A stretch of DNA of 64,000 bases, from assembly GCF_003425985.1 (NCBI RefSeq), contig NZ_CP022985.1, positions 3,580,001 through 3,644,000 on the forward strand, written 5' to 3'. The translations under genes and the position numbers were made by a program. Below are positions 1-64,000 of the stretch, piece by piece. Every line of letters begins with the position of its first letter. Position 1 is the first letter of the stretch. This DNA is from Mariniflexile sp. TRM1-10 (GTDB lineage: Bacteria; Bacteroidota; Bacteroidia; Flavobacteriales; Flavobacteriaceae). Below the pieces are notes generated by a model that did no database searches, was not told where the DNA came from, and was given only the letters and a program-made list of their open reading frames with translations.

Positions 1-180
1 ATGATAGACTCGAAAAAGCCCTTTAATGACAAAACCTTCAAATTTGCAAACGTCGCCTACTCGTAACAAAAAACTTTTTTTCTTAATTGTTTTATGTTGA
101 AACAAATTGCAGAATGCCTCCATTTCAGTATCTGAAAGTGAAATGTGTGCTGCAATGTTCTGTTTAAGAAGTTCGGTCAT
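1..180 (-). CDS. Crp/Fnr-type regulator, N-terminal part only
   Basis: This is the first 60 codons of a gene that runs off the left edge; the ATG is the complement of 178-180. The start reads MTELLKQNIAAHISLSDTEM and is followed by a cyclic-nucleotide-binding-fold pattern (residues about 35-60, with RVGDVCKFEGFVIKGLFRVY). This resembles the many flavobacterial Crp/Fnr-family proteins of about 190 residues, in which the N-terminal jelly-roll senses a ligand and a C-terminal HTH, not in view, binds DNA. Reading frame, start and family pattern are seen. The ligand and targets cannot be inferred. It is separated by 277 bp from the HipBST module and is probably transcribed alone. Confidence 0.7.
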   Translation of the reverse strand, partial: MTELLKQNIAAHISLSDTEMEAFCNLFQHKTIKKKSFLLRVGDVCKFEGFVIKGLFRVYH

Positions 181-457
181 AGGTTTCCTTAAAGCGTATA
201 AATATAATCAATTTTGATATGGAGAGAACGAATCTTGGGTTTTGATATTCTGGTTTATATTTATTGTAAACGAAATTAAGATAGAATGAATAATTTGAAA
301 TGTATGCAAAAGAAAAAAAGCTAATAAATTATAGTTTTAAGGGTTTTAGTTCAATTTACTTCCCTTTGATTGGACTTTGGTTAGTATTAAAATACTATTA
401 GTCAAATTTTATGACCCGTAATAAAATTATAAAAAAGAGCAATTGACTTTGAAGCGT

Positions 458-1411
458 TTACTGAAATATTCTTAGATACCTTTCTTCTAAAAGAGTTTTG
501 TATTTTTCTTTGTACTCTTCTGATAAGAACGAATTATTGATCCATTGAATAGCAATGGGTTTGTTTTTTTTGAAGCGTTTTGCAATACCGGTAATTTGTT
601 TCTCGTTTAGATCTAACATTTTACCTAATCGTTCAAAATGTTCCCATTTTAGTTTTTTCTTTTTTCCTTCCAAGGTTAAAGCGAGTTCTTCAGTGTCGTC
701 GGGGTTTACTATGGCTACGTTTAAAAGGTCATATGCTGGGGATAAAACCCAGTATGCTCCAGTGTTTAGCATAGAGAAATTTTTTAGATGCATGTCGTTA
801 TTTCCTGTAAGAAAGCTAAAAATAGCTAACTCAAGAAAATTAAGTTTGTCTAACAAGGTGTTATCGGAATACTCGTTTAGGGTTTTGCCTATTTTTTCCA
901 TGGAGCTTTTGTATTTGTCAAAAGCTTCTGTAATTTGAAACATGTCGAGCATGTGTATTTTTTGTCCTGTTTCTGTTCTGTCGATACGTTTAGTAATATA
1001 AGACAGTTCACCAGATTGCAACCGTATTAAACTGGATTTTACGGTTTTAATTCCAAAAGCTTCAGCGATGCGCATGGACAGATGTTCATTTTCGGGCATT
1101 TGTTGAAATTGGTCGGAAGGTGGTTTGAAAATATAGTTTCCACCTAAAGCACCAACAACGGTCAAACGTCCTTTGTTTCCATCCTGAATCGTATCGGTTA
1201 TTAATGATAAGGAAAGCTTGGGCTGCACGCCAGGAACGGCTATACTTCTTTCTACTACATTTTTTGCTAGTTCTGCCATTTGTTTCAATGAATGTTCAAA
1301 CAAGGGCTGCTGTTTGGTTCCGAAAAAATCTAAACTGCATTTTTCGTGAAAATCGCCAATTGTATTTTTGTCCAATGTTTTGTAGCAATATAGGCACTTT
1401 TTATTATTCAT
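458..1411 (-). CDS. hipT: HipT-like kinase toxin of a split HipBST module
   Basis: This is the C-terminal kinase half of HipA as a separate protein of about 317 residues. HipA-family kinases phosphorylate translation factors such as aminoacyl-tRNA synthetases and stop growth; HipT of E. coli O127 targets TrpS. Seen: an N-terminal CLYC...HEKC putative zinc knuckle (residues 6-32), a Gly-rich loop VPGVQPKLS, the catalytic segment GNNDMHLKNFS and a DFG-like SPAYDLL. The residue just before the loop glycine is Pro, so the SxS autophosphorylation pair described for E. coli HipT is not present in that form. The ATG at 1411 overlaps the hipS stop by 8 bp, which suggests translational coupling. An ATG at 1435 is possible but would give a 32 bp overlap. 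Confidence 0.85.
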   Translation of the reverse strand: MNNKKCLYCYKTLDKNTIGDFHEKCSLDFFGTKQQPLFEHSLKQMAELAKNVVERSIAVPGVQPKLSLSLITDTIQDGNKGRLTVVGALGGNYIFKPPSDQFQQMPENEHLSMRIAEAFGIKTVKSSLIRLQSGELSYITKRIDRTETGQKIHMLDMFQITEAFDKYKSSMEKIGKTLNEYSDNTLLDKLNFLELAIFSFLTGNNDMHLKNFSMLNTGAYWVLSPAYDLLNVAIVNPDDTEELALTLEGKKKKLKWEHFERLGKMLDLNEKQITGIAKRFKKNKPIAIQWINNSFLSEEYKEKYKTLLEERYLRIFQ

Positions 1412-1739
1412 TTTCTTGTGGTATTGGTTGAACACTTACAGCTCCGATACAATTTTGGCAACAAACTAAGAGTAAGCCCATGCGGTCATTTTGATTGATT
1501 TTCCAATTTTTGGAAGCAATGTCCAATAGCCATCCTTCGGGGATCAATCCTTCAAAAAAAGGAAAAAGCCTTTTGTCAACGTAAGGTTTGGGGTTTACTG
1601 GCATGGTAAAGGTGAGAAACTGTCTTGGATGTTGTTTGATATATTTTTCTTCATATTGGAAAATATATTCACCTTCATCTGTCTCTGTAAGTATTCCTGC
1701 TAAGCTATCTTTATAGTATACGGCTGCTTTTCTCATCAT
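1404..1739 (-). CDS. hipS: HipS-like protein (HipA N-terminal subdomain 1)
   Basis: This 111-residue protein matches the N-terminal subdomain that is fused to the kinase in ordinary HipA (the 'couple_hipA' module). Seen: opening MMRKAAVYYKDSLAGILTET, the segment FTMPVNPKPYVDKRLFPFFEGLIPEGW and the tail of this subdomain. In the HipBST system of E. coli O127 the equivalent HipS is the antitoxin that blocks HipT, while HipB mainly regulates. The gene sits between hipB (4 bp ATGA overlap) and hipT (8 bp overlap), so the three form one transcript. The antitoxin role is inferred from that system. Confidence 0.85.
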   Translation of the reverse strand: MMRKAAVYYKDSLAGILTETDEGEYIFQYEEKYIKQHPRQFLTFTMPVNPKPYVDKRLFPFFEGLIPEGWLLDIASKNWKINQNDRMGLLLVCCQNCIGAVSVQPIPQENE

Positions 1740-1954
1740 TTGTTTATTTTGGTTAATTCTCTGGCATTGACTGGTGCCAAAGTATGTCCAAACATTTTTA
1801 ACACCTGATTTACCTTCTCCATATTCAGGTTTTCTTTGCCTTGCTCTATTTTTCGAATCACCGTAAGTGCTACTCCAGCCCGTTCGGCAAAAGCCTCTTG
1901 CGTTAGATTTACTTCGTTTCTTTTTTCTTTTACAAAATCTGCTAGTGTTGTCAT
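1736..1954 (-). CDS. hipB: HipB-like HTH antitoxin/repressor of the HipBST module
   Basis: A 72-residue protein made of one Xre/Cro-type HTH: FVKEKRNEVNLTQEAFAERAG followed by VIRKIEQGKENLNMEKVNQVLKMFG. It matches the short Y4mF/HipB-type regulators found before hipA in Bacteroidota. It should bind the two TATATG-N6-CATATA palindromes located 120-180 bp upstream and repress its own operon; this is inferred from HipB biology and the site layout. It is the first gene of the three-gene set and overlaps hipS by 4 bp. Confidence 0.85.
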   Translation of the reverse strand: MTTLADFVKEKRNEVNLTQEAFAERAGVALTVIRKIEQGKENLNMEKVNQVLKMFGHTLAPVNARELTKINK

Positions 1955-2061
1955 AGGCTGAAATTTATTGATTTTTAAAGTCCCTATGCAATCGCCATTT
2001 TAAGGATTTCAACTTTATTGTTGACGATGCCATGATTATATGCTTTTACAACGAATCTAAG

Positions 2062-2069
2062 CAAATATA
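2062..2069 (-). promoter_or_regulatory. Probable -7 box of the hipBST promoter
   Basis: On the minus strand this reads TATATTTG, an exact match to the Bacteroidota -7 consensus TAnnTTTG. It lies about 110 bp upstream of the hipB ATG and next to the first operator palindrome. Confidence 0.55.
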
Positions 2070-2076
2070 CTTTTAT

Positions 2077-2094
2077 TATATGTTTTTGCATATA
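2077..2094. promoter_or_regulatory. HipB operator candidate 1 (TATATG-N6-CATATA)
   Basis: An 18 bp sequence, TATATGTTTTTGCATATA, with perfect 6 bp inverted half-sites. It lies just upstream of the -7 box, so bound HipB would block RNA polymerase. An identical 18-mer occurs 40 bp further upstream. Confidence 0.65.
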
Positions 2095-2116
2095 ACATTA
2101 ATGATTTATTTTGTTT

Positions 2117-2134
2117 TATATGTTTTTGCATATA
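2117..2134. promoter_or_regulatory. HipB operator candidate 2 (identical copy)
   Basis: The same 18-mer TATATGTTTTTGCATATA as at 2077-2094, 40 bp apart (start to start), close to four helical turns. Paired sites fit cooperative binding by HipB dimers, as known for hip operons. Confidence 0.65.
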
Positions 2135-2216
2135 CTTAAATCGTAATGATTAACCAAGAAAGCGGCTAATATACCTGTCTTAATTGCCATTTTTAGCCTT
2201 TTATACCATTTGGAAA

Positions 2217-2254
2217 CTTTGGTAAAATAGCATTATTTTTTGCCAAAGTTATAT
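2217..2254. repeat. Left inverted copy of a palindromic repeat flanking hipBA
   Basis: The stretch folds on itself (CTTTGGTAAA with TTTGCCAAAG), and its last 18 bases, TTTTTGCCAAAGTTATAT (2237-2254), are the exact reverse complement of 4165-4182. The two copies enclose hipA and hipB of the second module. Confidence 0.65.
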
Positions 2255-2356
2255 TGTTTGGTATTGTCCTAAATTTTGTTGATAATTGGGACAAGGTTTT
2301 GATTTCTATTTGCGATTCATTACAGATGATGTAGTATATAGTGAATAGAATATTTG

Positions 2357-2395
2357 TTAAGTTTTGGCAATATAAAGTTTATTGTCAAAACTTAA
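2357..2395. terminator. Strong stem-loop downstream of hipA
   Basis: Arms at 2357-2372 and 2380-2395 pair over 16 bp with one G:T and a 7-nt loop. It lies 38 bp past the stop of hipA on the minus strand. There is no clear U-tract, so it may act as an mRNA-stabilising end or a repeat rather than a classical terminator. Its core TTTTGGCAA resembles the flanking repeats at 2217 and 4165. Confidence 0.5.
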
Positions 2396-2432
2396 TCGCA
2401 TTTAAAGATGTCGAAAAAAACTTTTAAACTTC

Positions 2433-3680
2433 TTATGTATGAAATGCTTTTTCCATCAATTCTTGTTCGCTTCGGGGAATTCCTATTTCATTTGCAAACG
2501 TTTTCCATTTACTTATTACTTCTAACACTTCTTGTATAATGACCTCCATTTGGCTATTGTTTAAACGAAAATATTCACCCACACTTTTTGCTAAATCAAA
2601 ATCTAAGGCATTGTTATCGGTATCAATGTTTAGTGCTAGACCATCTTTATCAATAGATGGATTAAGGTCATAAGCCGGAGATAAAATCCAACCTTCTTTG
2701 GTTAGTATAAAACCGTGGTTTCTTAAATGGTCATCGGTATTGGAAATGGCAATATTGAAGATGATTCTTCGCCATAGTTGGTGTAGATTGGCTTCTATGT
2801 TTACACCATAATTACTGATAAATTCGGCTATGTCTAGATAGCTTGCTTGATTGTCTCGAATGGTGTCTTCGTTATTTCCTGTCATTGTCATTGCGGAAGC
2901 AAAATGGATGCGTTCACCGTCTTCACGGTCGAAGCGTTTTGTAAAAAAGGTATGGTGTTTACCTAAAATTCTTTCCATGCGACATGGTGCCATTTCAATT
3001 CTTGCTTTAATAGCTAACTGATATGCTAAAAATTCCCATGCAGCTTTGTCGGTGGTGTCTGTCTTGGATGGAAATTTGGCAATCCAAAGACTTTTATCTG
3101 AGTTTAAAATATTGGCTTTAGGTCTAGCACCACCTAATGATGAGCCTGGTGCCATCAATACGGATAACCATCGATTTACTTCTTCATTATCCGTGTTATT
3201 TTCGAAGATATGCGCTGCGTTCTGTAATTCTCTAATGGATGACCAAGGAGGAGTGGAAGCGGTTTTATTATTGTCTAAGAAGTTTCCATCTGGATCTGTT
3301 TTAAAACGCAATGCTCCCATACGGCTTTCGTCATATACTCCTAAAAGAAAATCAATATCGTAGAGTGTTTTAGGTTTTTCGTTTTTTTCTTTTGCTTGTT
3401 GTGCTTCTCTTCGTTTCATTAATGTGCGTCCCCAGGTGTCGGGCATACTGTCTAGAAATATTCCGAAGTTTTCTTTTTGGTTTGGATATTGTGGACCCCC
3501 ATAGAGTTGGATATCTGGGTCTAGCAAAAATTTTTGTTCTGATTTGAGCCACTCCTTATCATACTCAAAGCTGAATGCTTTCTTGCCTTTGGCTTGCTGA
3601 GCTGACAGGATACCGATATTTTTTGGTCCCTGCATACCCTTCCAGTGGGCATATACGTATATGTTGGTTTTTGTAGACAT
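2433..3680 (-). CDS. hipA: HipA-type serine/threonine kinase toxin (full length)
   Basis: A 415-residue unsplit HipA. Residues about 1-115 form the N-terminal subdomain (IYVYAHWKGMQGPKNIGIL, FGIFLDSMPDTWGR). The kinase part follows, with a Gly-rich loop SSLGGARPKA, catalytic NTDDHLRNHGF and metal-binding SPAYDLNPS. HipA toxins phosphorylate translation components and cause growth arrest; the target here is unknown. It follows a hipB-like gene with a 116 bp gap, longer than usual. It is a different lineage from the split hipT downstream, so two hip systems stand in tandem rather than one being a copy of the other. Confidence 0.85.
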   Translation of the reverse strand: MSTKTNIYVYAHWKGMQGPKNIGILSAQQAKGKKAFSFEYDKEWLKSEQKFLLDPDIQLYGGPQYPNQKENFGIFLDSMPDTWGRTLMKRREAQQAKEKNEKPKTLYDIDFLLGVYDESRMGALRFKTDPDGNFLDNNKTASTPPWSSIRELQNAAHIFENNTDNEEVNRWLSVLMAPGSSLGGARPKANILNSDKSLWIAKFPSKTDTTDKAAWEFLAYQLAIKARIEMAPCRMERILGKHHTFFTKRFDREDGERIHFASAMTMTGNNEDTIRDNQASYLDIAEFISNYGVNIEANLHQLWRRIIFNIAISNTDDHLRNHGFILTKEGWILSPAYDLNPSIDKDGLALNIDTDNNALDFDLAKSVGEYFRLNNSQMEVIIQEVLEVISKWKTFANEIGIPRSEQELMEKAFHT

Positions 3681-3796
3681 CTTTATTGCTAGAATATTAC
3701 ACCTAATTAAATTATATAATTGTTTAATTGTTCTCGATGTTTCGAGAATGTTTTCTGCCGCAAACCTTCTCTCAACTCGAACTGACGAGTTACTTA

Positions 3797-4090
3797 TTAT
3801 TTAAGGAGGTCTAGGTCTTGGAGCTTTCTTCCTAGTTCATCGTCTGCTGCTAATTTCAGGAAATCATCTTGTAATCCTAATACACGTAGCACATTGAAAT
3901 AGGCACCCATAGCTACGCTTGTATTTCCTAACTCAATGAGATACAATGTTGACCTTGCAATATCTGCTCTTTCGGCTACTTGAACCATGGTGAGTTTTCG
4001 CCTTTTACGAGCCATTTTTATATTTTCTCCCATTTGTTCCAAAATCTTATTATATTTTGGAAAAACGGATTGCTTTTTGCTAATTGCCAT
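3797..4090 (-). CDS. hipB: HipB-like HTH antitoxin of the second module
   Basis: A 97-residue Xre-type HTH protein: GENIKMARKRRKLTMVQVAERADIARS followed by LYLIELGNTSVAMGAYFNVLRVLGL. A basic N-terminal arm of about 20 residues precedes the HTH. It is the first gene of the hipBA pair and is expected to bind and hold HipA and to repress from the TTTGTT-N6-AACAAA palindromes right upstream. The start is well placed, with a -7 box about 23 bp upstream, giving a short leader. Confidence 0.85.
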   Translation of the reverse strand: MAISKKQSVFPKYNKILEQMGENIKMARKRRKLTMVQVAERADIARSTLYLIELGNTSVAMGAYFNVLRVLGLQDDFLKLAADDELGRKLQDLDLLK

Positions 4091-4098
4091 ATTAAATG

Positions 4099-4116
4099 TT
4101 TGTTATTATGAACAAA
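4099..4116. promoter_or_regulatory. Operator candidate 1 for hipBA (TTTGTT-N6-AACAAA)
   Basis: Perfect 6 bp inverted half-sites with a 6 bp spacer. It overlaps the -7 box (complement of 4113-4120) and the expected transcription start of hipB. Confidence 0.65.
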
Positions 4117-4120
4117 TATA
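4113..4120 (-). promoter_or_regulatory. -7 box of the hipBA promoter
   Basis: On the minus strand it reads TATATTTG, an exact TAnnTTTG match 23 bp upstream of the hipB ATG. It lies between and partly inside the two operator palindromes. Confidence 0.6.
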
Positions 4121-4125
4121 GCTTT

Positions 4126-4143
4126 TTTGTTTTAAATAACAAA
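4126..4143. promoter_or_regulatory. Operator candidate 2 for hipBA
   Basis: A second TTTGTT-N6-AACAAA palindrome with a different spacer, 27 bp from the first. It covers the region upstream of the -7 box. The 6-6-6 layout is the same as in the hipBST operators but the half-site differs. Confidence 0.65.
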
Positions 4144-4164
4144 CATATTAATTTTTTAGTTTTG

Positions 4165-4205
4165 ATATAACTTTGGCAAAAAGCATAATTTATTGCCAAA
4201 ATTAT
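4165..4205. repeat. Right inverted copy of the repeat flanking hipBA
   Basis: ATATAACTTTGGCAAAAA (4165-4182) is the exact reverse complement of 2237-2254. The copy also folds on itself (TTTGGCAA with TTGCCAAA). Together with the left copy it brackets about 1.9 kb that contains only hipB and hipA. Confidence 0.65.
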
Positions 4206-4394
4206 ATGGTGGTTGTTTTTGTGAAGAATAATTAAAGGCTCTGCCCCAAGGGTATTTATTTTATAAGGTTTTTAATATAAATAACAGCGCTTTTATAAAT
4301 AAGTAACCTAATTAAAGCAACAAAATACAACTTGAACCGTTTTTTTAGATTAAAAAGAGGTACTAATATTATATTTTCTTAAGTTTATTCTACC

Positions 4395-4457
4395 AACACC
4401 CATGAGAATGGCACACACACGAGGATGATTAGGGTGTTCCATCTGAACAAATTAAAA
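4395..4457 (+). repeat. Leader-type repeat element, copy 1
   Basis: Opens with AACACCCATGAGAATGGCA, has the core ACGAGGATGATT, and closes with AGGGTGTTCCATCTGA and AATTAAAA. The AACACCC and GGGTGTT arms can pair. It ends 16 bp before the ATG of the sensor kinase and has the same orientation. Related copies lie at 21407, 48938, 50085 and 59173. Confidence 0.6.
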
Positions 4458-4473
4458 TAATAAAAATAAACAG

Positions 4474-6900
4474 ATGAAATCTCCCAAACATAGAATTACT
4501 TTTAAAGTTCTAATAGGCTATTTTATTCTTGGGGTTTTAGCAACCATCTCGGGTATTTTGGTACTTTCTGAAATCAAAACGTTTACCAAATTGCAAAGGG
4601 AAGATATCTCAGACCGAAATAAAATTGTAAAAATTGGTAGCTTAATTGCCGATATTTACGAAAAGGAAAGTTTGGCAAGAGCTGCTATCCAACTAAATTC
4701 CACAAAAAAATTTAATGAATACGTTCGTGAAAATGAGCAATTATTATTAAAAATAGATTCATTAAGCTTTATTGTTGACAATACGTCACAGGCATCTATT
4801 TTAGATAGTGTTAAGTTGGTTATTGATATAAAACAAAAAAACATCACCGATTTAAAAAATCTAAAACTTAAGGACAATTCTGCAGAATCTATAAGTACAG
4901 CCATCAATAAGTTAAGCTCTATTGACCCACTTTTAGGTAAAATTTCTATTAAAGACTTTGTTGAAAATCCTGAATATTTGGATAAAGAAACGCATCAAAA
5001 CTTTGAAGAATATGTTAAAATACTTAATAAATACAACCCTAAAGATTCGATTAATAGAATTGATCAAAAACAAATAGATTCGTTATTGTCCATTTCCAAA
5101 AAGATGCTATTGGAAGTTCAAAAGGAAACCAGCATCCAACGTAAATCTTTACAGAGAAAAGAACGTCAACTGATTGAAAATGATTTAACTATTTCTAGAA
5201 AATTACGGGAATTGCTAAGCAATCTAGAAAAGGATATTATTCTTTACGCCAGCAGCATTAATAACCAAAGAGAAAAAACCTTAAATCATAGTAAAAATAT
5301 TATTCTGTTTGCGGCTGGTATTAGTTTTATCATCATCATTGTTTTTTCCATTATATTTTTAAATGATTTTTGGAAAAGTCAGCGCTATCGTAAACAGTTA
5401 GAGCTTGCAAATAAAACCACGTCTTCACTTTTAAAAAGCAGGGAACAGCTAATTTCTATGGTAAGCCATGATTTAAGAACACCTTTAAGCACTATTGTGG
5501 GCTTTAGTGAATTGCTTCAAAAGTCAACTTACGGCACTAAAGAAACAAATTATGTTGACCATATTCGCAATGCCTCAACATATATGGGACAGTTAGTTGA
5601 TGATCTTTTAGAATTTTCAAAATTGGAAAACGATACCATATCTATTGAATCCATTCCTTTTAATTTGGAAAACCTTGTAAACGAAATTATTCAAAACGTA
5701 AAAAACCTTTCCCAAAGTAAACCAATAAATTATGAAATAAAATTTGACAGAGCCATAGATCGCCACATTATTAGCGATCCATTTAGGATAAAACAAATTC
5801 TAAATAATTTGGTAACAAACGCCTATAAATTTACCAATGAAGGCACAATAACCGTTAAAACCCTTTTAATAAAAGACCATAATAAAAATATACTACAAAT
5901 TTCTATAAAAGACACAGGCATAGGTATTAGTAAAGAACAACAGCAAAACATTTTTAAAGCATTTACGCAAGCCAATGATCACACAGAAAATAAACAACAT
6001 GGGTTTGGATTAGGATTGACTATTTCTAAGAAACTTGCTGAGTTATTGGGCGGCACAATAACTTTAGATAGCGAATTAGGAAAAGGAAGTACTTTTATTT
6101 TAAGAATTCCAATAACTTTTTCTGATAAGATTTTAAGTAAAAATAAACTTCCTAAAGCAGATACTACTTTTAATATTAAAGCAATAATTGTTGAAGACGA
6201 TGCTTCCATACAGCAACTGTTAAGTGATCTTTTGAAGCAATACCATATAGAGGCTTATGTTTTTGATAATGCCCAAAAAGCTTTAGATGCTATTGAAAAC
6301 ATTCCGTATGATGTCGTTTTGACGGACATTCAGCTTCCAAAAATGAATGGCATCCATTTTATGGAGATTCTTAAGAAACACAGTTCATACAAGAATCAAC
6401 CTATAATAGCTATGACCGGAAGAACAAATCTATCAATTGAAGATTATATTAACAGTGGTTTTTCAGATGTATTAATTAAACCATTTAATCCCAATAAACT
6501 CCAAAGTATTTTGCAGTATTATTTTTATTCAATTTTGTTGAAGAGCCATAGTAAACCTGTGAACGAAGATGCTAAAGAAACCAATGGGTTCAGTATTGCA
6601 TCCTTAGGTTCTTTTTTAAATAATGATGCTATGGCAATAAAAAAAACTTTGCGTATTTTTTTAGAAGACACGAAAAAAAATAAGCTATTGTTACAACAGG
6701 CCAAAAAAAATAATGACGTGAAAAGTATTAAAAATATTAGTCATAAAATGCTTAGTATGCTTAAACAATTGGATGTAAAAATTCTCATTCCTTATTTAGA
6801 AGCATTTGAAACCAGCACGACTATTGAAGATAAACTTTTTGTTGATTTTGAAAACAAATTAAGCAGCTTGATAGCATCTTTGGAAGATTATATTAATTAA
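4474..6900 (+). CDS. Hybrid sensor histidine kinase with REC and Hpt domains
   Basis: An 808-residue membrane protein. TM1 is at about residues 9-29, a coiled-coil-rich periplasmic sensor at about 30-270, and TM2 at about 274-296. The HisKA segment MVSHDLRTPLS has its phospho-acceptor at His332. The HATPase part has NLVTNAYKF, DTGIGIS and HGFGLGLTIS. A REC domain (about 568-690) has its acceptor at Asp618 (VVLTDIQLPKMNG), and a C-terminal Hpt-like helix carries His757 (ISHKMLSM). A His-Asp-His relay inside one protein suggests transfer to a separate regulator. The convergent sigma-54 response regulator, whose stop overlaps by 8 bp, is the obvious partner; that pairing is inferred. The signal sensed is unknown. 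Confidence 0.9.
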   Translation: MKSPKHRITFKVLIGYFILGVLATISGILVLSEIKTFTKLQREDISDRNKIVKIGSLIADIYEKESLARAAIQLNSTKKFNEYVRENEQLLLKIDSLSFIVDNTSQASILDSVKLVIDIKQKNITDLKNLKLKDNSAESISTAINKLSSIDPLLGKISIKDFVENPEYLDKETHQNFEEYVKILNKYNPKDSINRIDQKQIDSLLSISKKMLLEVQKETSIQRKSLQRKERQLIENDLTISRKLRELLSNLEKDIILYASSINNQREKTLNHSKNIILFAAGISFIIIIVFSIIFLNDFWKSQRYRKQLELANKTTSSLLKSREQLISMVSHDLRTPLSTIVGFSELLQKSTYGTKETNYVDHIRNASTYMGQLVDDLLEFSKLENDTISIESIPFNLENLVNEIIQNVKNLSQSKPINYEIKFDRAIDRHIISDPFRIKQILNNLVTNAYKFTNEGTITVKTLLIKDHNKNILQISIKDTGIGISKEQQQNIFKAFTQANDHTENKQHGFGLGLTISKKLAELLGGTITLDSELGKGSTFILRIPITFSDKILSKNKLPKADTTFNIKAIIVEDDASIQQLLSDLLKQYHIEAYVFDNAQKALDAIENIPYDVVLTDIQLPKMNGIHFMEILKKHSSYKNQPIIAMTGRTNLSIEDYINSGFSDVLIKPFNPNKLQSILQYYFYSILLKSHSKPVNEDAKETNGFSIASLGSFLNNDAMAIKKTLRIFLEDTKKNKLLLQQAKKNNDVKSIKNISHKMLSMLKQLDVKILIPYLEAFETSTTIEDKLFVDFENKLSSLIASLEDYIN

Positions 6901-8230
6901 GGCTGTATTCCTTCATTTTATTATAAAGGGTTTTTCTAGTGATGTTTAATAATTTGGCCGCTTGCGTTTTATTATTGTCAACTTCCTGCAAAGCACTTAT
7001 AATAAGCTCTTTTTCATTTTCTTTAGTAGAAAATTTATTCAATAGCACATTGCTTTTTTTTATGTGAATCAATTCGACAGGTAAAACACTTTTATCAATA
7101 ATGTCTGTCTGTGTTAACAATGTAGCTCTTTTTATGGTATTTGATAATTCTCTTAAATTGCCCGGCCAATGATAACTTTGGAAAAGTGTTAACACATCTT
7201 TTGAAAATCCTACGACTGACTTATTTAACTGTTTGTTTGCCATTTCCAAAAAGAAATCAGCATACAAAATCAAGTCGTCATGTCTATCTTTTAAACTAGG
7301 CACTCTTATAGAAAACTCATTTAAACGGTGGTACAAATCTTCACGAAAATCTCCTTTTTCAACAGCCTCTAGTAGATCTTCATTGGTTGCAGTAACCAAG
7401 CGTATATCAACAAAAATTTCCTCACTACTTCCTATGGGCTTAACCTTTCTTTCCTGTAGTGCACGCAGCAGTTGTATTTGATTTTCATAAGATAAATTAC
7501 CAACTTCATCTAAAAAAAGCGTACCACCATTAGCCGCTTCAAAATGGCCTATTTTATCATTTATAGCACCGGTAAAAGAACCTTTTTTGTGTCCAAAAAA
7601 TTCACTTGAAGCAAGCTCTTTTGGTATGGCTCCACAATCAACCGCTACAAAGGGCTTATCACCACGTAAACTTTTTAAATGAATATTTTTAGCAACCACT
7701 TCTTTTCCGGTACCGCTTTCACCTGTTATTAATACCGACATATTAGTAGGCGCCACCAAATGGATGTATTCACTTAAGGTTTTTGAAGCTGAACTGATGC
7801 CCGTAACAAAATCAGCATTGGAATTACTGTTATTCTTTTGTGGGGTATGTTCTGAAGCAATAGTATCTGCTTTTTTTACTTCTAAAGCATTACTAATAAC
7901 CTCCAAAACTTCACTTGGGTTGAAAGGTTTTGAAATATAATCGAATGCACCCTGTTTCATTGCCTGTACCGCTGTAGATACCTCGGCATAACTCGTCATT
8001 AAGACCACAGGAATATCATTATTATTCTTTATTTGCTTTAATAGGCTAATACCATCGCCATCAGGAAGACGTAAATCGGTAAAAACCAAATCGTAATTTT
8101 GTTTTTTTAATAAAAGAGAGGCATTATGAATATTATAACTTAGATCAACTACATATTTATGACGTTCAAGGAAATGCTTTAACATTTCAGAAAATGTCAC
8201 ATCATCTTCTATTAATAAAATATGTTTCAT
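6893..8230 (-). CDS. NtrC-family sigma-54-dependent response regulator
   Basis: A 445-residue protein with three standard parts. The REC domain (1-120) has acceptor Asp52 in VFTDLRLPDGDG. The AAA+ domain (about 140-370) has Walker A GESGTGKE and the sigma-54 contact loop GSFTGA. A Fis-type HTH sits at the end (NNKTQAAKLLNITRKTLYNKMKEY). Such proteins activate sigma-54 promoters after phosphorylation. It converges with the hybrid kinase and shares 8 bp with its end, an arrangement unlike the usual co-directional operon for a cognate pair. Targets are unknown; the PepSY-like gene upstream is one candidate. Confidence 0.92.
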   Translation of the reverse strand: MKHILLIEDDVTFSEMLKHFLERHKYVVDLSYNIHNASLLLKKQNYDLVFTDLRLPDGDGISLLKQIKNNNDIPVVLMTSYAEVSTAVQAMKQGAFDYISKPFNPSEVLEVISNALEVKKADTIASEHTPQKNNSNSNADFVTGISSASKTLSEYIHLVAPTNMSVLITGESGTGKEVVAKNIHLKSLRGDKPFVAVDCGAIPKELASSEFFGHKKGSFTGAINDKIGHFEAANGGTLFLDEVGNLSYENQIQLLRALQERKVKPIGSSEEIFVDIRLVTATNEDLLEAVEKGDFREDLYHRLNEFSIRVPSLKDRHDDLILYADFFLEMANKQLNKSVVGFSKDVLTLFQSYHWPGNLRELSNTIKRATLLTQTDIIDKSVLPVELIHIKKSNVLLNKFSTKENEKELIISALQEVDNNKTQAAKLLNITRKTLYNKMKEYSLN

Positions 8231-8293
8231 AAAATCGAGACTATTTTGTAAAAGTAGTAAGATAATATAACATACACCTTTAAAAAAAACATA

Positions 8294-8330
8294 AAAAAAA
8301 AGACGTTTTTAGTTAAAAAAACGCCCTTTT
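8294..8330 (-). terminator. Rho-independent terminator after the PepSY-like gene
   Basis: On the minus strand AAAGGGCGTTTTT pairs with AAAAACGTCTTT, followed by a run of T residues. It lies about 33 bp past the stop of the small secreted protein gene and separates it from the response regulator. Confidence 0.7.
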
Positions 8331-8362
8331 CAATGGATTAATGGATGTAATATATGCTGCTA

Positions 8363-8677
8363 TTATTCAGTAACGGTGCTTTCTTCTAACCAGTTTCCAT
8401 CTTTATCGGCATAAACTGTGCTAGTGCTTCCATCAATGGTAAGCTCTAATTTGTATTGCTCGCTCTCATTAACATAAGCCTTGCTTATTGTAGCCGATGC
8501 AAAATCTTTCGTTACAGCATCGGTAACGGCAGCTGGTAACTTATCAACAGCAATTTCTTTGAACTTGTCATTCATTACCACGTTTATAACTTCATCAACT
8601 GGTGAGATACTGTTGGATAATGCAAATATTGAAACTCCACTTGCTAAAATTGCTACGGTTAAAATTAATTTTTTCAT
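8363..8677 (-). CDS. Small secreted PepSY-like protein
   Basis: A 104-residue protein with a signal peptide (MKKLILTVAILASGVSIFA) and one compact domain of alternating strands. The pattern (KLPAAVTDAVTKDFASATISKAYVNE...YKLELTIDG...VYADKDGNWLEE) resembles the PepSY-like fold common in Bacteroidota periplasmic proteins. No enzymatic motif is visible, and a stress or envelope role is only a guess. It is monocistronic: a terminator follows it and a long AT-rich region precedes it. A weak sigma-54-like site lies about 64 bp upstream. Confidence 0.75.
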   Translation of the reverse strand: MKKLILTVAILASGVSIFALSNSISPVDEVINVVMNDKFKEIAVDKLPAAVTDAVTKDFASATISKAYVNESEQYKLELTIDGSTSTVYADKDGNWLEESTVTE

Positions 8678-8740
8678 GATTTTTAAGATTTAAGATTTTA
8701 ATTATTAATTATTTTATTAATTTATTTACGATTAGTATAA

Positions 8741-8756
8741 AGAAATAAATATGCCA
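8741..8756 (-). promoter_or_regulatory. Weak sigma-54-like promoter candidate
   Basis: On the minus strand TGGCAT-N5-TTTCT resembles the -24/-12 consensus TGGCAC-N5-TTGCA, but the conserved G of the -12 GC is a T. Its place, about 64 bp before the PepSY-like gene and beside a sigma-54 activator gene, is the only other support. Confidence 0.25.
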
Positions 8757-8820
8757 TGAGTAATAATTAAAAACAAAATACGCGTAAAATATTGATTTTA
8801 AGTACTTTGTGATATTTTCA

Positions 8821-8839
8821 CGATTTGGGAACCAAATCG
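8821..8839. promoter_or_regulatory. Perfect palindrome, operator candidate
   Basis: CGATTTGGGAACCAAATCG has 8 bp arms and a 3 bp centre. It lies in the divergent region between the PepSY-like gene and the PUL 1 regulator. The binder is unknown. Confidence 0.45.
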
Positions 8840-8875
8840 TTGATGTGTAAAAAGTGTGTAATTCCAGCATGGGGC

Positions 8876-8890
8876 GTGTAAAAATTACAC
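8876..8890. promoter_or_regulatory. Palindrome GTGTAA-AAA-TTACAC
   Basis: Perfect 6 bp arms around AAA. The half-site GTGTAA also occurs in the palindrome upstream of susC (12126-12141) and, unpaired, twice at about 8845-8860. It may be a site for the adjacent regulator. Confidence 0.4.
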
Positions 8891-9086
8891 TATTGTTTTT
8901 CCGGTAAAATAAATAATACCATTCATGCTAAACTTTACTGTATTTATTCCTACATTATATTCTATAGGAGTTAAAGTTGTTATTTTAAAAATATTGCGAA
9001 ATTGTAAGTGGGTATAATTTGAAGATTCATATAAACTTGCTCTTAGTAAACTAATTGTATTAAAATTTGATTAGTTTTACTATTTA

Positions 9087-9146
9087 GAACTTGTTTAAAC
9101 TTTTCACAATTGTCTAAAAATTAGTCAAAAAAGTTTAAACGAGTTC
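9087..9146 (+). promoter_or_regulatory. Long inverted repeat in the leader of the PUL 1 regulator
   Basis: Arms GAACTTGTTTAAACTTTT (9087-9104) and 9129-9146 match at 17 of 18 positions, with a 24-nt loop. It ends 28 bp before the start codon. No U-tract follows, so an RNA hairpin that affects translation, or an autoregulatory DNA site, are both possible. Confidence 0.5.
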
Positions 9147-9174
9147 TTATACTGATTTGTAAATTTCAAAAACT

Positions 9175-11976
9175 ATGTCACCAATAAAACATTGTAATAG
9201 TTTACTTTTCCTTTGTCTTTTACTAATTTCTCAAGTATCGATAGCCCAATTTACACCCTTTTTTCAAAATTACTCTTTATCGGAATATAATGCAGGGAAT
9301 CAAAATTGGGGTGTTTCCAGAGCAGAAAATGGTATGCTATATGTCGCTAATAATAACGGTTTGTTAGAATATGATGGCATTAAATGGGACTTTATGGAGC
9401 TGCCAAACAAAACCACCATTCGATCTGTTTTAGCTTATAAAGAATTAATATATACAGGATCCTATGAAGAGTTCGGGTATTGGAAAAAGAATTCTAAAGG
9501 CGTATTAATTTATAGTTCTCTAAGCAATTCAATAAAAGAAAAAATTTCACCTAATGAAGAAATTTGGCAAATTTTACCCTTTAAAGAAGGCATTGCTTTT
9601 AGGTCTTTTCTAAATATATACATATATAAATTTAATGGTGAAATAACGAAGATAAAACCAAAATCTATAATTATTTCGTGTAGTGTCGTTGATAATATAT
9701 TGTATGTAGCGACACTTAATGATGGCATTTATGAATTTAAGAATAATGAGTTAATATCAAAAATTGAGGATAAGACTATAGATAATACTAAAGTCTTATT
9801 TATTACTAAGTACAAAGGAAAATTACTTTTAATAACATCACTTAAAGGATGTTTAATTTATGAAAACAACACTCTAAAACCCGCAGATTTTGAAATTAAT
9901 GATATCATAAAGCAACATTTGCTAAATGGGTTCTCTTTATTGAATAAAGGAAATATGGCTTTTGGAACTATAAAGGATGGTATCTATTTCACAAATAATG
10001 AAGGAAAAGTAATTTTTCACATCAATAAAGAAAACGGGTTAATAAACAATACTGTTTTAAGTCAATATTTAGATAGTGATAATAAATTATGGTTGGGCTT
10101 AGACAATGGAATAGCATGCGTTGATTTAAATAACAATAATTCCTTTTTTAACGATGTCTCTGGCCGATTAGGGGCGGTCTATGATGTTATTAAGTTTAAA
10201 GATGTCATTTATCTAGGCAGTAATACAGGCTTGTTTTATTTAGATAAAGAAAATAGTTTGCAATTTATAAAAGGTTCTCAAGGACAAGTGTGGAATTTAA
10301 AGGAAATTGAGGGAGAATTATTTTGCGGGCATAATGAGGGGACATTTTTAGTAGAAGATTATGCACTTAAACTAGTGTCACCGGTTACAGGAGGTTGGGT
10401 TATAAAAAAAGCTCCAGAACAAAACAGTACATATATTGAAGGCACCTATACAGGATTGGTTAGATTAAAAAAGGAAAACAATATTTGGTCGGCGAAACAT
10501 CTTGGAAAAACCACCATGCCCATTAAATATTTGGTTTTTGAAAATCAAAATACAGCTTGGGCTGCACACGCCTATAAAGGCTTATATAAAATTAAGTTTG
10601 ATAAAAACTACGATACCATTATAAGTATTGAAAATTATAATACTAAAGGTGTTTTTCCAGATTTTAATATTAGGGTTTATAAAATTAAAAGCGATATCTG
10701 TTTTAAAACAAATGATGGTTGGTTAAGATATGAATCAATTTTAGATAGTATTGTTCCATATGATGTATTAAACAAAAGTTTTGGAAGGGATTCTTATGTA
10801 ATATCTGAAGAAAATATTAATCAATTAGTTTTAAAAACCAATAATGATGCTATTCGTTTTAAATCCTTACTAAATAACGAAAAAGAAATATCACTATCTA
10901 ATAACTATTTTGAAAATAGATTAATTGTTGGTAACGAAAATGTTTCCAGTATAAATGATTCCATATTTGCATTGAATCTAAACAATGGTTTTATGCTTAT
11001 CGATAGCAGGTCAGATTCCCAAGCAAAACTATATAAACCAACTATTGATAATATTGAAATTGATAAAGTACTAATAGATTTTAATTTAAATAAAAAGACA
11101 TCTATAAAGTTGAACAGTAGTTTTGGTGTTTCAATATCATCACCAAAATCAAGTAATCATTTTTTTGAGTATTCTATAGTAGAGTTAGATCCTAATAAAT
11201 GGAAAAGATTAGAAAAAAACAAATTAGAGCTATCAGGTCTAAAAGATGGAACATACACCATACTATTCCGAACCAGAAATTATCTAGATAAGCCTTCCGA
11301 AACATCTAAAATTCAAATAAATGTGTTACCACCTTGGTATAAAGATACTATCGGAATTGTTCTTTATTTTGTACTTATTGCACTTGGTATTGGCACATTC
11401 TATTATTATAATAAGCAAAAGATAAAAAGAGAGCAACGGTTATTAAAGATTAAATATGCCAAAGAACAGCAAGAAATTGTTAGAGAGAAAAATTTAGAGA
11501 ATGAAAAGAGAATCGTCCAATTAAGGAACGAGTCTCTTAAAAATGAAGTTAAATTAAAAAGCAAACAGCTGGCTAATACAGCTTTGGCATTAGTTAAGAA
11601 AAATGAAACCTTACAGGACATCAAAAAAGAGTTAGCCAGTAACAAAGATAGTTTCGATAATCAATATGCTTTTAAGAAGATATTGAATAAAGTAGATAGT
11701 TCTATTGCACATAAGGATGAATGGAAAGTTTTTGAGTATAACTTTAATCAGGTCCATGAAGATTTTTTCAAGAGTTTAAAATCAAAACACGCCAACTTAA
11801 CCCCAAAAGATTTAAGGATTTGTGCTTACATCAAAATGAATTTATTGAATAAAGAAATTGCACCTTTAATGAACATATCTGTAAGAGGTTTAGAAACACA
11901 TAGATACAGATTAAAAAAGAAACTGAATTTAGAAAATGATATTTCTGTATCACATTATTTAATAAATCTCGAATAA
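9175..11976 (+). CDS. Propeller/Y_Y_Y sensor with cytoplasmic LuxR-type HTH (PUL 1 regulator)
   Basis: A 933-residue one-protein sensor-regulator. Signal peptide at residues 1-25. Residues about 30-640 form repeated two-component-regulator propeller blades (for example NWGVSRAENGMLYVANNNGLLEYDG). A Y_Y_Y domain (about 645-715) ends in LPPWYKD. One TM is at about 722-742, a charged coiled coil at about 745-840, and a LuxR-type HTH at the C terminus (LTPKDLRICAYIKMNLLNKEIAPLMNIS...GLETHRYRLKKKL). It lacks kinase and receiver domains, so it differs from classical HTCS proteins. It lies just upstream of and co-directional with susC, so control of PUL 1 by periplasmic oligosaccharides is the natural inference. 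Confidence 0.85.
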   Translation: MSPIKHCNSLLFLCLLLISQVSIAQFTPFFQNYSLSEYNAGNQNWGVSRAENGMLYVANNNGLLEYDGIKWDFMELPNKTTIRSVLAYKELIYTGSYEEFGYWKKNSKGVLIYSSLSNSIKEKISPNEEIWQILPFKEGIAFRSFLNIYIYKFNGEITKIKPKSIIISCSVVDNILYVATLNDGIYEFKNNELISKIEDKTIDNTKVLFITKYKGKLLLITSLKGCLIYENNTLKPADFEINDIIKQHLLNGFSLLNKGNMAFGTIKDGIYFTNNEGKVIFHINKENGLINNTVLSQYLDSDNKLWLGLDNGIACVDLNNNNSFFNDVSGRLGAVYDVIKFKDVIYLGSNTGLFYLDKENSLQFIKGSQGQVWNLKEIEGELFCGHNEGTFLVEDYALKLVSPVTGGWVIKKAPEQNSTYIEGTYTGLVRLKKENNIWSAKHLGKTTMPIKYLVFENQNTAWAAHAYKGLYKIKFDKNYDTIISIENYNTKGVFPDFNIRVYKIKSDICFKTNDGWLRYESILDSIVPYDVLNKSFGRDSYVISEENINQLVLKTNNDAIRFKSLLNNEKEISLSNNYFENRLIVGNENVSSINDSIFALNLNNGFMLIDSRSDSQAKLYKPTIDNIEIDKVLIDFNLNKKTSIKLNSSFGVSISSPKSSNHFFEYSIVELDPNKWKRLEKNKLELSGLKDGTYTILFRTRNYLDKPSETSKIQINVLPPWYKDTIGIVLYFVLIALGIGTFYYYNKQKIKREQRLLKIKYAKEQQEIVREKNLENEKRIVQLRNESLKNEVKLKSKQLANTALALVKKNETLQDIKKELASNKDSFDNQYAFKKILNKVDSSIAHKDEWKVFEYNFNQVHEDFFKSLKSKHANLTPKDLRICAYIKMNLLNKEIAPLMNISVRGLETHRYRLKKKLNLENDISVSHYLINLE

Positions 11977-12011
11977 TCTATTGTTAAAAATACGTTATTC
12001 GTAATTTTTTT

Positions 12012-12030
12012 TACGTCATTACTACGTCAT
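12012..12030. promoter_or_regulatory. Direct repeat of TACGTCAT, 11 bp apart
   Basis: Two identical TACGTCAT boxes at 12012-12019 and 12023-12030, one helical turn apart, about 175 bp before the susC start. Similar TACGTTAT and ATAACG words flank them. They are candidate activator half-sites for the LuxR-type regulator encoded just upstream. Confidence 0.4.
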
Positions 12031-12125
12031 ATAACGTTTTCTGTTTGCATTTTACTCACTTTATTATTAAATTAACATACTTCAATTAAAGGTATTTAAG
12101 CCTTTCCGCCTTCAATGGCGTATTT

Positions 12126-12143
12126 AAAGTGTAAACACTTTTG
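12126..12143 (+). promoter_or_regulatory. Palindrome and -33 TTTG of the PUL 1 susC promoter
   Basis: AAAGTGTAAACACTTT (12126-12141) is a perfect 16 bp palindrome that overlaps a TTTG at 12140-12143. A near -7 box TATCTTG starts at 12166, giving a Bacteroidota-like spacing of about 22 bp. The susC ATG is at 12203. Confidence 0.4.
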
Positions 12144-12202
12144 CTTCAAAAAAATTAATAGGTTTTATCTTGTACCTAACTAAAATATTAAACTAAAACT
12201 AT

Positions 12203-15200
12203 ATGAAAGCAAAAATTATTTTATTATTATTTTTTCTATTTTCAGTCAGTGGCTTCGCTCAAGATCTAACTGTTTCGGGTGTCGTTACAAGTTCTGAAGA
12301 TAATATGCCAGTGCCTGGTGTTAATGTCATTGTTAAGGGAACAACTAGAGGCGTTAGTACCGATTTTGATGGTAACTATACTATAGAAGTTAAAACTGGT
12401 GAAGTTCTTGAGTTTAGCGCTGTTGGGCTTAAAACGGTTGCTATTACCATATCAAACCAAACTACAGTTAATGTAATAATGGAAACAGACATTGCTTCAC
12501 TAGATGAGGTGGTGGTGGTTGGGTATGGTACTCAGAAAAAAGCCGATTTAACAGGATCTATAACAACCATCAAGTCCGAAGATATTACTAGAACACCTTC
12601 TGGTGCTGCGATGCAATCTCTTCAAGGTAAAGTAGCAGGTTTACAAGTGGTTAGTAGTGGTGCCCCTGGTACAGCGCCTACGATTCGAGTGCGAGGTATT
12701 GGGTCTTATACAGGAGATGGAGCTTCCGATCCGCTCTATGTGGTAGATGGTATCTTTTACGATGATATTAATTTTTTAAATAGCGAAGACATTGAAACTA
12801 TTTCGATACTTAAAGATGCATCGGCATCTGCTATTTATGGAGTAAGGGCTGCAAACGGTGTGGTACTTATTCAAACAAAATCGGGAAAAGCGAACCAGCT
12901 ACCTCAAATAACCTATAGTGGTTATCAAGGTGTTCAGGTTGCCCAAAATGTGGTCAAATTGTCGAATTCTGAACAGTTTTCCACTTTAGCTAGAGAATCT
13001 GGCTCTGCTGCAGAAGCTAGTTTTATAGAAAACGCTATGCAACGCTATGGGCGTAGTAGAATTAACCCTAATATACCTAATGTGAATACAGATTGGTATG
13101 ATTTAATATTACGCCATGCGACTATACAAAACCATAGTTTGGGTATTACAGGGGGTACTAGTGGCACTACCTATTCACTCGGGCTAAGTCAATTTGAACA
13201 GGAAGGTATTCTTAGAATGAAAAATGACTACGAGCGTTTTAATGTTAGATCTAAACTGGATGTTGAAATAAGCGACAGGTTGGAGGTAGGAGTTTCTACG
13301 CTCTTTAGTAATGCTACTAGATATCGCCCAGAAGAAGGGGCTTTTAGTTCGGCATATTTTGCGGTGCCAATAATGCCTGTATTAGACCCGTCTAAAACAG
13401 ATGCTTTTCCTAAACCGTATGCTAATGCGCAAGATTTAGGGTATAGAGGTCCTCAAAACCCATTTCCTTTAATGGATAATACCGAAAATAGGAATAAAAT
13501 ACGAAATACCTTATTGAGTTTTAATTTGCAATATCAAGTAATCCCTGATAAATTAACTTTTAAAACATCATATTCCCATAATTTTGAAACCCTCGAAACT
13601 AGAGAGGTAAGGCTTCCTTATTTTTATGGTATTGGAAATGCTTTTAGAGAAAATGCGGAGCTCATCAAAAGAAATGAAACGTTTTCTGAGCAAACATGGG
13701 ACAATACTTTAACATATAATGATGATTTTGGAAAGCATAATTTAACCTTGTTGGCAGGTTCATCCTTTAGAGATAGGTCTTTCGAACAACTGGAGGCCAA
13801 AGGTTTGAATTTTCCGAATGGTACTGGAATAGGTGATGAATCTTATTTTTTAGATTTGGCAAAAACTATTGATTTGGATGGCGTTGGAGATGACGGGGAG
13901 AGACAATATTTTTTCTCTTATTTTGGACGTGTCGCTTATAATTTTGATGACAAATATTTACTTTATGGTACGTTCCGTGCAGATGGAACTAGCAAATATC
14001 AAGAAAAATGGGGTTATTTCCCAACTATTGGAGCTGGTTGGGTAATTTCAAGCGAACCGTTTATGGAAAATAACGGTGTTTTCGATTTCTTGAAAATAAG
14101 AGCTAGTTGGGGAGAATTAGGAAATGCCAACGTAAATTCAAGCACTGGTGGCATAACTTCAACTGAGGTTGACGCTGCTTTTGGCGATGTTCGTTATCCA
14201 GGGTTAGTTACCAGCAGTGATTTTGAAGCTTTAAAGTGGGAGGTTACTGCTGAGACAAACGTGGGAATCACTGCAAAACTATTCGATAATAGTTTATCTG
14301 TCGAGTCTGACTACTTTAGTAGAGAAACCAGGGATGCCATAATTCCGGTATCAAGACTTTTAGTGCCTGGCGAAACCAGACAGAATATTGGGAGAATTAA
14401 AAACTCTGGTTTTGAAATTGCTCTCGATTGGAATAAAAGAGTGTCTGAAAATTTTAGCTACAATATAGGCGCAAATTTTTCAACCTTAAAAAATGAAATT
14501 TTAGATTTAGCTGGACAAGAAAATTTAACATCTGGAGGAGATACCGCACAACGATCTGTAGTAGGGGGCGCTATAAATTCTTTCTTTGGACTTGAGGTTG
14601 CTGGTATATATCAAACACCTGAAGAAATTCAAGCAGATCCAGCAGCTCAAACAGCCATAGCTAATGGATTGGTTGTGGAACCAGGTGATTTCAGGTTTGT
14701 TGACCACAATGGCGATACGATGATAGATGCACAAGACAGAGTTGATTTAGGATCATATTTACCATCGTACTACTTTGGTTTTAACTTGGGTCTTAACTAT
14801 AAAGCCTTCGATTTTTCTTTAAATGTTATTGGGCAAGGAGGCAATGTCATAGCAAACATAAAACGTTTTTCAATTAGACAAACACCAGACCCTAATATAG
14901 ACAGGGATTTTGCCATCAATAGATGGAATGGTCCTGACACTTCCAATAGCTATCCATCGGCCAGAGGTATAAGAAACCCTTGGAGCAATCAATTTCTTAA
15001 TAGCTTTTTTGTTGAAAAAGGAGATTTTGTTCGATTGCAAAATGTTACGTTGGGGTACACGTTGCCACAGTTAAAAGGAAAATTCGATCCTAAAATAAGA
15101 TTATATATAACTGCTGAGAGACCATTAACAATATTTAAATACAATGGATTTACTCCAGAAGTTGCAGATGGTAGAGATAATCAAACATATCCTATTCCTG

Positions 15201-15235
15201 GGGTATATACTTTAGGTGTGAACATTAAAATTTAA
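12203..15235 (+). CDS. susC: SusC-family TonB-dependent outer membrane transporter (PUL 1)
   Basis: A 1010-residue protein. It has a signal peptide (to SGFAQ), a carboxypeptidase-D-regulatory-like domain at about 22-105 (VSGVVTSSEDNMPVPGVNVIVKG), a TonB-interacting stretch LDEVVVVGYGTQKKADLTGS, a plug at about 115-225 (GKVAGLQVVS, IRVRGIGS, YVVDGIF) and a C-terminal 22-strand barrel ending in YTLGVNIKI. It imports oligosaccharides across the outer membrane with the SusD lid encoded 10 bp downstream. Substrate class is inferred from the following GH144/GH3 genes. Confidence 0.95.
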   Translation: MKAKIILLLFFLFSVSGFAQDLTVSGVVTSSEDNMPVPGVNVIVKGTTRGVSTDFDGNYTIEVKTGEVLEFSAVGLKTVAITISNQTTVNVIMETDIASLDEVVVVGYGTQKKADLTGSITTIKSEDITRTPSGAAMQSLQGKVAGLQVVSSGAPGTAPTIRVRGIGSYTGDGASDPLYVVDGIFYDDINFLNSEDIETISILKDASASAIYGVRAANGVVLIQTKSGKANQLPQITYSGYQGVQVAQNVVKLSNSEQFSTLARESGSAAEASFIENAMQRYGRSRINPNIPNVNTDWYDLILRHATIQNHSLGITGGTSGTTYSLGLSQFEQEGILRMKNDYERFNVRSKLDVEISDRLEVGVSTLFSNATRYRPEEGAFSSAYFAVPIMPVLDPSKTDAFPKPYANAQDLGYRGPQNPFPLMDNTENRNKIRNTLLSFNLQYQVIPDKLTFKTSYSHNFETLETREVRLPYFYGIGNAFRENAELIKRNETFSEQTWDNTLTYNDDFGKHNLTLLAGSSFRDRSFEQLEAKGLNFPNGTGIGDESYFLDLAKTIDLDGVGDDGERQYFFSYFGRVAYNFDDKYLLYGTFRADGTSKYQEKWGYFPTIGAGWVISSEPFMENNGVFDFLKIRASWGELGNANVNSSTGGITSTEVDAAFGDVRYPGLVTSSDFEALKWEVTAETNVGITAKLFDNSLSVESDYFSRETRDAIIPVSRLLVPGETRQNIGRIKNSGFEIALDWNKRVSENFSYNIGANFSTLKNEILDLAGQENLTSGGDTAQRSVVGGAINSFFGLEVAGIYQTPEEIQADPAAQTAIANGLVVEPGDFRFVDHNGDTMIDAQDRVDLGSYLPSYYFGFNLGLNYKAFDFSLNVIGQGGNVIANIKRFSIRQTPDPNIDRDFAINRWNGPDTSNSYPSARGIRNPWSNQFLNSFFVEKGDFVRLQNVTLGYTLPQLKGKFDPKIRLYITAERPLTIFKYNGFTPEVADGRDNQTYPIPGVYTLGVNIKI

Positions 15236-15245
15236 AAAAATAGCT

Positions 15246-16793
15246 ATGATACATATTAAAACAAACAAATTGCATATGCTTTTAATCTTGTTGGTTGTTA
15301 TGCTTACAGGATGCTCGAACGAGTTGGATCAACCCGAGCTTAATAATAACTTTGCTGGGGGTACAGATTTTTCAAAGACTGATGATATGATTTTTTTACT
15401 TATTGGTGTTTATCAATCAGTTGCAGATAGAGGTTGGGAGCAACCATTGGTGGTTTCTACCAGAGGCGATGATGTTAATGCCGCAGGAGATCAGCAAGGG
15501 CTTAAAAATCAAGATCGCTATGTATACGACAACTCCTTTTTTGGTTCAAGAACTTTGTGGGAAACATATTATGGCGATATTATTCGTGCACACACCGGCA
15601 TGGAGCAAATTGGTAGATATATGGAGTTGGCAGATGAAGATGGGGTGGCTTTAGGGAATCAGTATATTGCTGAAGCAAAAGTGCTAAGGGCTATACTGCT
15701 TTTTCAACTGTCACAAGTTTATGGTGCAGTCTTTATTCCAGAATCTTCAAATCTTAGTGATTTTGCCAATGTAACTTCTGTGCCTTCAAAAGATGAGGTG
15801 ATGCAGCATATTTCTGATCAGATGGATGAAGCCATTCCATTTCTTTTGGATATGCGACCAAATGAACGTACCGATTTGCCTGGGGCAGCCACTAAATATA
15901 CTGCTTTGCATATTAAGGCCTTAGCGAATCAGGAGCTGAAAAACTATCAGGCGGTAGCAGATGCAGCGGGACAAATTATAAGTTCAGGGAAATTTAGCTT
16001 AATGGATGATTATTACGAATTATTTAAAACACCCGGAAAATTAAGCAATGAAAACCTCTTCGAATTTCAGTATTCCGATTTTGGAGTTGGACAAGGTGAT
16101 AGGGTAAGCCATCTTTATAATCCTTATGGGCCAAATGGTTGGACGCCTGCAGTAGCTGGTGCTGGAGCAGGATGGGGCTTTTTTGAGCCTAGTATGAAGT
16201 ATGTTAAATTTATGTTGGACCGAGGAGAAAATAAACGCTTGGAAACTACTGTATTATTTACCCAACAAGGTATTGACAGTATCATTGCGACTACCAGTTA
16301 TACGGCAGGTACATTGCCATCTTTTGTTTCCCCAACCACTAGAGATGGCGATTTTTTAAAAGATAATGCAAGAGCTATATTTTGTAGCGGGAAGCATTAT
16401 TTACCAAGTAACCAGTTGATTCCTGGTCGTACTGCGTATGGAAGTAATAAAAACTATATTGTTTATCGTTATGCAGAAACGCTTTTAATTTATGCGGAAG
16501 CATTATTGCAAGGGGCTTCAAATTCTGCTATGACAGCCGATCAAGCAGTAAATCTTGTTAGGGCAAGAGCCGATCTTACGCCAATAAGTGGAGTGACTTT
16601 AGATCAGCTTGTTGATGAAAAATATGCTGAACTAGCAATGGAATGGGGTAAACGATTTTTCGACATGGTAAGGCTAGAAAGATATGGAGAACTGAGTTAT
16701 GAAGGTAGGACTTTCACTAAGGATAAAGCTTTTGTAACCTATCATCAAGATCAAATTGATGAATTCCCTATTTTGGCTGATGTACCTAGATAA
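15246..16793 (+). CDS. susD: SusD-family surface glycan-binding lipoprotein (PUL 1)
   Basis: A 515-residue lipoprotein with lipobox VVMLTGCS (Cys about 23). The body has the TPR-rich RagB/SusD pattern: a TPR-like segment near YIAEAKVLRAILLFQLSQVYG, and a C-terminal part with YRYAETLLIYAEALLQ and AMEWGKRFFDMVRLERYG. It caps the SusC barrel and binds the glycan. It starts 10 bp after susC, so the two are co-transcribed. Confidence 0.95.
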   Translation: MIHIKTNKLHMLLILLVVMLTGCSNELDQPELNNNFAGGTDFSKTDDMIFLLIGVYQSVADRGWEQPLVVSTRGDDVNAAGDQQGLKNQDRYVYDNSFFGSRTLWETYYGDIIRAHTGMEQIGRYMELADEDGVALGNQYIAEAKVLRAILLFQLSQVYGAVFIPESSNLSDFANVTSVPSKDEVMQHISDQMDEAIPFLLDMRPNERTDLPGAATKYTALHIKALANQELKNYQAVADAAGQIISSGKFSLMDDYYELFKTPGKLSNENLFEFQYSDFGVGQGDRVSHLYNPYGPNGWTPAVAGAGAGWGFFEPSMKYVKFMLDRGENKRLETTVLFTQQGIDSIIATTSYTAGTLPSFVSPTTRDGDFLKDNARAIFCSGKHYLPSNQLIPGRTAYGSNKNYIVYRYAETLLIYAEALLQGASNSAMTADQAVNLVRARADLTPISGVTLDQLVDEKYAELAMEWGKRFFDMVRLERYGELSYEGRTFTKDKAFVTYHQDQIDEFPILADVPR

Positions 16794-16813
16794 TAACTAT
16801 AATAAATAAAAAA

Positions 16814-18556
16814 ATGAAAACATTTAAAAAATATTTTATTGGGGTTCTTATATTGCTTTTTGCGTTTTCTGCATGTGACAATGGGATTGACCCAATAACA
16901 GCAGTAGATCCAGGTGCTGATGCCACTGCACCAGTAGTAACCATTAAAGCACCATTAAATGGTGCTAAGTTCAAGGTAAACGATCCTTTAATTTCTGTTA
17001 ATATTGAGTTTGAAGTAACCGATGATATTGAAGTAGGTTCTATTTCGGTATTTATGGATGGTTCACAAATAGCTACTTTTACTAATTTTATAGACTACCG
17101 TCGTGTATTGGAATCTTTAACAGCCAATAATATTGCTACGGGAGTTCACGAGCTAAAAATAACCGCTATAGATCTTGATGGTAAATCAACTACTTCAACT
17201 GTTAGTTTCGAAAAAGAACCACCGTATATACCATTGTTTGCAAATGAGATTTTATATATGGCTTTTGATAATGATTATACCGAATTAATTAGTGTTGTTC
17301 CTGCAACAAAAGTAGGTTCACCTGGTTTTGCCGGAACTGCAGTTGTAGGTACAAACGCTTACAAAGGAGCCACCGATGCTTATTTAACATTTCCAACAGT
17401 AGGATTAAATTTAGGGTCGGAATTATCAGCATCATTTTGGTATAAGGTTAACGCCTCTCCAGATAGGGCTGGTATTTTAGTTATAGGACCACCTGATGAT
17501 GGAAAAGCTGCAGATATGCAAAATAATAGAAAAAACGGTTTCCGTTTCTTTAGGGAAAATGCTGGAGGTAATCAAAGATTTAAATTGAATGTTGGTAACG
17601 GTACAGCTGATACTTGGGTTGATGGTGGTACGGCTGCCGATGTAGCTCCTGGTGCAGATTGGGTACATATGGCATTTACAATTTCTGCAACAACAGCCAG
17701 AGTTTATATTGGAGGTCAGTTAGTAAAAGAAAGTACCTTTACAGGTATCGATTGGACAGGGTGTGATGTGTTATCCATTATGTCAGGTTACCCTAGGTTT
17801 ACAGAATGGGGACATAAGTCCGATAATAGCTTTATGGATGATTTACGTTTGTTTAGTAAAGCACTAACGGAATCTGAAATTCAAAATATCATAGAAGTTA
17901 CAAATCCTTATGTACCTACAACTGGAGAAACCTTATATATGCCTTTTAATGGTAATTATAATAACTTATTGAATGGCGCTTCGGCAAATGAAGTAGGTAC
18001 TCCAGGTTTTTCGGATGATAGTTTTGCTGGTAGTAAAGCATTTCAATCTGCTACAGATTCCTATTTAGAAATGCCAATTGATGGCCTTTTTGGTACAGAA
18101 GAGTTTACTGCTGCTTTCTGGTATAAAGTCAATTCAACTCCCGATAGATCGGGAATATTAGTTGTTGGTACGCCAGATATTGCTGAAAACCGCAATCAAG
18201 GCTTTAGAATTTTTAGAGAAGGTAATGCTACAGAACAACGTATCAAATTAAACCTTGGTATTAATAGTGGTGAAAGTTGGAACGATGGTGGCGTTATTGA
18301 TGTTACAGCTGGTGAATGGGTTCATATAGCCGTTACCGTATCGGCAACTGAAAGCAATATTTATTTTAATGGAGAACCTTCATTGACATCAACATTTGGA
18401 TCCACAGTGGATTGGACTGGTTGTGATAATTTAACCATTGGTGCTGGTGGTCCAACATTTAGTTATTGGGGTCATTTATCAGATTTAAGCATCATTGATG
18501 AACTAAGAATTTTTAACAGAGCATTGACTCAAGAGGAAATCCAAAGCTTACAATAA
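16814..18556 (+). CDS. Two-LamG surface glycan-binding lipoprotein (PUL 1)
   Basis: A 580-residue lipoprotein (lipobox LLFAFSACD). Residues about 35-140 look like an Ig-like domain (TAPVVTIKAPLNGAKF...). Two LamG/concanavalin-like domains follow at about 150-370 and 373-580. They are clear tandem duplicates, sharing LYMxF at the start, ASFWYKVN or AAFWYKVN, PDRxGILVxG and WGHxSDxSxxDxLRxFxxAL. No catalytic residues are evident. By position after susCD it is the surface glycan-binding protein of the locus. Confidence 0.85.
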   Translation: MKTFKKYFIGVLILLFAFSACDNGIDPITAVDPGADATAPVVTIKAPLNGAKFKVNDPLISVNIEFEVTDDIEVGSISVFMDGSQIATFTNFIDYRRVLESLTANNIATGVHELKITAIDLDGKSTTSTVSFEKEPPYIPLFANEILYMAFDNDYTELISVVPATKVGSPGFAGTAVVGTNAYKGATDAYLTFPTVGLNLGSELSASFWYKVNASPDRAGILVIGPPDDGKAADMQNNRKNGFRFFRENAGGNQRFKLNVGNGTADTWVDGGTAADVAPGADWVHMAFTISATTARVYIGGQLVKESTFTGIDWTGCDVLSIMSGYPRFTEWGHKSDNSFMDDLRLFSKALTESEIQNIIEVTNPYVPTTGETLYMPFNGNYNNLLNGASANEVGTPGFSDDSFAGSKAFQSATDSYLEMPIDGLFGTEEFTAAFWYKVNSTPDRSGILVVGTPDIAENRNQGFRIFREGNATEQRIKLNLGINSGESWNDGGVIDVTAGEWVHIAVTVSATESNIYFNGEPSLTSTFGSTVDWTGCDNLTIGAGGPTFSYWGHLSDLSIIDELRIFNRALTQEEIQSLQ

Positions 18557-18597
18557 TTGTATGCTATCTAAAAAATATTTGAATTAACCTATGTACT

Positions 18598-18634
18598 TTT
18601 TAGCTGCATTTATGTTGAGTAGATGCAGCTAAAA
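18598..18634. terminator. Perfect 12 bp stem-loop between SGBP and GH144 genes
   Basis: Arms TTTTAGCTGCAT (18598-18609) and ATGCAGCTAAAA (18623-18634), loop 13 nt. It starts 42 bp after the SGBP stop and ends 17 bp before the next ATG. It can act as a partial terminator or an RNA-stability element that sets susCD-SGBP expression above that of the enzymes. Confidence 0.6.
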
Positions 18635-18651
18635 TTTCAAAAACATTTATA

Positions 18652-20025
18652 ATGAAATTTCTATCCAACAAAATCACTTACATTTTGTTAGCCAATATGT
18701 TGTTGTTTTTTAACTGCAATTCTGATAAAAAAAGCAAACAAATTACCAGTGAAACACCACAAGCAAAAGAATTGACAGATGACCAACTTTTGGATTCCAT
18801 TCAAAAGCAAACCTTCAATTATTTTTGGGAAGGTGCCGAACCTAATTCAGGCATGGCAAGAGAACGCTTGCATTTAGATAATGTCTATCCTCAAAATGAT
18901 CAATATGTGGTCACAACAGGCGGAACTGGTTTTGGTTTGATGGCCATTTTGGTAGGTGTAGAACGAGAATTTATCACCCGTGAACAAGCGTTAGAACGTT
19001 TTGAACGCATTGTCAATTTCTTAGAAAAAGCTGATAGATTTCATGGTGTTTGGTCACATTGGATTGATGGAAAAACAGGTAAGGTGAAACCTTTTAGCAA
19101 GAAGGATACTGGTGGCGACTTGGTTGAAACCGCTTTTTTAGTCCAAGGCCTATTGACAGTAGGTGAATATTATAAAAATGGCAATGACAGAGAACAACAA
19201 TTGGTAGCTAAAATAGACCAACTATGGCGTGAGGTAGAGTGGAACTGGCACACCAAAAATGGTGAAGACGTTTTATACTGGCATTGGTCACCAACAGATG
19301 GTTGGGATATGAACTTCCCGGTTGGTGGTTATAATGAATGTTTAATTATGTATGTTCTTGCGGCAGCTTCTCCAACGTATCCAATTGAAAAATCGGTCTA
19401 TGACAAAGGTTGGGCAAAAAGTGGCGCCATTGTTTCTAAGGATTCGCTTTATGGTGAAGCATTGGTATTAAATTATTATGAACATGATGATGCAGCAATA
19501 GGCCCCTTATTTTGGGCGCATTATTCGTATTTAGGATTAAACCCTAACGGATTAAAAGATCAATATGCGGATTATTGGAAACTCACCCAAAACCATGCGA
19601 AAATTCATTACAAATATGCTGTTGATAACCCTGAAAACTACAAAGGTTATGGCGATAGTTTATGGGGATTAACCTCAAGTTATTCCATTAAAGGGTATGT
19701 TGGTCACAGACCTGGTAATGACCATGGTGTGATTTCACCAACAGCAGCCTTGTCGTCCTTCCCATACACCCCAAAAGAAAGTATGCAGATGCTTAAAAAA
19801 ATGTATAAAGACCACGATACCTTAATTGGCAAGTACGGTCCTTACGATGCGTTTAGTTTACAAGATAATTGGTTTTTACCAAGATATTTAGCTATAGATC
19901 AAGGGCCTATTCCTGTCATGATTGAAAACTACCGCTCAGGTTTGTTGTGGAACTTATTCATGAAAAATCAAGATGTTCAAAATGGTTTGGAAAAATTAGG
20001 GTTTACAATTGAAACAGTTAATTAA
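18652..20025 (+). CDS. GH144-type endo-beta-1,2-glucanase, lipoprotein (copy 1)
   Basis: A 457-residue lipoprotein (LLFFNCNS). It matches the PF10091 'glycoamylase' / GH144 family, an (alpha/alpha)6 barrel: FNYFWEGAEPNSGMARER, VVTTGGTGFGLMAILVGVER, WSHWIDGKTGKVKPFSKKD, GGDLVETAFLVQGLL, a YNECLIMYVLAAASPTYPI segment and a C-terminal IDQGPIPVMIENYRSGLLW. Characterised GH144 enzymes hydrolyse beta-1,2-glucan to sophorooligosaccharides. The name 'glucoamylase' often given to this family is misleading. A second copy follows directly, so a division between endo- and exo-action is possible. Confidence 0.85.
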   Translation: MKFLSNKITYILLANMLLFFNCNSDKKSKQITSETPQAKELTDDQLLDSIQKQTFNYFWEGAEPNSGMARERLHLDNVYPQNDQYVVTTGGTGFGLMAILVGVEREFITREQALERFERIVNFLEKADRFHGVWSHWIDGKTGKVKPFSKKDTGGDLVETAFLVQGLLTVGEYYKNGNDREQQLVAKIDQLWREVEWNWHTKNGEDVLYWHWSPTDGWDMNFPVGGYNECLIMYVLAAASPTYPIEKSVYDKGWAKSGAIVSKDSLYGEALVLNYYEHDDAAIGPLFWAHYSYLGLNPNGLKDQYADYWKLTQNHAKIHYKYAVDNPENYKGYGDSLWGLTSSYSIKGYVGHRPGNDHGVISPTAALSSFPYTPKESMQMLKKMYKDHDTLIGKYGPYDAFSLQDNWFLPRYLAIDQGPIPVMIENYRSGLLWNLFMKNQDVQNGLEKLGFTIETVN

Positions 20026-20035
20026 AAAGGAATTC

Positions 20036-21403
20036 ATGTCAAAATTATATTACACCATATGTCTTGTATTTGTTCTAATTTCGTGTAGTTCAGATAAGGG
20101 ACCTGGATACCAAGAACCTTATGTTCCAGAACCTAATGAACCCACAATTGATCCATTAACTGATACAGAAATGATGGATTTGACACAAAGGGAAACCTTT
20201 AAATATTTCTGGGATTTTGCCAATACAAATTCTGGTGCAGCAAAAGAACGCTACCATCCTAAAAATCCAAATTTAAATCAGAATGTGGTAACTACAGGAG
20301 GAACAGGATTTGGTTTAATGGCCATATTGGTAGGCATTGAAAGAGGATATGTAACTAGAGAAGAAGGTGTAGCACGTTTAAATAAAATTTTAGTTTTTTT
20401 AGAGAATGCCAATCGTTTTCATGGTGCATGGTCACATTGGGTTGATGGTGGTAGCGGTAATGTGATTCCCTTTAGTACAAAAGACAATGGCGGTGACTTG
20501 GTTGAAACGGCCTTTTTATCACAAGGCCTTATTTGCGTTAAGGAATATTTGAAGAATGGTAACGATAGCGAAAAAGCTTTAGCAAACAAAGCCGATGCAT
20601 TATGGAAAGGTGTTGAATGGAACTGGTACACCCAAAACCAAAACGCGTTGTTCTGGCATTGGAGTCCTGATTATGGCTTTGAAATCAATCTTAAATTAAG
20701 AGGTTATAACGAAACCATGATTGCCTATGTTTTAGCAGCAGCATCACCTGATTATTCCATATCAAAAGCAGTTTACGAAGAAGGATGGGCAAATAATGGT
20801 GCTATTGTATCTTCGGCTTCGCAATATGGTTTTCCATTAGTGTTAAAGCATGCTGGAGGATCAAATTTTGGAGGGCCGCTGTTTTTTAGCCATTATTCGT
20901 TTTTAGGCTTGAATCCTAAGAATTTAACCGATCAGTATGGCAACTATTGGAATCTCGCGGTTAACCATACCAAAATAAACCGTCAATATTGTATTGCTAA
21001 TCCTAAAGGCTATGTGGATTATGGAGAAGATTGCTGGGGATTGACCGCCAGTTATTCAAGAAACACAGATGGTTCTATAGGGTATTCGGCGCACAGCCCT
21101 TCAAATGATATTGGTGTTATATCGCCAACGGCAGCAATAAGCTCCATCCCGTATACACCTTCAGAATCCTTGAAAGTCATGCATTTTCTATATCAGAAAA
21201 AGGATAAATTATTAGGTGTTGCTGGTTTTTATGATGCTTTTAGCCCTCAAAACAACTATTGGGTTGCAGATGCCTATTTAGCAATAGACCAAGGGCCACA
21301 AATTATTATGATTGAAAACCATAGAACAGGATTGCTTTGGAATTTATTTATGCAAAATACCGATGTGAAAAACGGCTTAAATAAATTAGGGTTTAATTAT
21401 TAA
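20036..21403 (+). CDS. GH144-type beta-1,2-glucanase, lipoprotein (copy 2)
   Basis: A paralogue of the preceding gene with the same landmarks: FKYFWDFANTNSGAAKERYH, VVTTGGTGFGLMAILVGIER, WSHWVDGGSGNVIPF, GGDLVETAFLSQGL, IDQGPQIIMIENHRTGLLW. The start at 20036 is preferred because it opens a clean lipoprotein signal (MSKLYYTICLVFVLISCSS) 10 bp after the previous stop, behind AAAAGGAA. An upstream ATG at 20009 would overlap the previous gene. Tandem duplication is evident; about 455 residues, normal for the family. Confidence 0.85.
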   Translation: MSKLYYTICLVFVLISCSSDKGPGYQEPYVPEPNEPTIDPLTDTEMMDLTQRETFKYFWDFANTNSGAAKERYHPKNPNLNQNVVTTGGTGFGLMAILVGIERGYVTREEGVARLNKILVFLENANRFHGAWSHWVDGGSGNVIPFSTKDNGGDLVETAFLSQGLICVKEYLKNGNDSEKALANKADALWKGVEWNWYTQNQNALFWHWSPDYGFEINLKLRGYNETMIAYVLAAASPDYSISKAVYEEGWANNGAIVSSASQYGFPLVLKHAGGSNFGGPLFFSHYSFLGLNPKNLTDQYGNYWNLAVNHTKINRQYCIANPKGYVDYGEDCWGLTASYSRNTDGSIGYSAHSPSNDIGVISPTAAISSIPYTPSESLKVMHFLYQKKDKLLGVAGFYDAFSPQNNYWVADAYLAIDQGPQIIMIENHRTGLLWNLFMQNTDVKNGLNKLGFNY

Positions 21404-21406
21404 AAT

Positions 21407-21478
21407 ATGAAACACCAAAAAAAATCACATTGTCATACGAGGATGATTATTCAAGGTGTTCCATCTGACAATTAAAAA
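21407..21478 (+). repeat. Leader-type repeat element, copy 2
   Basis: AACACC at the 5' side, the core ACGAGGATGATTATTCA, and GGTGTTCCATCTGAC with AATTAAAA at the 3' side. Both the last C of the left arm and the first G of the right arm are lost together compared with copy 1. It lies 16 bp before the metallophosphoesterase ATG. Confidence 0.6.
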
Positions 21479-21494
21479 TAATGAATATAACCAG

Positions 21495-22469
21495 ATGAAA
21501 TTATTAAAGTATATAGTTGCTTTCATCTTTTTCACTCATTTAACGAGTGGAGCTCAAGATAGTTTTGAGTTTGTTGTCGTGCCTGATACTCAAACCTATG
21601 TGGAGGAATTCCCAGAAGTGTATATGAAACAAATGGCATGGATAGCTAATGAAAGAAAACGTTTTGCCTTTATGTTGCATGTTGGTGACATTACTCAAAA
21701 TAATTCTGATGTTGAATGGACTTTGGCACAAAAAGGAATATCTCTTTTAAACGGAAAGATCCCTTACATGTTGGCACTTGGTAATCATGACATGGGTAGT
21801 AAAGCAGGTGCTTTTGCTGATACCAGAAATACAGCATTGGCAAATAGGTATTTCCCATTAAATGACTATATAAAAAACTCAAATACCATAGCTGTTTTTC
21901 CTGAAAATACTATTGATAATAGCTGCTCTGAATTTAAACTTTTGAATGACAATTGGCTGGTATTTTCTTTGGAATTTGGTCCGCGTAACAAAACCATCGA
22001 TTGGGTGGAATCTATCGTCAAGCAACATCCAAATCATAAAATCATCATCAATACCCATGCTTATTTGTTTCATGATAATACACATTTAGATGGAAATGAT
22101 TGGTCGTTACCTCAAAATTATGGTGTTGGTAAATTAACTGGTGATGATGCGGTAAATGATGGTGGACAACTTTGGGGAAAACTCGTAAAAAAGCATAAAA
22201 ACATACTGATGGTATTTACTGGTCACATCACTGGAAGTGGTGTTGGAACTTTGGTTAGTGAAGGTGAACATGGGAATAAAGTTCATCAAATGTTGGCAAA
22301 TTATCAAAAAGGTGTGAAAACGGTGGAAAAAGGTGATTCCGGTTATTTGAGGATTATTAAAGTTGATAAAAAAGCAAAAACCATTTCCGTAAAAACCTAT
22401 TCACCTTGGTTAAATCAATACAAAACAGAACCTGACCAAGAGTTTACTTTTGAAAACGTCACATTTTAA
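21495..22469 (+). CDS. Secreted calcineurin-like metallophosphoesterase
   Basis: A 324-residue protein with a signal peptide (MKLLKYIVAFIFFTHLTSGA). Metallophosphoesterase motifs in order: FVVVPDTQTY (motif I, with Gln for the usual His), VGDITQN (motif II), LGNHDMG (motif III), INTHAY (motif IV) and FTGHITGSG (motif V). It should cleave a phospho-mono- or diester in the periplasm or at the surface. The true start is the ATG at 21495 after CCAG; the frame open upstream lies in the repeat element. It sits inside PUL 1 between GH144 and an esterase, so a phosphate-bearing substituent on the glycan is a possible target (inference). Confidence 0.8.
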   Translation: MKLLKYIVAFIFFTHLTSGAQDSFEFVVVPDTQTYVEEFPEVYMKQMAWIANERKRFAFMLHVGDITQNNSDVEWTLAQKGISLLNGKIPYMLALGNHDMGSKAGAFADTRNTALANRYFPLNDYIKNSNTIAVFPENTIDNSCSEFKLLNDNWLVFSLEFGPRNKTIDWVESIVKQHPNHKIIINTHAYLFHDNTHLDGNDWSLPQNYGVGKLTGDDAVNDGGQLWGKLVKKHKNILMVFTGHITGSGVGTLVSEGEHGNKVHQMLANYQKGVKTVEKGDSGYLRIIKVDKKAKTISVKTYSPWLNQYKTEPDQEFTFENVTF

Positions 22470-22479
22470 ATAGATACTT

Positions 22480-23274
22480 ATGAATCGAATTGGAAATTAT
22501 ATAAAATTGGTTGTTGGAATCATTCTTTTGATGTCCAATAGCGTAATTGCTCAACAAGAGTTGTATGAAGCTCAAGCATTTATAAACAATGTGGATACAT
22601 TGAACTATCGCATCATGTATCCTAAAGATTTTTCTGAAGATAAACAGTATCCATTGGTATTGTTCCTTCATGGCGCTGGCGAACGAGGTAGCAATAATGC
22701 CTCACAATTAGTTCATGGCAGTAACTTATTTGCCAATGAAAAACATAGAGATAGTTTTCCTGCTATTGTCATTTTTCCGCAATGTCCGCAAGATGATTAT
22801 TGGGCAAATGCCTCTGTTGACAGAACAACACGGCCTTTAACATTAAAGTTTCCTAGTGGTGGCGAACCTACTAAAGCATTGAGCTTGGTTATGAAATTAA
22901 TGGATGATATGGTTGCAAAATCATTTGTAACTAATCAACAAGTGTATGTTGGTGGTTTGTCAATGGGTGGCATGGGTACTTTTGAAATGTTATATAGAAA
23001 ACCCGATATGTTTGCAGCCGCTTTTGCTATTTGTGGTGGTGGAAATACTGAAGCCGCCGAAGCTTATGCTACGACTGTTGACCTTTGGATTTTTCATGGT
23101 GCTAAAGATGATGTGGTTGTTCCACAACTTTCTATTGATATGGTTTCTGCTATTTTAAAGTATGGTGGCACCCCTAATTTTACACTTTACGCGGATGACA
23201 ATCACAACAGTTGGGATTCCACTTTTGCAGAACCGAAACTTTTACCTTGGCTCTTTTCAAAATCAAAAAACTAA
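22480..23274 (+). CDS. Secreted alpha/beta hydrolase (feruloyl/PHB-depolymerase-like esterase)
   Basis: A 264-residue protein with a signal peptide (to NSVIAQ). It has the alpha/beta-hydrolase order: oxyanion stretch PLVLFLHGAGERGSNN, nucleophile elbow VGGLSMGGMG (Ser161), acid-bearing IFHGAKDDVVVP and a His near DDNHNSW. Such proteins are common in Bacteroidota PULs as carbohydrate esterases. The acyl group removed is not known. The gene begins 11 bp after the metallophosphoesterase and is followed after 5 bp by GH3, so it is part of one operon. Confidence 0.8.
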   Translation: MNRIGNYIKLVVGIILLMSNSVIAQQELYEAQAFINNVDTLNYRIMYPKDFSEDKQYPLVLFLHGAGERGSNNASQLVHGSNLFANEKHRDSFPAIVIFPQCPQDDYWANASVDRTTRPLTLKFPSGGEPTKALSLVMKLMDDMVAKSFVTNQQVYVGGLSMGGMGTFEMLYRKPDMFAAAFAICGGGNTEAAEAYATTVDLWIFHGAKDDVVVPQLSIDMVSAILKYGGTPNFTLYADDNHNSWDSTFAEPKLLPWLFSKSKN

Positions 23275-23279
23275 AAAAA

Positions 23280-25598
23280 ATGAGATACCTAACGAACATA
23301 AAATATGCTTTATGGGGCATTACCGCAATATTCATTATAGCATGCAATTCAAACCAAAATAAATCGAACACACTTTCGGGTGATCATCCATTTGAAGGAA
23401 AAGTAGATTCTATTTTAAGTTTAATGACCGTTGAAGAGAAAATAGGTCAGTTAAACCTACCATCATCAGGTGATATTACAACGGGACAAGCAAAAAGTTC
23501 CAATATTGCTAAAAAAATAGAAGAAGGCAAGGTTGGTGGCCTTTTCAATATAAAATCTGCAGCAAAAATTCGAGATGTTCAAAGAATTGCTGTCGAAAAA
23601 AGCCGATTAAAAATTCCGTTACTTTTTGGAATGGATGTCATACATGGTTATGAAACCACCTTTCCAATTCCGTTAGGTTTATCATGTTCTTGGGATATGG
23701 AAATGATTAAAAAAACGGCACAAATAGCTGCAAAAGAAGCTACTGCCGATGGGATTAACTGGACGTTTTCACCCATGGTTGATATTTCTAGAGATCCAAG
23801 ATGGGGACGTGTTTCAGAAGGTTCTGGTGAAGACCCGTATCTAGGAAGTGAAATAGCAAAAGCCATGGTACAGGGTTATCAAGGTGACGATTTAACTAAA
23901 AACAACACCATGATAGCGTGTGTTAAACATTTTGCACTTTATGGTGCCCCAGAAGCAGGTAGGGACTACAACACGGTCGATATGAGTAAAATACGCATGT
24001 ATAACGAGTATTTACCGCCATACAAAGCTGCTGTGGATGCTGGTGTTGGCTCCGTTATGGCCTCCTTTAATGAAATTGATGGGATTCCTGCAACTGGAAA
24101 TAAGTGGTTACTGACCGATTTATTGAGAAACGATTGGGGTTTCAATGGTTTTGTGGTAACCGATTATACAGGAATTGAAGAGATGGAGTATCATGGCGTA
24201 GGTGACTTTCAACAAGTGTCTGCTCAAGCTTTAAAAGCAGGGATTGATATGGATATGGTATCCGATGGGTTTTTATCGACACTAAAAAAATCTTTGGATG
24301 AAGGTAAAATATCCATGAATGATATTGACGTGGCAGTAAAACGCATTTTAACCGCTAAGTTTGAGTTGGGTTTATTTGACGATCCCTACAAGTATTGTGA
24401 TGAAACTAGGGCAAAAACGGAAGTTTACACAAAAGAACATAGGAATTTTGCCCGTAAGGTAGCGTCAGAATCTATGGTGCTTTTGAAAAATGATAACCAA
24501 ATTTTACCATTAAAAAAGTCGGGAACGATTGCGCTTATTGGACCATTGGCAAATTCAAAGGAAAATATGCCCGGTACTTGGAGTGTTGCAACAAAGCTAG
24601 AAAAGGCTAGTGCGTTCCTAGATGGCATAAAATCCGTTGCAGGAGATCATGTTACTGTATTACATGCCAAAGGAAGTAACCTGGATTATGATTTGGAGTT
24701 TGAAAAGCGCGCCACCATGTTTGGAAGAACTATACCAAGGGATGGAAGAACCGACAAACAATTATTGGATGAAGCTTTGGCCATTGCTTCAAGATCGGAT
24801 GTTATTGTAGCTGCATTGGGCGAATCTTCCGAAATGAGCGGCGAAAGCAGTAGTAGAACAAATTTACAAATCCCCCAAGTACAGAAAGAATTGTTAAACG
24901 CCTTGTTAAAAACAGGAAAACCAGTAGTTCTGGTTTTGTTTACGGGAAGACCTTTGGCCATTGTTGAAGAAAACAAAAATGTTCCGGCCATATTGAATGT
25001 TTGGTTTCCGGGTAGCGAAGCAGGTTTAGCTATTTCAGATGTGTTGTTTGGTGACGTCAACCCTTCAGGGAAGTTAACAGCCACGTTTCCAATGAATGTT
25101 GGTCAAGTACCAATTTTCTATAACCATAAAAACACAGGAAGGCCTTTAGGTAATACTGAAGGCAAGTTTGAAAAATTTAAATCAAATTATTTAGATGTCC
25201 GTAACGAACCCCTGTATCCATTTGGGTATGGATTGAGTTACACCACTTTTAAATACGATAACTTACAATTAGACACAACAAAAATAGATGCTAATGGAAG
25301 CGTGAACATTTCTGTTGAAGTTACAAATACAGGAAATTTTGATGGCAAGGAAGTCGTTCAATTGTATATCCGCGATGTAGTAGGTTCTGTAACCAGACCA
25401 GTAAAAGAATTAAAAGGCTTCCAGAAAGTAGAAATCAAAAAAGGAGAAACCAAAACCGTCACTTTTAAAATATCTGAAGAAGATTTAAAATTTTATAACT
25501 CCAATTTGGATTTCGTGGCAGAAGCAGGTGTTTTTCAAGTGTTTGTTGGTACAGATTCCAATGCAAGTTTATCATCTCAATTTGAATTGACTAAATAA
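23280..25598 (+). CDS. GH3 beta-glucosidase, lipoprotein
   Basis: About 772 residues from the ATG at 23280, which gives a lipoprotein signal ending AIFIIACNS. The GH3 order is seen: N-terminal TIM-barrel (FGMDVIHGYETTFPIPLGLS, DISRDPRWGRVSEGSGEDPYLGS), nucleophile Asp295 in FVVTDYTG, alpha/beta sandwich with GESSEMSGESSSRTNL, and a C-terminal fibronectin-III-like domain (LYIRDVVGSVTRPVKELKGFQKV). BglX-type GH3 enzymes release glucose; some in beta-1,2-glucan loci act on sophorose and longer sophorooligosaccharides. It is a paralogue of the GH3 at 27373, but is lipid-anchored. Confidence 0.9.
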   Translation: MRYLTNIKYALWGITAIFIIACNSNQNKSNTLSGDHPFEGKVDSILSLMTVEEKIGQLNLPSSGDITTGQAKSSNIAKKIEEGKVGGLFNIKSAAKIRDVQRIAVEKSRLKIPLLFGMDVIHGYETTFPIPLGLSCSWDMEMIKKTAQIAAKEATADGINWTFSPMVDISRDPRWGRVSEGSGEDPYLGSEIAKAMVQGYQGDDLTKNNTMIACVKHFALYGAPEAGRDYNTVDMSKIRMYNEYLPPYKAAVDAGVGSVMASFNEIDGIPATGNKWLLTDLLRNDWGFNGFVVTDYTGIEEMEYHGVGDFQQVSAQALKAGIDMDMVSDGFLSTLKKSLDEGKISMNDIDVAVKRILTAKFELGLFDDPYKYCDETRAKTEVYTKEHRNFARKVASESMVLLKNDNQILPLKKSGTIALIGPLANSKENMPGTWSVATKLEKASAFLDGIKSVAGDHVTVLHAKGSNLDYDLEFEKRATMFGRTIPRDGRTDKQLLDEALAIASRSDVIVAALGESSEMSGESSSRTNLQIPQVQKELLNALLKTGKPVVLVLFTGRPLAIVEENKNVPAILNVWFPGSEAGLAISDVLFGDVNPSGKLTATFPMNVGQVPIFYNHKNTGRPLGNTEGKFEKFKSNYLDVRNEPLYPFGYGLSYTTFKYDNLQLDTTKIDANGSVNISVEVTNTGNFDGKEVVQLYIRDVVGSVTRPVKELKGFQKVEIKKGETKTVTFKISEEDLKFYNSNLDFVAEAGVFQVFVGTDSNASLSSQFELTK

Positions 25599-25604
25599 GT
25601 TTAC

Positions 25605-27365
25605 ATGAAACGTTTTATTATTTTTATAGCCCTATGTTTTGTGTTCACAATAACTGGTTATACGCAACAAAAAACGTACTGTAACCCCATTAATATTGAT
25701 TATGGTTATACACCTTTCAAATCGTTTTCAAGTCAGGGTAAACATCGTGCTACGGCCGACCCCGTGATTGTCAATTTTAAAGAAAAACTCTTTCTGTTTT
25801 CAACAAACCAAGAAGGTTATTGGTGGAGTGATGACATGCTCAACTGGAAGTTTGTGTATCGTAAATTCCTTTTGGATGACACCTACACACATGATTTAAA
25901 CGCACCAGCTGCGTGGGCTATGAAAGATACACTTTATGTGTATGGCTCCACTTGGAAATCTGATTTTCCGATTTGGAAAAGTACCAACCCCACCGTTGAT
26001 GACTGGGAAATTGCCCTTGACACGCTAAAAGTTGGTGCCTGGGATCCTGCATTCCATTATGAAGAAGAAAAGGATAAACTGTATTTGTATTGGGGTTCGA
26101 GTAATGTATGGCCCATTTTAGGTACAGAAATCAATACCAAAACCATGCAATCTGAAGGGTATACCGTGCCAATTGTGAGGTTATTTCCAGAAGACCATGG
26201 ATGGGAGCGTTTTGGTGAGTATAACGATAATGTGTTTTTACAACCTTTTATTGAAGGTGCGTGGATGACCAAACACAACGGAAAATATTATATGCAATAT
26301 GGTGCGCCTGCGACAGAATTTAGTGGTTATGCCGATGGCGTTTACGTGAGTAAAGACCCATTAGATAGATTTGAATACCAACAGCACAATCCATTTTCAT
26401 ACAAGCCTGGAGGTTTTGCCCGGGGTGCAGGTCATGGTGCAACATTTCAAGATAATTTTGATAACTATTGGCATGTATCGACCATTTTTATTTCTACAAA
26501 AAATAATTTTGAACGACGATTGGGTATCTGGCCAGCAGGATTTGATGCCGATGATGTCATGTATTGCAATACGGCTTACGGCGATTATCCGACGCTATTA
26601 CCAGAATTTGCTAAAGGTAAAGATTTTTCAAAAGGTTTGTTTACTGGTTGGATGCTACTCAATTATCAAAAGCCCGTACAAGTATCTTCAACGTTGGGAG
26701 GTTACCAAGCCAATTTTGCGGTTGATGAGGATATAAAAACCTATTGGAGTGCAAAATCGGGGGATAAAGGCGAATGGTTTCAAACCGATTTAGGCGACGT
26801 ATCAACCATACATGCCATTCAAATTAATTATGCCGATCAGGATGTTGAGTTTTTAGGTAAAACGGTAGGCAAGTGTCATCAATACATTATCTATGGTTCT
26901 AATGATGGTAAAAAATGGCAGGTAATTGTTGATAAAAGTAAGAATGATACCGATGTGCCACATGATTATATTGAGTTTGAAAAGCCAGTTAAAGCACGTT
27001 ATATAAAAATGGAAAATGGACACATGCCTACCGGAAAATTTGCGTTGAGTGGGTTTCGGGTTTTTGGAAAAGGAAATGGAACAAAACCAAATACGGTTGA
27101 GAATTTCACAGTGTTACGTTCAAGCCCGAAGAAGTATGGCGAACGCCGAAGCATTTGGTTTAAATGGCAGCAAAATCAATTGGCCGATGGCTACGTAATT
27201 TATTGGGGCAAATCGCCCGATAAACTCTACGGAAGTATCATGGTTTACGGAAAAAACGAGTATTTTTTTACGGGAGCCGATAGAACGGATGCATATTATT
27301 TTCAAATTGAAGCATTTAATGCCAATGGTATGAGCGAACGTAGCACTATTGTAAAATCTGAGTAA
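25605..27365 (+). CDS. GH43-like propeller with discoidin and FnIII domains (copy 1)
   Basis: A 586-residue protein with a signal peptide (to GYTQQ). The five-bladed propeller (about 25-345) shows the GH43 triad pattern: Asp52 (TADPVIVNF), Asp147 (AWDPAF) and Glu217 (FIEGAWM). An F5/8 type C (discoidin, CBM32-like) domain follows at about 360-485 (VDEDIKTYWSAKSGDKGEWFQTDLG...RVFGKG), then a fibronectin-III domain (about 490-586). GH43 enzymes act mostly on arabinose, xylose or galactose linkages, which is not explained by a pure glucan. The subfamily cannot be assigned by eye. A paralogue lies at 34103. Confidence 0.75.
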   Translation: MKRFIIFIALCFVFTITGYTQQKTYCNPINIDYGYTPFKSFSSQGKHRATADPVIVNFKEKLFLFSTNQEGYWWSDDMLNWKFVYRKFLLDDTYTHDLNAPAAWAMKDTLYVYGSTWKSDFPIWKSTNPTVDDWEIALDTLKVGAWDPAFHYEEEKDKLYLYWGSSNVWPILGTEINTKTMQSEGYTVPIVRLFPEDHGWERFGEYNDNVFLQPFIEGAWMTKHNGKYYMQYGAPATEFSGYADGVYVSKDPLDRFEYQQHNPFSYKPGGFARGAGHGATFQDNFDNYWHVSTIFISTKNNFERRLGIWPAGFDADDVMYCNTAYGDYPTLLPEFAKGKDFSKGLFTGWMLLNYQKPVQVSSTLGGYQANFAVDEDIKTYWSAKSGDKGEWFQTDLGDVSTIHAIQINYADQDVEFLGKTVGKCHQYIIYGSNDGKKWQVIVDKSKNDTDVPHDYIEFEKPVKARYIKMENGHMPTGKFALSGFRVFGKGNGTKPNTVENFTVLRSSPKKYGERRSIWFKWQQNQLADGYVIYWGKSPDKLYGSIMVYGKNEYFFTGADRTDAYYFQIEAFNANGMSERSTIVKSE

Positions 27366-27372
27366 AATAGAA

Positions 27373-29598
27373 ATGATGACATTGAAAACTAAACTTACAT
27401 ATAGTATAATTTTTGTTTTTGGACATGTTGCCCTAGCACAAAATTATGAAGCCAAAGTCGATTCTTTAATGAAGCTCATGACGCTTCAGGAGAAAATTGG
27501 GCAAACCGTGATGTACAGTGGTAGTTGGGATCAAACAGGGCCAATTGTTGGTACAGATAACGCTAAGTATATTAGAGAAGGTAACATGGGGGCTATGCTA
27601 AACGCGTTTACGGTAAAGGGCACTTATGATTTGCAAAAAGTAGCAGTTGAAGAAACACGTTTGGGCATTCCGTTGTTGTTTGGATATGATGTCATTCATG
27701 GGCATCGTACTATTTTCCCAATTAACTTAGGAATGGCTGCCAGTTGGGATTTAAAAATGATTGAAGAAAGTTCACGTATTTCTGCCGAAGAGGCTTCAGC
27801 AGAAGGTTTGCATTGGACGTTTTCCCCTATGGTCGATATTGCCCGCGACCCTCGTTGGGGACGTATTTCCGAAGGTTCAGGTGAAGATGTGTATTTAGCC
27901 AGCCAAATAGCGAAGGCCTATGTTAAAGGCTATCAAGGGGATGATTTATCAAAGCACAACACCATTTTAGCTTGTGCTAAACATTTTGTGGGCTATGGTG
28001 CAGCCCAAGCAGGTCGCGATTATCACACCGTTAATATGGGTGAAGGTGAATTGCGGAATGTGTATTTACCGCCTTTTAAAGCTGCTGTTGATGCTGGAGT
28101 GGAAACGTTTATGTCAGCTTTCAATGAATTAAACGGTGTGCCTACTTCTGGAAACAAGTTTACGCTACGGGATATTTTACAGGAAGAATGGGGTTTTAAA
28201 GGCTTTGTAGTTTCAGATTATACATCTATTAATGAAATGATTCTTCACGGTTTTGCAAAAGACAGTACAGATGCTGCTAGAATTGGTATGAATGCAGGTG
28301 TCGATATGGACATGATGGGAAGTGTTTACCGAAAACATTTAAAAGAATTGGTTGAAGAAGGCAAAGTTGATGAAGCTATTGTTAATGATGCTTGTCGCAG
28401 AATTTTATTGGCGAAATTCAAGTTAGGTCTATTTGATGATCCCTACAGATATATTGATGAAAAACGTGAAGCAGAAACCAAATATAAGCCTGAGTTTTTA
28501 TCAAAAGCCAGAGAAATTGCAGCAGCTTCATCGGTATTGTTACAGAATAAAAATAACGTTTTACCACTTTCAAAAGAAACAAAATCAATTGCGTTTATAG
28601 GCCCATTGGTAAAAGATGAATACGATATTTTAGGTAATTGGGCAGCCAAGGGCGATCGAAAAGGAAAAGCGGTGAGTGTATTTGAAGGTGTTTTGGAATA
28701 TCTAAAACCAAATCAAATAATGTATGCCAAGGGTTGTGATATTTTGAAGGATGATGAATCTGGCTTTTCGGAAGCTATCACTATTTCAAAAAAAGCAGAC
28801 GTTATTGTTTTGGTTATGGGCGAAGGCCACCATATGAGTGGTGAAGCGGCATCAAGAACCAATTTGAAAATCCCTGGTATTCAGCCTAAATTAATACAGA
28901 AAATTCGTGAAGCCAATCCAGATAAAAAAATCATTTTGGTTTTAATGAATGGGCGCCCCATAAATTTGTCAGACGAAGTAAATTTAGTAGACGCTATTTT
29001 AGAAGTTTGGTTTCCAGGAACAATGGGAGGTGCTGCAACTGCCGATATTCTTTTTGGTGCGTATAATCCATCGGGAAAACTAACTGTAACTTTTCCTAGA
29101 AATGTGGGTCAAGTACCTATTTATTACAACATGAAAAATACGGGAAGACCCATTCCTGATAATAATCCCACCGAAGATTATAAAAGTAATTACATCGATT
29201 CTCCAAATTCGCCATTATTTGTTTTTGGACATGGGTTGAGTTATACCACTTTTAAATATGCTGACTTCACATTATCGTCTCATACACTGTCTTTTTCAGA
29301 CACATTAAAAGCCAGCGTAGTTGTTTCAAATACAGGGGGTTTTGATGGTTATGAAGTGGTACAATTATATATTCATGATAAAGTAGGGAGTGTAACAAGA
29401 CCCGTTAAGGAACTAAAGGGTTTTCAAAAAATATTTTTAAAAAAGGGAGAAAGCAAAACAGTCACTTTTATATTAACTGCCGAAGATTTAAAGTTTTATA
29501 ATAGTGAGATGAACTATACGGTTGAGCATGGAGAATTTGAAATTGCCATTGCCCCAAGTTCCGATTTTAAGTTTAAAAATAGTTTTATATTAGAGTGA
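27373..29598 (+). CDS. GH3 beta-glucosidase, periplasmic
   Basis: A 741-residue protein with a cleavable signal peptide (to VALAQ) instead of a lipobox. Same order as the first GH3: FGYDVIHGHRTIFPINLG, DIARDPRWGRISEGSGEDVYLAS, nucleophile Asp282 in FVVSDYTS, GEGHHMSGEAASRTNL, and a FnIII-like C-terminal domain. The lipoprotein/soluble pair suggests one surface or membrane-bound and one free periplasmic beta-glucosidase. An alternative start is the second Met, 3 bp downstream. Confidence 0.9.
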   Translation: MMTLKTKLTYSIIFVFGHVALAQNYEAKVDSLMKLMTLQEKIGQTVMYSGSWDQTGPIVGTDNAKYIREGNMGAMLNAFTVKGTYDLQKVAVEETRLGIPLLFGYDVIHGHRTIFPINLGMAASWDLKMIEESSRISAEEASAEGLHWTFSPMVDIARDPRWGRISEGSGEDVYLASQIAKAYVKGYQGDDLSKHNTILACAKHFVGYGAAQAGRDYHTVNMGEGELRNVYLPPFKAAVDAGVETFMSAFNELNGVPTSGNKFTLRDILQEEWGFKGFVVSDYTSINEMILHGFAKDSTDAARIGMNAGVDMDMMGSVYRKHLKELVEEGKVDEAIVNDACRRILLAKFKLGLFDDPYRYIDEKREAETKYKPEFLSKAREIAAASSVLLQNKNNVLPLSKETKSIAFIGPLVKDEYDILGNWAAKGDRKGKAVSVFEGVLEYLKPNQIMYAKGCDILKDDESGFSEAITISKKADVIVLVMGEGHHMSGEAASRTNLKIPGIQPKLIQKIREANPDKKIILVLMNGRPINLSDEVNLVDAILEVWFPGTMGGAATADILFGAYNPSGKLTVTFPRNVGQVPIYYNMKNTGRPIPDNNPTEDYKSNYIDSPNSPLFVFGHGLSYTTFKYADFTLSSHTLSFSDTLKASVVVSNTGGFDGYEVVQLYIHDKVGSVTRPVKELKGFQKIFLKKGESKTVTFILTAEDLKFYNSEMNYTVEHGEFEIAIAPSSDFKFKNSFILE

Positions 29599-29623
29599 CT
29601 ATCAATAATTAACCTGTGTGATT

Positions 29624-32281
29624 ATGTCATCTTACAGGTTAATTTTAAAACCAAATATTTTGAAGTTTAGAAATACATTTAAAACAAATTATATTGCTCT
29701 TATTTTTATTTGGGTAATCTCTTGTGGACCAGTACTATTAGCCCAAAACAGCATGATCAATTCTGGATGGCAATTTTCAGAGGATCATACACAATGGGAA
29801 GCCGTAAACCTTCCGCATACATGGAATATAAACGATGCTTTTGATGACCAACCGGGTTACAGACGCGGATTGGGATATTACAAAAAGCAAGTTTTTATTT
29901 CTTCCGAAGAAAAAGACAAGAAACATTATCTTAAATTTAATGGGGTTGTCCAAGAAGCAACCGTTTTTGTAAATGGCAAACAGATTGGAAACCACAAAGG
30001 TGGTTACACTGCTTTCAATTTTGATATTAGTGCTGTTGTTAATTTTGATACCTATAATCTCATAGAGGTTACGGTTGATAATTCATATAATAAAAACATC
30101 CCGCCTATAGATGCCGATTTTACTTTCTATGGAGGTATATATAGAGACGTCGAATTAATAGCGCTTCCTAAACAGCACCTTAGTTTAGATGATTTTGCTT
30201 CCGATGGGTTTTATGTAAACTATTATGATGTTTCTGAAGAAAAAGCAGGTGTTGAGGTAACAAGTATTATAAACAATAGAGCCGTAACCAACTCCAAAGT
30301 TAAGTTACGTTTAGACATATTGGACGCAGATGGAACTGTTGTAAAAACGAGAACGGAATCATTAAAATTACCAGCAGAGACATCTAATGAATTTAAGATA
30401 AAGCTCCCTGAAATTTACAACCCTAAATTATGGTCGCCCGAAACGCCCTATTTGTATCAACTAAAAATAATCTTAACAGACGAAAAAGGACTTGTTTTAG
30501 ATAGGAGACATACAAATATTGGTTTCCGTTGGGTACGTGTAGATGCTGAAAAAGGATTCTTTTTAAATGGTAAACCATTAAAACTTGTTGGAGTAAATAG
30601 ACATCAGGATTTTAAAGGTTTGGGTAATACCGTTCCTATTGAACTTCAAAAAAAAGATATAGAAATTATAAAAAACATGGGTGGAAACTTTTTAAGGTTT
30701 GCCCATTATCCGCACGCTCGGGAGTTGTATGATATGTGCGATAAATTAGGAATTGTAGTTTGGACAGAAATACCAATTGTTAATGTAGTAACCAATTCTG
30801 AAGCTTTTTTTAATACGAGTTTAGAGATGCAAAAGGAGCATATCAAGCAATATTATAACCATCCGTCTGTGGTGATGATAGGGTATATGAATGAAATACT
30901 TTTACGTTTGTCTTTCGATAACAAATCATCTGAAAGTGATAAAGAAACCCTAAAAACAGTATCTGTTAAATTAGCAACCCAACTTGAAGATGTAACCAGA
31001 AAATTGGCGCCAAACCATATCACTGTGATGGCGTTGCATTTTAGTGAATTGTACAACGAAACAGGTATTGCAGACATTCCGATGTTGATTGGTTGGAACT
31101 TATATTTTGGATGGTACCATGACAAAATTCAAGATTTAGGTGTGTTTTTGGATGAACAACACAAACGATATCCAAAGCGACCTATTTTAGTTTCAGAGTA
31201 TGGTCCAGGTGCCGATGCACGGATTTTTACCCCAACCCCAAAGAAATATGATTTTTCCTTAGATTATCAGCTGCTATTGCATCAAGGGTATTACAATCAA
31301 GTTGCGACACGTGATTTTGTAGTGGGTATGTCCGCATGGAACTATGCTGATTTTGGTTCAGAATTTAGGGGTGATGCCATTCCGCATGTTAACCAAAAAG
31401 GTTTGTTGCAATATGACAGGACACCCAAAGAAGTATATTATTGGTACAAAGCAGTGTTGAACAAAAGTATGCCGTTTGTACACATTGCTGCCGATTATTT
31501 GTCAGGAATGACCTTGTTTGGAAATGAAACGTATCCTGTTCAAATATATTCAAATCAAGATATGGTTTCAGTTTATTTGAATGATAAAAAATTAAAAGAG
31601 CTCACTATTAAAGATGGTTTTTCAACGATAGATATCCCTTTCGAAAATGGGTTAAATAGAATAAAAGTAGTTTCTGAAAACACGTCTGATGAGCAAACCG
31701 TTGAGGTTTTAAGGGTGAATTCTTTAGATTTTGAAAATTTTAATCGTTTCGGTATCAATATAGGCTCACATTTTTATTTCACAGATGAAGCTCAGCATAT
31801 CACGTTTGTCCCAGACCAGAAATATAAAAGTGGATGGTTTGGTTATTTGGATGGAGACATTTTCAATATAAATGAAGAGAAGCATCAAGGGATTCCTTAT
31901 GATATAAAAAACACCACTTCAGAACCTTTGTACCAAACCATGCTAGAAGGTTGTACAACGTATAAGGCAGATATTCCTAACGGAAACTATAAAGTATCGC
32001 TGTTCTTTGTTGAACCACAAATAAAGCCAACTTCAGATTTATATAGTTTAAAGGCAGCCAAAAATAATTCCGAAGTAAAAAAACAACGCATTTTCGACGT
32101 GTATTTGAATAAACAGTTGGTTGAGAAACAATTCAATATGGCTCATGCATATCCAGAAAAATATGGCATTACAAATACCGCTGTTGTAACGGTTGATACT
32201 AATGAAGGCTTAACAATTTCTTTAAAGCCTATTGAAGGAACCCCTGTAATTAGCGGTGTTTTAATAGAGAAATTGGATTAA
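29624..32281 (+). CDS. GH2 family enzyme with C-terminal malectin-like domain
   Basis: About 885 residues. After a long N-terminal region and signal (to VLLAQ) come the GH2 sugar-binding sandwich (WEAVNLPHTWN, GYYKKQVF), the Ig-like domain and the TIM barrel. The barrel has GVNRHQDFKGLG, FAHYPHARELYDMCDKLGIVVW, acid/base Glu424 (MIGYMNE) and nucleophile Glu525 (ILVSEYGPG). Residues about 705-885 look like a malectin-type carbohydrate-binding domain. GH2 covers beta-galactosidase, beta-glucuronidase and beta-mannosidase; the activity here is not decidable. The ATG at 29624 is preferred over a GTG 6 bp upstream. Confidence 0.85.
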   Translation: MSSYRLILKPNILKFRNTFKTNYIALIFIWVISCGPVLLAQNSMINSGWQFSEDHTQWEAVNLPHTWNINDAFDDQPGYRRGLGYYKKQVFISSEEKDKKHYLKFNGVVQEATVFVNGKQIGNHKGGYTAFNFDISAVVNFDTYNLIEVTVDNSYNKNIPPIDADFTFYGGIYRDVELIALPKQHLSLDDFASDGFYVNYYDVSEEKAGVEVTSIINNRAVTNSKVKLRLDILDADGTVVKTRTESLKLPAETSNEFKIKLPEIYNPKLWSPETPYLYQLKIILTDEKGLVLDRRHTNIGFRWVRVDAEKGFFLNGKPLKLVGVNRHQDFKGLGNTVPIELQKKDIEIIKNMGGNFLRFAHYPHARELYDMCDKLGIVVWTEIPIVNVVTNSEAFFNTSLEMQKEHIKQYYNHPSVVMIGYMNEILLRLSFDNKSSESDKETLKTVSVKLATQLEDVTRKLAPNHITVMALHFSELYNETGIADIPMLIGWNLYFGWYHDKIQDLGVFLDEQHKRYPKRPILVSEYGPGADARIFTPTPKKYDFSLDYQLLLHQGYYNQVATRDFVVGMSAWNYADFGSEFRGDAIPHVNQKGLLQYDRTPKEVYYWYKAVLNKSMPFVHIAADYLSGMTLFGNETYPVQIYSNQDMVSVYLNDKKLKELTIKDGFSTIDIPFENGLNRIKVVSENTSDEQTVEVLRVNSLDFENFNRFGINIGSHFYFTDEAQHITFVPDQKYKSGWFGYLDGDIFNINEEKHQGIPYDIKNTTSEPLYQTMLEGCTTYKADIPNGNYKVSLFFVEPQIKPTSDLYSLKAAKNNSEVKKQRIFDVYLNKQLVEKQFNMAHAYPEKYGITNTAVVTVDTNEGLTISLKPIEGTPVISGVLIEKLD

Positions 32282-32292
32282 ATGAAAAGTAT

Positions 32293-32341
32293 CTCTGAAA
32301 CTCTGAAACTTTGCAGCTTTGCAACTTTAAAACTTTAAAAC
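32293..32341. repeat. Tandem 8 bp repeats before the sulfatase gene
   Basis: About six units run as CTCTGAAA, CTCTGAAA, CTTTGCAG, CTTTGCAA, CTTTAAAA, CTTTAAAA. The same unit family recurs at 36163-36253 before the EEP gene. Both arrays end 10-15 bp before a start codon. Confidence 0.7.
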
Positions 32342-32352
32342 TAAAAAAGCAT

Positions 32353-34044
32353 ATGAAACCATTAATCTATATAGTCTGCATAGCGTTAATACTTCAAGCG
32401 TGCGGACAAAAACCAGCACAAAAAGTTGATGACCAAAAACCAACACGCCCTAATATTATTTACATTATGGCAGATGACCACGCCACCCAAGCCATAAGTG
32501 CGTATGGCCATCCCATAAGCAAGTTGGCACCAACACCAAATATTGACAGAATAGCAAATGAAGGGGCTTTGTTTAAAAATAACTTTTGTACCAATTCTAT
32601 TTGCGGACCAAGTAGGGCGGTCGTTTTAACGGGTAAGTTTAGCCATGTTAATGGTTTTAGGATGAATGGCGATAGGTTTGATGGTAATCAGCAAACATTT
32701 CCAAAACTACTCCAAAAAGCAGGATATACTACAGGAATGATTGGTAAATGGCATTTAGATGGCTTACCGCAGGGGTTTGATTACTGGCATATTTTAACCG
32801 ATCAAGGCAATTATTACAATCCGGATTTTATTGAGGTAAACCAGCAAACACAGCAAGTCGATACCACTAGAATAGAAGGCTATGCTACCGACATCATTAC
32901 CGAAGATGCCATAAAATATTTGGATAAAGTAAAAAATAGCAAACAGCCATTTATGCTTATGGTGCATCATAAGGCGCCACACAGAAATTGGATGCCAGCT
33001 TTAAGACATTTAAATAAATACGATGCTGTTCAATTCCCACTTCCAGATACTTATTTTACGTCGCATGAAGGTTCAACGGCTTCAAAAATGCAACTGCAAA
33101 CCATTTATAAAGACATGTATGAAGGCCATGACCTTAAAATGACCAAAGAAAAGGGCAGTAATGAGTTGGCACACAATCCATGGACTACTGATTTTGATAG
33201 AATGACCACAGAGCAACGAGCCATTTGGGATCAGGCATACCAATCAAAAAATGATGCCATGCATGATGCAAATCTTTCAGGAAGGGCATTGGCGGAATGG
33301 AAAGGACAACGTTATCTACAAGAATATTTAGCAACGATAGCAGCTGTTGATGAAAGTGTTGGAAGAATTCTTGATTATTTAGAAGCTCATAATTTATCTG
33401 AAAACACCATCATTGTTTATACCACCGATCAAGGATTTTATTTGGGTGAAAAAGGTTGGTTTGATAAACGTTTTATGTATGAAGAATCGTTAAGTATGCC
33501 GCTTGTAATGAAATACCCTAAAGCAATAAAAAAAGGGACGGTTATTAATGCATTAACACAAAATATCGATTTTGCTGAAACTTTTTTAGATTATGCCCAT
33601 GTTGGAATTCCTGCCGATATGCAAGGGAAATCATTACGGCCATTGCTTGAAGGAAAACAAGATTTTGATGATTTTAGGGATGCCGTGTATTACCATTACT
33701 ATGATTATCCAGCATTTCATATGGTAAAGAAAATGTACGGTGTAAGAACAAAACGCTATAAGCTGATTCATGTTTACGACGATATTGACGAATGGGAACT
33801 TTACGATTTAGAGAAAGATCCACACGAACTTAAAAATTTAATCAATGATCCGGCGTATCAAACCATTAAAGCGCAACTCCATAAAAAACTTAAGGCTTTA
33901 CAAGCAGGCTATAAGGTTACAGATAAAGAATTTGAACAAGCATCGCCCCAAAGTGTTGAAAGAGCCTTTAAGCAATTTGAAAAATTACGAGGCCATACAG
34001 GAACTTCTTATGACCCCATTACCAATAAAGATAGAAAGTTATGA
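32353..34044 (+). CDS. Sulfatase-family lipoprotein (formylglycine type)
   Basis: About 563 residues from the ATG at 32353, giving a lipobox LILQACG. Alkaline-phosphatase-superfamily features: metal-binding NIIYIMADDH (Asp41, Asp42), the formylglycine motif C84-G-P-S-R88 followed by AVVLTGK, GKWHLDG, and TTDQGFYLGEKGWFDKR. It should hydrolyse sulfate esters in the periplasm or at the surface; some fGly enzymes of this fold are phosphonate/phosphodiester hydrolases, which would also fit the locus. The open frame extends upstream to 32311, but that part is in the tandem repeat and is not a signal peptide. The maturase is not in the window. Confidence 0.85.
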   Translation: MKPLIYIVCIALILQACGQKPAQKVDDQKPTRPNIIYIMADDHATQAISAYGHPISKLAPTPNIDRIANEGALFKNNFCTNSICGPSRAVVLTGKFSHVNGFRMNGDRFDGNQQTFPKLLQKAGYTTGMIGKWHLDGLPQGFDYWHILTDQGNYYNPDFIEVNQQTQQVDTTRIEGYATDIITEDAIKYLDKVKNSKQPFMLMVHHKAPHRNWMPALRHLNKYDAVQFPLPDTYFTSHEGSTASKMQLQTIYKDMYEGHDLKMTKEKGSNELAHNPWTTDFDRMTTEQRAIWDQAYQSKNDAMHDANLSGRALAEWKGQRYLQEYLATIAAVDESVGRILDYLEAHNLSENTIIVYTTDQGFYLGEKGWFDKRFMYEESLSMPLVMKYPKAIKKGTVINALTQNIDFAETFLDYAHVGIPADMQGKSLRPLLEGKQDFDDFRDAVYYHYYDYPAFHMVKKMYGVRTKRYKLIHVYDDIDEWELYDLEKDPHELKNLINDPAYQTIKAQLHKKLKALQAGYKVTDKEFEQASPQSVERAFKQFEKLRGHTGTSYDPITNKDRKL

Positions 34045-34093
34045 ATTCTGAATTCTGAATTCAGAATAAACAAATAAACGAATAAACAAATAA
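34042..34093. repeat. Short tandem repeats between sulfatase and GH43 genes
   Basis: Three copies of an 8 bp CTGAATT(C) unit are followed by AAATAAAC/GAATAAAC-type units. The second part shares over 20 identical bases with 42257-42285 before the PL6 gene. Confidence 0.6.
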
Positions 34094-34102
34094 TATCTAC
34101 AT

Positions 34103-35932
34103 ATGAAACGAATACTGGTTTATTTAATACTATTCTTAAGTGTTTCCTGCAACACAGACAAGAAACTGGCAACAGATGAAGTTTTTACAGAAACGGGAAA
34201 AAAGAACTTTAAAACCTATTGCAACCCAATAGATATTGATTATTCATACATGTCTCATTACCGGAGCAAAAATGCCGTTTCCTATAGATCTGGTGCAGAC
34301 CCTGCTATCGTAAATTTTAAAGGACGGTTTTATATGTTTGTTACCAGATCCCATGGATATTGGGCATCTGATGACATGAGTAATTGGAAATTTATAAAAC
34401 CACAAAGTTGGTATTTTAATGGAAGTAATGCACCAGCAGCGGTTGTAAAAGATGGAAAAATACTGGTTTATGGTGATCCGTCCGGTCGTGGGGCGATTAT
34501 AGAAACCGATAACCCGGAACTTGGCGATTGGAAAACGAATTATGCCGTTCTAAATCCTCCAGGAGGCATACAAGACCCCAATTTATTTTTAGATGATGAT
34601 GGTAGGTTGTATTTATATGAAGAATCTTCAAACAAATGGCCAATTCGTGTGGTAGAGTTGGATACCAAAAACTATTATGTACCCATTGGAGAACAAAAAG
34701 ATTTATTTAACCTTCAACCAGATAAGCATGGCTGGGAACGCTTTGGTCAAGACCATGATTCCGATTTAGCACCATATATCGAAGGTCCATGGATGGTAAA
34801 ACACCATGGCACCTATTACCTGGAATATGGAGCTCCGGGAACCCAATGGAATGTCTATGCCGATGGCGTTTATACGAGCAAAAGTCCGTTAGGTCCTTTT
34901 GAATATGCGCCATATAACCCCATTTCTTATAAACCCGGTGGCTTTTTGAAAGGCTCAGGCCACGGAAGTACCGTAAAGGATAACCAAGGAAACTACTGGC
35001 ATTATGCAACCATGGCCATATCTGTAAACTATAAATTTGAAAGACGCATAGGAATGTATCCTGCAGGATTTGAAACGAACGGACAAATGTATGTGAATAC
35101 CGCTTATGGTGATTACCCACATTATTTACCAAATACGGATGTTGGGAACCATAAGGAACGTTTCACAGGTTGGATGTTGCTATCCTATAAAAAAACTGTT
35201 AAAACCAATTCGCCTGTGGTAACCAAAGATATTAATGTGGTAGATGAAAGCGAAAGTGGTTTCATGTTAGAGCAAATAAGGGAATTTGACATCGCTAAAG
35301 TTAATGATGAAGAAATTCGTTCTTATTGGGTTTCAGAAACCAATAATGATTCCATCTATTTTGAGATGGATTTAGAAAAACCAAGCCTTGTAAATGCCAT
35401 TCAGATAAACTTTCAAGATTTTAATAGCACTATTTTTGGCAGACCAGATCATTTAAAACAACAGTTTGTTATTGAATCTTCAATGGATGGTAAAACATGG
35501 GAAACCATGGCAGATTATTCAAAGAACAAAAAAGACATGCCACATGCCTATATTGAGTTGGAAAACGCCGTAAAAGCACGTTATATTAGATACAATCACG
35601 TGTATTGTACTAATAAATATTTGTCTATTTCAGAATTTAGGGTTTTTGGAAAAGGATTGGATAAAAAACCAATAACACCTCCTAATTTTAAAGTTAAAAG
35701 GCAAGCCGATAAAAGAAATGCCAACTTAACATGGGATAAAGTAGATAACGCAACAGGCTATGTTATTTATTGGGGTATTTCTAAGGATAAGCTAAACCTA
35801 TCTGCTTTGATGTATGAACAACCAAATTACGAACTTCGTGCTTTAAATACAGATCAATCCTACTACATGCAAGTGGAAGCATTTAACGAAAATGGCATTT
35901 CAGAAAAAAGTGAGATTATTTATGCAGAATAG
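34103..35932 (+). CDS. GH43-like propeller with discoidin and FnIII domains (copy 2)
   Basis: A 609-residue lipoprotein (LSVSCNTD), paralogous to the protein at 25605. Same opening YCNPIDIDYSY and the triad Asp66 (GADPAIVNF), Asp158 (IQDPNLF), Glu227 (YIEGPWM), then a discoidin-like domain (about 375-510, ending FRVFGKG) and a FnIII domain. The central insert differs from copy 1, so the two probably have related but distinct linkages. One copy is lipid-anchored and one soluble, as with the GH3 pair. Confidence 0.75.
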   Translation: MKRILVYLILFLSVSCNTDKKLATDEVFTETGKKNFKTYCNPIDIDYSYMSHYRSKNAVSYRSGADPAIVNFKGRFYMFVTRSHGYWASDDMSNWKFIKPQSWYFNGSNAPAAVVKDGKILVYGDPSGRGAIIETDNPELGDWKTNYAVLNPPGGIQDPNLFLDDDGRLYLYEESSNKWPIRVVELDTKNYYVPIGEQKDLFNLQPDKHGWERFGQDHDSDLAPYIEGPWMVKHHGTYYLEYGAPGTQWNVYADGVYTSKSPLGPFEYAPYNPISYKPGGFLKGSGHGSTVKDNQGNYWHYATMAISVNYKFERRIGMYPAGFETNGQMYVNTAYGDYPHYLPNTDVGNHKERFTGWMLLSYKKTVKTNSPVVTKDINVVDESESGFMLEQIREFDIAKVNDEEIRSYWVSETNNDSIYFEMDLEKPSLVNAIQINFQDFNSTIFGRPDHLKQQFVIESSMDGKTWETMADYSKNKKDMPHAYIELENAVKARYIRYNHVYCTNKYLSISEFRVFGKGLDKKPITPPNFKVKRQADKRNANLTWDKVDNATGYVIYWGISKDKLNLSALMYEQPNYELRALNTDQSYYMQVEAFNENGISEKSEIIYAE

Positions 35933-36010
35933 AGTTATGAGTTATGAGTTATGAGTTATGAGTTAAGAAGTTATGAGTTATGAGTTATGAGTTGTGAGTT
36001 GTGAGTTAGA
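35933..36010. repeat. Tandem heptamer array GAGTTAT
   Basis: About ten near-perfect copies of a 7 bp unit (GAGTTAT, some GAGTTGT or with one extra base) right after the GH43 stop. The same heptamer array occurs at 42170-42236 after susD of PUL 2. It is in no gene. Confidence 0.8.
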
Positions 36011-36162
36011 AGTAAAAATACAACTTAACACTTAAAACCAATCTAACAAGTCTAAAATTCAAAAATCATCAATTGTTAATCAAAAATCAAAAAAGTCCAA
36101 AACTAAAGTTAAAAGTTATGAGTTAAGAGTTTGAAGCCAGAAGATAGAAGTTAGAAGTAAAA

Positions 36163-36253
36163 CTTAGAAATTTAGAAACTCTGAAACTCTGAAACTCTGA
36201 AACTCTGAAACTTTGCAGCTTTGAAACTTTGCGGCTTTGCAACTTTGCAACTT
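36163..36253. repeat. Tandem 8 bp repeats before the EEP gene
   Basis: Runs of CTCTGAAA are followed by CTTTGCAG, CTTTGAAA, CTTTGCGG, CTTTGCAA and similar units. It is the same family as 32293-32341. A TTG at 36221 in frame with the EEP gene lies inside the array and is not taken as start. Confidence 0.75.
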
Positions 36254-36265
36254 AAAAAAAAACAG

Positions 36266-37102
36266 ATGAAAATTAAGCGAATAACAACCTATTGTGCAAT
36301 CATATTTTGCATGAGTCTAAATGCTCAGCAAATATCGGTAATGACTTATAACATAAAGTTGGATTACCCTAAAGAAGGAGAAAACAGTTGGATGAATAGA
36401 AAACCATTCTTTAGTAATCAGCTCAAATTTTACGAACCAGATGTGCTTGGTGTTCAAGAAGCCATGCCAAACCAAATGAAAGACATGGATAGCCTTTTGG
36501 TTGATTATGACTTTGTTGGTGTTGGACGAGATGATGGTAAGGATGCGGGTGAATATTCAGCAATATTTTATAAAGCAGATCAATTTGAAGTATTGGAATC
36601 ATCCACATTTTGGTTATCGGAAACACCCGAAAAAGTATCGATGGGTTGGGATGCTGTTTGCAATAGGGTATGTACCTATGCTTTGTTTAAAAATCTTAAA
36701 ACGAAAAAAATGTTTTGGGTATTTAATACACATTTAGATCATGTTGGTACAGAAGCACGAATTGAAAGTGTAAAATTAATTTTAAATAAAATAAAGCTTC
36801 TTAATACCCAAGGTTTACCGGTTATTTTAATGGGCGATTTTAATATGGAAGAAACCCATGAGCGTATTAAATATATTTCAAAAAGCTTAAACGATTCAAA
36901 ATATGTTGCAAGAAACACTTTTGGTCCATCAGGAACTTTCAATGATTTTGAATTTCATAAACCAGTAACCCGACGTATCGATTTTATATTTGTAAGTGAC
37001 CATATCACTGTGAATAAATATGCCGTTTTAAGTGATTCTAAAGAATGCCGTTACCCATCGGACCACTTGCCTGTTTTTACTGAAATAACTTTTACAGACT
37101 AA
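36266..37102 (+). CDS. Secreted endonuclease/exonuclease/phosphatase-family hydrolase
   Basis: About 278 residues from the ATG at 36266 behind AAACAG, with signal peptide MKIKRITTYCAIIFCMSLNA. EEP motifs in order: VMTYNIKLDYP (metal Asn), VLGVQEAM (metal Glu), FNTHLDHVG, MGDFNMEE and SDHLPVFTE. The family hydrolyses phosphodiesters and phosphomonoesters (nucleases, sphingomyelinases, inositol phosphatases). Secreted members are frequent in Bacteroidota PULs with unknown substrates. It closes PUL 1, which therefore carries two unrelated phosphoesterases. Confidence 0.8.
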   Translation: MKIKRITTYCAIIFCMSLNAQQISVMTYNIKLDYPKEGENSWMNRKPFFSNQLKFYEPDVLGVQEAMPNQMKDMDSLLVDYDFVGVGRDDGKDAGEYSAIFYKADQFEVLESSTFWLSETPEKVSMGWDAVCNRVCTYALFKNLKTKKMFWVFNTHLDHVGTEARIESVKLILNKIKLLNTQGLPVILMGDFNMEETHERIKYISKSLNDSKYVARNTFGPSGTFNDFEFHKPVTRRIDFIFVSDHITVNKYAVLSDSKECRYPSDHLPVFTEITFTD

Positions 37103-37447
37103 AATTTACAAATACGTGTAAAATTTATTTAATCTATAGAATTCCTTGAGGCTCACCTTCGGGGTAGTTCATTAATTTATTTAGTTGCGATTGAAAAACA
37201 GTCTTTCTACACTCAAAACCTTATCATTTCTCCCGGATCTAGGTGCTATTTTTAATCAGAACACATTCTTTTTAATTAAAATTTAGACTTTTCAATATAA
37301 AATCTATCCAGCATAAAATAATTATTTGCGGATTTTAATATTTGAAACCCTACCATAATTAAGCATAAAGCTTAGACAGTCTCTAAACGCCTAATTGTTA
37401 AAAATCAATAAATTTTTATTAAATCTTTTTTATTATAAATTTTTTTA

Positions 37448-37455
37448 TATATTTG
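37448..37455 (+). promoter_or_regulatory. -7 box of the alginate susC promoter
   Basis: TATATTTG, an exact TAnnTTTG match, 75 bp before the susC ATG. It is directly followed by a TTTGG/CCAAA inverted repeat and then the shared operator palindrome. Confidence 0.6.
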
Positions 37456-37471
37456 GAAAACCAAACTAGTT

Positions 37472-37490
37472 AACCAATTTGGTTATCCAG
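37472..37490. promoter_or_regulatory. Shared operator of the alginate locus, susC copy
   Basis: AACCAATTTGGTT followed by ATCCAG. The first 13 bases form a perfect palindrome with 6 bp arms. The same motif (AACCAATATGGTT then ATCCAG) lies at 58018-58036 before the GntR-type regulator. In both places it is just downstream of a TATATTTG box, which fits repression. Confidence 0.75.
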
Positions 37491-37529
37491 TGAAACTAAA
37501 CAATCTAACTTTATATAATATTAATTATT

Positions 37530-40500
37530 ATGAAATTAAGAATTTTTTATCTGCTACTATTTCTAGGTAGTTTTATTGTCAATGCTCAAACCAATACGTA
37601 CACTATAACGGGAAAAGTTGTGTCTGAGGTAGACGGGATGCCTATTGTAGGAGCAAACGTTCTTGTGACTTCCAAAAACAAAGGAACAGTTACGGATTTC
37701 GATGGCGGTTTCACGCTTCAAGTTGCAAATGATGATGTTGTCACGGTATCCTATGTAGGCTTTGTTTCGCAAACATTTATTGTAAGGAGTCAAAATAACG
37801 TGCTAATTAAAATGGTCGAAGATATGGCCAAACTTGATGAAATTGTTGTTGTGGCCTACGGAACCCAGAAAAAATCAAGTCTCACAGGGGCTGTTTCTAG
37901 TTTAAATAATGACAATCTTGACGAGTTGCCATACAGTAGGATTGACCAAGCTTTACAAGGTAAAATTGCCGGAGTGCAAATTCAAAATATATCATCGGAA
38001 ATTGGGGAATCACCACAAATTACCATCAGAGGTTTAAGCTCCATTAGTGCCAGTAGTTCCCCGTTAATTGTAGTCGATGGGTTTCCTATTGCAGATGCTT
38101 TGGAATTTATTAATCCGAGTTCTATAAAATCCATTGAGGTGTTGAAAGATGCCAGTTCAACCGCACTTTACGGTTCAAGAGGTGCGAATGGTGTGATTCT
38201 AGTAACTACCAAAAGTGGCAGTTTAACACCTACATACAGCTTTAAAAGCTTTACCGGATTTAAGCGTGCATACAAACAAATTGACGCCTTAGATGGATTT
38301 GAATATACCGATATGCTCCTTAATGAACGCCAAACCATCGAAAATTTTGAAGCTGCACAAAATGGAACAACACCATCCATCTTAACGTATACGACTAGAG
38401 AACGTGCGCAGCGTATTGTCGCTACTGAAACAGGAGGTACCAATTGGTCTGAAGAATCCCAACGTGGAACGGCTCAAATTAATAACTATCAACTGGATAT
38501 TTCTGGAGGAAATTCAAGCACAAAGTATTATATATCTACTCAGTACATTGAAGACCAGGGACTTTTAAAAGATAACTTCAACAATAAATTAAACTTTCAA
38601 GGACGTTTATCTACAAAATTATCTGATAAGCTAGAAATCGGGTTTAATTTCAGACCATCCTTTTCAAGGTTAAGACGTTCCACAGTGCCTTTTTCTGATT
38701 ATTCAAGAGCATTGCAATGGGGACCCGTAAGGCATAATGCATTTACTTCTGAATTAACAGGGCAACCAATTGGTTCCTATTCCCATCCGAGACACTATAA
38801 CAATACCACATTTAGTTATGTTGATGACCAAGGGATTCCGCAAACATTTACAGCAAGCTCGCTTTGGGGATCCAGTAATAACAATCCCATTGCAAGAATG
38901 GAAAATGAAAACCGTACACGCTATGATTATAGGGTCGTTGCAGATGGATTTGCCAATTGGAAAGTTGCAAAGAACTTAACATATAAAGCAACATTTGGAG
39001 GCTATTTTCAATTAAGAGATTATGAAATATTCAGAAATTCACAAGCGTCACATACTGGTGAATCTTATGGTTATAATCTAATGAACTTAAATAACAAATT
39101 CATCACAGAACATACCTTAAACTACAGATGGAAAAAGAAAAACCATAGTATGGATGTCTTAGTGGGTACCACTTATGAATATACAGCTTATAAAAACTCA
39201 GCCATTGAAGGCACACAATTCCCAACAGATTTAATTGAAACTTTAAATGCAGCAACTGTAATCAATGCCGATGGTACTTATACCAATAAGGAAGAAATTT
39301 CATTGGCGTCTTTTTTAGCCAGAGTCAATTATGATTATAAAGGAAAATATTTGTTTTCTGCAGCAGCACGTTATGATGGTTCTTCCCTTTTTGGTCCAGA
39401 CAATAAATACGGTTTCTTCCCTTCAGCATCCGTGGGATGGAACATTCACAAAGAAAAGTTTTGGAAAGACAATATCGGTTTTGTTAACCAATTTAAAATC
39501 CGTTCAAGTTTTGGACTTACAGGGAACAACAACATAGAAAGCTATGCATTTACAAATCTTTTGTTTCCAGCAAATTATTCACTAGGGGAAAGTGGAGGTT
39601 CTGTAAATTCCGGTCTTGCTGAAAACGGATTGACACTAGGCAACAGTGCCATAAGTTGGGAGCAAACCAAACAATATGACACAGGAATTGATGTTAGTTT
39701 TTTAAAGAATAAATTATCACTAACAGCCGATTACTACTATTCTGTAACAGACAAACTCTTGCTTCAGCAGAATGTATCATACATTACGGGTCACGATAAT
39801 TATTGGAATAACATAGGTAAAATACAAAACCAAGGTTACGAAATAGCTCTGACCGCAAACCTAGGAACCGATAGTTTTACTTGGGATGGTAGCATTAATT
39901 TTTCAGCCAATAAAAATAAGCTCATTTCTTTAGGTGGGGAAGAACAATTTATCAACCAAGGGGAGCGCAACGAACAATATATCTCCAGAGTAGGAGAGGA
40001 AGCCATTCAGTTTTACGGATATAAAATGGTTGGTGTTTGGCAAAATGTCGAAGAATTAAATACGTTACCGCGTTCTTCAGAAGATGCCGTTGGTGGTATT
40101 AGAGTTGCAGACATGAATGGTGATGGTATTATTGATGCAGATGACAGAACATCTTTAGGGAGTCCTTTCCCAGATTTTACTTGGGGCTTTAGCAATACGT
40201 TTAAATATGGAGGTTTTGATCTTTACTTCTTGTTTCAAGGCTCTCAAGGTGGCGAAGTATTTTATGGCGATGGCTTTTATACAGAACCAAGATACCTGCA
40301 TAGCGATTTTGTAAACGGCTGGTGGTTCCATGAAAATTTTGCCGCAACCAAACCAAGGGAAAAATTAGGTAGGGATTGGGTACTGACAGATTATTTAATT
40401 CAAGATGCCTCATACATATCCTTAAGAGAAGTCATCCTTGGGTATTCAGTACCGAAAAAGTTCTTGGAGAAAACCAAACTTAATAAAGTGAGATTATTTG

Positions 40501-40667
40501 TTTCAGCACAAAACTTACTTTATCTCATGTCTAGTGATTACTACGGACTAAACCCTGAGGGTTTTTCAACAAGTGGTGTTTACAGATCGCCTTTAATTTC
40601 AGGTTATCAACGTGGTGCCTATCCAATTCAACAACAGTTTAGCGTTGGTTTAGATATCAATTTTTAA
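37530..40667 (+). CDS. susC: SusC-family TonB-dependent transporter (alginate locus)
   Basis: A 1045-residue protein. It has a signal peptide (to FIVNAQ), a carboxypeptidase-D-regulatory-like domain (about 25-105; ITGKVVSEVDGMPIVGANVLV), LDEIVVVAYGTQKKSSLTGA, a plug with GKIAGVQIQN and IVVDGFPI, and a large barrel ending FSVGLDINF. It is the presumed importer of alginate oligosaccharides, with SusD encoded 12 bp downstream. It has its own promoter with the GntR-type operator. Confidence 0.95.
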   Translation: MKLRIFYLLLFLGSFIVNAQTNTYTITGKVVSEVDGMPIVGANVLVTSKNKGTVTDFDGGFTLQVANDDVVTVSYVGFVSQTFIVRSQNNVLIKMVEDMAKLDEIVVVAYGTQKKSSLTGAVSSLNNDNLDELPYSRIDQALQGKIAGVQIQNISSEIGESPQITIRGLSSISASSSPLIVVDGFPIADALEFINPSSIKSIEVLKDASSTALYGSRGANGVILVTTKSGSLTPTYSFKSFTGFKRAYKQIDALDGFEYTDMLLNERQTIENFEAAQNGTTPSILTYTTRERAQRIVATETGGTNWSEESQRGTAQINNYQLDISGGNSSTKYYISTQYIEDQGLLKDNFNNKLNFQGRLSTKLSDKLEIGFNFRPSFSRLRRSTVPFSDYSRALQWGPVRHNAFTSELTGQPIGSYSHPRHYNNTTFSYVDDQGIPQTFTASSLWGSSNNNPIARMENENRTRYDYRVVADGFANWKVAKNLTYKATFGGYFQLRDYEIFRNSQASHTGESYGYNLMNLNNKFITEHTLNYRWKKKNHSMDVLVGTTYEYTAYKNSAIEGTQFPTDLIETLNAATVINADGTYTNKEEISLASFLARVNYDYKGKYLFSAAARYDGSSLFGPDNKYGFFPSASVGWNIHKEKFWKDNIGFVNQFKIRSSFGLTGNNNIESYAFTNLLFPANYSLGESGGSVNSGLAENGLTLGNSAISWEQTKQYDTGIDVSFLKNKLSLTADYYYSVTDKLLLQQNVSYITGHDNYWNNIGKIQNQGYEIALTANLGTDSFTWDGSINFSANKNKLISLGGEEQFINQGERNEQYISRVGEEAIQFYGYKMVGVWQNVEELNTLPRSSEDAVGGIRVADMNGDGIIDADDRTSLGSPFPDFTWGFSNTFKYGGFDLYFLFQGSQGGEVFYGDGFYTEPRYLHSDFVNGWWFHENFAATKPREKLGRDWVLTDYLIQDASYISLREVILGYSVPKKFLEKTKLNKVRLFVSAQNLLYLMSSDYYGLNPEGFSTSGVYRSPLISGYQRGAYPIQQQFSVGLDINF

Positions 40668-40679
40668 AAAAAAAAGAAA

Positions 40680-42164
40680 ATGAAAACATATTTAAGACAA
40701 TTAATTATCACCATTTCAATAGTCACTTTATATACCTCATGTAGTGATCAATTAAATCTAGAACCTATTTCTGATATTGGGGCTAATGAATTCTATCAAA
40801 ATACGGAGGAAATTAACCTTGCGGTTGTCGGGATTTATAATTCCATGCAAAACATGCTTGACAAAGAATTTGTGTTAACAGAACTAAGATCTGACAACAC
40901 CTATATGAGTCCTCGCAATAGTGAAACTGCAAATGTGCCCTATCGTCAAGTAGATAGATTTGTACTTACATCTCAAAACATTTTTGTAGAAGATTATTGG
41001 AGAGCATGTTACAGAACCATTTCATTGGCAAATAATGTCATTACACAAATAGATGTTGTTGAAGACCAGGAACTCGCCGATAAATACGAGGCGGAAGCAC
41101 GCTTTTTTAGGGCACATGCCTATTTTAACCTTGTTCGCCTTTGGGGTGGGGTTTTTATAGTTGACAAACCCATTTCAGGTGAAGAAGCTAAAACAATTGA
41201 TAGAAGCAACGTACAGGATGTGTATGATTTTCTATTGGCAGATTTAGAATTTGCATCCAATAACCTTCCAAACACAGCCACAGGTCAGGATCTTGGACGT
41301 TTGACCAAATGGGCCGCAAAAACAGAATTGGGAAAAGCCTATTTAACCTTAGGAGGCCATTCAAATTTAACTAAGGCAGAAACCGTTTTAAGCGAGGTTG
41401 TATATGACAGTCCTTTTAGTTATTTACCATCCTATGCCAATGTTTTTGACATCAGTAATGAATACAACAACGAAATTTTATTTGCAGTAAGATACCAAAC
41501 AGGAAGTGTGGGTCTTGGAGCACCTTTTGCCAACTATTTTGCCCCTATTCAAAGTGATAATTATGTGGTTACAGGAAGTGGAGATGAATTAAATGTCCCA
41601 GCGACCAGCATGTCAAACGCTTATCCTTTAGGTGACGATCGCAAAGACGCATCGATGGCAGACAGCTGGGTTGGATTTCAAGGGCAGGTTAATGAATACA
41701 GATATATAAAAAAATACAACTCAGATTTTGGAACTGTTGATGATGCCGGCAATGATTGGCCAGTAATAAGATTTACCGATGCCATGCTACTATTAGCCGA
41801 AGCTATCAATGAAAGTTCGGGACCAACTGCTGATGCCATGGATTTATTAAATCAAGTTCATGAACGGGCAGGTCTTACAGCTTATGATGCTGGTGAAATT
41901 GGAACTTATTTTGACTTTAAATTGGCTTTGGAATTAGAACGCAAGTTGGAATTTGCTTTTGAAAACCAACGCTGGTTTGATTTGCTAAGAACAGGAAGAG
42001 CCGTCACGGTCATGAATACACAATTTGCAACCGAAGACCAATATAACGATCCTAACAGACCACAATTTAAAACAGAGCCCATTCAGGAATTTCAATTGTT
42101 ATTGCCAATTCCTCAATACGAAATTGATTTAAACCCAAGTATTGCTCAAAACATTGGTTATTAA
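40680..42164 (+). CDS. susD: SusD-family lipoprotein (alginate locus)
   Basis: A 494-residue lipoprotein (VTLYTSCSD). RagB/SusD pattern: AVVGIYNSMQNML, YEAEARFFRAHAYFNLVRLWGG, a C-terminal segment with RFTDAMLLLAEAINE and LELERKLEFAFENQRWFDLLRTG. It binds alginate oligomers as the lid of the preceding SusC. A heptamer repeat array follows its stop. Confidence 0.95.
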   Translation: MKTYLRQLIITISIVTLYTSCSDQLNLEPISDIGANEFYQNTEEINLAVVGIYNSMQNMLDKEFVLTELRSDNTYMSPRNSETANVPYRQVDRFVLTSQNIFVEDYWRACYRTISLANNVITQIDVVEDQELADKYEAEARFFRAHAYFNLVRLWGGVFIVDKPISGEEAKTIDRSNVQDVYDFLLADLEFASNNLPNTATGQDLGRLTKWAAKTELGKAYLTLGGHSNLTKAETVLSEVVYDSPFSYLPSYANVFDISNEYNNEILFAVRYQTGSVGLGAPFANYFAPIQSDNYVVTGSGDELNVPATSMSNAYPLGDDRKDASMADSWVGFQGQVNEYRYIKKYNSDFGTVDDAGNDWPVIRFTDAMLLLAEAINESSGPTADAMDLLNQVHERAGLTAYDAGEIGTYFDFKLALELERKLEFAFENQRWFDLLRTGRAVTVMNTQFATEDQYNDPNRPQFKTEPIQEFQLLLPIPQYEIDLNPSIAQNIGY

Positions 42165-42169
42165 TCTGA

Positions 42170-42236
42170 ATTATGAGTTATGAGTTATGAGTTATGAGTT
42201 ATGAGTTATGAGTTATGAGTTATGGGTTATGAGTGA
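42170..42236. repeat. Tandem heptamer array GAGTTAT, second site
   Basis: About nine copies of the 7 bp unit right after susD, of the same sequence family as 35933-36010. It is followed at 42250-42290 by AAATAAAC/GAATAAAC units also seen at 34066. Confidence 0.8.
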
Positions 42237-42350
42237 AGTCAAGAGTTAAGGATTAACAAATCAACAAATAAACGAATAAACAAATAAACACAACCCTTAG
42301 AACCCAGTACGAGGTTTTCCCTTCGGGGTTTGGGGGTTAAATATTTACAT

Positions 42351-44750
42351 ATGAAAAAATATTTAATATATCTCACATGCCTATTTGCTGTATTTGCCCA
42401 TGCTAAAGAAATTTTAGTGAGCAACCCCCAAGCGTTGGAAACTGCTTTAAAAAATGTGGCTCCCGGTGATACCATTATATTGGCAGACCAAACCTGGACG
42501 GACGTCAAAATCAATTTTATTGGTAAAGGCACTCCAGAGAACCCAATTGTTTTAAAAGCACAAACACCAGGTCATGTCATTCTTAACGGTACATCCAGAA
42601 TCATCATTTCCGGAACCTATTTAACTGTAGAAGGCCTATGGTTTAAAGATGGTAACGCTATTGATAAATCTGTTATTAATTTCAGAAAGAATGAGACTGA
42701 GTTGGCCAACTTCTGTAGGGTAACCAACTGTGCCATTACTAATTATAACCCAGATGACAGAGCTTCACAATACCAATGGGTTGAACTGTGGGGAAAAAAC
42801 AATCGTGTGGACCATTGTTCCTTTTATGGTAAAACCAATCAAGGTCCTGTTTTAATTGTTGGTTTACGTGGTAATCCTGAGAATTTAGAGAATAACCATC
42901 GTATAGACAATAATTATTTTGGTTACAGACCACCGCTTGGAGCCAATGGTGGTGAAACCATTAGAGTTGGTACAAGCCATACTTCCATGGAATCGTCGAA
43001 AACCCTTGTGGAAAATAACCTATTCGAAAAATGCAATGGGGAAGTGGAAATTATATCCAGTAAATCTTGTGATAATATATACAGAAACAATCTGTTTTTA
43101 GAAAGCGAAGGCATTCTCACTTTACGTCACGGCAACAGATGTTTGGTGGAAGGCAATGTGTTTTTTGGCAATAACAAACCCCATACAGGAGGAATTCGGG
43201 TTATCAATGAAGGCCACATCATCCAGAATAATCTCATGATTGGTTTAAAAGGTGACGGTTTTAGAGCCCCCTTAGTGATTATGAACGGTGTTCCTAATGG
43301 CCCTTTGAATCGTTACAATCAAGTAAAAGATGTGGTGATCCAAAATAATACCTTCATCAATTCCAGCGCTATTGAATTATGTGAAGGCAGTGATGAAGAA
43401 CGCTCGGCAACACCAATTAATACGACGTTTGCAAATAATTTATTTTACGGAACTGAAAGTATAAATTTATTAAACATTTCTGATGATATTTCCGGGATCT
43501 CATTCTCAGGGAATAAAGTCCAAGGGGCTTATAAATTCAGTACTGAAGGATTTGAACACGCCAATTTAAATTGGGAAAACCTTCCATCTTACCCCATTCC
43601 ATCTGTTTCAAGCGATTCGCTCTTAGAGGTAAAAAAAACCACTCGACCAGTACGCACAGACCTTACAGGAACGGTAAGAACAAAAGTAAGAGCGGGCGCC
43701 ATCATCCCTGGAAATAAAAAAGTACCCGCAGCATTGAGCATCCAACCAGGCGTTAGTTGGTCTTTGGAAAAAGCCAAAGAAACGAATGCCGTAAAACCAC
43801 AACAAGATTATAAAGTAGTGAGCGTATCTCCAGCAGAAGATGCTTTGGTGCATGCCATCAAAAAAGCAAAAGATGGTACCATTTTGGAATTATCAGAAGG
43901 CACTTATGAAATTACAAGAGGTATGCAAGTATCTTCAAATATTATAATCAAAGGTGCTGGAAGCAAAAAAACAGTCATCAAAATAAGTAAGAATGCTGAG
44001 AAAGTTCCAGGATATTTCTTTAAAGTAACTGAAGGAACATCATTAGCTATAAAAGGATTGGAAATTGATGGTTCGAGTGCAAACTCGGTTCGCTACGCTA
44101 TTGTTTCTCAAAATACACCCACATCAAAAGCGTATAACCTGAAATTGGATGATGTGTACATTCATGGGTTTCATGACGATGGAAGTGCCATATTTAAAGC
44201 TTACAAAGGCACTTTTGCAGACTCCATTCAGATCTTAAATTGTCGTTTTGAGAAAAGCTTGAGAGGACTGAACCTGAGTTATGAAAAAGAAGACCTAGGT
44301 AAATACAATGCTGAGGTCATTGATATTCAAAACACCCTATTTAAGGACATTGATCAATTCGCCATCCATTATTACCGAGGTGGCAATGACGAATCTACCT
44401 TAGGAGGCCAATTACATGTTAATCACTGTGTGTTTTATAATGTTGATGACAATGAAAAAGGGCGTAGCATTCGCACTAACGGTATTGTTTACGTTACCAT
44501 TAACAATTCCATTTTTGCAGGAAGTCCCGAATCAAAATATTCCGCAATTCTAAAAGGCGATAAAAATTCTGTTTCTAATTCCGTTGTTTTTAACGCAGGA
44601 GAATTAAAAACATCAAGTAAAGCAACATCCAAATCCGTACTAAATACAAATCCGCAATGGCAGGACACTGATACTTTTCAACTAAAAGAAAGTTCGGCTT
44701 TAAAACATGCTGCTACAGACGGTAAGGACATCGGATTAATAAACCAATAA
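42351..44750 (+). CDS. Two-domain PL6 alginate lyase
   Basis: About 799 residues with a signal peptide (MKKYLIYLTCLFAVFAHA). The N-terminal right-handed beta-helix (about 20-400) is PL6 / chondroitinase-B-like: RVDHCSFYGKTNQGP, GETIRVGTS, EIISSKSCDN with Lys238 and TLRHGNRCLVEGN with Arg259. The 21-residue spacing of Lys and Arg is that of characterised PL6 enzymes. A second beta-helix (about 475-799) lacks these residues, as in AlyGC-type two-domain PL6 enzymes, which are exolytic. It may release unsaturated monomers or act on G-rich alginate. An in-frame TTG at 42330 is less likely than this ATG. Confidence 0.9.
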   Translation: MKKYLIYLTCLFAVFAHAKEILVSNPQALETALKNVAPGDTIILADQTWTDVKINFIGKGTPENPIVLKAQTPGHVILNGTSRIIISGTYLTVEGLWFKDGNAIDKSVINFRKNETELANFCRVTNCAITNYNPDDRASQYQWVELWGKNNRVDHCSFYGKTNQGPVLIVGLRGNPENLENNHRIDNNYFGYRPPLGANGGETIRVGTSHTSMESSKTLVENNLFEKCNGEVEIISSKSCDNIYRNNLFLESEGILTLRHGNRCLVEGNVFFGNNKPHTGGIRVINEGHIIQNNLMIGLKGDGFRAPLVIMNGVPNGPLNRYNQVKDVVIQNNTFINSSAIELCEGSDEERSATPINTTFANNLFYGTESINLLNISDDISGISFSGNKVQGAYKFSTEGFEHANLNWENLPSYPIPSVSSDSLLEVKKTTRPVRTDLTGTVRTKVRAGAIIPGNKKVPAALSIQPGVSWSLEKAKETNAVKPQQDYKVVSVSPAEDALVHAIKKAKDGTILELSEGTYEITRGMQVSSNIIIKGAGSKKTVIKISKNAEKVPGYFFKVTEGTSLAIKGLEIDGSSANSVRYAIVSQNTPTSKAYNLKLDDVYIHGFHDDGSAIFKAYKGTFADSIQILNCRFEKSLRGLNLSYEKEDLGKYNAEVIDIQNTLFKDIDQFAIHYYRGGNDESTLGGQLHVNHCVFYNVDDNEKGRSIRTNGIVYVTINNSIFAGSPESKYSAILKGDKNSVSNSVVFNAGELKTSSKATSKSVLNTNPQWQDTDTFQLKESSALKHAATDGKDIGLINQ

Positions 44751-44765
44751 TAAAAAACAAACCAA

Positions 44766-46217
44766 ATGAAGACTAGAGGAATACAATTTACAGCAATTAT
44801 AATAATGCTCTTTTCATTAGCTCAAGTATTTACAGCTTGTGATGCTGATACTGAAGTAGACAAAACTGTTGATGAAATATTGGCAGCGCAACCAACCATT
44901 GAGTCCATTTCCCCAGGAACAGCAGATATTTTATCTAAAGTTACGATTACAGGTACTTTTTTGAATTTTGCAGAAACCGCATTTGTTGGTGGTGTTGAAT
45001 GTCAAATCACACAGCGTATCAATGGTAAAACTTTAGAAATTAAAGTAGCACCAAATGCTACTTCCGGCGTAGTGAAAATCATAACCTCTGCAGGTAAGGA
45101 AGCGGTGTCTTCAGAAACATTGACAGTAACCTATCCAACACCAACGGTTACATCTACTTTTCCTTCTAGTGCCACAGTAAACGAAAACATCGTACTATCA
45201 GGAACCAACCTAACCAGTATCACGAGAATTTCATTTGGCGATATGGATGGAACGATCCAATTTCAAGAAGATCAGGCTGTTGTAGTAAGTGTTCCTAATA
45301 ATGAAAATTCTCCTGTAGCGGTTAATTACTATTATAATACAGTAAATGGTGAAGTGTCACAGCTATTAAATGATTCGTTTAATATTCTTATTCCAACTCC
45401 TATCATTAGTTCGTGGCCATCTCTCATGAACAGAGATAGTGAAGTTACTATTGTTGGAACAGATATGAATCTCATTACAGGAGTTTCCGTAGGTGGTCAA
45501 AATGCAACCTTTAACACAGCAAGCGCAACGTCCGTAAGCTTTAATGTACCATCAGGAGTTGCCACTGGCTATCAAGATATTGTTGTCAATTACGGAACTT
45601 CTGGTCAGTTGACGCAATCTAACGTGCCTTATATCAATGGGCAGTTTGAAAGTTATATTGAATTTGATTCGTATGCAGCAAATGTTTTTGTGATAGACCT
45701 TTCAAAAGACCCATTAGCCACACAGCAACTCAACAATGTTGTGGAGCAGCCACCTTTCCCGGGCAGTTCATATTACAATCTTCAAATGAACACTGCCACA
45801 GGAAGCACCATAGCAAGAATGCGCTTGCATAATGTAACCAATAATGATACGTGGCCTAATATGATTGATACTGGCAATTTTGGAGATAATCCGGTATTGC
45901 ATTTTTGGATTAACACAGAAAGCACGGAACCCATCTTAAAAATATACATAGGCGGAACAGGATCGGCTAATAGACGGCAACTTTCAGGATCCGACATGAA
46001 TACAGGAGGTGATTGGAAATTGTACGCTGTTAGATTGAAAGGATTTATCCCAAGCATTTCAACGATTGGGTCAACTTTTGAAATCCGATTTAACACAGGG
46101 TCAGGCGTCACCGAGTTCCCGGTAAAAGTAAATATGGATTGGATAATCGTCACGGATTCAGTTCTTACGGAATTTGGAGCTATCGATGTAACAGATGCTT
46201 TTGACGCTGCAGGATAG
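44766..46217 (+). CDS. TIG/IPT-domain surface glycan-binding lipoprotein (alginate locus)
   Basis: A 483-residue lipoprotein (VFTACDAD). Three IPT/TIG immunoglobulin-like domains are visible at about 45-125, 127-205 and 208-290 (PTIESISPGTADILSKVTITG; PTVTSTFPSSATVNENIVLSG; PIISSWPSLMNRDSEVTIVG). A C-terminal beta-sandwich (about 295-483) is probably the glycan-binding domain. No catalytic motif was seen. Position behind susCD and the PL6 gene fits a surface glycan-binding protein. Confidence 0.85.
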   Translation: MKTRGIQFTAIIIMLFSLAQVFTACDADTEVDKTVDEILAAQPTIESISPGTADILSKVTITGTFLNFAETAFVGGVECQITQRINGKTLEIKVAPNATSGVVKIITSAGKEAVSSETLTVTYPTPTVTSTFPSSATVNENIVLSGTNLTSITRISFGDMDGTIQFQEDQAVVVSVPNNENSPVAVNYYYNTVNGEVSQLLNDSFNILIPTPIISSWPSLMNRDSEVTIVGTDMNLITGVSVGGQNATFNTASATSVSFNVPSGVATGYQDIVVNYGTSGQLTQSNVPYINGQFESYIEFDSYAANVFVIDLSKDPLATQQLNNVVEQPPFPGSSYYNLQMNTATGSTIARMRLHNVTNNDTWPNMIDTGNFGDNPVLHFWINTESTEPILKIYIGGTGSANRRQLSGSDMNTGGDWKLYAVRLKGFIPSISTIGSTFEIRFNTGSGVTEFPVKVNMDWIIVTDSVLTEFGAIDVTDAFDAAG

Positions 46218-46276
46218 TTACTGAAAAAAGTCAAGACAAGTTCTAAATAAAAAATATAAATATAAAAAACAAAGCA

Positions 46277-47029
46277 ATGAAATTAAAAGGAAGAGTAGCT
46301 GTTGTAACAGGAGGAGGGCGCGATATAGGACGTGCAGTATGTATAAAACTAGCAAAAGAAGGCGCTAAAGTAGTGGTGAATTATTTTGATAGTGAAGAAC
46401 ATGGCGCAGAAACGGTAAAACAAATAGAAGCACTGGGAGGGCAGGCCATAGCGGTATTTGCAGATGTCACGAAACTAAGTGATATAGATAATTTAGTTGA
46501 AAAAACTAAGGACGCTTTTGGAAGTAAAGTAGATATACTGGTAAATGTAGCTGGTGGTCTTTTTGCTCGTAAAACACTTAGTGAAGTAGACGAAAGCTTT
46601 TACAATTTAATAATGGATGTAAATTTTAAATCTGTTGTTTTTGTAACTAAAGCATTTGCACCTTTATTGGGCAAAGGAAGTTCCATCGTTAATTTCGCAT
46701 CGCAAGCAGGTAGAGATGGTGGCGGTCCAGGAGCCTTTTTATATGCATCTTCAAAAGGAGCCGTTTCTACCTTTACACGCGGATTGGCAAAAGAATTGGG
46801 TCCATTAGGTATCCGGGTAAATGCATTAAACCCAGGTATGATTGCAACTAAATTCCATGATGATTTCACCAAAGAACAAGTAAGGGTAAATGTTGCAAAT
46901 GCCACAGCTTTAAGAAGAGAAGGAATGGCTGAAGAAGTTGCCGATTTAGTAGCTTATTTGGCAGGGGATGAATCATCATTCTTAACAGGAAATAATATTG
47001 ACATTAATGGTGGTTTAGCCTTTAGTTAA
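46277..47029 (+). CDS. SDR-family reductase, probable DEH reductase
   Basis: A 250-residue classical short-chain dehydrogenase. Cofactor motif TGGGRDIGRAV near the N terminus (Asp where most SDRs have Gly or Ile), NVAGG, a Ser in NFASQAG, and catalytic Tyr156-x3-Lys160 (YASSK). The C-terminal substrate loop is typical (NPGMIATKFHDDF). In alginate loci SDRs of this type reduce 4-deoxy-L-erythro-5-hexoseulose uronate (DEH) to 2-keto-3-deoxygluconate with NAD(P)H in the cytoplasm. The function is inferred from context; KduD-like or generic 3-oxoacyl reductase names are less informative. Confidence 0.8.
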   Translation: MKLKGRVAVVTGGGRDIGRAVCIKLAKEGAKVVVNYFDSEEHGAETVKQIEALGGQAIAVFADVTKLSDIDNLVEKTKDAFGSKVDILVNVAGGLFARKTLSEVDESFYNLIMDVNFKSVVFVTKAFAPLLGKGSSIVNFASQAGRDGGGPGAFLYASSKGAVSTFTRGLAKELGPLGIRVNALNPGMIATKFHDDFTKEQVRVNVANATALRREGMAEEVADLVAYLAGDESSFLTGNNIDINGGLAFS

Positions 47030-47035
47030 TTAAAA

Positions 47036-48934
47036 ATGATGATTAAAAAGAGTTTCATAATAAGTTTTCTGTTCATTTCATTCGTGATGAATGCAGAGAT
47101 AAAAGTACCCCACTTTTTTTCTGATCACATGGTGTTGCAACAGAATGAACCTATTACCATGTATGGAAAGGCGCATGCTGGAGAAACCATAGCCGCTTTT
47201 TTTAATGATGAAACGTTACATACCAAAGCAGATTCCAACGGGGATTGGTCAGTGACTTTCAAAGCCACAAAGGCAGGAGGACCGTTTGAAATGACTTTAA
47301 AAGGAACAAATACACTGAAGTTTACAGATGTGTATGTTGGTGAAGTTTGGTTTTGTTCCGGGCAATCCAATATGGGCTGGAAACTTGAAAACTCAGTAAA
47401 TGGACAAGAAGAATTAGCTCATGCCAATTACGAAAAAATCAAGTTATTCACTGCGCCTCGTAACATGAGCCATACTGAAGAATACGATGTTTTAAAAGGA
47501 ACATGGGAAACTTGTACTTCAGAAACCGCTGAAGGTTTTTCGGCAGTTGCCTATTTTTTTGGAAGACATCTGTATGTAACCTACCAAGTCCCCATTGGTT
47601 TAATAAATTCCTCTTGGGGAGGCACAAATATTGAAGCTTGGATGGATGCAACGTTATTCAAGGATCATCCAAAGCATCTGGAAACCATCGCTAAAATGAA
47701 AACTTTGGATATGGTTAACCTTATCAGTGCTTATAACAAAGCGAATAAACAATATGGTGTTGATTTAGATAAAGCTGATTTGGGAATGCCTGCCCATTGG
47801 GAATCACCAACTACAGATTACAGTGACTGGAAAACATTCCAATTGCCTTCGTTATGGAGAGATACAAAGCTAGAGCAAACCTATGGTGTGGTTTGGGTGA
47901 CTAAAGAAATCAATTTAAATGCTTCCGATATTGCTTCCGATATTCAATTGAGTATTGGTCGTGTTGACAATGAAGACATCACTTACGTGAACGGTCAAGA
48001 AGTTGGAGCCTCAACAAGTAAAGATTTGGATAGGGTTTATACCATTCCAAAAAGCCTTCTTAAAACAGGAAAAAACAGAATAACCATTCGCACAAAAAAT
48101 CTGGGTGATTTAGGTGGTTTTAGAGGTGCTGAGAGTGATTTATATCTCAAAACAGCCACGCAAACATACGCGTTGGTTGGCGATTGGTGTTACAAAGTTG
48201 GAACACCTCATGTCGCTGAACCACCAGCACGTGAGCACCCAAAAAACTACCCCTCTTCACTGTTCAATAGCATGGTGCATCCATTTTATGGTTACAATAT
48301 CAAGGGCGTGATTTGGTATCAAGGGGAATCAAACACTAAAAACCCTGAGGAGTATGCCAAATTTTTCCCTGAAATGATAAAGGATTGGCGCAAAGGTTGG
48401 AATAAAAACATGCCATTCCTATTTGTACAGTTGGCGAATTATGCCAATCAAGGCAATAGGGAAGCTGCTATAAGGGAAGCACAAACAGCAGCTTTGAAGT
48501 TAGATAACACCGCTATGGTAGTTACTTTAGATATTGGTGAAGATGCCAATGTCCATTTTGCGAACAAGCAAGATGTGGGCAAACGTTTGGCAATGGCAGC
48601 ACAAAATTTGGCATATAACGAAACCGATATAGCCAAAAGCGGCCCGATAGTTAAAAAAATGAAAGTGAAAACGAATAAAATTACCATCACTTTTAATGAG
48701 CCTTTAAGCATCAAGGGGGACGCTGGAAACATCAATGGGTTTTTAATTTCTGATGGCAAAAACAGTTTCATTAAAGCAGAAGCAACATTGACAAATACCA
48801 AAACTGTAGAAGTTTCGTCAAAATCAATTAGCAATCCAAAACATGTGCGCTATTTATGGGAAGATGCTCCAGGAAACGTGATGATTTTTAATACTTCTGG
48901 TTTACCGGCACCACCTTTTAGAACTGATAAATAA
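47036..48934 (+). CDS. Sialate O-acetylesterase-like carbohydrate esterase (SASA/SGNH)
   Basis: A 632-residue secreted protein (signal to MNAE). SGNH pattern: FCSGQSNMGWKLE with Ser111, SSWGGTNIEAWM, GVIWYQGESNT, and a C-terminal LDIGEDANVHFANKQDVGKRLA holding the acid and His. A GH2-type galactose-binding insert lies at about 260-370. The overall plan is that of bacterial sialate O-acetylesterases, but no sialic-acid genes are near. Between a DEH reductase and PL7 it more likely removes acetyl groups from the glycan, for example O-acetylated mannuronate (inference). Confidence 0.8.
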   Translation: MMIKKSFIISFLFISFVMNAEIKVPHFFSDHMVLQQNEPITMYGKAHAGETIAAFFNDETLHTKADSNGDWSVTFKATKAGGPFEMTLKGTNTLKFTDVYVGEVWFCSGQSNMGWKLENSVNGQEELAHANYEKIKLFTAPRNMSHTEEYDVLKGTWETCTSETAEGFSAVAYFFGRHLYVTYQVPIGLINSSWGGTNIEAWMDATLFKDHPKHLETIAKMKTLDMVNLISAYNKANKQYGVDLDKADLGMPAHWESPTTDYSDWKTFQLPSLWRDTKLEQTYGVVWVTKEINLNASDIASDIQLSIGRVDNEDITYVNGQEVGASTSKDLDRVYTIPKSLLKTGKNRITIRTKNLGDLGGFRGAESDLYLKTATQTYALVGDWCYKVGTPHVAEPPAREHPKNYPSSLFNSMVHPFYGYNIKGVIWYQGESNTKNPEEYAKFFPEMIKDWRKGWNKNMPFLFVQLANYANQGNREAAIREAQTAALKLDNTAMVVTLDIGEDANVHFANKQDVGKRLAMAAQNLAYNETDIAKSGPIVKKMKVKTNKITITFNEPLSIKGDAGNINGFLISDGKNSFIKAEATLTNTKTVEVSSKSISNPKHVRYLWEDAPGNVMIFNTSGLPAPPFRTDK

Positions 48935-48937
48935 TAT

Positions 48938-49082
48938 ATGAAACACCCATGAAAATAGCATTTACATATACGAAGATGATTATTCAGGGTGCTCCAAGCC
49001 TGTGCTGAGCATTAGCGAGATGCAAAAATATATTTTGCAGTGAAGTTAGCAAATGAAGCTTGTTGAAGCATGACCAAAATAT
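48938..49082 (+). repeat. Leader-type repeat element, copy 3 (long form)
   Basis: Starts ATGAAACACCCATGA, has ACGAAGATGATTATTCA and GGGTGCTCCAAGC, then an extension with a TGCAAAA..TTTTGCA palindrome (49021-49039) and ends GAAGCTTGTTGAAGCATGAC. Copy 4 at 59173 shares the whole 145 bp with moderate divergence. It is followed by AAACCCATAAACTAAT-type tandem units at 49081-49122, just before the PL7 ATG. Confidence 0.65.
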
Positions 49083-49131
49083 AAACTCATAAACCCATAA
49101 ACTAATAAACCCATAAACTAAATACAACCAG

Positions 49132-50067
49132 ATGAAAATAACTAAAAAATTCACCTTAGTCATACTGCTTAAAATCATACTTACAGTGAGTCTTTTTGCC
49201 GGAAGTGTGTCATGTACGAAAAATGAAACTAATTTACCTGAAGAAACAATTGTTAATGTGTCTAATGATAGTTCACAAAAAGCAACGGAATATGCAAATA
49301 TTGATTTCAACCATTGGAAAATTACCTTACCAGTAGACTTGAACAATGACGGTAAGCCAGATGAGTTTCAGCCCATATCATTAATCAATTATGGGTATCA
49401 AACAGAAGAGAATCTCATCCCTTTTATGTATGATGATACCTCGGATACATCTATTGTGTTTTATACGTATCCTGCTGGTGCCACTACGGGAAACAGTAGC
49501 TATCCTAGAACGGAATTACGAGAACAACAAACATCAGGAAATAATTACAACAATTGGTCACTTACTGAAGGCGGTATTTTAGAAGGCACCCTAAAAATTG
49601 ATTCCATTTCGGAAGACAACAATAGCAGCAGAACTTATAATAGAACCATTGTCATGCAAATACATGGTATTATTTCGCAAGAAGACATGACTACGTATGG
49701 CTTTAGTTCCAATCATGCACCACCTTTATTAAAAATGATTTGGGATGAAGGGTATATCAAAGCTTACAAAAAAACGTTGGTGAATGAATCGACTTCAGGA
49801 TTGGATTTATATGATGACAGTTCATCAACTTGGACAGACATCAGCCATAATTTTGGCTATGTGGGTTTTAACAGTTTCAGTATAAAAATTACTGCAAGAA
49901 CAGGAAAATTGACCATTAAAGCCAATAATCAAATACATGTTTTTGAAGATGTCAGTTTACAAAAATGGCCTTTTGAGAATTACTTTAAAGCAGGCAATTA
50001 CCTGGTCTCAACAAATACTGAATCCTTTGCCTATGTCAAATATTATCAATTGAAAGTCTCACACTAA
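49132..50067 (+). CDS. PL7 alginate lyase, lipoprotein
   Basis: A 311-residue lipoprotein (AGSVSCTK) with one beta-jelly-roll. All three PL7 signatures are present: R126-T-E-L-R130-E, Q176-I-H178 and Y284-F-K-A-G-N-Y290. QIH (rather than QVH) is usually associated with polyG or polyMG preference. It is an endolytic lyase placed on the outer membrane to cut alginate before uptake. Length and domain order are normal. Confidence 0.93.
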   Translation: MKITKKFTLVILLKIILTVSLFAGSVSCTKNETNLPEETIVNVSNDSSQKATEYANIDFNHWKITLPVDLNNDGKPDEFQPISLINYGYQTEENLIPFMYDDTSDTSIVFYTYPAGATTGNSSYPRTELREQQTSGNNYNNWSLTEGGILEGTLKIDSISEDNNSSRTYNRTIVMQIHGIISQEDMTTYGFSSNHAPPLLKMIWDEGYIKAYKKTLVNESTSGLDLYDDSSSTWTDISHNFGYVGFNSFSIKITARTGKLTIKANNQIHVFEDVSLQKWPFENYFKAGNYLVSTNTESFAYVKYYQLKVSH

Positions 50068-50084
50068 TCAAAAATGATGGTGAG

Positions 50085-50157
50085 ATAAACACCTATGAAA
50101 ATAAAGTGATTGCTTCGCCAGTTCGCTATCGTTCGTGTCCATCTGACCTAATTAAAA
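50085..50157 (+). repeat. Leader-type repeat element, copy 5 (degenerate)
   Basis: AAACACCTATGAAAATA at the left, GTGTCCATCTGACC and AATTAAAAC at the right. The middle differs from the other copies. It lies about 16 bp before the next start codon, in the same orientation and place as the others. Confidence 0.45.
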
Positions 50158-50172
50158 CAATAAATGTAACGT

Positions 50173-51042
50173 ATGAAAAAACTTATTTTTTTTAGCATCC
50201 TTTTAACCACTTTTTCAAGTGCCACGTTCAGTCAGGAAAAGGAATACAAACCTGTTGATTTTCCCGAAGGATATAAAGCACACATAGATGTGGTCTATGC
50301 CCAAGTAAACGGTTGGGATGGCCGTATGGATTTGTACACCAATCCAAAATCTGAAACACCAACACCTATAGTCATCAATATTCATGGTGGAGGATGGAAC
50401 CATGGTGTTAAAGAATCTCAAACGGGCTATGGTTCATTTTTCAAAAATGGCTATGCCGTTGCCAATGTCGAATATCGTTTGGTTGGTGTGGCACCTGCGC
50501 CTGCAGCTATTGAAGATGTACGCTGCGCCCTGATTTATTTGTACAAGCATGCCAAAGCATTGAATATTGACACCAATAAAATAGTGGTTATGGGTGGTTC
50601 TTCGGGCGGACACTTGGCGCTTATGGCAGGACTATTGGCAAACGATAAAAAATTTGACATCAACTGCAAGTACGATGGCGATATTAAAGTAGCTGCTATT
50701 ATAGATAAATATGGTGTTACCGATTTGGTGCCACTGAGTAAATGGAAATCTGCGAAGAACTGGTTAGGGAAAGGTTTTGATAATCAAAAATTCGTTGAAT
50801 CTGTTTCGCCTTTGTATTATGTTACCAAAAATAGTCCGCCAGTGTATATTGTTCATGGCGATGCTGATCCCATTGTGCCTTATGACCAGTCGGTTGCGCT
50901 ATATGAAAAATTAAAATCCAATGGTGTAAAAACTAAAATGCTGACTATTGAAGGTGGCAACCATGGAAAATTCACCAAAGAAGAGAAAAGCGAAATGAGC
51001 AAAGACATGTGGTCTTTCTTAAACGAATTAGGATTACAATAA
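50173..51042 (+). CDS. Secreted alpha/beta hydrolase, HSL/BD-FAE-like esterase
   Basis: A 289-residue protein with a signal peptide (to ATFSQ). Oxyanion motif INIHGGGWNHG, nucleophile Ser144 in GGSSGGHLA, Asp near VHGDADPIVP (residues 228-235) and His264 (GGNHGKF). The HGGGW motif places it in the hormone-sensitive-lipase-like esterases, often carbohydrate deacetylases in PULs. With the SASA-type gene it gives the alginate locus two putative deacylases. Confidence 0.8.
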   Translation: MKKLIFFSILLTTFSSATFSQEKEYKPVDFPEGYKAHIDVVYAQVNGWDGRMDLYTNPKSETPTPIVINIHGGGWNHGVKESQTGYGSFFKNGYAVANVEYRLVGVAPAPAAIEDVRCALIYLYKHAKALNIDTNKIVVMGGSSGGHLALMAGLLANDKKFDINCKYDGDIKVAAIIDKYGVTDLVPLSKWKSAKNWLGKGFDNQKFVESVSPLYYVTKNSPPVYIVHGDADPIVPYDQSVALYEKLKSNGVKTKMLTIEGGNHGKFTKEEKSEMSKDMWSFLNELGLQ

Positions 51043-51073
51043 TCATTGAATACCAACTAATATCTAAACTATT

Positions 51074-52219
51074 ATGAAAACAAAATTACTATCCGCCGCT
51101 ATGTTGCTAACAAATATAATGGCCTTTTCGCAAACTACCGTGGCTATTCCCGATCCTGCTTTTGAAGCCTATTTAGAAACGGCATTTGCAGCCAATATTA
51201 CACCAGATGGAAGCACAACTGATGGTTCCATAACATTTACCGATATCAATTTAATAACAGATATCGATTTACCAACGGCAGGGGTTACAACTGTAACTGA
51301 TATTACAGGTGTAAAATCCTTTATCAAATTAAAAAATCTTTATGTTCAGGATAATGCTCTAACAGGCACTGTGGATGTGTCAGGTTTAGATAAATTGACC
51401 AACTTATATTTTTACAACAATACAGGTGTAACTGCCGTGGATATTTCAGGTTGTAGAGTGATTTACCACATTAAAGGCTATGGTTGTTCGCTTGAATCGT
51501 TGGATGCTTCCTTGGCTACAACACAATTGACCGATCCGACAAGATTAAGGTACGTGTATGTTAATGATAATCTATTAACAAGTATTAATGTTTCTGGAAA
51601 TACCGGCATTCAAAGATTGGATTGTTTTAATAACAATTTAACGAGTTTAGACATCACAGGATTTACGACATTAACATATTTGCGCTTTCAAAACAATGCG
51701 ATTACAGGAAGTCTTGATGTATCTGGGAATTTAAGTTTAGAGAAATTAGGAGCTTTTGGCAATGATTTAACCAATATAGATTTAGGAGCCATTCCATATA
51801 CGTCTTTTACGTATTTCAAAATAAGTACCAACAACAATTTGTCTTGTGTGTATACTGATAATGCTTCAGATTTTGCTCCTGGTGGCCCTCTGGAAACAGC
51901 CATAGGCAGTAATTATTCTGTAGGTACCAATACCAATTTTGTATTGGATGCCACAGAATGCGCAACCCTAGGAACTGAAGATTTCAATGCATTTGAATTT
52001 TCAATGTATCCAAATCCGACTAAGGAGCATGTTACGATTTCACTTAATGATAATGCATCATACCAACTCATCAATATGAATGGTCAAACGTTAATGAAAG
52101 GCCATTTTAATGCGGGTAAGAATCCATTATCTATTTCAAATTTAGCTAGAGGATTGTATTTCATAAATATGACCACTACAAATGGAAACAGAATGACACA
52201 CAAGTTAATCAAACAATAA
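51074..52219 (+). CDS. Secreted leucine-rich-repeat protein with T9SS sorting domain
   Basis: A 381-residue protein with a signal peptide (to MAFSQ). Residues about 22-270 contain irregular LRR-type repeats (LKNLYVQDNALTGTVDVSGLDKLTNLYFYNN, IQRLDCFNNNLTSLDITGFTTLTYLRFQNN). Residues about 305-381 form a T9SS type A sorting domain (EFSMYPNPTKEHVTISL...GLYFINMTTTNGNRMTHKLIKQ). It is exported and probably attached to the surface. No catalytic residues; a binding or adhesion role on alginate is only suggested by its neighbours. Confidence 0.85.
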   Translation: MKTKLLSAAMLLTNIMAFSQTTVAIPDPAFEAYLETAFAANITPDGSTTDGSITFTDINLITDIDLPTAGVTTVTDITGVKSFIKLKNLYVQDNALTGTVDVSGLDKLTNLYFYNNTGVTAVDISGCRVIYHIKGYGCSLESLDASLATTQLTDPTRLRYVYVNDNLLTSINVSGNTGIQRLDCFNNNLTSLDITGFTTLTYLRFQNNAITGSLDVSGNLSLEKLGAFGNDLTNIDLGAIPYTSFTYFKISTNNNLSCVYTDNASDFAPGGPLETAIGSNYSVGTNTNFVLDATECATLGTEDFNAFEFSMYPNPTKEHVTISLNDNASYQLINMNGQTLMKGHFNAGKNPLSISNLARGLYFINMTTTNGNRMTHKLIKQ

Positions 52220-52227
52220 ATCCCCTT

Positions 52228-52268
52228 AATGACATGCAGGACTCTTAAAAACGTTTCTGCATGTCATT
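52228..52268. terminator. Stem-loop after the LRR gene
   Basis: Perfect 12 bp arms AATGACATGCAG (52228-52239) and CTGCATGTCATT (52257-52268) with a 17-nt loop, 9 bp after the stop codon and 15 bp before the next ATG. It is a terminator or processing site between the two T9SS genes. Confidence 0.6.
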
Positions 52269-52282
52269 TAAAAACCTAAACT

Positions 52283-54073
52283 ATGTCTATCAAATCATTA
52301 CTTAACTTTTTCTTGTTGTTTCTATCATCAATAACACTTTCTGCACAAACCTATGTGACAACAGATACCAATTTGCAGAATTTAGTGAATGCCTCTTCTG
52401 GGGGTGAAACATTTATTGTTTCAAATGGGACTTATCCTGATTTTTATGCAAGTTTCACCAAAATCGCAACGGCCGAAAACCCGATTGTTATAAAAGCGGA
52501 AACCGTTGGAGGCGTAACCTTAACCGGCAATTCCTATTTTGTGTTTAAAAAGGCAGCACATATTACGCTGGAAGGTTTTGTATTTGATTGCACTGGTAAT
52601 AGTACATTGGTGAAATTAGAAGCGTCCAACAATATCAGAATTACCAGAAATGTTTTTGAAACACAAACAACCAGCTCACTCAAATGGATTGTAATAACAG
52701 GTTATTATAATGATTATACGTTTCAGTTTTTGAGCCACCACAATAGAATTGACCACAATACGTTTCAAAATAAAACCACAGCAGGGAATTATATCACTAT
52801 TGATGGCACTTACAACGAAGACAAAACCGTCAACCAACAATCGCAATACGACAGAATTGACCATAACTACTTTTATAATAATACACCACGAATTGAAAAC
52901 GAAAAAGAATCCATTAGAATAGGCAACAGTCAATTGTCAACAACCAGTGGTTTTACAACCGTAGAATTCAATTTGTTTGAAGACTGTGACGGCGACCCAG
53001 AGATTGTCTCTGTGAAATCTTGTGATAATGTGGTAAGACACAATACTTTTAAGAGAAGTTATGGGTCTTTAACTTTACGCCAAGGCAACAGAAACCGTGT
53101 GGAAGGCAATTACTTTTTTGGAGACGGAAAAGCCAATGGCATATTTATAAATGATGCTAATCAAGAACAAACGATTTATACAGGCGGCATTAGAGCTTAC
53201 GGTACAGACCATGTGATTGTTAACAATTACCTTGAAGGCTTGCAAGGCACCCGTTTTGACGCACCAATAACCTTGACACAAGGCGATGCCATTGACGGCA
53301 TTGATACCGATCAAAGTTTGCATTATAGAGGCGAACGCATCACTATTGCCAACAATACTTTGGTCAATAACGCTTACGGCATCGAAATAGGCTACGCAAA
53401 AAGCAATGGTTCTTATGACCAAGCATTGCAAGATATAACCATAGCCAATAATTTAGTCATAGGTTCAGAACACAGCCTGGTTAAAATATACAATGACCAA
53501 GCCGGCGAAGTGACTTGGGTCAATAATGTGATGTATCCTATGGATGACGCTATTTTAAATGGTGATGGCTATACATTTACTTCCGATGAAATCTCTAATG
53601 AGAATCCAAATTTAGCTTTGACAGGGAGCATTTGGAAAGCCACAAACACAACACCCACAAAAGAAAATGGCGCGTCTTCTTTAATTATTGATGAAGATAT
53701 TGAAGGACAATCACGTCCCACATTGAGCAGCGTTGGTGCTGACCATTTTAGCAGCAGTGGTATTGTTTACACGCCCATTGGAATAAACGATGTTGGTCCA
53801 AATGCTTACGGCGATACCTTGTCAGTTATTGAAAGTGACATTGTCAGCAACATAAAAATATATCCAAATCCTGCGTCATATCAATTCTACATTCAAACAG
53901 ATGGAATACAACTAAAATCAATCATCATAAGTACGATGACAGGTAAAAAAGTATTGCAAATTGATTCAGATGATTTATCGGAAATAGATGTGTCAAAACT
54001 AATTTCAGGCGTATATTTAGTTCAAATCGATACGGAAATAGGTAAGCACACCCAAAAATTAATCATTAAATAA
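52283..54073 (+). CDS. PL6 alginate lyase with T9SS sorting domain
   Basis: A 596-residue protein. Signal peptide (to TLSAQ), one PL6 beta-helix (about 22-470) and a C-terminal T9SS sorting domain (about 520-596; NIKIYPNPASYQFYIQ...GVYLVQIDTEIGKHTQKLIIK). Catalytic Lys245 (EIVSVKSCDN) and Arg266 (TLRQGNRNRVEGN) have the same 21-residue spacing as in the first PL6. It lacks the second beta-helix, so it is a one-domain, probably endolytic enzyme secreted to the cell surface or medium. Confidence 0.9.
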   Translation: MSIKSLLNFFLLFLSSITLSAQTYVTTDTNLQNLVNASSGGETFIVSNGTYPDFYASFTKIATAENPIVIKAETVGGVTLTGNSYFVFKKAAHITLEGFVFDCTGNSTLVKLEASNNIRITRNVFETQTTSSLKWIVITGYYNDYTFQFLSHHNRIDHNTFQNKTTAGNYITIDGTYNEDKTVNQQSQYDRIDHNYFYNNTPRIENEKESIRIGNSQLSTTSGFTTVEFNLFEDCDGDPEIVSVKSCDNVVRHNTFKRSYGSLTLRQGNRNRVEGNYFFGDGKANGIFINDANQEQTIYTGGIRAYGTDHVIVNNYLEGLQGTRFDAPITLTQGDAIDGIDTDQSLHYRGERITIANNTLVNNAYGIEIGYAKSNGSYDQALQDITIANNLVIGSEHSLVKIYNDQAGEVTWVNNVMYPMDDAILNGDGYTFTSDEISNENPNLALTGSIWKATNTTPTKENGASSLIIDEDIEGQSRPTLSSVGADHFSSSGIVYTPIGINDVGPNAYGDTLSVIESDIVSNIKIYPNPASYQFYIQTDGIQLKSIIISTMTGKKVLQIDSDDLSEIDVSKLISGVYLVQIDTEIGKHTQKLIIK

Positions 54074-54081
54074 TTTACGTC

Positions 54082-54897
54082 TTGAAACAAATCTTCATCC
54101 TATTTTTGATTTTATCTGCCCTCTCACCGAATGCACAAACCATTCTGGAAGCTGATGGTAAAGGGAAAACCTATGAATTGATCAATAACGTTTTGGCACC
54201 CAACTATGATGTGATAGAAACACCCGATTGTGCCCATAAGGATTTTGGAAATCACATTACCGAAACATGGGATGCTGATTTAAAGAAATATGTATTTGTG
54301 TTTCATGCCCATGTGGAAGAAGATAATGACCGTTGTAAAAAGTTTGATAGGGAACGTACCGAAATCAAAACCTATAAACAATCCCCCGACAATCTTATTG
54401 CAACACTTGGAGAAACGGTTGTTTATAAATGGAAATTCAAATTGGATAAACACTTTCAAGCATCGAATAAATTCACACATATCCACCAAATAAAGGCAGT
54501 TGGAGGTACTGAAGATGCCATGCCAAGCATCACTTTCACATTAAGAAAATTGAAAGTGGATGCATTTCAAATCAGATATGCTTCCAACATGGAGCAGAAT
54601 AATTTAATCGATGTGCCTTTAGAAGATTTTAAAGGTGTTTGGGTAGAAGTTTATGAGCGAATCACCTATGGCGAGATTGGAAAAGGCAAGTATGAAGTGA
54701 CTTTAACTAGAGCTGACAATGGCAAAGTATTACTAAACTACAGCAATGATTCCATAAGAATGTGGAAAACCGATGCTCAATTTTTACGTCCCAAATGGGG
54801 CATTTACAGAAGCTTACAAAACGCATCAGATTTGAGGGATGAACAAGTGAAATTTGCGGATTTTTATATCGAGGAATTAGAAGACATTCAAAATTAA
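54082..54897 (+). CDS. Probable divergent jelly-roll polysaccharide lyase, TTG start
   Basis: A 271-residue protein that opens at a TTG; the signal peptide (KQIFILFLILSALSPNAQ) begins at once and no ATG is available. The body fits a concanavalin-like fold: FDRERTEIKTY recalls the R-x-E strand of jelly-roll lyases, and FTHIHQIKAVGG carries a His/Gln pair similar to the QIH strand; a late WGIYRS segment precedes the last strand. This resembles the PF14099 group (heparin lyase I/PL13, PL20-like) more than PL7. It begins 8 bp after the T9SS PL6 gene, so it is co-transcribed. Lyase function on alginate or another uronan is an inference. Confidence 0.6.
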   Translation: MKQIFILFLILSALSPNAQTILEADGKGKTYELINNVLAPNYDVIETPDCAHKDFGNHITETWDADLKKYVFVFHAHVEEDNDRCKKFDRERTEIKTYKQSPDNLIATLGETVVYKWKFKLDKHFQASNKFTHIHQIKAVGGTEDAMPSITFTLRKLKVDAFQIRYASNMEQNNLIDVPLEDFKGVWVEVYERITYGEIGKGKYEVTLTRADNGKVLLNYSNDSIRMWKTDAQFLRPKWGIYRSLQNASDLRDEQVKFADFYIEELEDIQN

Positions 54898-54966
54898 CAT
54901 AAAATAAAGTGAGTTCGATATAATCAAGAATGTATTTAATTAAAAATAATTTACTTAGATTTTGAT

Positions 54967-55038
54967 GTCAGGTTGAGCGCAGTCGAAACCTATAGAAGTT
55001 ATCGATTTTAATAACCTTTCGACTGCGCTCAAGGTGAC
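54967..55038. repeat. REP-like hairpin (TTGAGCGCAGTCGAAA)
   Basis: Arms at 54967-54988 and 55017-55038 match at 20 of 22 positions. The core TTGAGCGCAGTCGAAA belongs to an extragenic hairpin type often seen in flavobacterial genomes. It lies between the jelly-roll lyase and PL17 genes and may end the upstream transcript. Confidence 0.7.
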
Positions 55039-55194
55039 AACTTAGTTTATCCTTAAATATAGAATTGTTTTTAAATCGAACCCACGTTAAAATAATATTA
55101 TAAAGCGTATTTTTAAAATGCAATCAAATCATTAGTTTTCACAAGGGGAAGCATTCACTGATTGTGAGCAAAGAATAATTTCAAAAAAACAAAC

Positions 55195-57483
55195 ATGTTT
55201 TTAAAAAACAAAATACCATCTCTATTAGTTGCATTACTATTGATTGTTGCTTCTTGCAAAGCACAATCGAAAGGAATTTCTAATGCAAAAAAATCAAGTA
55301 AACAAGAACACCCCAGTTTAATACTTACAAAAACAGGTGTTGAAAACATAAAAGCGCAGTTAGGAACCGTTCCTCTTTTTGATGACACTTTAGCAAAAGT
55401 AAAAGCCGAAGTAGATGCCAGCATTTTAAATGGCATTGAAGTACCCATCCCAAAAGATTATTCTGGGGGCTATACGCACGAGCGACACAAAAGGAACTTT
55501 CTAATTTTACAAAAAGCAGGTATTTTATATCAAATATTTGATGATGAAAAATATGCAAGTTACGTTAAGGAAATGCTTTTGGAATACGCTAGAATATATC
55601 CAACACTTCCGGTACATCCACAAACAAGGTCGTATGCACGTGGCAAACTGTTTTGGCAATGTTTAAACGATTCCAATTGGTTGGTGTATGTAAGTCAAGC
55701 GTACGATTGTGTGTATAATTATTTGACTGAAAAAGAACGTGCTCATTTAGAAGAAAATCTTTTTAAACCATTTGCAAGGTTTATTTCGGTAGAAAATCCA
55801 CAGTTTTTCAATCGGGTACATAACCATAGTACGTGGGGTAATGTGGCAGTTGGTATGATAGCATTGGTTATGGACGATGCTGAATTGCTCGAAATCGCAT
55901 TGCATGGATTAAAAACCGATAATATAGACCCCAATGCCAAAGACAATGATGGAGGTTTTATAAAAAAGAAAGGGCAAAAAGTAGGGTTTCTTGCAAATTT
56001 AGAAGAACCATTTTCACCAGATGGTTATTATACCGAAGGACCTTATTACCAACGGTACGCCATGTATCCCTTTTTGGTTTTTGCAGAAGCGTTACAAAAC
56101 GTAAAACCTGAGCTTAAAATCTTTGAGTATAAAGATAGCGTGCTATTGAAATCGATAAATACATTGTTACATTTAACCGATGCCAAGGGCAATTTCTTCC
56201 CATTAAATGATGCTCAAAAAGGCATGTCGTATTACTCAAGGGAATTGGTGTCGGCAGTAAATATTGGGTATTTTTATGGCGGTAATAAAACCGAATTATT
56301 ATCTATAGCAAAAGCACAAGGCGAGGTGTCGCTCGACGATGCAGGTTTATCGGTAGCCCTTGGAATACGCAATGGTTTAGAAACCCCTTTTATTAAAAAA
56401 TCAATCGATCTATCTGACGGAAAAAATGGTGACGAAGGTGGCGTAGCCATATTAAGAACAAATAGCACAAAAGACGCGCTTACTTTAGTGATGAAATATT
56501 CTGCACAAGGTTTAAGTCACGGGCATTACGATAAATTATCATTCTCTTATTATGAAGCTGGAAACGAAGTGGTTCAAGATTATGGAATGGCGCGTTTTGT
56601 AAATATTCAACAAAAGGGAGGAGGCAATTATTTAAAAGAAAACACCACATGGGCAAAACAAACCATTGCCCATAATACCATAAATCAAGACGAAACTTCA
56701 CATTTTGGTGGTGATTTTGAAACAGGCAGTTTGCACCATTCCGAAAAATATTTATTTGATGTTTCCAATCCAAACATTCAAGTTGTAAGTGCTACGGAAA
56801 CAAATGCATATCCGGGTACTGAATTGCATCGAACCATGGTATTTATAAAAGATGACAGTTTCGAGAATCCATATCTTTTGGATATCATTAAGATCCATGC
56901 TGAAAGTGAACATCAATTTGATTTGCCGTATTATTATTTAGGACAATTGATAGCTGTAAATTTTAAATACACAACACCTGAAAGCTTAAAGCCTTTAGGA
57001 ACTAAAAATGGATACCAACATCTATGGAGTGAAGCTGAGGGTACATCGGAAACAGGGAATGCTAAAATATCTTGGTTGAATAAAGACCGATTTTATACAC
57101 TTACATCGGTCGTTTCAAACAATGACGATTTAATATTTGCCCGCATAGGCGCTAACGATCCGAATTTTAATTTAAGAAGAGATGCAGGATTCATTATCAG
57201 AAAAAAGAACAGTAAAGACACTTATTTTATATCTGTTCTAGAATCCCATGGGCATTACAATCCCGTTAGTGAAGCAGCAGTTAATGCCTTCAGCAATATT
57301 AAAAAATTAGATGTTGTTTATAGTGATGACTCATGTATAGCACTGGTAATTGAAACCGAAAGTGCTGGAAAAAGCATGTTTACATTTTCTTTTAAAGACA
57401 ATTCAAAAAATAGTACCCATCAAATAAAGATAGAAGAGAAGACCTATCAATGGAAAGGTGCTTATTGTTTATTTCATATGTAA
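55195..57483 (+). CDS. PL17 oligoalginate lyase, lipoprotein
   Basis: A 762-residue lipoprotein (LIVASCKA). An (alpha/alpha) toroid (about 50-400) carries the catalytic Asn210-His211 in RVHNHSTWGN and the catalytic-type Tyr in DGYYTEGPYYQRY (Tyr278-285). A heparinase II/III-like beta-sandwich (about 405-762) includes SHGHYDKLSFSYYEAG and AHNTINQDE. PL17 enzymes are exolytic and turn alginate oligomers into unsaturated monomers in the periplasm. The length is typical. Confidence 0.93.
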   Translation: MFLKNKIPSLLVALLLIVASCKAQSKGISNAKKSSKQEHPSLILTKTGVENIKAQLGTVPLFDDTLAKVKAEVDASILNGIEVPIPKDYSGGYTHERHKRNFLILQKAGILYQIFDDEKYASYVKEMLLEYARIYPTLPVHPQTRSYARGKLFWQCLNDSNWLVYVSQAYDCVYNYLTEKERAHLEENLFKPFARFISVENPQFFNRVHNHSTWGNVAVGMIALVMDDAELLEIALHGLKTDNIDPNAKDNDGGFIKKKGQKVGFLANLEEPFSPDGYYTEGPYYQRYAMYPFLVFAEALQNVKPELKIFEYKDSVLLKSINTLLHLTDAKGNFFPLNDAQKGMSYYSRELVSAVNIGYFYGGNKTELLSIAKAQGEVSLDDAGLSVALGIRNGLETPFIKKSIDLSDGKNGDEGGVAILRTNSTKDALTLVMKYSAQGLSHGHYDKLSFSYYEAGNEVVQDYGMARFVNIQQKGGGNYLKENTTWAKQTIAHNTINQDETSHFGGDFETGSLHHSEKYLFDVSNPNIQVVSATETNAYPGTELHRTMVFIKDDSFENPYLLDIIKIHAESEHQFDLPYYYLGQLIAVNFKYTTPESLKPLGTKNGYQHLWSEAEGTSETGNAKISWLNKDRFYTLTSVVSNNDDLIFARIGANDPNFNLRRDAGFIIRKKNSKDTYFISVLESHGHYNPVSEAAVNAFSNIKKLDVVYSDDSCIALVIETESAGKSMFTFSFKDNSKNSTHQIKIEEKTYQWKGAYCLFHM

Positions 57484-57587
57484 ATATTCATTGTTTTTTA
57501 AAGGTCATATGGTATCGCTTTATTTTCAGTAGTGTTAGCGTTTCCAAATCATGGCGATTTCAAATTAATTAAAATATATTATATAGA

Positions 57588-57935
57588 ATGAAAAAAAGTT
57601 TTGGAGCAAGTAAAGAATTTTTATTGGGAGATGACATCCCTTGGGAAGTTGTAGGTGAGGGGGTAAAACGTAAAATTATGGCCTATGATGATAACATTAT
57701 GTTAGTAAACGTTCACTTTGAAGCTGGAGGTATAGGTCCCATGCATGAGCATTACCATTCACAAGTCACCTATGTGGTAAGCGGCGAGTTTGAACTTACC
57801 ATAGGAGATAAAACAAGATTACTAAAAGGAGGTGATGCCTTTTATATTCCACCACATGTATTGCATGGGGCTATTTGTAAAAAAAGTGGCGTCTTAATAG
57901 ATGTATTTAGTCCAATTCGTGAAGATTTTATGTAG
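57588..57935 (+). CDS. kdgF: KdgF cupin, unsaturated-uronate ring-opening enzyme (copy 1)
   Basis: A 115-residue single cupin. Motif 1 is His53-x-His55-x3-Gln59-x6-Gly (MHEHYHSQVTYVVSG), with Gln in place of the usual Glu; motif 2 has His93 (VLHGAICKKSG). KdgF converts 4,5-unsaturated monouronates into the open keto form (DEH), the step between PL17 and the SDR. It has no signal peptide, so is cytoplasmic. It begins 104 bp after PL17. A close paralogue lies at 62754. Confidence 0.88.
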   Translation: MKKSFGASKEFLLGDDIPWEVVGEGVKRKIMAYDDNIMLVNVHFEAGGIGPMHEHYHSQVTYVVSGEFELTIGDKTRLLKGGDAFYIPPHVLHGAICKKSGVLIDVFSPIREDFM

Positions 57936-58006
57936 TCATATTCTATTAATCAATTATTAGTTTGCAAAAAAAACATATGGAAACATTTTTTTTAACAAAA
58001 TTTGCA

Positions 58007-58036
58007 TATATTTGGTAAACCAATATGGTTATCCAG
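58007..58036 (+). promoter_or_regulatory. -7 box and shared operator before the GntR-type regulator
   Basis: TATATTTG at 58007-58014 (exact TAnnTTTG) runs directly into AACCAATATGGTT (58018-58030) and ATCCAG. The second part matches the susC-side operator at 37472-37490 at all but one base. The position fits autorepression by the GntR-type protein encoded 148 bp downstream. Confidence 0.75.
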
Positions 58037-58183
58037 TTTAATAAGATTTTTCTACCAGTTAGCTTATGAAATAAGTTGGTTTCAAATTCTAAAAAAGGGT
58101 AACTTAATGCGTTTTTTATGATGGGATTATTGTAATTTTAACATAATATTGTGGTTAACCTGAGGGAATAATTATTTATAAAA

Positions 58184-58894
58184 ATGAAATTAGAAATACT
58201 TACTAAAAATGACAATTTAGAGATTCAAAATACTATAATCTCTAAAATAAAGGAATTGATTAATTATAAAAACCTGGAGCCAGGAGACAAGCTACCTTCA
58301 GAAAGAATGTTATCTGAAAAGTTTGAGGTTAGCAGGAGTAATGTTAGGGATGCCATTCAAAAATTAGAATTTTACGGATTGTTAAAATCAATACCGCAAA
58401 GTGGCACTTTTGTTGCCAACATAGGCGTTGTTGCCATGAATGGAATGATTGAAGATATTTTAAGACTAGAGTCTCCAGACTTTAAATCGTTGGTAGAAAC
58501 AAGAATATTGTTGGAATTAAAAACAGTGCGGTTGGCAGCATTAAGACGTACCGATGAAGATTTAAAAAACATAAAAAACACATTAGATGCTTATAAAGAA
58601 AAGGTGTTATCTGGTGAAGATGCTGTACAAGAAGATTTGTTATTTCATTTAGCAATAGCAAAAGCAAGTGGTAATAGCACTTTGAATACATTCATGTTAA
58701 CTATCACACCACAAATAATTATGAATTTTGAAAAGTATCATGTTTGTGATAAAAGATTGTCGGTTATAGGAATTCAAGAACACACAGAAATTTATGAGGC
58801 TATAAAGAAACAAGATCCTGTATTGGCAAAACAAAAAATGAAAGATCATTTTAGCGTATTGTACCAGTATTGTTATAATATAAAATCACAATAG
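58184..58894 (+). CDS. GntR/FadR-family transcriptional regulator of the alginate locus
   Basis: A 236-residue protein. Winged HTH at about 12-80 (LEPGDKLPSERMLSEKFEVSRSNVRDAIQKLEFYGLL) and an all-helical FCD ligand domain at about 100-230 (VETRILLELKTVRLAALR, DLLFHLAIAKASGNSTL, HTEIYEAIKKQDP with the metal-binding His residues). FadR-subfamily GntR proteins often answer to uronate catabolites such as KDG. It is the best candidate to bind the AACCAATWTGGTT sites before itself and before susC (inference from site sharing). Confidence 0.88.
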   Translation: MKLEILTKNDNLEIQNTIISKIKELINYKNLEPGDKLPSERMLSEKFEVSRSNVRDAIQKLEFYGLLKSIPQSGTFVANIGVVAMNGMIEDILRLESPDFKSLVETRILLELKTVRLAALRRTDEDLKNIKNTLDAYKEKVLSGEDAVQEDLLFHLAIAKASGNSTLNTFMLTITPQIIMNFEKYHVCDKRLSVIGIQEHTEIYEAIKKQDPVLAKQKMKDHFSVLYQYCYNIKSQ

Positions 58895-59100
58895 TTAGAA
58901 GAACAAATTAAAGCGCTTTTTGTTTTTCAAATAAGGCAAGGTCGGGACATCTGCTTCACGATATAGTTTTACTGTATTACATCATAACCAAACGTATTAA
59001 AAGCAACTATTTTAAAACATGCATGTGTTTTAGAAGCACTTCCCTATTGCCATTTAATTTAAATAATTCCCTGAAGGCTCAGCCTCGGGGGTATCCAATT

Positions 59101-59150
59101 CACCTCTCCTTTGAAGAGGTCAGAACTGCCCGAAAAGGCGGTTCTAGGTG
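59101..59150. repeat. Paired hairpins of a degenerate flavobacterial repeat
   Basis: ACCTCT/AGAGGT (59102-59107 with 59115-59120) is followed by AGAACTGCC/GGCGGTTCT (59122-59130 with 59137-59145, one T:G). CACCT and AGGTG at the outer ends can also pair. It resembles 'CCTCTCC..GGAGAGG' intergenic repeats of Bacteroidota. Confidence 0.5.
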
Positions 59151-59172
59151 AGGTAAAATAAAAATAATAAAA

Positions 59173-59316
59173 AATGAAACACCCATGAGAATAGCATTCA
59201 CACACACGCGGATGATTTGTTAAGGGTATTCCAAGCTTGTGCTGAGCATTAGTAATATGCAAAATATATTTTGCAGCGAAGATAGCAAGTGAAGCTTGTC
59301 GAAGCATGACAATTAA
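59173..59316 (+). repeat. Leader-type repeat element, copy 4 (long form)
   Basis: ATGAAACACCCATGAGAA, ACGCGGATGATT, GGGTATTCCAAGC, the exact palindrome TGCAAAATATATTTTGCA (59258-59275) and GAAGCTTGTCGAAGCATGAC. It is colinear with copy 3 at 48938 and ends 21 bp before the MFS start codon. Confidence 0.65.
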
Positions 59317-59336
59317 AAATTAAAAAATATAAAAAG

Positions 59337-60611
59337 ATGAAAATTAAAGGTTTACGTTGGTGGATTATTACATTGATTTTTATAGCTACCGTTATAAATT
59401 ATGTAGATAGAACTGCGTTTGCATTGTTGTGGCCAGAAATGGGTAAAGATTTAGGTATGGATAATACCGATTATGCTATTATGTTAAACGTATTTATGGC
59501 TACTTATGCCGCAGGCAAATTTTTATCTGGGAAATTATACGACATCATTGGTACACGTTTAGGGTTTGTGGTATCTATTGTTGTATGGTCATTAGCATCC
59601 GTGTTTCATGCTTTTGCGCGCGGGTTGATTTCGCTCTCCATAGTTAGGGGGCTTTTAGGTTTGGGAGAAGCAGGTAACTGGCCTGGTGCAGTAAAAAGCA
59701 ATGGCGAGTGGTTTCCTATAAAAGAAAGAGCCATTGCCCAAGGTATTTTTAATGCAGGAGCTTCCATAGGAAATGTGATAGCACCATTTATAATTATATT
59801 TTTATATGCCCAATTTGGTTGGAAAACGACTTATATCATTTTAGGAGCTGTTGGAGTGCTTTGGGTAATCCCTTGGTTGTTTCTGAACAAGTCCACTCCA
59901 GAAAAGCATCCATGGGTAACTGAGGAAGAAAGAAATCTTATTGTCTCCGATAGAATTGATAAAGACGAACTCATTGATAAGAAAAAGGTGAAAAGCTTAA
60001 GTTTACGGAAAATTTTAAGCTATAAAGAATCTTGGGGGGTATTGCTTTGTAGTTTTTTTATTGAACCAATCTGGTGGTTTTTTGTGGGTTGGATGCCTAT
60101 CTACTTACATTCAAAATTTGATTTAAGTATAGAGGAAATTGGCGCTACTATATGGATTTCTTATCTTGGTGGCGCAGCAGGAAGTATCGCAGGGGGATGG
60201 TTTTCGGGTAAATTAATGGAAATAATGACTGTAGATGCATCACGAAAATTGACTATCACATTAGGAGGAATCATGATTTTCTTAGGATTATTGGGAATTA
60301 TTTTCTTGGTAAACGAGAATAATTTTATGACATTTATTTACATAGCTACATTTGTGCTATTTGGATTCCAGTTTGCTATTGGAAACATTCAAACCATATC
60401 AAGCGATTTGTTTAAAGGCCCTTCCGTAGGTACCTTAGCAGGATTAGCAGGTACGGTAGGTGCAATTTCAGTCATGGTAATGAATTGGTTTATAGGGCAA
60501 ATTACCACAAATTCGTATACGCCAGCTTTCATAGTCATAGCAGTAACTATTCCACTATCTCTTTTGGTATTATTTACATTAATAAAGAAAATTGAACCTG
60601 TTGAGGAATAA
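59337..60611 (+). CDS. MFS transporter of the anion:cation symporter (ExuT-like) family
   Basis: A 424-residue inner membrane protein with about 12 TM segments. Signature parts: INYVDRTAFALLWPEMGKDLG, SGKLYDIIGTRLGF, RGLLGLGEAGNWPGAVKSNGEWFPIKERA and WFFVGWMPIYL. This pattern is that of hexuronate/glucarate-type ACS transporters. In an alginate locus the cargo is expected to be DEH or the unsaturated monomer made by PL17 in the periplasm. Confidence 0.88.
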   Translation: MKIKGLRWWIITLIFIATVINYVDRTAFALLWPEMGKDLGMDNTDYAIMLNVFMATYAAGKFLSGKLYDIIGTRLGFVVSIVVWSLASVFHAFARGLISLSIVRGLLGLGEAGNWPGAVKSNGEWFPIKERAIAQGIFNAGASIGNVIAPFIIIFLYAQFGWKTTYIILGAVGVLWVIPWLFLNKSTPEKHPWVTEEERNLIVSDRIDKDELIDKKKVKSLSLRKILSYKESWGVLLCSFFIEPIWWFFVGWMPIYLHSKFDLSIEEIGATIWISYLGGAAGSIAGGWFSGKLMEIMTVDASRKLTITLGGIMIFLGLLGIIFLVNENNFMTFIYIATFVLFGFQFAIGNIQTISSDLFKGPSVGTLAGLAGTVGAISVMVMNWFIGQITTNSYTPAFIVIAVTIPLSLLVLFTLIKKIEPVEE

Positions 60612-60740
60612 TTAATACCATCTTAAATGAAAAGCGGAAAAAGCTCATAGGAACGGATTGAAAATCATTTTTGCAGGTAAAAAGAAAAGTTTAAATGACT
60701 TCATAAAAAAGTTATTACATTTAAACAAAAAACAACCAAT

Positions 60741-62354
60741 TTGTTTAACAGAAATACTTTGATAATCCAATTAAAAAAGCAGCCTGCTTGGGATGTGATA
60801 ATTATTGGAGGAGGCGCCACTGGATTAGGTGTTGCTTTAGATAGTGTCACACGTGGATTTAGCACCCTTTTATTAGAACAAGTAGATTTCGCAAAAGGAA
60901 CCTCTAGTCGAAGCACAAAACTGCTTCATGGCGGTGTTCGTTATTTAGCGCAAGGCAACATTGATTTAGTAAAGGAAGCACTATACGAAAGAGGCTTGTT
61001 ATTGAAGAATGCCTCACATTTAGTCTGCAATCAGTCTTTTATAATTCCAAACTATACGTGGTGGGACACATTTAAATATACTATAGGGCTTAAAATTTAT
61101 GATACGCTAGCAGGTAAATTAAGTTTTGGAAAATCGATGCGGATTAACAAAAAAGACACCCTTTCAAGATTAAGTACTATCAAAAATGGAAAACTTAAAG
61201 GAGGTGTGGTGTATCATGATGGACAGTTTGACGATTCCAGGTTAGCGGTAAATATTGCCCAAACGGCCATAGAACATGGGGCTACTGTTTTAAATCATTT
61301 TAAAGTAAATCAGTTGTCGAAAAACGATGATGGCATAGTCAATGGAGTTATAGCTGAAGATATGGAAACTAAGGCCACCTATACCTTAAACGCCAAAGTT
61401 GTTATAAATGCTACAGGTGTTTTTACCGATGAGATTTTGAAAATGGATAATTCAGAAGCAAAAGACATGGTGCGTCCAAGCCAAGGAATCCATTTAGTTT
61501 TAGATAAATCTTTTTTGCCCGGAAAGGATGCTATTATGATACCAAAAACCACTGACGGCAGGGTATTGTTTTTGGTGCCATGGCATAATAAAGTGGTTGT
61601 TGGTACCACCGATACGTTACTTGATAGTCACAGTTTAGAACCAACAGCTTTAGACAAAGAAGTAGATTTCATCATGACTACGGCAAATAATTATCTAACC
61701 AAAAAAGTGGGTAAAGAGGATGTGTTGAGCATTTTTGCAGGCCTAAGACCACTGGCAGCACCAAAAGATAAGTCTGAAAAAACAAAGGAAATTTCCAGAA
61801 GCCATAAAATTATCGTTTCAAATTCTGAATTAATAACCATTACCGGTGGCAAATGGACGACCTATAGACGCATGGCGCAGGATACCATAAATAAAGCTAT
61901 TTCGATAGGGAAATTGAAGTATGTATCATGTAAAACAAAAAACATAAAAATTCATGGCGCTACAACATCTAATGATAAAACCCGCCATCAATATATTTAC
62001 GGAAGCGACCAAGAGGGCATTCAAAGTTTAATTGCAACAAATCCTGAATTGGGTGAAACAGTACATGAACGGTTACCCCATACCAAAGCAGAAATTATTT
62101 GGGCGATTCGATACGAAATGGCAAGAACCGTAGAAGATATTTTGGCTCGACGTGTTCGCACCTTGTTTTTAGATGCCCGCGCAACATTAGAAATAATTCC
62201 TATGGTGGCAAAAATGTTGGCTGAAGAATTAGATAAAGATGCTGTATGGGAGCAACAGCAAATTAAGGAATTTACAAATATTGCCAATCAGTATGTTTTA
62301 GAGACTGTTTCGTTAAAAGAGAATAGAATAAAGAGAATAGAAAATAGAAAATAG
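60741..62354 (+). CDS. glpD: Glycerol-3-phosphate dehydrogenase, FAD-dependent (GlpD type)
   Basis: A 537-residue protein read from a TTG start (MFNRNTLIIQL); no ATG precedes the FAD motif. Rossmann motif VIIIGGGATGLGVALD, FAKGTSSRSTKLLHGGVRYLAQGN, the VPWHNKVVVGTTDT segment, FAGLRPLA, SELITITGGKWTTYRRMA and the GlpD C-terminal cap domain (EIIWAIRYEMARTVEDILARRVR). It oxidises sn-glycerol-3-phosphate to DHAP with quinone as acceptor. It is not a known step of alginate breakdown, so its place here is unusual. It may serve glycerol-phosphate released elsewhere, for example from PUL 1. Confidence 0.9.
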   Translation: MFNRNTLIIQLKKQPAWDVIIIGGGATGLGVALDSVTRGFSTLLLEQVDFAKGTSSRSTKLLHGGVRYLAQGNIDLVKEALYERGLLLKNASHLVCNQSFIIPNYTWWDTFKYTIGLKIYDTLAGKLSFGKSMRINKKDTLSRLSTIKNGKLKGGVVYHDGQFDDSRLAVNIAQTAIEHGATVLNHFKVNQLSKNDDGIVNGVIAEDMETKATYTLNAKVVINATGVFTDEILKMDNSEAKDMVRPSQGIHLVLDKSFLPGKDAIMIPKTTDGRVLFLVPWHNKVVVGTTDTLLDSHSLEPTALDKEVDFIMTTANNYLTKKVGKEDVLSIFAGLRPLAAPKDKSEKTKEISRSHKIIVSNSELITITGGKWTTYRRMAQDTINKAISIGKLKYVSCKTKNIKIHGATTSNDKTRHQYIYGSDQEGIQSLIATNPELGETVHERLPHTKAEIIWAIRYEMARTVEDILARRVRTLFLDARATLEIIPMVAKMLAEELDKDAVWEQQQIKEFTNIANQYVLETVSLKENRIKRIENRK

Positions 62355-62753
62355 ACCAGATGAAACAAATTGCTATGAATATAAATTTAAGTTTAGAAAT
62401 ATGAATAAAAATCAAATGTTAGCTTGGTTAACGGCACAAGCAAGATGCTTGCGCTAGTGGAGAAATGCAAATAAACATTTGAATAGCAATCTCTCTTTGC
62501 TTACTTTTTTACTCCGCCGTCACGAGCGGGGACTTCGACAAGCTCAGTCCGACAATGTATGGTTTAAACTGGTTTTATCGAACACAGTCTGTCAAGTTGA
62601 GCTTGTCGAAGCTATATGCAGAAGTATTTTGGATTGGACTTCGGCAGAAACCTATGTGAGACGATTTAATTTTTGTCATATACTATAATCTATTTTATTA
62701 ATAATTCAGAAAAAAGTACATTTGTTCAATTAACGCTTATAAAAATAAATAAT
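62355..62753. other. 399 bp gene-free stretch with hairpins
   Basis: It has a small GCAAG-ATG-CTTGC hairpin at about 62439-62451 and a large REP-like inverted repeat (62532-62612). A 69-codon open frame at 62479-62688 is produced by the repeat and is not called. Confidence 0.65.
62532..62612. repeat. REP-like inverted repeat (CTTCGACAAGCTCA)
   Basis: Arms 62532-62554 and 62590-62612 match at about 18 of 23 positions. The core CTTCGACAAGCTCA is related to the TTGTCGAAGC ends of the long leader-type elements and to the TTGAGCGCAGTCGAAA hairpin at 54967. Confidence 0.65.
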
Positions 62754-63101
62754 ATGAAGAGTTTTGGAGCAAGCAACATTTTTTTATTAGGAGATGATAT
62801 TGAATGGGAAGAATTAGGAGGCGGAATAAAAAGAAAAATTATGGCCTATGATGATAGAATTATGCTTGTAAATGTTCATTTTGAAGCTGGAGGCGTTGGC
62901 ACTTTGCATAGCCATTACCACTCACAAGTGACGTATGTGGCTAGCGGTGAGTTTGAATTTACAGTTGATAACGAAGTGAAATTAGTTAAAGAAGGAGATG
63001 CCCTTTATATCCCGCCAAATACCATGCATGGAACCATTTGTAAAAAAAGCGGTGTTTTAATAGACGTTTTTAGTCCTATAAGAGAAGATTTTATGCTATA
63101 G
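62754..63101 (+). CDS. kdgF: KdgF cupin (copy 2)
   Basis: A 115-residue paralogue of the KdgF at 57588 with most residues identical. Motif LHSHYHSQVTYVASG (His-x-His-x3-Gln) and MHGTICKKSG are kept, as is the end VFSPIREDFM. The ATG at 62754 matches the start of copy 1; an in-frame ATG at 62673 would add 27 unrelated residues. It converges with the LacI-type gene and shares 6 bp with its end. Confidence 0.88.
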   Translation: MKSFGASNIFLLGDDIEWEELGGGIKRKIMAYDDRIMLVNVHFEAGGVGTLHSHYHSQVTYVASGEFEFTVDNEVKLVKEGDALYIPPNTMHGTICKKSGVLIDVFSPIREDFML

Positions 63102-64000
63102 GTTCTTCACATGAGAAGAGTCTCTAACAATCAATTCAGCATCAAGTATTATTTTATTTAATGTTTGTTTCGTTTTTAGGTCGTTTACACGTTTTAAAAA
63201 GGTTTGTGCTGCCAGTTTTCCAATGTCATCACTGTGTTGGTTTATGCTGGAAATAGACGGGGTTACCATAGATGTAAAAGGTTCGTTACCAAAACCAACT
63301 AAAGCAATAGTATTAGGTATTTCAATGTTGTTTTCTTTTAACACTTGTAACGCCCCTAAAGCGGCATAATCTCCAGCAACATAAACGGCATCGGGTCTGT
63401 TTTTTAAGTTTAGCAGTTGCATCATTTTATCCCGACCGTCTTCTAAAGTAAGGCTGCTTTCTATTAGTAGTGCTTCATCTAATGGTAAATGATGTTTTTT
63501 AATAGCATCAATATAACCTCTTATTCTGTTATTAAAAATACGCGTATGCCTATAGCCACCAATATGTGCTATGCGTTTACAACCCTGTTGCACTAAATGC
63601 TCAACAATCATGTGGCTGCTGTCGTAATCATTTATACCAATATAATCGACATTCAAATCGTTTTCACCACGGTCAAATAGAATTAAGGGAATGCCTTTTG
63701 ATTTAATTTTCTCGTAAAAATCTAAACTGATGGTTTCATTGGCCATGGAAGCAATGATGCCATCAACCTGTGTGAATAACAGCGTATCAATATTACGGCA
63801 TTCTTTTTTATAAGATTCGTTCGATTGGGTAATGATAATATTATAACCTTCTTTATTTAAAACTTCTTCAATATTTTGAATCACCGAAGAAAAGAAGTGA
63901 CTGTTGGTTCTGGGAACTATGACGCCTACCAAATTGCTTTTTCCTCTACGAAGCGCACTTGCTAGGTGATTGGGTTGATAATTTAAGTCTTTCGCCACCT
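63096..64000 (-). CDS. LacI/PurR-family regulator, 5' end outside the window
   Basis: At least 300 residues; the gene enters from the right edge. The visible N-terminal piece, AKDLNYQPNHLASALRRGKSNLVGVIVP, is the end of the LacI HTH and the hinge, so the first about 40 residues are missing. The periplasmic-binding-protein-like sensor domain follows (ANETISLDF, LILFDRGEN, VDYIGINDYDSSHMIVEHLVQQGCKRIAHIGG, PDAVYVAGDYAALGALQVLKE). A regulator of a sugar or uronate operon to the right is likely; KDG kinase and aldolase genes could be there. The target is not visible. Confidence 0.88.
   Translation of the reverse strand, partial: VAKDLNYQPNHLASALRRGKSNLVGVIVPRTNSHFFSSVIQNIEEVLNKEGYNIIITQSNESYKKECRNIDTLLFTQVDGIIASMANETISLDFYEKIKSKGIPLILFDRGENDLNVDYIGINDYDSSHMIVEHLVQQGCKRIAHIGGYRHTRIFNNRIRGYIDAIKKHHLPLDEALLIESSLTLEDGRDKMMQLLNLKNRPDAVYVAGDYAALGALQVLKENNIEIPNTIALVGFGNEPFTSMVTPSISSINQHSDDIGKLAAQTFLKRVNDLKTKQTLNKIILDAELIVRDSSHVKNL

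Follow-up and report, generated by a model that had tools for sequence, protein, structure and literature searches.

The alginate utilization system repressor of Zobellia galactanivorans, AusR, was reportedly the subject of a study by Dudek et al. (NAR, 2020). In the passages on it, AusR is described as a GntR-family protein that represses most of the alginate genes (PMC7874173, PMC8286568, PMC8073546) and that is bound to single, double or triple operators (PMC7874173). NanR of Escherichia coli, which governs sugar-acid metabolism, is described as a FadR-like GntR repressor, three dimers of which bind cooperatively to three tandem repeats; these are GGTATA direct repeats, the dimers lie about half a turn apart and a 32-residue N-terminal extension provides for cooperativity (PMC8012715). 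For FadR-subfamily regulators, TKGT/ACMA boxes with 2 nt from GT to AC are given, with weaker half-sites 7–12 nt away (PMC4494728), and UxuR governs hexuronic acid metabolism (PMC9369180).

The window (the whole stretch of 64,000 nucleotides that was analysed) encodes an AusR-like regulator of 236 aa at 58184..58894 (+), with GntR (PF00392, 8.2e-18) and FCD (PF07729, 5.8e-25) domains, the combination of wHTH and FCD effector domain of the FadR subfamily. As expected of an AusR-type regulator, its gene sits among alginate PUL genes, beside SusC/SusD and lyases. Compared with AusR by description only, the locus shares a GntR-family regulator of an alginate PUL and, if the unit described below is the operator, between one and three copies of the operator at the promoters of the PUL; the passages on AusR give no difference from the system in the window. 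Features to be set beside this comparison are an array at the distal promoter of the regulator, a proximal unit that has decayed, and an array in front of a SusC from a different lineage. By analogy, the system looks like another example of the AusR-type control known from a related bacterium, and the sites before susC and gntR are, as judged from their sequence, very probably operators of the GntR/FadR repressor encoded at 58184.

The likeness to NanR extends to a FadR-like GntR protein and tandem operator repeats (PMC8012715), whereas the units here are near-palindromes of 13 bp, offset from one another by roughly a quarter turn. The 58184 protein scored below the cut-offs of the NCBIfam NanR (115.9 bits against 260) and Uxu (65.9 bits against 442) models. 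Its GntR domain (wHTH) starts at residue 16, residues 17–224 align with NanR residues 35–246, and a long N-terminal extension of the NanR kind was not found in it.

Both sites are head-to-tail, spacer-free arrays of a 13-bp unit, TTTGGnnnnCCAA, with three units before susC (37452–37490) and two before gntR (58011–58036), all on the + strand. Exact TATATTTG boxes, which we take to be of the flavobacterial −7 box type, had been named at both promoters by an earlier sequence-only reading and are present at 37448..37455 (+) for the susC operon and at 58007..58014 (+) for the distal gntR promoter; the end of each box overlaps the first unit of its array. On a matrix whose training units were picked by similarity to a typed consensus, the predicted susC units scored 18.3 bits (TTTGGAAAACCAA, 37452..37464, exact core), 9.5 bits (ACTAGTTAACCAA, 37465..37477, one core mismatch) and 15.9 bits (TTTGGTTATCCAG, 37478..37490), and the predicted gntR units 21.8 bits (TTTGGTAAACCAA, 58011..58023, the best unit of the window) and 8.0 bits (TATGGTTATCCAG, 58024..58036, exact TGG/CCA core). 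The middle susC and second gntR units are thus weak, as is a degenerate proximal unit, TGTGGTTAACCTG, at 58150..58162 (+; 7.5 bits, one core mismatch). This proximal unit lies near the position where relatives have a single gntR operator and, by eye, resembles the promoter of a 91%-identical orthologue. A candidate at 60734 was dropped because it has no TGG/CCA unit. The best pair of units spaced by 13 bp per intergenic region was matched in none of 2000 first-order simulations, and the best single unit in one of 2000.

The unit consensus, TGGT-ww-ACCA, has 2 nt from GT to AC and follows the box rule of the FadR subfamily (TKGT/ACMA, 2–3 nt; PMC4494728). The UxuR and FadR-subfamily sites share this spacing with the window; their weaker half-sites stand 7–12 nt away (PMC4494728), whereas the window has contiguous arrays. 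A second inverted repeat, TTTGG/CCAAA, had been placed after the boxes; it instead overlaps the box (TATATTTGG). Some 13 extra bases had also been noted at susC; they amount to 13 bp exactly and make up one further repeat unit.

The starting observation, a 19-mer found at 37472–37490 (AACCAATTTGGTTATCCAG) and 58018–58036 (AACCAATATGGTTATCCAG) with one difference, was confirmed by direct matching. Allowing up to three mismatches, the window holds three matches, the third being an overlapping minus-strand reading at 37466–37484; shuffled sequence gave a mean of 0.07, and three or more matches in none of 100 shuffles. Frequency of the motif across the genome, which would have spoken against a specific operator, was examined in all 4,858,325 bases: the 17-base core, CCAATWTGGTTATCCAG, occurs exactly at the susC and gntR sites only. 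With two mismatches it has four further places (1 + 1 in the reversed-pattern control), three of which sit within ORFs of at least 80 aa; the fourth lies outside such ORFs, and its best unit score is negative. That the two sites merely reflect the composition of AT-rich flavobacterial promoters, which look alike by chance, finds some footing in the lone core unit TGGTWWACCAR, which was not enriched in the genome (33 rows against 31 + 35, or 66, in the reversed control). The tandem pattern argues against this, as its one-mismatch matches other than the two window arrays all fall within ORFs and the rest need three mismatches; together with the near-perfect linkage of array and regulator across the family reported below, this leaves chance likeness with a negligible probability. 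The 30 TGGTWWACCAR rows with loci are likewise all within ORFs of at least 80 aa, except for L113 and the gntR site (L129), this placing having left out two rows at C1:4172084-4172095. A scan for box plus unit in the same genome was no richer than its control (14 and 16 rows, respectively), and 12 of the 14 were outside the two arrays.

Phasing of the unit was analysed in 80 gntR-orthologue loci. Among 103 pairs of TGG[AT]4CCA units lying no more than 60 bp apart, 81 were spaced by 13 bp, 21 by 26 bp and one by 39 bp, and no pair had any other spacing; five control half-site pairings gave no pairs in the same loci. The arrays of these relatives comprised 45 doubles, 30 triples and one quadruple. 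These 76 arrays were distributed over 59 of the 80 loci, and the gene downstream was SusC-like for 54, gntR for ten, a gene of PF05426/PF07940 type for six and one of PF14592 type for two (in one case about 970 bp from the array), with four lacking an assignment. A TAnnTTTG box ending within the first unit opened 71 of 76 exact two-unit arrays. The proposal of the sequence-only reading that one GntR/FadR repressor controls both uptake and itself is strongly supported by this comparison, in which arrays precede SusC, gntR and lyase genes.

That reading had taken the palindrome AACCAATWTGGTT as the repressor site. What stands is a predicted GntR operator shared by both promoters; the palindrome is misframed, being the junction of two neighbouring units, and the predicted operator is the 13-bp tandem unit. 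The alternative that the 13-bp palindrome is itself the operator, with one dimer on each junction, was weighed against the same loci. The palindrome occurs at both sites and forms wherever two units abut. An exact unit was found within 150 bp upstream of gntR in 52 of the 80 relatives (eight tandem, 44 single), and the junction core, ACCAnnnTGGT, is kept exactly in nine of the 44 lone units, where the adjoining unit is otherwise lost. Four more have one mismatch, but 31 of the 44 have two or more, and a core with fewer than two mismatches never occurs without an exact unit (none of the 28 loci in which that 150-bp stretch lacks one). Moreover, the susC site has another intact unit upstream of the junction palindrome. 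A junction operator is therefore rated as very unlikely, and the tandem unit is retained as the predicted site. These 28 loci speak against the proposed operators, as do eight of the 80 orthologue loci in which the flanks examined contain no array and an exact unit is missing up to 400 bp away.

Linkage of array and regulator was assessed in 299 Flavobacteriaceae genomes. The box-plus-array pattern occurs in 70, all of which have the regulator, and in its exact form in 70 of the 71 regulator-positive genomes (Fisher p 2.8e-68, uncorrected for shared ancestry and at one E-value cut-off); the reversed-pattern control gave none among the matches listed. The exception, G176, has the regulator with a two-unit array whose box, TATTTTTG, falls outside the allowed pattern. 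G297, G094 and G242, which fell short of the cut-off, carry regulators that are 55, 54 and 49% identical, with arrays or unit-like sites immediately before the regulator genes; those of G297 and G094 are three-unit arrays. The choice of the GntR-type protein as controller is thus supported by its presence in 70 of 70 array-positive genomes, as well as by the fit of the motif to the FadR-subfamily boxes (PMC4494728).

Binding by another regulator, with the GntR protein a mere neighbour, was considered for the LacI-family protein encoded at 63096, close to the cluster and beside kdgK/kdgA-like genes beyond the window end. LacI proteins bind palindromes, and arrays and LacI are found together in 43 genomes, more often than chance would give (Fisher p 3e-7). 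However, 27 of the 70 array-positive genomes have no LacI match (E ≤ 1e-70), whereas the GntR regulator is in all 70, and the array pattern is absent from 62 genomes that are LacI-positive; arrays also precede gntR itself in relatives (10 of 76). A LacI binder is accordingly regarded as highly improbable.

With the 58184 protein as the binder, we infer that each 13-bp TTTGGnnnnCCAA near-palindrome would be gripped by one repressor dimer, so that the repressor would sit both on the three units at the susC operon and on the two at its own distal promoter. Since the −7 box runs into the first unit, a repressor bound there would mask the promoter together with the probable start of transcription. 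Alginate breakdown products may release it, by analogy with the report for Zobellia AusR; the uptake/lyase operon and the repressor would then be produced together, as an induced, self-limiting switch. It is possible, though we hold this only tentatively, that the 13-bp phasing reflects a cooperative repressor array with dimers about a quarter turn apart (13 bp being 1.24 turns), formed without a NanR-like extension, and that copy number is an evolved dial. If so, copy number (one to two at the regulator, two to three at the transporter) would set repression strength or order of induction in flavobacterial alginate loci. Unit, phasing and number of copies at each promoter would together give the likely operator frame for many alginate-degrading flavobacteria; AusR regulons could then be read straight from genomes, and it could be tested how far regulation depends on copy number. 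For the window, the 58184 protein would be settled as the most likely controller of alginate uptake.

The first gene downstream of the susC array encodes a SusC/RagA TonB-linked outer-membrane transporter (37530..40667, +), followed by a SusD-family binding protein identified by domain match (40680..42164, +). Alginate-type genes occupy 42330..57483 (+) and encode two PF14592 proteins, a TIG protein, an SDR, a SASA esterase, a PF08787 alginate lyase, an esterase, an LRR/T9SS protein, a PF14099 lyase and a PF05426 + PF07940 lyase, the last presumably PL17-type; judging by domains, the whole set probably serves alginate. Upstream of gntR lies a cupin gene (57588..57935, +; first in-frame ATG at 57588), whose context suggests a KdgF-like product. 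In the 15 kb right of the window, the sole unit scoring above 9 (L184:9045) lies inside a predicted integrase ORF, and no operator was therefore assigned there. A KDPG aldolase and a PfkB kinase are encoded directly right of the window end. The SusC of the window belongs to another lineage than that of most of the 80 relatives.

The two 19-mers that the sequence-only reading had placed at the susC and gntR promoters, with a single base different between them, were both confirmed in the window sequence as parts of longer arrays. The site upstream of the SusC gene (37530–40667) lies at 37452–37490 and consists of three units (TATATTTGGAAAACCAA, ACTAGTTAACCAA and TTTGGTTATCCAG), and that upstream of the gene for the AusR-like GntR/FCD regulator (236 aa; 58184–58894, plus strand) lies at 58011–58036 and consists of two (TATATTTGGTAAACCAA and TATGGTTATCCAG), the 13-bp unit TTTGGnnnnCCAA being repeated head-to-tail without spacers. 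TTTG was common to the TATATTTG box and the first unit at both sites. The proposed palindrome, AACCAATWTGGTT, is present but is very unlikely to be the operator frame, and joins the right half of one unit to the left half of the next; the extra spacing noticed at the susC site is real and amounts to 13 bases, one additional unit. In first-order simulations, run for each intergenic region separately, the best pair of units spaced by 13 bp was matched in 0 of 2000 at susC and at gntR, and the best single unit was equalled once in 2000 at each. For the scoring matrix, 213 units chosen from relatives by likeness to a typed consensus served as the training set, and bit scores were therefore used for ranking only.

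Within the window, the 19-mer was matched three times at up to three mismatches (0.07 expected), the third match lying on the minus strand and overlapping the one at the susC site. The proposed genome-wide motif scan was performed on the single contig of 4 858 325 bases (window, 3580001–3644000) and returned the exact 17-base core twice, at the susC and gntR sites only. Two mismatches gave 4 further places (reversed-pattern control, 1 + 1), three mismatches gave chance-like matches only (10 rows; control, 1), and single units were not enriched genome-wide. The regulon in this genome could not be extended past the two arrays.

For comparison, 80 loci of 202 confirmed close relatives of the regulator (77–88% identical) were analysed, their sources being Flavobacteriaceae, Flavobacteriales or genera belonging to Flavobacteriaceae. 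These contained 241 TGG[AT]4CCA units, and unit pairs up to 60 bp apart were spaced by 13 bp (81 pairs), 26 bp (21), 39 bp (1) and no other distance; five control half-site pairings around four A/T bases (ACC/GGT, TCC/GGA, GTG/CAC, AGG/CCT and GGT/ACC) gave zero pairs in the same loci. Tolerating one core mismatch in neighbouring units, 76 arrays were counted in 59 loci (45 double, 30 triple and 1 quadruple), followed by SusC-like genes in 54 cases (26 double, 28 triple), gntR in 10 (all double), PF05426/PF07940-type lyases in 6 and PF14592-type genes in 2; the remaining 4 arrays were left unassigned. Eight loci lacked both an array in the flanks examined and an exact unit at up to 400 bp from gntR. 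Of the 76 exact two-unit arrays, 71 had a TAnnTTTG box whose end lay within the first unit; across the same loci, TAnn stood before 294 of 2930 TTTGG words. At one locus (L169:2827) such boxes flank a three-unit array on both ends, as if it served two divergent promoters.

The same loci bear on whether the unit or the junction of two units is the operator frame. An exact unit lay within 150 bp upstream of gntR in 52 of 80 loci (8 tandem, 44 alone), and the junction core at the 44 lone units was exact in 9 (a half unit to one side), had one mismatch in 4 and two or more in 31; in the 28 loci that lacked an exact unit in that interval, the junction core always carried at least two mismatches. 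By these counts the unit can occur without the junction, but no junction turned up where the unit was missing.

Presence was scanned in 299 Flavobacteriaceae genomes using the array pattern TNTATTTGGNNNNCCANNNTGGNNNNCCA, which was found in 70, with 0 reversed-pattern controls among the matches listed. The regulator was found in 71 at E ≤ 1e-75, including all 70 array genomes (Fisher 2.8e-68, inflated by shared ancestry); by genus, 57 of 236 had the regulator and 56 the array. Of the 70 array genomes, 43 encode the LacI protein that adjoins the alginate cluster, a rival candidate for binding the motif, as do 62 genomes without the pattern. The sole genome with the regulator but without the exact pattern (G176) carries TATTTTTGGTAAACCAAACTGGTTAACCAA directly 5′ of a 747-aa reading frame. 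The 228 genomes with neither form a threshold-dependent class, three of them (G297, G094 and G242) encoding more distant regulators (55, 54 and 49% identical) with three-unit arrays (G297, G094) or unit-like sites (G242) immediately upstream. The regulator of a same-genus genome (G134:C23) is only 72% identical, and that of G125, from another genus, 91%, hinting at a possible exchange of alginate loci.

None of the 51 SusC-like proteins encoded after boxes in the 80 loci exceeds 36% identity to the window SusC; with the protein of one locus (L021) as reference, 42 of the other 50 are 49–98% identical. With two candidates scored per genome among the matches listed, the proteins most similar to the window SusC among the 299 genomes were in G297 (74%), G094 (73%) and G242 (57%), the three distant-regulator genomes. 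Judged by these identities, the window SusC is of another lineage than those after most arrays in the relatives; given this divergence and the location of its closest listed matches, predicted operators of this 13-bp kind serve different SusC lineages.

The distal gntR array ends 147 bases 5′ of the start codon. A degenerate second unit, TGTGGTTAACCTG (58150–58162), ends 21 bases before the start, near the position of the single operator in relatives, and the stretch before it looks similar, on visual inspection, to the promoter with one operator that precedes the 91%-identical orthologue in G125. Because of this resemblance the distal array looks like an added promoter of susC type; the degenerate unit suggests that the regulator gene may have two promoters.

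The box at the array start was taken to be of the −7 type. Since the units overlap it and the bases immediately after, a bound regulator dimer would block polymerase. The 13-bp repeat corresponds to 1.24 helical turns, so neighbouring units lie approximately 86° apart (computed); contiguous dimers could fit side by side at this phasing, and their binding may be cooperative. The consensus TGGT-ww-ACCA conforms to the class of FadR-subfamily sites in which GT and AC are separated by 2 nt, a class given for GntR, HpxS, HypR, MdcY, PrpR and UxuR (PMC4494728). The nearest studied tandem-operator case found was NanR, in which three dimers occupy three GGTATA repeats, with cooperativity conferred by a 32-residue extension (PMC8012715) that is absent from the regulator here. 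Papers citing the work on AusR of Zobellia galactanivorans (PMC7874173, PMC8286568 and PMC8073546) describe it as a repressor of the GntR family that acts on most alginate genes, binds through single, double or triple operators and is released by breakdown products. Because they match this description in gene context, in the class of regulator and in the number of operator copies, the regulator and arrays most likely belong to the AusR kind.

To the right of the cluster, from the window end to position 6327 of the adjoining stretch (L184), LacI regulator, PfkB kinase, PFK and KDPG aldolase (kdgK/kdgA-like) genes were found, with zero operators assigned. A separate SusC/SusD locus (12203–35932), where the 40 highest-scoring units of the window include no 13-bp array, carries GH3, GH2, GH43, glucoamylase-domain and sulfatase genes, and two HipA-like proteins (PF07804) are encoded at the left end (458–3680).
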